Below are positions 1-28,955 of a DNA stretch of 28,955 nt, one piece after another. The stretch covers positions 1 through 28,955 of IMG/VR virus record IMGVR_UViG_3300022693_001825. One strand, 5' to 3'. The position numbers and the translations under genes were made by a program. Position 1 is the stretch's first letter, and each line of letters opens with the position of its first letter. This stretch comes from a virus. Under the pieces are notes generated by a model. It was not told where the DNA came from and searched no databases. It worked only from the letters and a program-made list of their open reading frames with translations.

Positions 1-141
1 ACTATATTAAAAATACCAATATTTTTTGAAGGTTACGTAATTCCAAATGAAGAACCTGAAATAGAGGAAACTCCAGAAAAGGAAGTTAAAGAAAATATTG
101 ATTATGGAGACAATGTTCCCACAGTGATTCCAGAAGAATAA
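1..141 (+). CDS. C-terminal end of an unknown protein (partial)
   Basis: An open frame runs from the first base of the window to a TAA at 139-141, so only the last 46 residues are visible. They end in a strongly acidic, proline-rich tail (NEEPEIEETPEKEV, then VPTVIPEE), which looks disordered. The gene is convergent with the tail fibre gene, whose stop lies 17 bases away on the other strand, so this is a boundary between transcription units of opposite direction. There is no domain to name. The frame is supported only by its openness, composition and neat end before the convergent stop. Confidence 0.6.
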   Translation, partial: TILKIPIFFEGYVIPNEEPEIEETPEKEVKENIDYGDNVPTVIPEE

Positions 142-158
142 TTCTTCAATGATATTTT

Positions 159-2975
159 CTACGGTTTAGTATATGCTGGAACTAGAAACTCAGTACCACC
201 TTGTTTGATTATAAGATAGGTGTTTGGTCTATTAGGTAACATATCTGCAGATCCTGCAGCACCAACATTACTTTGACCTGCATTAAAATCCACAGTTAAA
301 CCAGCACTAAATTTTATATCAGAATGAAGTTGTGCAGGTATTTTTAGTTGTGCTCCTGAAAATGCTGTTTCTCCAATAAGTTCCATAGCAGTAAATAATG
401 TGGATGAATTAAATGATCTTACATTGTAAAGTAATTTTCCTGCATTTGTAGAATTTTCAATTTTGGCTAGTATTTGTGCATATTCAGAAGTTACGCCAGA
501 ATCAAGTACATCAAAATTTACTCCTCCTATATCATCACCATTACCAGGACTGTTATCTTCTTTTAGAATGTGGAATAACACCTTATCAGTTGGTGTACCT
601 GTAAATTGTCTAAGTGTTAAATTACCAGGAGAAAGTATCATTGCGTTTACAAAAATATTACTGTCAAATATTGACCATCTCAATCTAGAAGTCTCATTGG
701 TAGATAGAGGATCAATTATCTCACACTCAACTTGAGCATACGTTGTTACAGCAGAAGCTGAATTCTTTCCTCTAAATTTGAATATTCCCACCTCATCTCC
801 TGCTACGGGACTTGGATCGTCTCTGAATAATTCAAAAATAGCTCCTGCCGTATTAGGAATAGTTGAAGACACTCTCGTGAGAAGTTCATCAACAGTGAAT
901 CCTGTAACACTGTTAAATTTAATAAAAAAGTCATCTGTCTTATCAACAAAATTCATTGTCAAGTCACTTGGATTTTGTGTAAAGGTGGTTGCTGTAGCAG
1001 CAGCAGCTTCATCACGAAATGCTAATAAATTAATTCCAAATACATCAGTATCTTGAAAGTCCATTCGATTATTTTGCATTTGAGCAACTAGAACATTATC
1101 TGCCTTAAACTGAATCAATCCATTAGTGCCAGTATCAGTTACTGTAACATTAGAATTTAGTTGTGCGATTTGATTTTGAATACCTGCATTGTCAAGCACA
1201 AATTTTCTAGTGGCAGCATCTTGATCTGCGGTTGGATCTAAAAGATTTATGATTTTTTTATTGTTCATATCTAGTTGAGTAAAAATATCAACAAGACCAT
1301 TTCCAGCATCATTAATTTGTAGAAAATTAGTAGAAGCACCTGAAACAGTTGCTTCTAGACGTAAAGATCCCTTTATGGCCCCTGTGGCTGAATCTTCAAT
1401 CTCACCAGTAATTGCTGCATATTCCAATACACCAGTTCCGCCAGCATCATCTGTTCCATAAAATCCATAATGACCAATAGTTTGTGTATCTAGAGAATTG
1501 ATAGATGAGTGAGTAATTCTAACAAACGCAACAGCATCAGTTACTGTACTATCTGAAAGTAAAGAAAAGACACGTTGATCAGGATCTGTTGATGCATCAT
1601 CATCTAATACAAGAGATGCATTATTGTTAAAAGACCAAACAAAATCATTAGCTTTTGCAGTATTGAATTGAAACTGATTATTGATATTTAACAGAATCTG
1701 CGTAACATTTGCTGCTGTAACTACTCCATCACTTAGGGCAAATATTGCTCTATCGATATTTTGAATATCAAATGTTGCAATGTTAACATCATTTATTGCT
1801 GGAAAATTAGCCCATTGGGATGCATTAGCAATATTTGTACCACTTCCAACACTTGTGGCATGAGTTACTATAGTTCCTCCATCTATTGTGTATAGCATTA
1901 CTGAAAATCTTGTATTTGGTGTAGTTAGAATTACAGGTGGATTAGCCAATGATGTAGGCCAAATGGGTGAGGCAAAGCCACCAGTTCCATCTATATCTAT
2001 AATTACTAAGACTCCTTCATATTTTCCAGATGCTGGAAGATTAGAGAAATCAAACTCTACTGCCCTATCCAGTGTAATTGTGTTTGGATTTTTATTCCAA
2101 TTAACGGTAGATTTTGTAGGTAAAGTTTGTGGAGTTATTACATTGGGGGTAAGAATTATTGGCTCAGTTAGTCCACCACCTCCAGTTACAATAGGAGGAG
2201 TCAGCACACGCCATACACCGTCTGCAATAAACTCATCAAAGATTAACACCCAAGCCTTGAAAGAATCAGCTCCTGTAACTACAATGTCCTTTGCATCATA
2301 AGTTTGGATATTTCCTCTTACTACTTGTCCACTTGTTTCTGTAATATCGGCTCCTACACTTCCAATATCAAAACTAAATGTGTCCGCAGAAAGTTTTGTA
2401 ATCACTACACCAGCAGCATCATAATTAGTAGTTCCTACAATGTTGACTTTGTTATTTGTGACAAGAACAGATCCTGTACCAGGAGTTACATCAACAACGA
2501 TTATGTTGGTTGTTCCGTCACCTGTAATGTTAGTAATTGATAAGGCAATCCTTTGAGTGATTGTTTGTGGAAGTCCTGAACCTCGTAAGACTAAATATTG
2601 TCCATCAAATGTGGCTCCCTTAATTGTATCTAATTGTGTACTTGCACTAGCCAAAATATCTAATAATACATTACCTGAATATTCTGAATTGTTATCAGAC
2701 GGTCCAATACTGATTTCATTGTTTATGTTAATTTTTAGAGCGCCTATTGATGGCGGACTAAACGCAATAGGTCCACTCATCGCACCTCCTAGTACTGGAA
2801 GATAGTTACCAGATGCAGAAGTACTACCACCAAATTCTCCAGTAGATGATGATGGAAATGATACAGTACGTGGGACTGTCCTCATTCTGTTTAATCCATA
2901 ATGGTCTTTTATCATTCTCTGATGGGCTACCAGTCTGTCAATTCGAGTAGGTATTCTAGAAGCGTTTTGTACCAT
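159..2975 (-). CDS. Tail fibre / receptor-binding protein, 938 aa
   Basis: Probable tail fibre that contacts the host surface. The N-terminus (about 1-50) is basic and probably attaches to the baseplate. The body is low-complexity beta-rich sequence full of Thr, Asn, Gly and Asp. Around residue 595 is the motif MNNKKIINL followed by DQDAATRKFV, a hallmark of many phage tail fibres, just before a trimer-forming region. Three related modules of about 75 residues flank it; they share a GDxxG...F start, a YAxI core and a short hydrophobic end. A GTTNY-type module near residues 170-230 resembles those in the 766-aa protein at 10659-12959. The C-terminus (LIIKQGGTEFLVPAY) resembles fibre tips. It is the last gene of the tail operon, and its ATG follows the upstream stop directly (TAAATG). 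The fibre assignment is by motif and position; the receptor is unknown. Confidence 0.75.
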   Translation of the reverse strand: MVQNASRIPTRIDRLVAHQRMIKDHYGLNRMRTVPRTVSFPSSSTGEFGGSTSASGNYLPVLGGAMSGPIAFSPPSIGALKININNEISIGPSDNNSEYSGNVLLDILASASTQLDTIKGATFDGQYLVLRGSGLPQTITQRIALSITNITGDGTTNIIVVDVTPGTGSVLVTNNKVNIVGTTNYDAAGVVITKLSADTFSFDIGSVGADITETSGQVVRGNIQTYDAKDIVVTGADSFKAWVLIFDEFIADGVWRVLTPPIVTGGGGLTEPIILTPNVITPQTLPTKSTVNWNKNPNTITLDRAVEFDFSNLPASGKYEGVLVIIDIDGTGGFASPIWPTSLANPPVILTTPNTRFSVMLYTIDGGTIVTHATSVGSGTNIANASQWANFPAINDVNIATFDIQNIDRAIFALSDGVVTAANVTQILLNINNQFQFNTAKANDFVWSFNNNASLVLDDDASTDPDQRVFSLLSDSTVTDAVAFVRITHSSINSLDTQTIGHYGFYGTDDAGGTGVLEYAAITGEIEDSATGAIKGSLRLEATVSGASTNFLQINDAGNGLVDIFTQLDMNNKKIINLLDPTADQDAATRKFVLDNAGIQNQIAQLNSNVTVTDTGTNGLIQFKADNVLVAQMQNNRMDFQDTDVFGINLLAFRDEAAAATATTFTQNPSDLTMNFVDKTDDFFIKFNSVTGFTVDELLTRVSSTIPNTAGAIFELFRDDPSPVAGDEVGIFKFRGKNSASAVTTYAQVECEIIDPLSTNETSRLRWSIFDSNIFVNAMILSPGNLTLRQFTGTPTDKVLFHILKEDNSPGNGDDIGGVNFDVLDSGVTSEYAQILAKIENSTNAGKLLYNVRSFNSSTLFTAMELIGETAFSGAQLKIPAQLHSDIKFSAGLTVDFNAGQSNVGAAGSADMLPNRPNTYLIIKQGGTEFLVPAYTKP

Positions 2976-5933
2976 TTACTCGAACCTCTTTACTCCTGTA
3001 AACGTGTAAAGCAATCCACTAGGAGAGCCACTAGGTAGTTTATCTATATTTTTCTCTATTTTCTTAATTACTAATTTTATTGTATTAGGTATTGGACCAC
3101 CCCCTAATGATACCCAAAATTCAGCAGCGGGTGGTTTGTTTCCAGCAGCTGATGTATGATCTTTGATACAACGATAAATAACTCCTAAATCTTTTACATC
3201 ATCATTAATGAAATAGTCAGTTGCAGTAACCCATGCATCTACATCATTTATGGTTCTATCAGACTCTTTTACCAAAAATTTGTTTTCTAAAAATACAGAG
3301 TCTCCAAATCTTATAGAATTGTCACCCTGCATTGTAAACTCGTATTGTTTATGACGAAACTTCATAATCTCTAATTTTGCCAAGTTCGCCTGACTGTTTT
3401 GGAATAGATTGGATATTAGAGGTTCTTCAAAGAATGGGGGCATTAGTGGTCTGTCTGTAACTGGTGGAGATAATGATAATCCTGGCTTTGCCCATGCAAA
3501 TGAATCAATACTTAGTTTTACATTATAATCTTGAAAAAGATTTCCACTAGCAATATCTTCAATAGATGGTGCAATGAATGATCCCTGCCCGTTAGGATTG
3601 TATCTTCCCTGATTATCATATGGTCCTAACCAGTGTATTGAAATCTTTTTGATATTACGCCATCGGAATTTTTTCAATACTTCAATTCCTTGTAAAAATA
3701 TATTCTGACCAATATTACCAAAAGCCCAAGGGGACCGAGCCTCATATGGCTCAAAAGAACCAATCGGTAATGATATTGGCTCCCACAATCCATTCACTGG
3801 TATGGTAAAGTCTTGTTTTATAACACCATCATCAATATCATAAAGAGTACATCTGTATGCAAAGTTTCCATCTTGTACTCGTGGACCATCACCTAGTTTT
3901 CCATATCTCCAAACATGCTTTATATTAAATGTCAAAGCATCAAATGGTCCTAAATCTTCTGCTTCTACATTATTGAATCCAGAAAATCCTGAACTGGTAA
4001 GATTCATGTTAGCTGCTTCAAATGTTGCAGGCTCTCGAGAATCATTATCCCCGTAATCATTTCCTACAATATTTCCATTATCTGTGTTGAATGGATAAGG
4101 GACTCTAAAACAAGCTCCTGCAAATAGACGATAATATAGCTCTACATCAAATAAAGGACCCAATGTTGAATCTAACCTTGAATATCTAAACTCGTATGTT
4201 ACTGCACTTATCTCACCAAAATTTCCTGTACCACCACTATTCTTAGCATTATGTCCCTGTGTATTGGTAATGTTAAAGACTGGATGATAGCAGTCCTTTG
4301 ATTGGTCAAGAGATGTAGATATGTCAGTCCAAGTACCTGTTAACAACTGATACACTTTGGCTTCATTATCAACTGCAACCATCTCATCATTTGCAGGACG
4401 TTTGAAGATCAACCATTCTGTACCACTCCATTGTATGACAAAATTATCAAAGCCTGCAAACTCTGCAGTTCCTACTCCATCAACTAGAACACGAAATCCT
4501 CTATACACCTGACCATTTCTAAGGAATTTCCCAGGAATTGCAGCTTCATTTAATGCCCTTACATCGACCCATGTACGTGCAAACTTTCCATCAACTATAA
4601 CTAAATTAGAATCCCAAACTGCCATGGATGTCGCTAGTGGTGGATCATCTTCTAGACTGCCATCAGTTTTTGCACCATTTGATTTCCATTGTACAGCTCT
4701 TGCAGAAGTCCAAAGTGAATAGTTTGATGGAGAATGTCCTACTTCGGTAGTTAGAAAACTTGTAAATTGGTATTGATCCCAATCTGCATTTGAAGCAGTT
4801 GGTGGAGTTGGGGGTGCAATTAGTGTGTCTTTATTTGCTTTATAATGAAAGTTGTCACCTTGTGAATCCAAAGTGTTAGGAACTAGAATTATGGCTCCAG
4901 ATGGATATAATTCACCTGCAACATATGCAGGAAATAATGGCCAAGCCTCAAGACCCCCAATAAAATCAGCATTTTGTCTTGGCAGAAATCCTACACCATC
5001 TGCACACCAAGTACCAACTACAGTTCCCTTTGTAGATTCTATTCCCCCTTCTTCTTCACCAGGGTTTGTTGCAGTAGTGTCAATGATGTTAGGAATTATA
5101 GTTTGGTCAGATGGATTACCTGATGAGAATCCACGAAATTTTAAAAGTTCTGGTCTTGCATCAGACTCAAAACCAATCTCAAAAAAGTCACCAGCTCCAC
5201 TAGATGCGACACTAGACCCTCCTCTATCCATGACATTAATTAGTCCATCATAGTGGTTGGTCTCTGATAAATTAAACAGATAGTCATTTGCAGTCCATTT
5301 TGGTAGATCATTGAAGCCCCCAGAAGTTGAATTATTATCGTGATTAATAATTCTGGGTTGTAATGTTCCCTTGTTTGCATTGTAAAAATTACAAATTCCC
5401 TCTGATGCAAAAAACATTGACTTGAAGAAAAATTGTTCTGCAAACATTGTACGTATTAGATAAAATTCTGGTCCCATCAATTCTACTGGTAGTACTGTTC
5501 CTTGCACTGCATCCTGAACTGGTTTGATATTGATTACCTCATACGTGGCACTATACGTTACATTATTTCCATCTGTTATGGCTATCTTTATTCTATCATA
5601 TTCATCAATGATTGGGGTATCTCCAGAATTTGTATTTGTGATAAAAGCCCCCTGATTTGCATTGAATCGAAGTGATAAACTTCTTACTTCACCAGATCCT
5701 ATCTCTATTTCTTTTAGGGTTTCAATATCATTTGTAATGATTTGGTTTGGACTAGTAGGTGTTATAACATCCCAATCACTACTAGGAGGACGATTCCCAC
5801 CAGAAGATGTATGATCAGTCTTTGCTCTATAAAAAACACTAAGGTCTTCTACTTGATCACCTATAGAATAGTCTGTAGGAGTAGTCCATGTTGATATTGG
5901 ATTAAAAATTACAACAAAACTAAACTGAGTCAT
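2976..5933 (-). CDS. Large tail tip / baseplate hub protein with carbohydrate-binding-like modules, 985 aa
   Basis: Probable central tail-tip protein. Residues 13-57 form a module with the pattern W..P.DYS.GDQV....VFYRA...H, ending in PP..SDW, and residues 900-943 repeat it (W..ATDYF.NDDV....VIYRC..DHTSAAGNKPP, ending in FW). This pattern resembles the small CBM5/12 chitin-binding fold. A weaker third copy lies near residues 335-395 (GELYPSGAIIL, then HYKAN and ADWDQY). Residues about 60-190 look like a tail hub domain, with secondary-structure-rich sequence and the segment EFYLIRTMFAEQFF. The middle holds beta-sandwich-like sequence with many Trp and Asn residues. The gene sits between the small tail genes and the tail fibre, the usual place for tip or hub proteins. 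The module resemblance is read by eye; the catalytic or binding role is not shown. Confidence 0.6.
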   Translation of the reverse strand: MTQFSFVVIFNPISTWTTPTDYSIGDQVEDLSVFYRAKTDHTSSGGNRPPSSDWDVITPTSPNQIITNDIETLKEIEIGSGEVRSLSLRFNANQGAFITNTNSGDTPIIDEYDRIKIAITDGNNVTYSATYEVINIKPVQDAVQGTVLPVELMGPEFYLIRTMFAEQFFFKSMFFASEGICNFYNANKGTLQPRIINHDNNSTSGGFNDLPKWTANDYLFNLSETNHYDGLINVMDRGGSSVASSGAGDFFEIGFESDARPELLKFRGFSSGNPSDQTIIPNIIDTTATNPGEEEGGIESTKGTVVGTWCADGVGFLPRQNADFIGGLEAWPLFPAYVAGELYPSGAIILVPNTLDSQGDNFHYKANKDTLIAPPTPPTASNADWDQYQFTSFLTTEVGHSPSNYSLWTSARAVQWKSNGAKTDGSLEDDPPLATSMAVWDSNLVIVDGKFARTWVDVRALNEAAIPGKFLRNGQVYRGFRVLVDGVGTAEFAGFDNFVIQWSGTEWLIFKRPANDEMVAVDNEAKVYQLLTGTWTDISTSLDQSKDCYHPVFNITNTQGHNAKNSGGTGNFGEISAVTYEFRYSRLDSTLGPLFDVELYYRLFAGACFRVPYPFNTDNGNIVGNDYGDNDSREPATFEAANMNLTSSGFSGFNNVEAEDLGPFDALTFNIKHVWRYGKLGDGPRVQDGNFAYRCTLYDIDDGVIKQDFTIPVNGLWEPISLPIGSFEPYEARSPWAFGNIGQNIFLQGIEVLKKFRWRNIKKISIHWLGPYDNQGRYNPNGQGSFIAPSIEDIASGNLFQDYNVKLSIDSFAWAKPGLSLSPPVTDRPLMPPFFEEPLISNLFQNSQANLAKLEIMKFRHKQYEFTMQGDNSIRFGDSVFLENKFLVKESDRTINDVDAWVTATDYFINDDVKDLGVIYRCIKDHTSAAGNKPPAAEFWVSLGGGPIPNTIKLVIKKIEKNIDKLPSGSPSGLLYTFTGVKRFE

Positions 5934-6434
5934 CTATGTCACCGTAGTTATTGTACCGTTTCTAAGGAATTTGGCAATAAATGAAACCTTATCCCGAGGG
6001 TCTTCTACATCTTCTACGAAAATACTAGATAACATATATCCCGTACCATTTTTTCCAATTGTAGGTACTACATTTAACAGGCCATTAGAAAAACTATCAA
6101 CTGTTAAACCAAATCTGCCATTTTGAAAATTAGAATTTTGTTTATCATCAACTTCCCAGTTAAAGAGATTCCTTGGTCCTAGAGTTGTTTTATGTTGAAT
6201 GAAATAACCAACAATTGTTACCTCCACTACTCCAAGTAGTGAATCTTGAATAAAGTTTAATTTTCTTCTTGGATTTGGGTGAGGGTTCAAATCAGTTATC
6301 ATCTCAAAACTAGTAGATACCTGTCTGCCAGTACTATCAGGTGTAGTACCAGTATTGAAAATAATTTTTTCAGTAGGACCTACTGTAGCCTCAGTATCAA
6401 CTGCATTTGTCAATCGGAATATAGAATCAACCAT
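5934..6434 (-). CDS. Tail protein of unknown function, 166 aa
   Basis: The chosen ATG at 6434 lies one base past the stop of the upstream gene (TAAAATGG), with GTGGT just before it as a weak SD. A longer frame reaches back to 6482 but would overlap the upstream gene by 47 bases, so I prefer the short version. The protein (MVDSIFRLTNAVDTEA...) is mainly beta with no clear motif. Its place before the large hub protein suggests a distal-tail or baseplate wedge role. That is inference from order alone. Its TAG stop is directly followed by the ATG of the next gene. Confidence 0.65.
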   Translation of the reverse strand: MVDSIFRLTNAVDTEATVGPTEKIIFNTGTTPDSTGRQVSTSFEMITDLNPHPNPRRKLNFIQDSLLGVVEVTIVGYFIQHKTTLGPRNLFNWEVDDKQNSNFQNGRFGLTVDSFSNGLLNVVPTIGKNGTGYMLSSIFVEDVEDPRDKVSFIAKFLRNGTITTVT

Positions 6435-6435
6435 T

Positions 6436-7092
6436 TTACCACAGCCCCTTTGTATGATCAGCCATTTTAATTCTGCTTTCACGTTCTGGATTTATTCCAC
6501 CTTCACGAATGCCTCTTGACGTGTTGTAGTTGTTTACTCCATTGGCTGCAGTGAATCCTATCTTTGATTGAATAACTACTTGTCTTACTCCCATCTGTGT
6601 GTCCTTTTGAGTTTGCCTTGAAAGAAATGCATTAAACTCATTCTCTAATACTCTCTTCCATCTTACATCCATTGGTCCTCCTGGACGTGTTAGATAGTCA
6701 AAAACTAACGGTGTAAGGGATATAGCAAATGCAACTAATGCAGCATGAGGAAGTGCTGCCAATCCCATTTGTACTATAGATGTAGGATTTTGTGCTAAAC
6801 CTTTGACCTTTTGTGCACCTTTTAGTGCTGTTTTTTCAGTAAGAAAATCTTTTTCTTTAATTGCCTTTATGTTCTCATCTTCTTCTTCTTCTGGAATAAA
6901 TCCACCCTCTTCAAGTATTGCACGTACTATCTCCTCAATCGCTTTTCTTATCTCCTCATCAGAGCCTATGGCTGTCTGACCACCCATAATTCCATCAAAG
7001 CGATTAACGTGACCCTCACTAGCAGAAGTAAATTTTGAATCCCTTAGAATAGATAATACTATTTGATAAAGTATATTTTGTAGATCAGCCAT
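6436..7092 (-). CDS. Candidate very short tape measure / tail assembly protein, 218 aa
   Basis: Predicted helical protein with four visible parts: an N-terminal helix (about 1-20), a charged helix rich in Glu (45-85, including EEEEDEN), a hydrophobic stretch at about 105-132 (GLAALPHAALVAFAISL), and a basic C-terminal third with Gln, Arg and Asn. A hydrophobic segment inside a helical protein between the tail tube and tail tip genes is what tape measure proteins show. Most are 600 residues or more, and this one is only 218. It starts at an ATG overlapping the previous stop by one base (TAATG). The alternative is a minor tail or membrane-active protein. No sequence family was recognised, so the role rests on gene order and composition. 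Confidence 0.55.
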   Translation of the reverse strand: MADLQNILYQIVLSILRDSKFTSASEGHVNRFDGIMGGQTAIGSDEEIRKAIEEIVRAILEEGGFIPEEEEDENIKAIKEKDFLTEKTALKGAQKVKGLAQNPTSIVQMGLAALPHAALVAFAISLTPLVFDYLTRPGGPMDVRWKRVLENEFNAFLSRQTQKDTQMGVRQVVIQSKIGFTAANGVNNYNTSRGIREGGINPERESRIKMADHTKGLW

Positions 7093-7505
7093 TATGTCAC
7101 CGTCTCATTCTCGCTTCCTTCAATCCTGATAAATATTTCCACATAGGATATTCCAGGATCTGTAACTCTTAGAGTTTTTACTTGACCATTCTTTAAGGTT
7201 AGAATTTTTGTTACATTACTACTATCATTAAGGGATAATGCCCAATCGTGTTTTGGTCTAACTCCGTTAACATCTTTTGTTAAAACCTGTAATCCTGCAA
7301 GTTCGCCAGTAGTTAGTATCATATTTGCTTGAATGTAATCCATGTGTAATGAAAAAATATTGTCTATTGTATCGTTTGTGAGTTGGTGTTTTTCGATATT
7401 ACTATCTATCTGAAAATCTAGATTGGTTAGTTGTGTGTATTCTACACTGTTTGCAGTTAATTTTACTCCTTGTGTATCTACAAAGTCTTTTTCTGCTCCT
7501 GCCAT
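7092..7505 (-). CDS. Putative tail tube protein, 137 aa
   Basis: Small beta-rich protein beginning MAGAEKDFVDTQGVKL and ending with a beta-hairpin-like GISYVEIFIRIEG. The size, predicted beta content and position (after the tail-completion-like gene and before the tape-measure-like gene) fit a tail tube subunit. No diagnostic motif is visible. It overlaps both neighbours by a single base (TAATG at each end), indicating tight translational coupling within the tail operon. It could instead be a minor tail or neck protein. Confidence 0.5.
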   Translation of the reverse strand: MAGAEKDFVDTQGVKLTANSVEYTQLTNLDFQIDSNIEKHQLTNDTIDNIFSLHMDYIQANMILTTGELAGLQVLTKDVNGVRPKHDWALSLNDSSNVTKILTLKNGQVKTLRVTDPGISYVEIFIRIEGSENETVT

Positions 7506-8755
7506 TATGGTGCTGGTGTCTCCGTGTATACGCTGGGTCTGGTAAGTGTACCAGTTACTACATATTTTACCAAATCATCATCCATTGAATCCTTGAATAT
7601 GTTATTTATTTTCATAAAGGATTGAGTTGTAAAGGTCCTAGTAGAACCATCAGTACTTAAAACAGCTTCTGCGGTGGCATCCACACCTGAAAATTGTGGA
7701 TCAATAATTTGCACATTTGGAACAGTTGTATAACCATCTCCATGAAGAATCATAACTATTCTTTTAACTTGAAAATTTTCAATAACAGGAAATGCTGTAG
7801 CCGTAGTTCCACTAGTTGGAGGATCAATTACTACAAAGGTATTCTCGTTGTATAGTCTTCCATGCGTTAATACATTAATTTTAAGAACTCTATTAGTAAG
7901 AGTTTCATCATTGTTAACAGTGTGTAGTAATGCCACTTCGGCATTTTGGCGTTTAAAATTTGAGGCACTCTGAACTTGGTAAATCTTTTCCAGTTTGTCT
8001 AGTGTAGTTCCTAGTATGTTAGTCCGTATGGCAACCATAATGGCAGTAAATGTACCACTGAATAATCCCCTAGTTTGAAACGGAACGCCCACTCCCTTTG
8101 TAACATCTTTTGTTAGTAATGGTATCTGCTCAAATCCCTCTCTAATCTTTACACCCTCTACTCCAGCATATGTAAAATCAGCTCCTGGTTTACTATCCCC
8201 ACTAGATGCAGATGTATCAAAAACTAAAACACCTGTAAGACCAGTGTATGCCTCTGCGTTATCAGATGTAATTGCAGTTAATTGGAATCGTAGTTTTCGT
8301 CTTAACTCTGGCTGATTTCCATCATATTTGTCCTCGTTCACCCAAGAGCTTGATGTTCTATAGTAAATCCCAATGGGGGGTGATACAGCAGGATCATATA
8401 GTGTCTTTAGAATCTTTATTGTCTCTCTTGCCATTTCTTCAATGTTGTGTATGGCAATAGTGAAATTAGATGGCTCTACATCAGGTACTCTCCAATATAC
8501 GGTAATCTCGTAAATGTCTGATACTTCGTTAAAGTTTGGGTGTTTTACTACAACTTCTTCGCTTTCATCATTGATTTTTTCCACTGTTACTGCCTTTGTT
8601 ACCTCATTTCCAATTACTTCAGCTCTATCAAAGAATTGCACAACTTCATCCATTAATGTAGAACCAGATCCTGTTGATACCTTTGATAATTCGCCTGTAA
8701 GATTCCAAGCTGCCTCGATTTTATCCTTGAGGCGTGTGGCTGCTGCTGCTACCAT
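7505..8755 (-). CDS. Tail completion/sheath-like structural protein with Gly-Tyr module, 416 aa
   Basis: The N-terminal part (about 1-165) has an alpha/beta layout like tail terminator proteins: a helix, a strand ITVYWRVPDV, a long helix IEEMARETIKILKTLY, then strands through RRKLRFQLTAITS. The second half is different. It includes a run with VAIRTNILGTTLDKLEKIYQ, a copy of the Gly-Tyr/Pro-Val module (ILHGDGYTTVPNVQIIDP) at about residues 330-350, and a C-terminal strand VKYVVTGTLTRP. This looks like a fusion of a tail-completion domain with another tail domain. The ATG is preceded by AGGAG seven bases upstream, a good SD. It follows the head-tail connector gene by two bases. Family assignment is tentative. 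Confidence 0.5.
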   Translation of the reverse strand: MVAAAATRLKDKIEAAWNLTGELSKVSTGSGSTLMDEVVQFFDRAEVIGNEVTKAVTVEKINDESEEVVVKHPNFNEVSDIYEITVYWRVPDVEPSNFTIAIHNIEEMARETIKILKTLYDPAVSPPIGIYYRTSSSWVNEDKYDGNQPELRRKLRFQLTAITSDNAEAYTGLTGVLVFDTSASSGDSKPGADFTYAGVEGVKIREGFEQIPLLTKDVTKGVGVPFQTRGLFSGTFTAIMVAIRTNILGTTLDKLEKIYQVQSASNFKRQNAEVALLHTVNNDETLTNRVLKINVLTHGRLYNENTFVVIDPPTSGTTATAFPVIENFQVKRIVMILHGDGYTTVPNVQIIDPQFSGVDATAEAVLSTDGSTRTFTTQSFMKINNIFKDSMDDDLVKYVVTGTLTRPSVYTETPAP

Positions 8756-8757
8756 GA

Positions 8758-9156
8758 TTAACTCCTAGTAGATGTGGTGTTTCCAGTCATGGATGATGTC
8801 ACACCAAATGGTACACCACCAGATAATCCATTAGGATTTTTCCTTGCGTATTTTGCCAAGATATAATCCAGGACATTCTTCTCCCACAATTTGACATCTT
8901 TACCTAAATCTGTCTTATCTGGGCTTTGCCAGTAATTGTAATAGGATGCTGCAAGAGAAGATGCAAGAGATACTAGAGGAGGAGGAATAGTACCAAGTGG
9001 GATTAATTCATGCAAGTCAATCTGAGTATTACAATAGTTATCTGCCGTATTTCTTGATACATTGATTTTGGCATCAGCCGTTGTGTTTGATGGTGGAAGG
9101 TTTAGAAATCGTTTAGTTTCAGTTAAATCAGAAAATACTTCAACAGGAGTTGACAT
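8758..9156 (-). CDS. Head-tail connector (gp6-like) protein, 132 aa
   Basis: Probable adaptor that sits under the portal. The protein starts with a short segment containing LTETKRFLNLPP, followed by helices including VSRNTADNYCNTQI and LASSLAASYYNYWQ. The helix with ASxLAAxYYxYW and the length match head-tail adaptors of the HK97 gp6 type. The C-terminus (SSMTGNTTSTRS) is low complexity. It is the first gene of the tail operon. A TATA-like box lies 21 bases upstream with no SD, so the transcript is probably leaderless. Confidence 0.6.
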   Translation of the reverse strand: MSTPVEVFSDLTETKRFLNLPPSNTTADAKINVSRNTADNYCNTQIDLHELIPLGTIPPPLVSLASSLAASYYNYWQSPDKTDLGKDVKLWEKNVLDYILAKYARKNPNGLSGGVPFGVTSSMTGNTTSTRS

Positions 9157-9176
9157 ACTTCAATTTTGGTGTTAAA

Positions 9177-9190
9177 AAATATATGCATTT
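9177..9190 (-). promoter_or_regulatory. Late-type TATA promoter for the tail operon
   Basis: On the coding strand the box reads AAATGCATATATTT. Its proximal edge is 21 bases from the ATG at 9156, so the predicted start of transcription falls at or next to the ATG. No SD is present. Confidence 0.75.
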
Positions 9191-9203
9191 TTTAGAGTAT
9201 TAA

Positions 9204-10373
9204 CTAATTCCAAGGAGTGGTTCTTAGCATCCAACCGCCTTTAGTTTCTTCAAATTCTATTCCTTCTTCATCAATCCAAGTATTATTTACTTTGTCAGTT
9301 CTAGTATATTCTACTCCACTTATCGTTTTTACCATTGGAGGATTAAGAGATTCACCAGTTACTGCAATTCCATCATTAATGTAAAATATAGAGTCATTAC
9401 CATATTCATCACTTAGTTTTATGGCTATGACATTATACAATCCTGCTTCTCTATTTTGATACGTGAAAGTCACTTTTAGACAGTCTGCGTGTCCCATATC
9501 TCTCTCAGAGCATTTTATGTGGTCTGTTGTAGTTACATTCCAATTATACAACAGATTTTGATCATCAACAACTGTTAGTTTTTCCACTTTAGTATTGAAT
9601 AGTTCAATGTCGATTAGGTTTTCTGCATTATATATTAGAGTTTTAATATTTTCTAGTCCTAATCCAATAAGAATACCATCTATCTTATCTGTTCCCCAAT
9701 TGTCATAGATTAATAGCTCAATAGTATTTGTTTGATTAACTGTTGTGTGTATAGTCATGTTGGTGTGAAAATATTCAACGTTTATTGATTCTCCATTGAA
9801 TGTGAATCCATTATCAACTATTCTTACAGATTCACCTAGTCCAAGAGTAGGAGGTATGCGGTCTCTATTATCACTACTTCCTGTTGTTTTATTTCCAGTT
9901 GAATTTGTAATTATACAGTTCTTAAAATTAAAACTACTAGCACATGAAGTTTGTTGTGTAGTAGTATAGATTCCACTAAAACTATGTGCGTTAGATGAAG
10001 GATTTCCATATCCAAATACTGAACCTTGAAAGTTAACCAAAGTTTGATCATTGAAATCACTAACAGGCATACTTAGTGTGCCTTTGCAATCAACAACTTC
10101 AACTGTATGAGTACCATAACCAATTCCATAACTAAGTTTTTCAATAGAACCGTTACCGAATTGTTTCACGTTAGGATAATAGTATGAATCGTTTAAAGCG
10201 CCAACATATACTGCACATTTGTAATGACTTTCAAAATTGTAACTTATCATAAATGCTTGTGCAGATTCATCAAAATAAATTTCTAAATCATTCTCTGCAA
10301 CATGGGATGCAGCAGATGCATCATTGAATCCAAATAAAGAAACTAAAACAAAGAGTAGAATCACGTATTTCAT
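9204..10373 (-). CDS. Secreted protein with N-terminal signal peptide, 389 aa
   Basis: The N-terminus has a basic start, a hydrophobic core (VILLFVLVSLFGF) and an Ala-Ser-Ala site near residues 19-22, so it is a clear Sec signal peptide, and export through the host membrane is expected. The mature part is beta-rich, with four to six Cys residues (for example CAVYVG, VVDCKGT, SCASSFNFKNC, IKCSERDMGHADC) that could form disulphides outside the cell. There is no transmembrane segment at the C-terminus. The start has a strong SD (AGGAGGT, six bases before ATG) and overlaps the zinc-ribbon gene as ATGA. No family was recognised. A signal peptide is unusual among virion genes; candidates are a surface-acting or superinfection factor, or a lysis-related protein. 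Confidence 0.75.
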   Translation of the reverse strand: MKYVILLFVLVSLFGFNDASAASHVAENDLEIYFDESAQAFMISYNFESHYKCAVYVGALNDSYYYPNVKQFGNGSIEKLSYGIGYGTHTVEVVDCKGTLSMPVSDFNDQTLVNFQGSVFGYGNPSSNAHSFSGIYTTTQQTSCASSFNFKNCIITNSTGNKTTGSSDNRDRIPPTLGLGESVRIVDNGFTFNGESINVEYFHTNMTIHTTVNQTNTIELLIYDNWGTDKIDGILIGLGLENIKTLIYNAENLIDIELFNTKVEKLTVVDDQNLLYNWNVTTTDHIKCSERDMGHADCLKVTFTYQNREAGLYNVIAIKLSDEYGNDSIFYINDGIAVTGESLNPPMVKTISGVEYTRTDKVNNTWIDEEGIEFEETKGGWMLRTTPWN

Positions 10374-10504
10374 TTCTTTACCTCCTTACACTTTCTACTT
10401 CCGCATTTACATTTGGGTCTGTCATGTAATTTTTTTGCTTTAACATCTTTAATGGTTGTAAAATCATTTCCACAGTCTTTGCAGATTACGTGGGTTTTAG
10501 TCAT
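10370..10504 (-). CDS. Small zinc-ribbon protein, 44 aa
   Basis: Reading from the ATG at 10504 gives MTKTHVICKDCGNDF and a C-terminal half with KCKCGSRKCKEVKK. Cysteines at residues 8, 11, 32, 34 and 39 make a CxxC...CxC pattern typical of a zinc ribbon or rubredoxin-like knuckle. Lysine is abundant, so nucleic acid contact is possible. Both ends overlap neighbours as ATGA, with the small membrane gene upstream and the secreted-protein gene downstream, which strongly supports that it is translated. Confidence 0.7.
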   Translation of the reverse strand: MTKTHVICKDCGNDFTTIKDVKAKKLHDRPKCKCGSRKCKEVKK

Positions 10505-10605
10505 TTGTACCAAACCATCAATTGAATAAATGATAATGCAATCACCATAGTAATTCCAATAATAACTAAACCTCCAGTATATGTCTCTCCTTGACTCATG
10601 GTCAT
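10501..10605 (-). CDS. Small single-span membrane protein, 34 aa
   Basis: From the ATG at 10605 the protein begins MTMSQGETYTGG and continues into one hydrophobic helix, about residues 13-30 (LVIIGITMVIALSFIQLM), ending VWYK. A second ATG two codons later (10599) is possible. GGTGGT upstream of 10605 is a plausible SD. The stop overlaps the next start as ATGA, so three genes (membrane peptide, zinc ribbon, secreted protein) appear to be translated together. A holin-like or membrane-anchor role is possible but not shown. Confidence 0.6.
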   Translation of the reverse strand: MTMSQGETYTGGLVIIGITMVIALSFIQLMVWYK

Positions 10606-10658
10606 ACTACGACCACCTTGTTATTAAATGGCTCTACTATGACCATTCATGTTGTTTA

Positions 10659-12959
10659 TTATTGTAAAATTGGCTCAAAGTTGGTGAATGTCACATCAAC
10701 ACTATCTGTTCTATTGATAACTTGGACATTAAATTCATCATTAGTTTGTGCAAATATTGAATCACCAATAGTCATTGCAGTTTGTGCGTTTTGAGTAGTA
10801 AATGATTTTTCATTTTGGTTAGGCATCCTACCATTATTCTTTAGAATTCTTAATGAAATATCTTTATTATTTGCACTTGTAAAAATCAAAGGTAGAGTAA
10901 GATGCCCTTTAAAATCTTTAATTCCTACATATTTCCATTTTCCTTTAACTTTATCAATAATTTCCCAATCTTTATCAAAAGTAATCTTAACTGGTACAGG
11001 TGTAGCACCTCCACTTAAAACAATGTCACTCCACTCATCGAGAGTTAATGGTGTTGGTTCTAAATTTCCATTCATGTGAAAACTCATTTTAGATGCAGAG
11101 TTGAGTTCACCTGCTACATTAGCAACTGTAACATTTTTTGCCGTTTCACCAGTAAGTGAACCATCAAGTAATTTTCCTGTCTGGGCTATTGGTGCAGGTG
11201 AAGGAAAAGTAATATCAATAGTTAATGAATCATTAAAAGCCCCTATAACTCTAACAATTCCACCTTCATTGAAATCTATTGCTTCAGAAACTAAAACTGG
11301 TATTCCAGTTGTTAAGTTATGATTTACAGCAGCCAAGTTAGTCAAAAACATCGTAGCAGTTCCTCCACTTGTTTCAGTAGCTACAAACTGGTCTTGAATA
11401 TCATAAGAGTTAGCTGTGAGATTAAATATGTGGAATGAACCCAGATAATTTGTAGTACCTGCATGAAGTACACTTCTATCTTTTATAAAATCAGCAGGTA
11501 AATTAGCACTGGCAGTAACTGTAGTACCGTTTTGTCCGTTACTTGAATAAGTTAATGGTCCTGTTGCAGTACTGGTACCTCCATCAGTAAAAGCTTGAAC
11601 GAATCTATAAGCCTGCCAAGTACCAGTTGTATCAGTACCCTCAAATGGTATTTCAATCTCAATAGTAGTAGCTGTAAGTGCAGATACTATAAAATCATCT
11701 TGAAAATTTGTAGTATTTTGTATTTTAATTAATTGTCCATTATCTAAATTAGTGGCACCTACTGTTAGTAGGGTATGAGTTGCATCTCTTGGTGCTGGTG
11801 CTGCTGCAAATGCTGTTATCGTACCTGAATCAGCAAATGTTGAATCTTTGAAAATTTTACCACCAAATGTAGCAGATGAATCTGTAACAATATTACTATT
11901 AATGATGTTATTTGATGGATTAACATCTAACAAAATATCGTTTGCAAATAGAAATGGCTGAATATTTGAAAAATTTAGAGCTGAGGGTGTATCTAAACGC
12001 TCAAAAGGAATAGGTGCTCCTGTTGGTATGTAAAGTTCTTTTGAATTATTAACTTTCATAAAGGTGCTGCCGTTACCTTGACTTAGAATAATAGCAGTAC
12101 CCTGTAAAGGCTGAATGTCTTCCGTAACGAATCCATTAGTATAACTATTGTATGTTATGAAATCTACAGTATATATTAATCCCTTGAGAGTTCCCAAATT
12201 CTGAAAGTTTTGAAGTAATGATCTAGTAACTATTACAGCAGACAATGCCAAGTTGTATGTTCCTTCTATGTCAAATAATGTATTTGTACTAGAACCAGGT
12301 AAACCAGATATATCAAGTACATCAACATCATCTAAACTGAAAAGTCTCACATTTCTTAATTTAAGAAAAGTACCATTACCTGTCATGGAAAATTTAAATT
12401 TTGTTCTACTCTCAGACGTTATTGTTCCTGTATAATCATTAACTCCTTCATAACCCAAACCTAAAGGAATTGTAATAGATGTAAATATTTTATAATCTTT
12501 ATCCTCTAATATTCTGACAAGATCTCCAGTGTCAGGTCCCCCTGCAAGTACAAGGATTGGCGAACCTGTAAAATTTACTGCAGTAAATGTTGTCGGTGTA
12601 AGAATTGTAATAGTGATCTCTCCATCATAAGCAGGATTTGAGGAACCAGTAATTCGTAAATTATTATCAGTAGCATAAAGGTCTGCAGGCGTACCCGCAT
12701 CATATACAAAAGTAAAAAGAGCAGGCTGACCTACCGTACCACTTGTTGTAAAAGTTGCAGTATCATTAAATGGCATATCAGCAGTTTTGAAAACTTTTTT
12801 GACACCGTTAACATTTTGAAATTGGGTAAAATCATTAACAGTTATTGTTTTATTATTTAGTGGAGTAGGGGATGTTTCATTAGCATCTAGATAACATAAT
12901 CTAGATAAACCGTTTATAGCAGTCTCTATTGATCGTGTTGTCCATTTTTGGTCTACCAT
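10659..12959 (-). CDS. Repeat-built fibre or adhesin-like structural protein, 766 aa
   Basis: Beta-rich protein assembled from repeated units of about 70-90 residues. Each unit holds a GTTNY/GSSNP/GATNL-type turn followed by alternating strands and an end such as ETSGGTA or DTTGTW; about four copies can be seen between residues 60 and 600. The N-terminus (MVDQKWTTRSIETAINGL) is helical and may anchor it. The last 150 residues (after EWSDIVLSGG) form a separate beta domain. The repeat type also occurs in the tail fibre at 159-2975. Extreme Thr/Asn/Ile content fits an exposed appendage. It is the first gene of its unit, with a late-type box 22 bases before the ATG and no SD. Fibre, spike or capsid decoration are all possible. 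Confidence 0.6.
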   Translation of the reverse strand: MVDQKWTTRSIETAINGLSRLCYLDANETSPTPLNNKTITVNDFTQFQNVNGVKKVFKTADMPFNDTATFTTSGTVGQPALFTFVYDAGTPADLYATDNNLRITGSSNPAYDGEITITILTPTTFTAVNFTGSPILVLAGGPDTGDLVRILEDKDYKIFTSITIPLGLGYEGVNDYTGTITSESRTKFKFSMTGNGTFLKLRNVRLFSLDDVDVLDISGLPGSSTNTLFDIEGTYNLALSAVIVTRSLLQNFQNLGTLKGLIYTVDFITYNSYTNGFVTEDIQPLQGTAIILSQGNGSTFMKVNNSKELYIPTGAPIPFERLDTPSALNFSNIQPFLFANDILLDVNPSNNIINSNIVTDSSATFGGKIFKDSTFADSGTITAFAAAPAPRDATHTLLTVGATNLDNGQLIKIQNTTNFQDDFIVSALTATTIEIEIPFEGTDTTGTWQAYRFVQAFTDGGTSTATGPLTYSSNGQNGTTVTASANLPADFIKDRSVLHAGTTNYLGSFHIFNLTANSYDIQDQFVATETSGGTATMFLTNLAAVNHNLTTGIPVLVSEAIDFNEGGIVRVIGAFNDSLTIDITFPSPAPIAQTGKLLDGSLTGETAKNVTVANVAGELNSASKMSFHMNGNLEPTPLTLDEWSDIVLSGGATPVPVKITFDKDWEIIDKVKGKWKYVGIKDFKGHLTLPLIFTSANNKDISLRILKNNGRMPNQNEKSFTTQNAQTAMTIGDSIFAQTNDEFNVQVINRTDSVDVTFTNFEPILQ

Positions 12960-12980
12960 CTATCTAAGTGATGAGTGATA

Positions 12981-12994
12981 AAATATATGCATTA
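12981..12994 (-). promoter_or_regulatory. Late-type TATA promoter for the 766-aa protein unit
   Basis: Coding-strand box TAATGCATATATTT, whose proximal edge is 22 bases from the ATG at 12959. There is no SD in the short spacer, so a leaderless transcript is expected. Confidence 0.75.
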
Positions 12995-12997
12995 ATT

Positions 12998-14236
12998 CTA
13001 TGGTATTCTTTGAGGGTCCCCAATAGTGATAAATGCACTAGGTTGACTTTGATTGTTAAATTCTGTTGCGATTAAAGCTGGACTCTGTACTACATTGTGT
13101 TGTACTCTGATCTCATCAAATATGGCATCAATGGCTGTTACCTCGAAAGTTTTGCCAAAAGTCAAAGGTTCAGTATTGTTAAAAGTAAAACCACTGCCTG
13201 CGGTAAAAATATTAACTTGACCTTGAACTGCATCAATGTATTGGATGGCTTGTTTTGTAACAGCGTCATAAGTAAAAACAATATAATTTATTCCCGTGTT
13301 TTGTAGAACGGTTCTTGCAGCTCCACCATCATCCATAACTTGATCATTAAGATGTGTCCCATCATTCATTCTTGTTGTAAGTCCACTAACTTCGGCTCGA
13401 AAGTCATTCCACCATTGAAATCCCTTCTTTGTATCATTGAAAGATACTTTTTTCTCTAATAATCCGTAATGTTGGTCAAGTGAATTAAAATTTTCAGTCC
13501 AACAACTTAGAGTGAAACTTGTTGAACCAATAGCATCAATGCTAGTAGAACTAGGAATAGTTACAAATCCTCCAGTGTTTGTACGGTATGCTTTTCCTAT
13601 CTGACCATTTACAGAAGTTGGGCTGCCAGCAGTATCACCATCATTATTGTTTGATGTAGAATCCAGTATAGAACCAGGTCCAAATGAAGGGTCATTCATA
13701 TGCCACACACCTCTATACTTCTGGGGATCCCAAACATCTTCTGGATTTAATGCAGATGCATTTGGATTATCATAATACATGAACCACTCCGTAGTTGAAT
13801 CGAGTATGGGAATTGTTGTGTCAGAAATTAACGTTTGGGTTGGTTCATCCACAAATTCAATTTCTATAGGAAATATGACATCACCATCTACATTAACAAA
13901 TCTAATGTCCTGGCCTGCTGATTGTATGCGATTTTCAAAGTCAGGAAATACTTGGTTAAACAAAAATTTGTAGTTCGTATGTGAACCTTGAACCTTTGAT
14001 GGTACTACTTTAATCGGTACTCTACTCTTAAAGTTCTCATCAAACCAATTAGATGGAATACCCTCGTATATCATAATATTGTTATCTTCATATTGCATTG
14101 TATTTCCATCCTCAAAGAGCATACGAATAAAGGCCTCAGGTATAACACCAGTACCAAGATCCCTTCCTTGTGGCGGATTGTTAGTATTGCTGTTTAAATT
14201 TCGTGGTGCGTTTTGAGGAAGATAAGCTCTAACCAT
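12998..14236 (-). CDS. DUF2341/LamG-type adhesin-like virion protein, 412 aa
   Basis: After an Asn/Pro-rich leader, residues about 64-175 follow the DUF2341 pattern: W..ENFKSRVPIKV, then AGQDIRFVNVDGDV, IEIEFVD and WFMYYDNPNA. VWHMND and DSTSNNNDG then lead into a concanavalin/LamG-like beta-sandwich (about 180-400) with SFTLSCWTENF and a C-terminal FDEIRVQHNV. These folds often bind glycans or act in adhesion, so a role in host surface recognition is likely but not shown. ATG 14236 has GAGG seven bases upstream. Residues 17-23 (NTNNPPQ) recur at the same position in the adjoining 75-aa protein, suggesting a shared attachment leader. Confidence 0.7.
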   Translation of the reverse strand: MVRAYLPQNAPRNLNSNTNNPPQGRDLGTGVIPEAFIRMLFEDGNTMQYEDNNIMIYEGIPSNWFDENFKSRVPIKVVPSKVQGSHTNYKFLFNQVFPDFENRIQSAGQDIRFVNVDGDVIFPIEIEFVDEPTQTLISDTTIPILDSTTEWFMYYDNPNASALNPEDVWDPQKYRGVWHMNDPSFGPGSILDSTSNNNDGDTAGSPTSVNGQIGKAYRTNTGGFVTIPSSTSIDAIGSTSFTLSCWTENFNSLDQHYGLLEKKVSFNDTKKGFQWWNDFRAEVSGLTTRMNDGTHLNDQVMDDGGAARTVLQNTGINYIVFTYDAVTKQAIQYIDAVQGQVNIFTAGSGFTFNNTEPLTFGKTFEVTAIDAIFDEIRVQHNVVQSPALIATEFNNQSQPSAFITIGDPQRIP

Positions 14237-14237
14237 G

Positions 14238-14465
14238 TCATTTCCTCATTACCAATTTTTTAAGAAATGAGAAAATCTTTTGTTTCATGGTTAGTTGTAT
14301 CTTTGGTGTTACTACCTTTACTGTTGGTTTTACAATTGGTTTATTCACTACTGTAACCATTGGTCGTGGAGTTATTCCTCGTTTTCTTGGTGGGTCTTGT
14401 GGAGGATTATTTGTATTTGCAGTAATGCTTCTTTTAATCCCTTGAGGCTTAAAGCCGACAACCAA
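14238..14465 (-). CDS. Small basic Pro/Lys-rich protein sharing a leader with the adhesin, 75 aa
   Basis: TTG start at 14465 with AGGTG seven bases upstream, immediately after the stop of the previous gene. The protein is very basic (ending MKQKIFSFLKKLVMRK) with repeated Pro-Lys-Val units in the middle (KPIVKPTVKVVTPK). Residues 17-23, NTNNPPQ, are identical in sequence and position to the next gene's product, although the codons differ. This suggests that the leader is a conserved docking motif rather than a recent copy. The stop is one base before the adhesin ATG. Function unknown. Confidence 0.55.
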   Translation of the reverse strand: MVVGFKPQGIKRSITANTNNPPQDPPRKRGITPRPMVTVVNKPIVKPTVKVVTPKIQLTMKQKIFSFLKKLVMRK

Positions 14466-14467
14466 AA

Positions 14468-15085
14468 TTATGCACCTAACTGTATTTGATCTACTCTAAA
14501 TTCCTTTACACCAGTAACTGCTGTAGTTCTTACTAGAAAATCTAATGTATCACCAGGTCTTACACCAACGTCAAATCTATAGTAACCAGCAGTTTTCAAA
14601 TTAAAGTCATTATCACCATTGAATGTTAAAGGTTGAGCAGTTTGGTTAAACTCTGTAATTGTAACAGTAGGTACAGATGTAAATGGTGTTGTAGTATCAC
14701 CAGGTGTAATTGAGACAACTTCTCCTCCTTGAAGAATTGCAGTGGGTGGAGTAGATACCCCACCACCACCACCAGTAACTGCAACCACAGGTGCTTTGGG
14801 ATAACTAGACCCCGTTGCATCTACAGTAATACTTGTTATAATTCCATTAGTTAGTATAGCAGTAGCTGTTGCTCCTGTTCCTTTTGAGACACGTGTAGCC
14901 TCCAAGTGATAATCAGCAGCAGCCGTAGTTAGTGAAAAATAAACTCTAAATAATCCAGAATTTCCGTTTAACGATTCTGTAGTTACTACAATAGGATTAT
15001 TCAAAACAGATGCCCCGATAGCTACAGCAGTGCCTGTTCCTTTTACATCTACATCAATAGGATAAACCGAGCTTCGCAGTCCCAT
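14468..15085 (-). CDS. Beta-rich structural protein with Gly-Tyr module, paralogue A, 205 aa
   Basis: Starts MGLRSSVYPIDVDVKG and ends EFRVDQIQLGA. Both ends match the neighbour at 15128-15805 (MGLTTSVYPVDIE... and DVFRVDQIQIGA), so the two are tandem paralogues. In the middle (about 75-150) is the module GTGATATAILTNG, SITVDATGSSYPKAPVV and a second half-repeat with GGEVVSITPG and SVPTVTIT. The ends form a shell (GLFRVYFSL, then GYYRFDVGVRPGDTL) that looks like a jelly-roll or decoration fold interrupted by the module. It is first in its unit, with a late-type box 22 bases before the ATG. Likely a minor capsid, decoration or tail spike protein. Confidence 0.6.
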   Translation of the reverse strand: MGLRSSVYPIDVDVKGTGTAVAIGASVLNNPIVVTTESLNGNSGLFRVYFSLTTAAADYHLEATRVSKGTGATATAILTNGIITSITVDATGSSYPKAPVVAVTGGGGGVSTPPTAILQGGEVVSITPGDTTTPFTSVPTVTITEFNQTAQPLTFNGDNDFNLKTAGYYRFDVGVRPGDTLDFLVRTTAVTGVKEFRVDQIQLGA

Positions 15086-15106
15086 GAGAATAGAAATGAG
15101 TTATTT

Positions 15107-15120
15107 GATTATATGCATTT
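15107..15120 (-). promoter_or_regulatory. Late-type TATA promoter for paralogue A unit
   Basis: Coding-strand box AAATGCATATAATC, proximal edge 22 bases before the ATG at 15085. It lies in the 42-base gap after the stop of the upstream paralogue. Confidence 0.8.
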
Positions 15121-15127
15121 AGTGGAA

Positions 15128-15805
15128 TTATGCACCTATCTGTATTTGGTCTACTCTGAAAACATCTATTGCAACCAGATTATCTGCAGTAATATGTTCC
15201 TCAAAGAAAAAATTTATCAGATCACCAGCTCGTACACCAATATCAAATCTATAATATCCAGCAGACCTTAAAAGAAACTCATTATCTGCATTTAGAAAAG
15301 TATCTTGGGTATCGAACGGTGTACTTGTAATAAGCACTTTGGGTGGAATATTATATCCAGCACCAGGATTGGTAACATTAATTGATACTAATTCTCCACC
15401 ATTAATAACTGCTATAGCTTCTGCTGTCACTGTTGCACCAGTTCCTGTATTGTCAAAAGTTATATTTGTACCAGGAACCGTGGCTGATACTCCAATAGGA
15501 TAACCATCACCAGTAGCACTCATAATAATATTAGATACACCTCCATTCTCAATAACTGCATCTGCTTTAGCTCCAAAACCAAATTCACCACCTTGTCTAC
15601 TTGTGGAAACTGCCAACTCGTAATCACGAGGAGTTGCTGTTTGTAATGAAAAATATACTCTAAACAAACCAGATGATCCATTTAATAATTCTCTTGTTAC
15701 TGGAATTGACTCTTTTAGTAGAGCAGTATTAGGTGTGATAGGAAGTGCTACTGTTGGTAATTTTCTTTCTATATCTACAGGATAAACTGATGTTGTTAAA
15801 CCCAT
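15128..15805 (-). CDS. Beta-rich structural protein with Gly-Tyr module, paralogue B, 225 aa
   Basis: Tandem paralogue of the 205-aa protein. Both share the N-terminal SVYP motif, the strand GLFRVYFSLQTA, a C-terminal GYYRFDIGVRAGDLINF and the ending FRVDQIQIGA. Its centre carries two copies of the Gly-Tyr module (NIIMSATGDGYPIGV, and SINVTNPGAGYNIPPKV after GTGATVTAEA). The gene is alone in its unit, with its own promoter and a T-rich tract upstream that ends the capsid unit. Separate promoters for two adjacent paralogues suggest that both are made in quantity. Confidence 0.6.
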   Translation of the reverse strand: MGLTTSVYPVDIERKLPTVALPITPNTALLKESIPVTRELLNGSSGLFRVYFSLQTATPRDYELAVSTSRQGGEFGFGAKADAVIENGGVSNIIMSATGDGYPIGVSATVPGTNITFDNTGTGATVTAEAIAVINGGELVSINVTNPGAGYNIPPKVLITSTPFDTQDTFLNADNEFLLRSAGYYRFDIGVRAGDLINFFFEEHITADNLVAIDVFRVDQIQIGA

Positions 15806-15825
15806 AAAGTGAAAAGAGAATATTT

Positions 15826-15839
15826 AGTTATATGCATTT
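15826..15839 (-). promoter_or_regulatory. Late-type TATA promoter for paralogue B
   Basis: Coding-strand box AAATGCATATAACT, proximal edge 21 bases from the ATG at 15805. No SD. Confidence 0.8.
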
Positions 15840-15852
15840 AAAAAAAGAAAAA
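15840..15852 (-). terminator. T-tract terminator of the capsid unit
   Basis: On the coding strand the stop of the small zinc gene is followed after five bases by TTTTTCTTTTTTT, directly abutting the next promoter. T-rich runs without a hairpin terminate archaeal transcription, so this fits an end for the capsid transcript. Confidence 0.55.
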
Positions 15853-15857
15853 TTAGA

Positions 15858-16088
15858 TCAATCCTTAGATTGAATCTTTTTTTGTTTTTTTGATTTTCCA
15901 AAGGTTTCTGATGTTTCAGATTTAGGTTTTGGAGTATCTACTATTCCAGTCAAGTACAGATTAGCTCGTCCATCTTCGCAAGGCATCCCAATTATTAGCC
16001 CTGCTGAATGATCTAGTCTTTTACGACCCTCCTCTATGGAGTTAGCTTCTGTTTGTGCATTGCATCTTGAACATCTTAGCGTACCCAT
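15858..16088 (-). CDS. Small zinc-binding protein, 76 aa
   Basis: Starts MGTLRCSRCNAQTEAN, with a CxxC zinc knuckle (residues 6 and 9) and another Cys in GMPCEDGRA. The C-terminal third is a Lys/Ser-rich, probably disordered tail (KSKKQKKIQSKD). The ATG at 16088 has AGGTG six bases upstream, so I prefer it to the GTG at 16097 that would add three residues. It follows the major capsid gene by nine bases and is probably co-transcribed with it. The role is unknown; the basic tail could bind DNA or another virion protein. Confidence 0.6.
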   Translation of the reverse strand: MGTLRCSRCNAQTEANSIEEGRKRLDHSAGLIIGMPCEDGRANLYLTGIVDTPKPKSETSETFGKSKKQKKIQSKD

Positions 16089-16097
16089 ATTATTCAC

Positions 16098-17288
16098 CTA
16101 TACACTAAAGGCAGTGATTTTGAAAGCTCCTTCCAAATGTGCCTGCTTCACATCAAATCGTATTACCAAGTCAGATTCGTACAGTCCTCCAACAGAAAGA
16201 TCAAAGTTTTCTATTGTAAGATCTTCTCTCAATCCGACAACTTGTGCAACATCTCTCTTTGTTACGAGTACAGTTTTTCTTGGAATCTGTGGTGTTTCCC
16301 AAACATTTCTAAGACCTAATGCTTGTGCCAAGCCAGAATTATTAATAACATCTGTCGTGTCAGTTGGTCCAGTTATGAATCTACTCACGAATGGGTAAAA
16401 TCCATTTGTACCTGCATTTTTGACTGCGAGTGCAGCGTCTTGTGGATGGATAAACATTGTATCAGCTCTATTTCTTAAAACTCCTGGGAATCTTCCTCGA
16501 ATAACTTCTACTAATGCTTCAAACTCAGAGTTTGAAGGGTTTGTAGGAGTATCAAGGTCTGCTTTACTAGCAGTGTTATCAGTGCCAACAGTTGTGGTAA
16601 GCAAATCATCAATGATTCTTTTACCTGTCATAAAGTAAAACTCGTTTCCACCGTTCTTGAGCGATTGCTCAACAGCTAGGAAATTGTTGTCCTTTACATC
16701 GTTTCTGTTTACAGCTAATGTTCCTCTAAAAGAGTTGTTTGTACCTGAACAATCTAATTCTACAGGTGTAACCTTACCGCCAATTGGTGGTGGTGTTCCG
16801 CCTGCTTCTTTATAGATGTCAATACTTTTCTGATCACTTGAACTTCCACCTACGGTGTCTGTATATTTTGTAATAGGTACAGTCACTTTTGGTGTTGTCA
16901 TGTCAACAATCTTGGAATACTGTTTCCAGTCAGACCATGGCTCTGCGCCTTCGATTACTTCATCGAATATTTTCAATGCACTTAGAGTATTTGGTATTGA
17001 TACCGTCTCTCTAAGTTGCTGTCCACCTATGTATGGATTGGTTCTTGCATAATCACCTATACGCATACCAAATTGTCCAAACCATAGTTCTGGAAGGCTT
17101 GGATTTTGTGTCTCGTTTTGAAGTGAATGCTCACCTTTTGCAAAGAAAACATGGAATGGTGTTTCCCTAATGGGCTTCATGATGTCCGAAGGATTACCTC
17201 TTGCTTGAGCACTTAATTGTAGTGCTTCCTTAATGTGTGCCATTTCTGGCAATGCCAATAAGGATGCTCTAGTAAATTTAGAGGTCAA
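16098..17288 (-). CDS. Major capsid protein, HK97 fold, 396 aa
   Basis: Forms the icosahedral shell. The length, position after protease and scaffold, and C-terminal pattern fit the HK97 family: DTMFIHPQDAALAV (about 275-290), then TVLVTKRDVAQVVG and LTIENFDLSVGGLYESDLVI, ending HLEGAFKITAFSV. The N-terminal arm (about 1-60) and the extended loop region with WSDWKQYSKIVD precede it. The start is TTG at 17288, overlapping the stop of the cement-like gene (TTGA), with GGAGG twelve bases upstream. The next in-frame ATG is 15 codons later (MAHIKEAL) and is an alternative start, especially if the arm is trimmed. It is not the first gene of its unit, so it depends on SD initiation. Confidence 0.85.
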   Translation of the reverse strand: MTSKFTRASLLALPEMAHIKEALQLSAQARGNPSDIMKPIRETPFHVFFAKGEHSLQNETQNPSLPELWFGQFGMRIGDYARTNPYIGGQQLRETVSIPNTLSALKIFDEVIEGAEPWSDWKQYSKIVDMTTPKVTVPITKYTDTVGGSSSDQKSIDIYKEAGGTPPPIGGKVTPVELDCSGTNNSFRGTLAVNRNDVKDNNFLAVEQSLKNGGNEFYFMTGKRIIDDLLTTTVGTDNTASKADLDTPTNPSNSEFEALVEVIRGRFPGVLRNRADTMFIHPQDAALAVKNAGTNGFYPFVSRFITGPTDTTDVINNSGLAQALGLRNVWETPQIPRKTVLVTKRDVAQVVGLREDLTIENFDLSVGGLYESDLVIRFDVKQAHLEGAFKITAFSV

Positions 17289-17830
17289 GATATAGAGTTT
17301 CCTCCTTCTCTTTGAACATCAACTGCTATCATGTCAACGTCATTTACGGTTACAGATTGTAATGCAGTTGCAATTACAAATTGTATAGTAGCAGTTGTAC
17401 CTGGTGCGGCTGCTTTTTGTAGTTCACCTGATGTTGCACTCATTACGAGTTTATCACCAATGAATACTGCTGTACCAAGATTGCCATTGACTCTAGCTAG
17501 ACATCTGCCTTGTGTTACCACAACGACTCCTTGTCCAGCGCCATTAGTAGCTCTGAATTTATCATCAGTTACTGTTTGGCCATCACCGTATATGCCGTCT
17601 ACGTCTCCACCTACAGCTATACCATATACTAGATTAGTACCGAGTGCACCTGAAGGTGTGACTTGAGGAAGGATAGTTTTACTATCAAATGGTGTAGGTG
17701 ATACAGGTTTATCTAACGCTACAACATCTCCCATTACGATTGTTCCTTTGGAAATCAAATTAATTACAGAACTAGATTGGTGATCTATTGGACCACGTGC
17801 TAATCCTGGAAATCTATTTGTACTTCCCAT
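17285..17830 (-). CDS. Cement/decoration protein, DUF2190-like paralogue 1, 181 aa
   Basis: Related to the three tandem genes at 22757-24522. All share an N-terminal NRFPGL/NKFPGL, an IDHQSSSVINLI-type segment, YGIAVGGDxDG.YGDG, then a strand with V.TQGRCLARV or SRGNCLARV, and a C-terminal DVDMIAVDVQREG. The YGIAVGG and R.LARV pattern resembles DUF2190 capsid cement proteins, which coat HK97-type shells. This copy sits directly before the major capsid gene, consistent with stoichiometric assembly. A late-type promoter lies 21 bases before the ATG with no SD. I am confident of the paralogy, less so of the family name. Confidence 0.65.
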   Translation of the reverse strand: MGSTNRFPGLARGPIDHQSSSVINLISKGTIVMGDVVALDKPVSPTPFDSKTILPQVTPSGALGTNLVYGIAVGGDVDGIYGDGQTVTDDKFRATNGAGQGVVVVTQGRCLARVNGNLGTAVFIGDKLVMSATSGELQKAAAPGTTATIQFVIATALQSVTVNDVDMIAVDVQREGGNSIS

Positions 17831-17850
17831 AAGTTGTGTAACTATTGTTT

Positions 17851-17864
17851 GATTATATGCATTT
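17851..17864 (-). promoter_or_regulatory. Late-type TATA promoter for the capsid unit
   Basis: Coding-strand box AAATGCATATAATC, proximal edge 21 bases from the ATG at 17830. The spacer has no SD. Confidence 0.85.
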
Positions 17865-17867
17865 TTT

Positions 17868-17879
17868 AAAAAGAAAAAA
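17868..17879 (-). terminator. T-tract terminator of the scaffold-like gene
   Basis: After the stop of the scaffold-like gene the coding strand runs TTTTTTCTTTTT and then enters the next promoter. It fits a hairpin-free archaeal terminator. Confidence 0.55.
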
Positions 17880-17882
17880 TGA

Positions 17883-18716
17883 TTAGGTTAGCTTTGCTGC
17901 TAACGCATCGTTGAGTTCTGAAATTCTACTCCTTGTCTCAATAAGCTCAAATTCTGTGTTTTGTGGTTTTTGTTGATTGAAGTTTATTGGAATGTCAACC
18001 TGACCGCTTGTTGTTTCTCTAAAGGATGCAATAGAATTTTCTTTTACACTTTCCAAGTCCAAAGACATTGATCTTGTTTCTCTAACTTGTTCAGATAGTT
18101 TTCTAATTGCTCTTCCCTGCATTTCAATTATTTTATCTTGTTTTTTGATGTGATTAATAATTGGTTTTACGGTATATTGCATTTGTTTGACTGCATCACC
18201 AGTATCCATTGGTGGAACCTTTGGCATATTTGCACCCATTTTTTTTCTAATGTCAGGGTGTAAGTCTGTGTTTTCCAAAATGTCCATTGCTGAATCGTCT
18301 TCCATTTCTGTCATTTGATTCTCAGTATCTGGTGCGTCTTCCATATCCTCATCACCAAACTTTCTTCCTTCTTGTGGGTATGGTGGTGTGTTATCACTTG
18401 ATTGATCAGAGCCAGTATTTGATGTAGTAGGATTATGATTAGATAACAATTCTTCTTTTACAAAGTGATTACCTTTAACTTTTAATCCTGGAGATTCTGG
18501 TTGTGCTGGTTGTTCTGAATCTTTGAGAGTTGTTGCTGCCTCATTAAGACAAGTCATACCATATTCTCTAGTTTGAGGGTTTGGGCTGTCTCGCATCATG
18601 AAGTATGACTCAACATTTTTTTTAACAGAGCCATTTGCACCTAATTTGCTTAGGACATTCCTGTCGGCTTCATTAAAAGTTCGAGCTTCTTGTATTTTCT
18701 GAATATAACTATTCAT
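17883..18716 (-). CDS. Probable scaffold protein, 277 aa
   Basis: Lies between the protease and capsid genes, where scaffold proteins are usually found. The sequence is acidic and low complexity in the middle (about 95-150, with SSDNTPPYPQEG and EDMEDAPDTENQM). A Lys-rich helical coiled coil follows at about 175-235 (VKPIINHIKKQDKIIEM, QGRAIRKLSEQVRETR), and the C-terminus is another helix (SRISELNDALAAKL). Acidic linker plus coiled coil plus C-terminal helix is a common scaffold layout. It is alone between a late-type promoter (21 bases before ATG) and a T-tract, so it can be expressed independently. A scaffold is an inference from context. Confidence 0.6.
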   Translation of the reverse strand: MNSYIQKIQEARTFNEADRNVLSKLGANGSVKKNVESYFMMRDSPNPQTREYGMTCLNEAATTLKDSEQPAQPESPGLKVKGNHFVKEELLSNHNPTTSNTGSDQSSDNTPPYPQEGRKFGDEDMEDAPDTENQMTEMEDDSAMDILENTDLHPDIRKKMGANMPKVPPMDTGDAVKQMQYTVKPIINHIKKQDKIIEMQGRAIRKLSEQVRETRSMSLDLESVKENSIASFRETTSGQVDIPINFNQQKPQNTEFELIETRSRISELNDALAAKLT

Positions 18717-18736
18717 GTTTTGTGTGATTAGTATTT

Positions 18737-18750
18737 GATTATATGCATTT
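18737..18750 (-). promoter_or_regulatory. Late-type TATA promoter for the scaffold-like gene
   Basis: Coding-strand box AAATGCATATAATC, identical to the capsid and paralogue A boxes, with its edge 21 bases from the ATG at 18716. It begins two bases after the stop of the protease gene. Confidence 0.85.
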
Positions 18751-18752
18751 TT

Positions 18753-19931
18753 TTAGAGGATTTCAATTTTTGTATTTTTAATACCTGGTTCAGCAGATTC
18801 AATGTGCTGCCCTTTGTAAAATATCCCTCTAGGGTCTGTAACTACCCAAGTCATTCCAATCCCATCATCCTCACCTAATATCACTCCCTGAGGAACATTA
18901 CACATCTCACAACCAGAAGTGCAGTTATCATCGCATGGCTCTATTACTTGTCTGCGTGGGTTTCCCCCATTGATAGAGACTGCGGTAATTGAACCATTTC
19001 TAATGTACTCATTGATTTGTGGATCCCTCTCCATTACTACCATTTGAATTTCTTCTCGTCTAGGATCATAATCAGAATCTAAGATAGTTGCGCTAGTCTT
19101 GAATGTAGAATCGTGATTAACATCCATACCATGTTTTATTGCAGTTCGAGCCATTCCTTGCAGTTCTTGACCAGATAGTTTTCGTCTATACTTTTCACCC
19201 TCGGATCTATGATCAGTGATTGTAGCTTGAGCTGCTCTAATCAAATATAATACACCATTGTTTTGTGTTGCCAACTCTTTTGCGTTTGTGATATATTCAT
19301 CCCCTAACCATCCAAATTCTTCACGTATTTTTCCCATTACCTCTCTTATTGGATTTGCAATTATTTCGTTTAGTTGACCACTAGGAGGTAAAATAATATC
19401 TGGTGTTGTATCAGGGTACATTTGTGATTGCTCTACATCTCCTCTTCGCCATTCAGGAATTGCTTTATGAGAATTAAATCCATCAATACCTACTGTTGGT
19501 GTTTCTGCGTTGTCTGGTGCTGCAAGACCTAACCAGTTACTAGATGGAGGAGCTGGAAAGTTTGTAAAGTCATAAGTGTTACTCTGTCCACCTACTCCAT
19601 TTGGATCAGGTGTTGGATTGTTTGGATAGGGATTAACATTAGATACATCGTATGGTCCTGCAAAGTTTTCTTGAGGTAATACTAGTGGTGGTGTACTTGC
19701 AGTTGAAAATACTAGATTAAGATCAATTGGACCTGCATTATCTATTCCTGTAATTGGTCCAGGCCAAGGTGTAATATCAGTAGGAGTTGGATAATCAACA
19801 AACTCTGCTTCAACTGCTCTAGTTAATTCTGGTTCTTGTATTCCTCGAGCTTCTAATTCTTTATACCGCATTAACTTTTGTAAATCTAAAGTGTTAGGTT
19901 CTAGGATTAAGAGCGTTTTTTCTTCTGACAT
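18753..19931 (-). CDS. Capsid maturation (prohead) protease, 392 aa
   Basis: Serine protease that would trim the scaffold and capsid arm. In the C-terminal part, VNHDST (His about 273) and ITAVSINGG (Ser about 319) give the His...Ser pair of HK97-type prohead proteases (U35-like), with RDPQINEYIRNG between, as in that family. A Cys cluster, CDDNCTSGCEMC (about 333-344), follows the catalytic Ser and could bind zinc. The N-terminal half holds a Pro/Asn-rich disordered stretch (about 50-140) and then helical sequence. Start ATG 19931 is preferred to TTG 19937. It overlaps the preceding gene by 25 bases. It lies between portal and scaffold-like genes, the standard order. Confidence 0.65.
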   Translation of the reverse strand: MSEEKTLLILEPNTLDLQKLMRYKELEARGIQEPELTRAVEAEFVDYPTPTDITPWPGPITGIDNAGPIDLNLVFSTASTPPLVLPQENFAGPYDVSNVNPYPNNPTPDPNGVGGQSNTYDFTNFPAPPSSNWLGLAAPDNAETPTVGIDGFNSHKAIPEWRRGDVEQSQMYPDTTPDIILPPSGQLNEIIANPIREVMGKIREEFGWLGDEYITNAKELATQNNGVLYLIRAAQATITDHRSEGEKYRRKLSGQELQGMARTAIKHGMDVNHDSTFKTSATILDSDYDPRREEIQMVVMERDPQINEYIRNGSITAVSINGGNPRRQVIEPCDDNCTSGCEMCNVPQGVILGEDDGIGMTWVVTDPRGIFYKGQHIESAEPGIKNTKIEIL

Positions 19932-20218
19932 CCACAACTAACTCCACTACAATCCTTAATTTGAGTTTCTAAAATTTGTCCTTTAATTAATTCCTCTATT
20001 GTTTCATTAGCTGCTTTGATAGAACCACATATTTTATTTGCAGACTCTTTGTCATGTCCTGCTTTTGCTTGATCAGATTGGCATTGTCCCCACGGATAAT
20101 CAGCTTCTTCTATTTCTCCTGTAGATGCATGACAGACAGCATATGGATTTACATCGTCACCTTTAGCTTTTACTTTACTTACACAGCTCTTGTATTTTGG
20201 ATGATGATCACCAGGCAT
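19907..20218 (-). CDS. Cys-rich small protein between portal and protease, 103 aa
   Basis: From ATG 20218 it reads MPGDHHPKYKSCVSKVKAKG, then NPYAVCHASTG, a WGQCQSDQAKAG segment with KICGSI, and ends CSGVSCGCQKKKRS. The NPYAVCHASTG motif and repeated short helical Cys units resemble small proteins or domains that sit beside portal and minor head genes in many phages. Seven or more Cys residues could bind metal. It shares a TAATG overlap with the 38-aa gene upstream, and GGAGTG nine bases before the ATG is a good SD. Starting at ATG 20218 rather than GTG 20230 avoids a longer overlap. Function unknown. Confidence 0.6.
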   Translation of the reverse strand: MPGDHHPKYKSCVSKVKAKGDDVNPYAVCHASTGEIEEADYPWGQCQSDQAKAGHDKESANKICGSIKAANETIEELIKGQILETQIKDCSGVSCGCQKKKRS

Positions 20219-20334
20219 TATTTGTAACACTCCACTATTTCTTCTGAATATTCATTTAGATAAAATCTGTGCAAGTTATTCTCTGGAATATCTACAATGT
20301 ATGATCCAAATTTTGTTCTTATCTTAACTATCAT
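20218..20334 (-). CDS. Tiny coupled gene after portal, 38 aa
   Basis: ATG 20334 overlaps the portal stop as ATGA, and the TAA overlaps the ATG of the Cys-rich gene as TAATG. The product begins MIVKIRTKFGSYIVDIPENN and ends EEIVECYK; it is likely a short beta plus helix fold. Perfect fit between two overlapping neighbours and no space otherwise explained support translation, or at least a coupling role. No function can be given. Confidence 0.55.
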   Translation of the reverse strand: MIVKIRTKFGSYIVDIPENNLHRFYLNEYSEEIVECYK

Positions 20335-22040
20335 TTCTTTTTCTTCGCCTCATATTGTCTACCAATGTTCCAGTCTTGTGATTGATTTGATTGATGGAAT
20401 GTTCCTGGCACAAATGGCGTATCCCTTGGGAATCGTGCCATACTATCATAGATAATATCATCCATTGGAGGCTCCCCTACGTTTTGGTTATTAAATTCAG
20501 GAATTTCACCACCACCCATGTCAGAATATGGTGGTAGTTGTAATGTTTCCTCTGTTGGATTTTCCTCTTGGCTGTTTTGATTTGCTTTGTCTATTGCTTG
20601 TGTGCCATTAGGATCATCATAAGCTATTTCTATTCCTTCAAAATCATTTACGCCAATTGGCATTCCAGCTTGTTCAAACATTTTCAATAATGTTTTAGGA
20701 TTCTTTGGTCCTGGAATAGATAGATACAATTCAATCAATTTGATATGTTGCTCTATTGGAATATCTTTCTTTTCTACTGAACCAAAGTTTAATTCAAATT
20801 TCAAATCATCCCACTCTACAGGAAGCATACCCATCATGTATTCTGGACCAAAGTAAGGATTAGATTCATACCATGGCTTGAAAAATAATTCGTTTAGTTG
20901 TACCTTTGCGTTTATGGTAAATGCAGATAGTCCTGTTTCTTTTTCGTCCTTTGCAGTTTCAGCGTTTGAATATGTAGATTGTGATTCTGATCCTTGCTTG
21001 CCTGAAAAGTCATTAACTGCTTTCATTATTGGTGATTGAACTGTTTCTGTAAATTCAGCAGGATTGAATGTTCTTGTGTTAGTTCCTAGTTCTTGGATGT
21101 CAAGGCCTGCCCCCGATACTAAATCCTGTCCTATTTGTAATTGCTCAACGAAACTTTGTAGTTGTGCTCTATCATCATCTGTTCCCCCCTTCGCGGTGTA
21201 AACATTTCTTGGAACGTAACGTTGTGATGCCATCTGCATGATGAACTGTATTCCATATTTTCTATTCAACATGGATGGCATTGTAACTTGTTGTGTCTTC
21301 TCACCAGATATGACCATATCAAATATTCTTTCACTAGTTGCAGAGACTCCAAAGCCTGTACCAAACACACTAGCATCAACTGGATTCCAATTGAAATGCA
21401 TTACCTCACCTGGATTGTGATATCCTTGATATTGACTACCTCTAAACTCATACTTGTATGGCTGACGTTGTCTATCCCACCATACTCTCACAAATGACGA
21501 TATTGGTATATGCATAAGATCAGAAAACTTTTGTACATTTCTAATTCCCATTCGTGGTTTATACACTGAATTACCATACCAAAGTAATTCTTTGATTAGT
21601 ATGGTATCTAATCTATCAAACTGCATGTTCTTTGTGAATTTCTCTATGTATTCAGTTAGGATTTCATTTGCAGTAGTGATATAGTGAGCTCCTCCTGTTA
21701 TTTGAGAAGATAGTCTATTCATTGCAAGTTGTATATCTTCGTCTTGTTGTAGTGCTATACTTTGAGTTTGAAATGGAATTGCAGGGACATCGAACGTGCG
21801 CGAAGTATATCCCTCACGTGAATAAGCCCCAACTGTAGATATTTCAGGCCCCCACACGGGTTGAGATAAACCAGGAGATAGTTCAGTTACTGGCATCTGC
21901 ATAAAATTCTGGATAGATTGTAAGGAGACTGAAGAATTATTTTGATGTGGAAACATCTTTGGTGGAGAAATAAATTCAGCTATTGATTGCCTGCTTTTTC
22001 TAATTGCAGGAACATAACTGGATTTACTAAGCCACTTCAT
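20331..22040 (-). CDS. Portal protein, 569 aa
   Basis: Forms the twelve-fold ring through which DNA enters. Features of portal proteins are visible: a basic N-terminus, a central LLWYGNSVYKPRMG strand pair, PISSFVRVWWDRQRQPYKYEF, GEVMHFNWNPVDASVFGTGFGVSA, the long helix region after RTFNPAEFTETVQ, and the conserved SQSTYSNAETAKDEKETGL segment. WYESNPYFGPEY follows near residue 390. The C-terminus is Asn/Pro/Asp-rich and disordered, ending EAKKKK. It is the first gene of the portal-protease unit, with a late-type box 21 bases before the ATG and no SD. It ends overlapping a tiny gene (ATGA). Confidence 0.85.
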   Translation of the reverse strand: MKWLSKSSYVPAIRKSRQSIAEFISPPKMFPHQNNSSVSLQSIQNFMQMPVTELSPGLSQPVWGPEISTVGAYSREGYTSRTFDVPAIPFQTQSIALQQDEDIQLAMNRLSSQITGGAHYITTANEILTEYIEKFTKNMQFDRLDTILIKELLWYGNSVYKPRMGIRNVQKFSDLMHIPISSFVRVWWDRQRQPYKYEFRGSQYQGYHNPGEVMHFNWNPVDASVFGTGFGVSATSERIFDMVISGEKTQQVTMPSMLNRKYGIQFIMQMASQRYVPRNVYTAKGGTDDDRAQLQSFVEQLQIGQDLVSGAGLDIQELGTNTRTFNPAEFTETVQSPIMKAVNDFSGKQGSESQSTYSNAETAKDEKETGLSAFTINAKVQLNELFFKPWYESNPYFGPEYMMGMLPVEWDDLKFELNFGSVEKKDIPIEQHIKLIELYLSIPGPKNPKTLLKMFEQAGMPIGVNDFEGIEIAYDDPNGTQAIDKANQNSQEENPTEETLQLPPYSDMGGGEIPEFNNQNVGEPPMDDIIYDSMARFPRDTPFVPGTFHQSNQSQDWNIGRQYEAKKKK

Positions 22041-22060
22041 GTGGTTTTGTTGCTTTCATA

Positions 22061-22074
22061 AATTATATGCATTT
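22061..22074 (-). promoter_or_regulatory. Late-type TATA promoter for the portal unit
   Basis: Coding-strand box AAATGCATATAATT, edge 21 bases from the ATG at 22040. It overlaps the stop codon of the upstream gene by one base. Confidence 0.85.
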
Positions 22075-22457
22075 TAGAGGTCTTTGATGTCTTTGCCTGT
22101 GGCTTCTCTAATTCTTGTTTTTAATGTTTTGTAAGAATAATCTCCACCCATTATTAGATCTCTATCACCTATAAACTTGAGAATATCCACTATCTTTTGA
22201 TTTCGTTCTATTATTTGAGAATCATAAACGCGTGCACCTTGTTCTCCTGTAACATTGATTATCACATCATGTTTATTCTTTGAATCTTGTACCTCTTGGA
22301 TTTGTTTATTGAGTGACTTTTCTTGTGTCTTTTTTACTGCTTGGAGGATTTGTTCTAGTTGATTTGAATTAACATTTAATGAAGGACCTACGATTTCTGA
22401 ATTAGACATATCTAACTCTCCTATCATTCCTGTTTTATCATCAATCTCGAATTTCAT
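22074..22457 (-). CDS. Unknown helical protein upstream of portal, 127 aa
   Basis: Starts MKFEIDDKTGMIGELDMS, followed by a coiled-coil-like helix rich in Gln and Lys (about 32-60, LEQILQAVKKTQEKSLNKQI), then a strand DVIINVTG and a C-terminal helical part with VDILKFIGDRDL and LKTRIREATGKDI. GAGG nine bases before the ATG is a good SD, so it is probably an internal gene or has a distant promoter. It ends inside the portal promoter. No family was recognised; position suggests a packaging or head-assembly accessory. Confidence 0.6.
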   Translation of the reverse strand: MKFEIDDKTGMIGELDMSNSEIVGPSLNVNSNQLEQILQAVKKTQEKSLNKQIQEVQDSKNKHDVIINVTGEQGARVYDSQIIERNQKIVDILKFIGDRDLIMGGDYSYKTLKTRIREATGKDIKDL

Positions 22458-22527
22458 TTTTTTTTTCCTCAGACGATTCTATTACAGATTACTCCACATA
22501 GATTGTTATCCGATGTATGGTGTATGA

Positions 22528-22704
22528 TCAATTAGTAATTAAGAGTTGCTCACGATATTCTTCTGTTAGTGGGTTTATTGCACATTTGTAGCATAATTGA
22601 TAATCCTCCCAATTTGAGGTATTATGAGTGGTTCTTACTACTCTTTTACATTCTGTACCGTATCGGTGACCCAGACACATTACCACGTTATTAAGAAATG
22701 CCAT
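22528..22704 (-). CDS. Small Cys-His protein, 58 aa
   Basis: Reads MAFLNNVVMCLGHRYGTECK and later WEDYQLCYKCAINPL, ending LLITN. Cys at residues 10, 19, 38 and 41 and His at 13 and 27 make a possible zinc knuckle. It fills most of the space between the 127-aa gene and the cement cluster. A TATA-like TTTATTAA about 23-28 bases upstream, with no SD, would give a leaderless transcript, but that box is weaker than the late-type ones. Moderate confidence because there is no homology to support it. Confidence 0.5.
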   Translation of the reverse strand: MAFLNNVVMCLGHRYGTECKRVVRTTHNTSNWEDYQLCYKCAINPLTEEYREQLLITN

Positions 22705-22756
22705 ATTTAGATATAAAAGTTGTTAATAAATTAGAAGAAAGTTAACAATTCTACCA

Positions 22757-23506
22757 TCATACTCGGAGATCTCCTTGTTTGACTACTTCAATTATTATTA
22801 TATCCAGATCATCTGTTGCTACTGAATCTAGACTTATACCCAATGTGTCTGCTCCTAGTTGTGAACTTTCAGATAAAACACCAGGTATTTCAGAAGCTGC
22901 TAATCCTGACGATATTGGCATAGTACCTATCCTATTAACAACCCTAGCAGGGCATTTACCTCTTGTTAAAACCCTTACAGTTTGACCTATTTCTGTGGTG
23001 GCTCTAGTTGTTGTACGTGGTGATCTTGTAATTCTTACTACAGGAGGTACAACAGTATCATAACCTGAACCAGCCATATTTACAGCAATACTTGTTACCC
23101 TACCATCTGTTAAAGTAGCAGTAGCTGTAGCACCAGAACCCACTGTTTGTGAACTATCAATAATCACATCTGGCACAGTTAGATACTCATTACCAGGAGC
23201 TACTACAGTAATTGATTGTACTTGAGCACCAGATATTGTTGCAAATGCAGCAGCGTCTGATCCTCCATCTTCCGCATAAAACCCATCAGCGTCACCGCCA
23301 ACAGCAATACCATATACTAATGGACTGCCTCTTATTCCAAATGATTCTTGTACTCTAGGAAGGAGTTCACCTTCTTGTATCGGAGAAACAAGTTCTACTA
23401 CAGCACCCATTTCAATAATCCCATCACCATCACAAATCATATTTTCTATTCCACTGTGAGTTAATGCACCATTTTGTAGACCTTTGATTTTATTAGTATT
23501 AGCCAT
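22757..23506 (-). CDS. Cement-like paralogue carrying an inserted Gly-Tyr module, 249 aa
   Basis: Same family as 23516-24016 and 24019-24522: MANTNKIKGL, ALTHSGIENMICD, VYGIAVGGDADGFYAED, then VRVLTRGKCPARV and DIIIIEVVKQG. Between residues about 90 and 166 it has extra sequence absent from the others. The extra part contains VQSITVVAPGNEYLTVPDV and TSIAVNMAGSGYDTVVPPVV around GSGATATATLTDG, which is the module seen in the proteins at 14468-15805. The flanking frame resumes at TRATTEIGQTV, matching TRATTAAGQTV in the next paralogue, so the insertion point is sharp. ATG 23506 has GGAT six bases upstream. Likely a decoration protein with an added exposed domain. Confidence 0.65.
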   Translation of the reverse strand: MANTNKIKGLQNGALTHSGIENMICDGDGIIEMGAVVELVSPIQEGELLPRVQESFGIRGSPLVYGIAVGGDADGFYAEDGGSDAAAFATISGAQVQSITVVAPGNEYLTVPDVIIDSSQTVGSGATATATLTDGRVTSIAVNMAGSGYDTVVPPVVRITRSPRTTTRATTEIGQTVRVLTRGKCPARVVNRIGTMPISSGLAASEIPGVLSESSQLGADTLGISLDSVATDDLDIIIIEVVKQGDLRV

Positions 23507-23515
23507 TGTATTATC

Positions 23516-24016
23516 CTATATGCTTAGCCCCTCTTTGACCATTTCTACTACTATCATATCTGTATCACCTACTGCTACATTGTTTAATGCTATAGCTGCT
23601 ACAAATCTTATCGCAGCAGGTGTTTTCTGAAAAACGCCAGGTATTCCACTTGCTACAAGTCTGTCACCAATTGATACTGCTAGACTAGTAACACCATTAA
23701 CTCTAGCTGGACATCTACCTCTAGTTATAATTCGTACTGTTTGACCAGCTGCGGTAGTTGCTCTAGTTACATCACTAGTAGATGCTGAGCCATCACCATA
23801 TATGCCATCAGCATCTCCTCCCACAGCTATGCCGTAAACATTTACAAAACCAATGGCACGTATTACACGAGGTTGGATCTCATCAGATAAAATAGGTGTA
23901 AGAACAAGCGATACTGCATCACCCATGTCTATCGCCTCATCACATATCATATTCTCAATTGCACTGTGAGCAAGTGCGCCACTCGATAATATACGATATT
24001 TATTTTCATTTGCCAT
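23516..24016 (-). CDS. Cement/decoration protein, DUF2190-like paralogue 3, 166 aa
   Basis: Begins MANENKYRILSSGALAHSAI, with VYGIAVGGDADGIYGDG in the centre, VRIITRGRCPARV and SIGDRLVASGIPGVF, and ends DTDMIVVEMVKEG. The tandem position between two relatives and the shared pattern mark it as the product of local duplication. The family is recalled as DUF2190-like capsid cement proteins. The start follows the previous stop by two bases and carries only a weak SD-like GTGAT. Confidence 0.65.
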   Translation of the reverse strand: MANENKYRILSSGALAHSAIENMICDEAIDMGDAVSLVLTPILSDEIQPRVIRAIGFVNVYGIAVGGDADGIYGDGSASTSDVTRATTAAGQTVRIITRGRCPARVNGVTSLAVSIGDRLVASGIPGVFQKTPAAIRFVAAIALNNVAVGDTDMIVVEMVKEGLSI

Positions 24017-24018
24017 AA

Positions 24019-24522
24019 TTATATCACTTTTCCTTCTTTTACTACCTCTACAGGTATCATATCAATATCAGTAACTGCTACTGTGTTTAATGCAATTGCA
24101 ATTACATCATTACCAGTACTTGCTTTTCTTAATCTTCCATCAATGTTTACTGTAAGCTTATCAGCTATTGCTACTGCTCCTCCAGTACCTGCAACTCTAG
24201 CTAGACAGTTTCCTCTACTAACTACTTTGACTCCTTGTCCTGCTCTGCTTGTTGCTTGAAATGCTAATGTTTGTGCATCTGCATCAGAACCGTTACCGTA
24301 ATCTCCATCCTCATCTCCACCTACTGCAATACCGTAAGACAATGGAGTGCCAGTCGTAATAGCACTAATTACTCTAGGAATATTTTCACCTGGCTTGAAT
24401 GCTGTAGTAACTAACTGTACTACATCGCCCATCCCTATGGGACCGTCAGCTATGAGATTATCTACTGCGCTATGAGTTATTGGACCATCATCAAGTCCAG
24501 GAAATTTATTAGTATTAGCCAA
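24019..24522 (-). CDS. Cement/decoration protein, DUF2190-like paralogue 2, 167 aa
   Basis: Begins MANTNKFPGLDDGPITHSAV and shows YGIAVGGDEDGDYGNG, VKVVSRGNCLARV, IADKLTVNIDG and DIDMIPVEVVKEG. It has the closest N-terminus to the copy beside the major capsid gene (both have FPGL followed by a GPI segment). The start is TTG at 24522, supported by the conserved MANTN beginning in the paralogue at 22757-23506. A late-type box lies 23 bases upstream without an SD. It heads a three-gene tandem cluster. Confidence 0.65.
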   Translation of the reverse strand: MANTNKFPGLDDGPITHSAVDNLIADGPIGMGDVVQLVTTAFKPGENIPRVISAITTGTPLSYGIAVGGDEDGDYGNGSDADAQTLAFQATSRAGQGVKVVSRGNCLARVAGTGGAVAIADKLTVNIDGRLRKASTGNDVIAIALNTVAVTDIDMIPVEVVKEGKVI

Positions 24523-24544
24523 TGATTAATGAATTTGATTATTT

Positions 24545-24558
24545 GGTTATATGCATTT
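24545..24558 (-). promoter_or_regulatory. Late-type TATA promoter for the cement cluster
   Basis: Coding-strand box AAATGCATATAACC, edge 23 bases from the TTG start at 24522. This is the largest spacing of the set and the only member paired with a non-ATG start. Confidence 0.8.
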
Positions 24559-24574
24559 TAGAGAGTTTGAGGCA

Positions 24575-24724
24575 TTATTTATCATTCATAATTTTCTTTA
24601 GTTCTTTTCTTAAACTATAATATTGACTAGAATATGGTCTTGCGAGTAAATTTTTTATTTGTTTTTTGAATTGTAAATGTTCGTATAAAAAATCGGAAGC
24701 ATATTTCATATATTTTCTAAACAC
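24575..24724 (-). CDS. Small basic aromatic-rich peptide after terminase, 49 aa
   Basis: From GTG 24724 it reads (M)FRKYMKYASDFLYEHLQF and ends RKELKKIMNDK; an ATG five codons on (24709) is the alternative start. It is helical with many Lys and Tyr residues. It lies between the stop of the large terminase and the next late promoter, filling an otherwise empty gap. No SD is visible, so translation would need coupling to the terminase. It could be a chance frame. Confidence 0.4.
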   Translation of the reverse strand: MFRKYMKYASDFLYEHLQFKKQIKNLLARPYSSQYYSLRKELKKIMNDK

Positions 24725-24734
24725 ATTAAATTAT

Positions 24735-26456
24735 TTAAAATCTACGATTAACTACAGTCATTGTAAATCTACCAGAGGAATATTTTGACTTTCCTATCAT
24801 ACAGTATATGATACTCATCATGGAATCTTTTGGATGGTTGAACTCTTTTTTGGCTTTCTGTCTGCCATCCTCTACAATGTTTTCCTGGTCTTCTGCTAAA
24901 TCTTTTCTGGTAGTTGCACAAAAGTCATCAACTAAAAATCCACACTCCCAGTCGTTTTTCATTGGGATTATAAACTGAGGTTGTGGATTGTCAAACTCGT
25001 CTGGAACTGTAGTTCCTAACATATCAACAAAGTCCTGGATAATCTCTGATTTATCCACTGTATGGTGTGCAAGATTTTCTCCAATATTTTTATCTGTATC
25101 CATCTCTTCACTTTTGGTGTGAGTCTCCTGTGTTAGATTACCTGATGTCCAACACCCCATGACTCTACCGCTGCCAAGTCCCGCAATTTTCTCACCAGTA
25201 GATGTGTATCCTCCTTTTTGCATCATAGTTACTTTGTCTTTTCCATATCCCATATCTGCAACACAATAGTCGCATCCGTATTCGTTGAATCGTTTAACAA
25301 AGTGCGCAGCTTGATCATATTCATGTTCTTCTGGTCTACTGTCAATAAATGCAAGCTCATACCTGTTTGTCTTTTTCCAATATATGATTACAGCACCTAC
25401 TGTCTTTGAAGCTGCGGGTCCAGACCCCCAGTCAATTCCTAGAAATACATACACATCATTATTCTTTTTAATCTCTTGGACTTGCTCTCCAGTTAACATC
25501 ACCTTTTCTTTATCGTAACAAGCTTCAACCATCTCAGGAGTTATCGGTCTGCGCATTGCCTTATAGAATACTCCCTCAACGTGTGATGATACGATACTTT
25601 TAGGATTATGTTTCTCTTGGAACTCTATTGATACATCAGGGCGAGTCTTGTATAGATTGATGGCATCGTATATGGTTAATGGTATTCTTGCAAAGATTGA
25701 TTGTGACATGTGATACCCACTGAACTCTTTATTCTCTGGATGTGCAGCTACCCACTTACCAGATACAATGTCTGTAGGATTTTCATTAGATAAATTACCT
25801 TCATCATCAAATGTTAGTTTATCACGCCAGTGTATATCATCAAAGACCCATTCCTTCTGGTCGGATCTTTTCCACATCTTGTGCCACTCTGATCCTGCTT
25901 CACCACCAATGCCAAGATAGTATGATTGTCCTCTGGTGTGGGTCATTGTGTATAGAGCTGTGGTTCTAAATTGTAAATCCTGATACTGGCATTCATCAAA
26001 TACCATAACACCATTCGTCATTCCTTGGACGTTGTTGTATTCGTTCTCATCAGTTCTCACATACACTACTGAATTATTCACCAGGTTAATCTCACCAACT
26101 GCAGCTCTGCCCTGTGGTAGAAACTCTGCAAGCATTGAATTTTTAATCATTGTGTCTTTTCTGAATCGTTGTTTAGACCAAGCTGATGCCCTGTCTGATC
26201 TATCCACTACATAGGTTACTTCTGCGTTATCATGTGATGTTGCATAGCAACCAATAATGTCAGTTCCAAATGTACTCTTGAATGTTTGACGGGCATTGAC
26301 TGCCACTATATTTGGTGATTTATCCTCATACACATCTATCCAGAATGGCTCCCAGTCAAAAGTTCTTTTGATTCGACCAACGTATGGTCGAGCTGTATGA
26401 ATCCATTTTAGATTGTTCTTTGGTAGGTTGGGTAATACTTTAGCACCCATGAACAT
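24735..26456 (-). CDS. terL: Terminase large subunit, 573 aa
   Basis: Packaging motor: an N-terminal ATPase drives DNA into the prohead and a C-terminal RNase H-like nuclease cuts it. The Walker A-like loop is ARQTFKST (about 55-62), a deviant form common in terminases. Walker B with the catalytic Glu is VMVFDE (about 150-155). Nuclease acidic residues are in FLGIDWGSG (Asp about 342), CVADMGYGKD (Asp about 401) and HPKDSMMS (Asp about 544). The length is normal and all motifs are intact. The start has GAGGT upstream; MFMG could start at the first or the third codon. It follows a candidate small subunit. Confidence 0.92.
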   Translation of the reverse strand: MFMGAKVLPNLPKNNLKWIHTARPYVGRIKRTFDWEPFWIDVYEDKSPNIVAVNARQTFKSTFGTDIIGCYATSHDNAEVTYVVDRSDRASAWSKQRFRKDTMIKNSMLAEFLPQGRAAVGEINLVNNSVVYVRTDENEYNNVQGMTNGVMVFDECQYQDLQFRTTALYTMTHTRGQSYYLGIGGEAGSEWHKMWKRSDQKEWVFDDIHWRDKLTFDDEGNLSNENPTDIVSGKWVAAHPENKEFSGYHMSQSIFARIPLTIYDAINLYKTRPDVSIEFQEKHNPKSIVSSHVEGVFYKAMRRPITPEMVEACYDKEKVMLTGEQVQEIKKNNDVYVFLGIDWGSGPAASKTVGAVIIYWKKTNRYELAFIDSRPEEHEYDQAAHFVKRFNEYGCDYCVADMGYGKDKVTMMQKGGYTSTGEKIAGLGSGRVMGCWTSGNLTQETHTKSEEMDTDKNIGENLAHHTVDKSEIIQDFVDMLGTTVPDEFDNPQPQFIIPMKNDWECGFLVDDFCATTRKDLAEDQENIVEDGRQKAKKEFNHPKDSMMSIIYCMIGKSKYSSGRFTMTVVNRRF

Positions 26457-26507
26457 TTTACCTCGTATTCCTTTTAGCTGCGCTTCAAATGATATTGAAA
26501 TGGTTAC

Positions 26508-26801
26508 TCACTCCGTTAGTTCTATAGCAAAATATTTTCGCTTTACCTCGTCAGGTAGTCTATCAATTATCTTAACAATATCATCTAATTGTTTTTGAAT
26601 CTTATAATTTCTAAAGATACCCAGTGTGGCATTGGCTATCTGGCCCATTGCATTAACTAGATTTTTGTGATTATCATCAAAGTCTTCGATGCCTTTACCT
26701 TTAACATGATTATTGTATTTTTTTGTTAGATCCATATGAACACTATAAAGATCTTCATACATATTTTCTAACGAGTCTGACATTGATTGTATAGCGTTCA
26801 T
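26508..26801 (-). CDS. Candidate terminase small subunit, 97 aa
   Basis: All-helical small acidic/basic protein (MNAIQSMSDSLENMYEDLY, MGQIANATLGIFRNYKIQKQ) placed directly before the large terminase in the same unit. Size, helical nature and position fit a small terminase subunit, which selects viral DNA, but no helix-turn-helix can be named. It has its own late-type promoter 21 bases upstream and no SD. An unrelated regulatory or assembly protein is possible. Confidence 0.5.
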   Translation of the reverse strand: MNAIQSMSDSLENMYEDLYSVHMDLTKKYNNHVKGKGIEDFDDNHKNLVNAMGQIANATLGIFRNYKIQKQLDDIVKIIDRLPDEVKRKYFAIELTE

Positions 26802-26821
26802 ATATTATGAAGGGGTTGGTG

Positions 26822-26834
26822 AGATATATGCATT
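26822..26834 (-). promoter_or_regulatory. Late-type TATA promoter for the terminase unit
   Basis: Coding-strand box AATGCATATATCT, edge 21 bases from the ATG at 26801. It overlaps the stop codon of the upstream gene. Confidence 0.75.
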
Positions 26835-27081
26835 AATTATCCACAATAAAAGGGAGATTGTGATTCTGTTCTGATCTGTATTCTGATATGTGATTCATTT
26901 CTATTTTCAATGGCAGAAAGATTAAGCGTGATTTTGTTTCTTCACAACCAGAGCATTTTTGTGTATAATATGCAAATCCATTATTTGTTATTACTTTTTT
27001 AAATAGCTCTTGATATTCCATTTGTGGTAATCCTAGAACATCTGGAAATTTATGTTGGTGTTTACGGTTAAAGAGTTTCAT
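26833..27081 (-). CDS. Unknown small protein with CxxC, 82 aa
   Basis: Begins MKLFNRKHQHKFPDVLGLPQ, with a YYTQKCSGCEETKSRLIFLPL segment (CxxC near residues 43-46) and an Asn/His-rich end. His residues near the N-terminus could complete a zinc site. Its ATG overlaps the stop of the membrane gene upstream (ATGA), so it is the third gene of a coupled trio. Function unknown. Confidence 0.6.
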   Translation of the reverse strand: MKLFNRKHQHKFPDVLGLPQMEYQELFKKVITNNGFAYYTQKCSGCEETKSRLIFLPLKIEMNHISEYRSEQNHNLPFIVDN

Positions 27082-27251
27082 CTCATACAGTCCTCAAACA
27101 ATATTTGGATTGGTGTTTGCATACTCATATCTGATTCACAATTTATTACTAAAAATATTATAAATGCAATACATGTAATTCCAACTACACTAAGGAATAA
27201 ACAGATTTTAATTAAAAGTGGCATCTCATACCAAATTTCTCTTAGTTTCAT
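27078..27251 (-). CDS. Single-span membrane protein, 57 aa
   Basis: ATG 27251 is chosen because GGAGG lies seven bases upstream; a start six codons earlier lacks an SD. After MKLREIWYEM comes one hydrophobic helix (about 11-37, LLIKICLFLSVVGITCIAF...), then a short polar tail ending FEDCMR. The stop and start codons overlap both neighbours as ATGA. A holin, membrane anchor or host-membrane factor are options, but none is proven. Confidence 0.6.
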   Translation of the reverse strand: MKLREIWYEMPLLIKICLFLSVVGITCIAFIIFLVINCESDMSMQTPIQILFEDCMR

Positions 27252-27391
27252 TCCTTCTCCTCCACACATTTACTCATATATTCCAGGAGGGCCTTTGTTC
27301 TAGTGGTCCTATGTTGGATGCACCAAATGTTAAAGTCATCTAATAATTGGGCAAGTCCTATAAAGTTTACTTGTCTTGTCTCTTCTACCAT
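27248..27391 (-). CDS. Small helical protein heading the leftward trio, 47 aa
   Basis: Reads MVEETRQVNFIGLAQLLDDF, then NIWCIQHRTTRTKALLEYMS, ending KCVEEKE. It is helical with a Trp and two Cys. It fills the space between the palindromic promoter region and the membrane gene, overlaps that gene as ATGA, and contains that gene's SD inside its own last codons. A TATA box about 25 bases before the ATG and no SD suggest a leaderless transcript. Possible regulator, by position only. Confidence 0.55.
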   Translation of the reverse strand: MVEETRQVNFIGLAQLLDDFNIWCIQHRTTRTKALLEYMSKCVEEKE

Positions 27392-27395
27392 GGTG

Positions 27396-27411
27396 TACTA
27401 TAATTATAGTA
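27396..27411. promoter_or_regulatory. Perfect 16-bp palindrome, candidate operator
   Basis: TACTATAATTATAGTA reads the same on both strands. It lies 5-20 bases before the leftward ATG, between the TATA box and the predicted transcription start. Confidence 0.45.
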
Positions 27412-27420
27412 TTATATATA
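27411..27420 (-). promoter_or_regulatory. TATA box of the leftward small-gene trio
   Basis: Coding-strand TATATATAAT centred about 25 bases before the ATG at 27391. It lacks the ATGCAT part of the late-type boxes. Confidence 0.5.
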
Positions 27421-27431
27421 TCTATGTTACT

Positions 27432-27450
27432 GTATATATAGTATATATAC
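27432..27450. repeat. 19-bp palindrome in the divergent region
   Basis: Nine-base arms GTATATATA and TATATATAC around a single G. It lies midway between the two divergent genes. AT-richness makes some palindromy expected, so its role is uncertain. Confidence 0.45.
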
Positions 27451-27471
27451 TAATATAGAATAATAGTAAAC

Positions 27472-27479
27472 TATATATC
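27472..27479 (+). promoter_or_regulatory. TATA box of the SWIM gene
   Basis: TATATATC-type box centred about 27 bases before the ATG at 27502, with no SD. It fits a leaderless rightward transcript. Confidence 0.45.
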
Positions 27480-27485
27480 TAGTAT

Positions 27486-27499
27486 TATAGTATACTATA
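27486..27499. promoter_or_regulatory. 14-bp palindrome before the SWIM gene, candidate operator
   Basis: TATAGTATACTATA, made of the same seven-base half sites (TACTATA and its complement) as the palindrome at 27396-27411 but in the reverse order. It lies 3-16 bases before the ATG, over the predicted transcription start. Confidence 0.45.
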
Positions 27500-27501
27500 T
27501 C

Positions 27502-27783
27502 ATGAAAACAAAACAACAATTAGAACAGGTAATATCAGAGGCCAAGGTAGAACTCTCTGAGATTGCCCGTGATGAAAAGGCTGAGGCCTTAGTTGACGGT
27601 GTAAGTATTTTTGATAGACACACTGCAACTGTGCAAGCTGGAGAGGATAAAGTGTATGAAGTGCACATTCAGAAGCAGACCTGCGAATGCCCAGATCATC
27701 AGTTCCGTGGGAGTAGATGTAAACACATTCGTGCAGTCAATCTGTTCTTGGCAGAATTGATGGTGGGCCAGGAGGGTGTATAA
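27502..27783 (+). CDS. SWIM zinc-finger protein, 93 aa
   Basis: The N-terminal half is a helix (QQLEQVISEAKVELSEIARD). The C-terminal half is a SWIM domain: CECPDHQFRGSRCKHI, with Cys 61, Cys 63, Cys 73 and His 75 in the CxCx(n)CxH pattern, preceded by strands VYEVHIQKQT. SWIM fingers occur in DNA-binding and recombination-related proteins and bind nucleic acid or proteins. It is the only complete rightward gene here, divergent from the leftward units, so it is probably expressed at a different time. A short stand-alone SWIM protein near an exonuclease suggests a replication, recombination or regulatory role, by context. Confidence 0.8.
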   Translation: MKTKQQLEQVISEAKVELSEIARDEKAEALVDGVSIFDRHTATVQAGEDKVYEVHIQKQTCECPDHQFRGSRCKHIRAVNLFLAELMVGQEGV

Positions 27784-27993
27784 TATCCTCATACTTTATG
27801 TGAGGTTCAATGAATATTATTTCTTTTAAATAGCCCCCACCAAAAAATATTTGTGTGACACAGTTTTTGCCCATATTAGCAAGGGGTGGGTCATGCTGTC
27901 CAACCTTAATTGAAGATAGACTTTTAAATAATCTTAAAGATTATAGAGCGCAACCATCACATATTGTCATTTGTGAGAGTCAAGGGAAATCTC
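27784..27993. other. Intergenic region between convergent SWIM and exonuclease genes
   Basis: No convincing gene in either direction. It holds an imperfect stem (CCTCA and TGAGG at 27787-27805) just after the SWIM stop, two CTTTTAAATA boxes on the plus strand (near 27825 and 27920), and a GC-richer patch (27832-27906) whose CCCACC and GGTGGG segments could pair. A perfect inverted repeat follows at 27973-27997. It may hold terminators for both genes and possibly a small RNA; neither is proven. Confidence 0.4.
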
Positions 27994-27997
27994 TCAC
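27973..27997. terminator. Perfect hairpin at the end of the exonuclease gene
   Basis: GTGAGAG and CTCTCAC separated by 11 bases; one arm overlaps the stop codon of the exonuclease. It could end or stabilise the transcript, although archaeal termination usually uses T-tracts. Confidence 0.35.
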
Positions 27998-28653
27998 TTG
28001 TAATATTCTTTAATCCTTTCCTTTAATGCATCTACATAATCAGCAGGGTCTTTGATAAATGCTTGACTCGAGTTCTTTTCAGTTGATATCAAAATAACAA
28101 TCTGTGATATTTTCTCACCAGTTAATTCCTCCCACATGATACCATATGCTGTAGCTTGCAGGAAATTATCAACTATCCATTCTTCTTTTCTATCTGATCT
28201 CTTGGTCTTAAAATCAATAATAGATAACACACCATCATACTCTGCAACACAATCAACAGTTCCTGCAATACCTAATTCTTTACTAAATAATCGACTCTCA
28301 TTGGTTCTAATATTATCAATTTTATCTAATAGAGGTACAATGTTCATCATATGTCCTTTTGAGATTGTATATTTTGGAGAATATTTTTCACCTTTAAGAT
28401 AAGCTTCAATTGCATTATGAGTATCAGTACCAATAGGACCTGCGGTCTTGAAGATGTAATTAGCTGGAGTCTCCCATCTAATATTCTCCTTAACTTTCCA
28501 GTCTTCCAGCTTGGCAGCATCCTCATCAGGCTTGGTACTATTAAGAATAGTTGTAATGCCTACTGATTTGTGGCCATCAAAGGAGTAATGATGAGCACCG
28601 TCACGTTCCTCCATTGAAGCTTCTTTGAAAGCAATATCCACGAATTTGGCCAC
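27994..28653 (-). CDS. MGME1-like PD-(D/E)XK exonuclease, 219 aa
   Basis: A RecB/Cas4-type nuclease fold. Motifs in order: GTDTH (His about 79), a Glu in SKELGIAG (about 126), GTVDCVAEYDG (Asp about 134), SIIDFKTKR (Asp about 147 and Lys about 149, the D...DxK core), and NFLQATAYG (Gln about 166). The GTVDCVAEYDG...IIDFKT run is close to the mitochondrial exonuclease MGME1 and its phage relatives, so it likely trims DNA ends in replication or recombination. I start at GTG 28653 (MAKFVDIAF) because a TATA-like GTATAAA lies about 31 bases upstream. The frame can be extended to a TTG at 28716, but that adds a poor, Tyr/Phe/Thr-rich segment through the promoter. Confidence 0.8.
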   Translation of the reverse strand: MAKFVDIAFKEASMEERDGAHHYSFDGHKSVGITTILNSTKPDEDAAKLEDWKVKENIRWETPANYIFKTAGPIGTDTHNAIEAYLKGEKYSPKYTISKGHMMNIVPLLDKIDNIRTNESRLFSKELGIAGTVDCVAEYDGVLSIIDFKTKRSDRKEEWIVDNFLQATAYGIMWEELTGEKISQIVILISTEKNSSQAFIKDPADYVDALKERIKEYYK

Positions 28654-28680
28654 AGTATGTGTGAGTGTTAGAGAATTTAT

Positions 28681-28687
28681 GTATAAA
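28681..28687 (-). promoter_or_regulatory. TATA-like box of the exonuclease
   Basis: Coding-strand TTTATAC, centred about 31 bases before the GTG at 28653. There is no SD, so the leader would be short or absent. It lacks ATGCAT. Confidence 0.4.
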
Positions 28688-28700
28688 TAAAAAAAAGTTT

Positions 28701-28754
28701 GTACTCTATCGTACAATTATACAAATGTACAACAGTACAAATGGTGTATTGTAC
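28701..28754. repeat. Cluster of five GTAC sites
   Basis: GTAC occurs at 28701, 28711, 28727, 28735 and 28751, several flanked as TGTACA or AGTACA. The steps are 10, 16, 8 and 16 bases. It lies just upstream of the exonuclease promoter. A regulator-binding array or a replication iteron set are possible. Confidence 0.4.
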
Positions 28755-28799
28755 TATTGTATATTTGTATATTTATTTGTAATAGCTAGCACTTTCATT

Positions 28800-28955
28800 T
28801 TAAAACAACTCAATCCCACGACTGACTCTGGGTATTATATTTTTCACAACATTCCATTTTATCACACATCCCAAACTCTCCAAGGACTCTTTCATCTGTT
28901 TAATGTCAATTGTAACCTGATACTTTTCCTGCAAGTCTTGAATTAGAGAGACTAT
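28800..28955 (-). CDS. C-terminal end of an unknown minus-strand protein (partial)
   Basis: An open frame enters from the right edge and stops with TAA at 28800-28802. The visible 51 residues begin IVSLIQDLQEKYQVTIDIKQ and end VSRGIELF. A helix, a turn and two strands could be the end of a winged helix, but this is too short to assign. Its direction matches the exonuclease, about 150 bases downstream across the GTAC cluster. Confidence 0.5.
   Translation of the reverse strand: MVSLIQDLQEKYQVTIDIKQMKESLESLGCVIKWNVVKNIIPRVSRGIELF

Follow-up and report, generated by a model that had tools for sequence, protein, structure and literature searches.

A near-identical box precedes nine virion transcription units of a tailed virus, and in viruses of related lineages the orthologous genes have another box at this position. 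Judged from the sequences, this box is a late core promoter specific to its lineage, whose copies change together; the host of the virus is very probably an ammonia-oxidizing archaeon (AOA; Nitrososphaeria). The window, which is the whole stretch of DNA analysed here, is a complete IMG/VR record of 28,955 bases with nearly all of its genes on the minus strand. Within the virion module, family matches were obtained for the terminase and one neck-type protein, and the other genes, including the MCP, portal-type and neck genes, were named by gene order and by their relatives. No close relative of this virus was found among the phage records searched; IMG/VR contains some 60 relatives, most of which are fragments. 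The gene before the MCP gene (17285-17830) resembles a paralogue of the three tandem genes at 22757-24522, with which it shares a MANTNKF..DGPI start, and the relatives of both hit the same loci.

The motif TGCATATA occurs ten times in the window, always on the minus strand (shuffled sequences: mean 2.0, maximum 6). Nine of these copies stand before start codons, all on the coding strand, and the tenth is located within the portal-type gene (21507-21514). The predicted start codon follows the last base of TGCATATA at a distance of 23 nt in six cases, 24 nt in two and 25 nt in one; nine of ten copies at this spacing would be expected by chance with a probability of about 3e-22, and a chance origin of the pattern is excluded. 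As a 12-mer, the box reads exactly AAATGCATATAA in six cases, TAATGCATATAT in two and AAATGCATATAT in one, and the nine units that it leads together cover the virion module (Table 1). The initial annotation, which had described nine near-identical boxes on the coding strand before virion units, is borne out by this count and by the shuffles. Its nine sites are right, with starts given about 2 bases low, and its spacings of 21, 22 and 23 bases (six, two and one cases) are exact in their counts, corresponding to 23, 24 and 25 when measured from an edge 2 bases earlier, the last base of TGCATATA.

Table 1. Late boxes and other features of the window, with the distance from each box to the predicted start codon.
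Feature	Position	Strand	Remark
Late box TAATGCATATAT	26824..26835	-	23 nt to start; leads unit 26801 (97-aa protein, then terminase)
Late box AAATGCATATAA	24547..24558	-	25 nt to TTG start of 24522 (paralogues of the MCP-operon leader gene)
Late box AAATGCATATAA	22063..22074	-	23 nt to start of portal-type gene 22040
Late box AAATGCATATAA	18739..18750	-	23 nt to start of 18716
Late box AAATGCATATAA	17853..17864	-	23 nt to start of 17830 (operon with MCP)
Late box AAATGCATATAA	15828..15839	-	23 nt to start of 15805
Late box AAATGCATATAA	15109..15120	-	24 nt to start of 15085
Late box TAATGCATATAT	12983..12994	-	24 nt to start of 12959 (large fibre-like gene)
Late box AAATGCATATAT	9179..9190	-	23 nt to start of 9156 (neck/tail operon)
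Large terminase	24735-26456		PHROG terminase family match
Small zinc-pattern protein	22528..22704	-	candidate conserved viral regulator, inferred by exclusion

An SD 4-mer was found before none of the nine box-led genes versus 13 of the 18 inner operon genes (P=0.0006). Because the box-led genes are without SD and the inner genes usually have one, the box-led transcripts are probably leaderless, as had been proposed from the box position. The box spans about -36 to -24 of the predicted start codon, which is also where the TATA-zone signal of the hosts is found: upstream regions of host genes (215 intergenic regions, about 400 kb, from six AOA genomes) showed a T-then-A bias at -28 to -23, a weak signal with which the TATA part of the viral box coincides. 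The box spacing and this host signal both fit the earlier assignment of a predicted archaeal promoter at the TATA position.

In lineage A, that of the window virus, 29 boxes in six records follow a near-invariant AATGCATATA, with a single T replaced by C, and lie 23-26 nt from the start. Beyond the box the flanks are unrelated, while the distance from box to start codon is fixed. G006, a relative of 41 kb from the same lineage, has its terminase gene divided between the two record ends, as in a circularly permuted genome; there, five of five correctly spaced boxes lie before virion genes and none before early genes, so the restriction to virion genes claimed for the window extends to this relative. 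Virus specificity, which the initial annotation had suggested, was likewise supported. The 16 AOA genomes searched (about 21 Mb) contain 18 copies of AAATGCATATAA, or about 0.9 per Mb versus about 207 per Mb in the window, which makes the box about 240 times rarer there, and none of the 18 copies lies 22-24 nt before an ORF. Before 215 host genes, the class A box does not occur more often than its reversed sequence. Among the IMG/VR stretches that contain the extended box AAATGCATATAATCAAA, only relatives of the window virus have it in front of an ORF at a distance of 23-25 nt.

The different boxes that other lineages bear at the same place before orthologous virion genes fall into class B (AATACCTTTAA), class D (AACACTTGTATA), class E (TTAGTTCTCTTT), class F (AACAGTTTTATCC) and others, assigned by eye and, apart from A, B and E, resting on few sites per genome. 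Class B genomes possess 5-13 boxes each before virion or virion-like genes, usually at 22-23 nt. Box agreement was 9.8 out of 12 within a genome, and between genomes 7.8 for orthologous versus 7.7 for non-orthologous promoters, with shuffled genome labels giving 7.62 (sd 0.17), indicating that genome membership explains most of the likeness and promoter descent almost nothing. The box classes follow the MCP tree, on which they need 8 changes (minimum 7, shuffled mean 23.9), a small number of class changes overall; class A forms one clade with full support, and both it and class E are nested close to B/C-type viruses. An unsupervised (de novo) motif search returned clear repeated boxes in classes A, B and E only, and the motifs obtained in G004, G005, G006, G007, G009, G013 and G014 were not above controls, although the boxes of G006 are plain by direct count. 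That related viruses bear different but equally uniform boxes at this position suggests a separate late-gene switch in each lineage. The ATGCAT palindrome, to which the initial annotation had given weight, does not hold as a general feature, since the corresponding boxes of related viruses lack a palindrome; ATGCAT is peculiar to the lineage of the window virus, and its reading as a general dimer site was dropped.

As a whole, these results are likely to be best explained by a late core promoter combined with one trans-acting specificity per virus. The box would constitute the core promoter (BRE and TATA position) of the late units in a tailed virus of ammonia-oxidizing archaea, and initiation would probably occur at or next to the start codon, with first genes leaderless and inner genes translated via SD (the 5' ends are predicted ones). 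Within a virus the late promoters remain almost the same, and as a set they differ from those of its relatives. The simplest cause would be a single trans-acting specificity in each virus, reading the full box, about -36 to -24, because the boxes are uniform within a virus, differ between viruses and overlap the TBP/TFB site. By themselves, TBP and TFB accept much more variation than these near-invariant ten bases show. The factor would most likely be virus-encoded, acting with or instead of host TFB/TBP, or else be a particular host TFB paralogue; slightly more than half of the remaining probability is assigned to the virus-encoded factor.

It is possible, though we would not expect it, that a paralogue of host TFB reads the boxes as ordinary TATA/BRE promoters, with the lineages adapted to different TFBs or hosts and no viral factor involved. 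Several TFBs would be available for this purpose, as AOA have several TFBs and one TBP (PMC12448741), the box lies at the BRE/TATA position, and a viral TFB or TBP was not found by Pfam. The late repeats of the haloarchaeal virus HF2 showed activity in a host lacking other viral genes (PMC8707807), and the class B box is somewhat host-like, with no more than 3 mismatches to it in 23 of 215 host promoters (5 for the reversed control). However, the class A box shows no such excess over its reversed copy before host genes, and the 18 copies in 21 Mb of host DNA include none at promoter spacing. Such a reading also needs a host regulon, and none was seen in the AOA genomes examined, which may not include the true host species. 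Furthermore, viruses of different box classes stem from shared metagenomes, such as 3300023223 with classes A, D and E, though several hosts are possible there, and ten near-invariant bases are known to exceed what TBP and TFB require.

Recent copying, with the boxes spread or homogenised by recombination and their exact letters without regulatory meaning, would account for the near identity of the copies within a genome. It is nevertheless very improbable, as the flanks are unrelated while the start-codon spacing is fixed, and as the box is kept at the same genes in six records across 55-85% protein divergence.

A phage of bacteria with a bacterial -10 element, a reading favoured by the distant relationship of the terminase to those of Bacillus phages (24-27% identity), is hardly credible for box-led genes without SD and in view of an archaeal-type PCNA encoded by relatives, distant MCP homologues in 4 of 400 Nitrososphaeria genomes and DNA matches to the same genomes. 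The exonuclease gene (PD-(D/E)XK, PHROG exonuclease; 28001-28335) has DNA matches in dozens of these 400 genomes, mostly at 65-75% identity, and is therefore common to virus and host lineages, and a terminase piece of 53-60 bases matches three of the 400 at 83-89%. A pattern scan of named genomes found no provirus with the window MCP. MCP, PCNA and DNA matches are consistent with the archaeal host that a leaderless core promoter calls for. Just before the exonuclease gene, at 28711-28774, two 26-nt arms are 88% complementary and are accompanied by TTGTACA repeats.

That the box is turned over en bloc favours a dedicated factor, which is the natural inference from these promoters. The search for a viral TFB or TBP that had been suggested at the outset gave no homologue: no Pfam match to TFIIB or TBP was obtained in six frames of 17-19 viral records, and zinc-ribbon matches stayed below the cut-off. 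Two genomes of about 41 kb each that belong to the same lineage and carry the same box, G006 (L079-L081) and G419 (L297-L299), have the virion module in common at about 44-87% identity, and their early proteins are unshared except for the 97-aa protein adjoining the terminase. Their early halves are almost entirely different. The near-absence of common early proteins is awkward for an early-encoded viral factor, and because the early halves differ, a conserved viral factor would have to sit in the shared module. The small zinc-pattern protein listed in Table 1 is encoded in this module; it is present in 18 of 19 records with an invariant Cys pattern, and the upstream region of its own gene is without the late box. 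Its predicted structure (mean pLDDT 74) had no PDB match, nor did its sequence, and the predicted fold is uninformative. Upstream of this gene (window 22704; L012:1340-1460; L010:2850-2978), TTATTAATAAC-type repeats and a TTTTATA stretch are found in this lineage. A winged-helix protein of G006 (L080:7195-7452) was also considered and rejected, as it has a 50% identical relative in G420, where the box is present, and none in G419, which has the same box; an IMG/VR scan with this protein returned only G006 itself. Tentatively, and with rather low expectation, we suggest that an unrecognised viral initiation factor may replace or retarget TBP/TFB at the late promoters, its specificity having changed together with nine or more promoters per lineage. 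If true, this would be an orthogonal transcription switch in archaea, and the zinc-pattern protein would be one place to look.

The class II late intergenic repeat promoters of HF2, a haloarchaeal tailed virus, have a TATA about -26 from the start site and are unique in the genome (PMC8707807). HF2 resembles the window virus in having near-identical repeated promoters before late (morphogenesis) genes (PMC8707807), and in the window and G006 such repeats were found before late genes only. However, HF2 has two late copies only, one of which drives a single 35-kb transcript, whereas here there are nine or more short units per genome; the HF2 repeats are conserved across the virus genus (PMC8707807), whereas here related lineages have replaced the core box, which is conserved inside lineage A only. 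In SIRV2-type viruses of Sulfolobales, one virus-specific regulatory sequence is also common to many genes, but these are early anti-defence genes rather than late virion genes, and their BRE/TATA core, near-constant among viruses, also serves host genes, with the variation lying in the flanks (PMC11065993). In the viruses studied here it is the core that varies, and a constant core with variable flanks before early genes was not observed. By analogy, the nearest functional parallel is the late promoters of beta- and gammaherpesviruses with their viral TBP mimic, where late expression of virion genes by TBP/TFIIB-type machinery is specified by an altered TATA-type element (PMC4893493, PMC12529657). 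In the herpesviruses the viral TBP-like factor is known, whereas here a TBP- or TFB-like factor was not found by Pfam in 17-19 records, a very divergent or unrelated one being possible, and no homology is implied.

A single search of open-access literature gave no promoter study on tailed viruses of ammonia-oxidizing archaea. A core promoter that is uniform within a virus but varies as a set among its relatives indicates a specificity of late transcription for which a direct search can be made, and the boxes of the lineages give natural box/factor combinations to test. The box also marks late operons in uncultured viruses. Finally, we also noticed an A+T-rich divergent region at 27390-27500, between a SWIM zinc-finger gene (+27502) and the leftward genes, which contains repeated TACTATA and TATAGTATACTATA elements. 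This region is quite unlike the late box and is perhaps an early control region.
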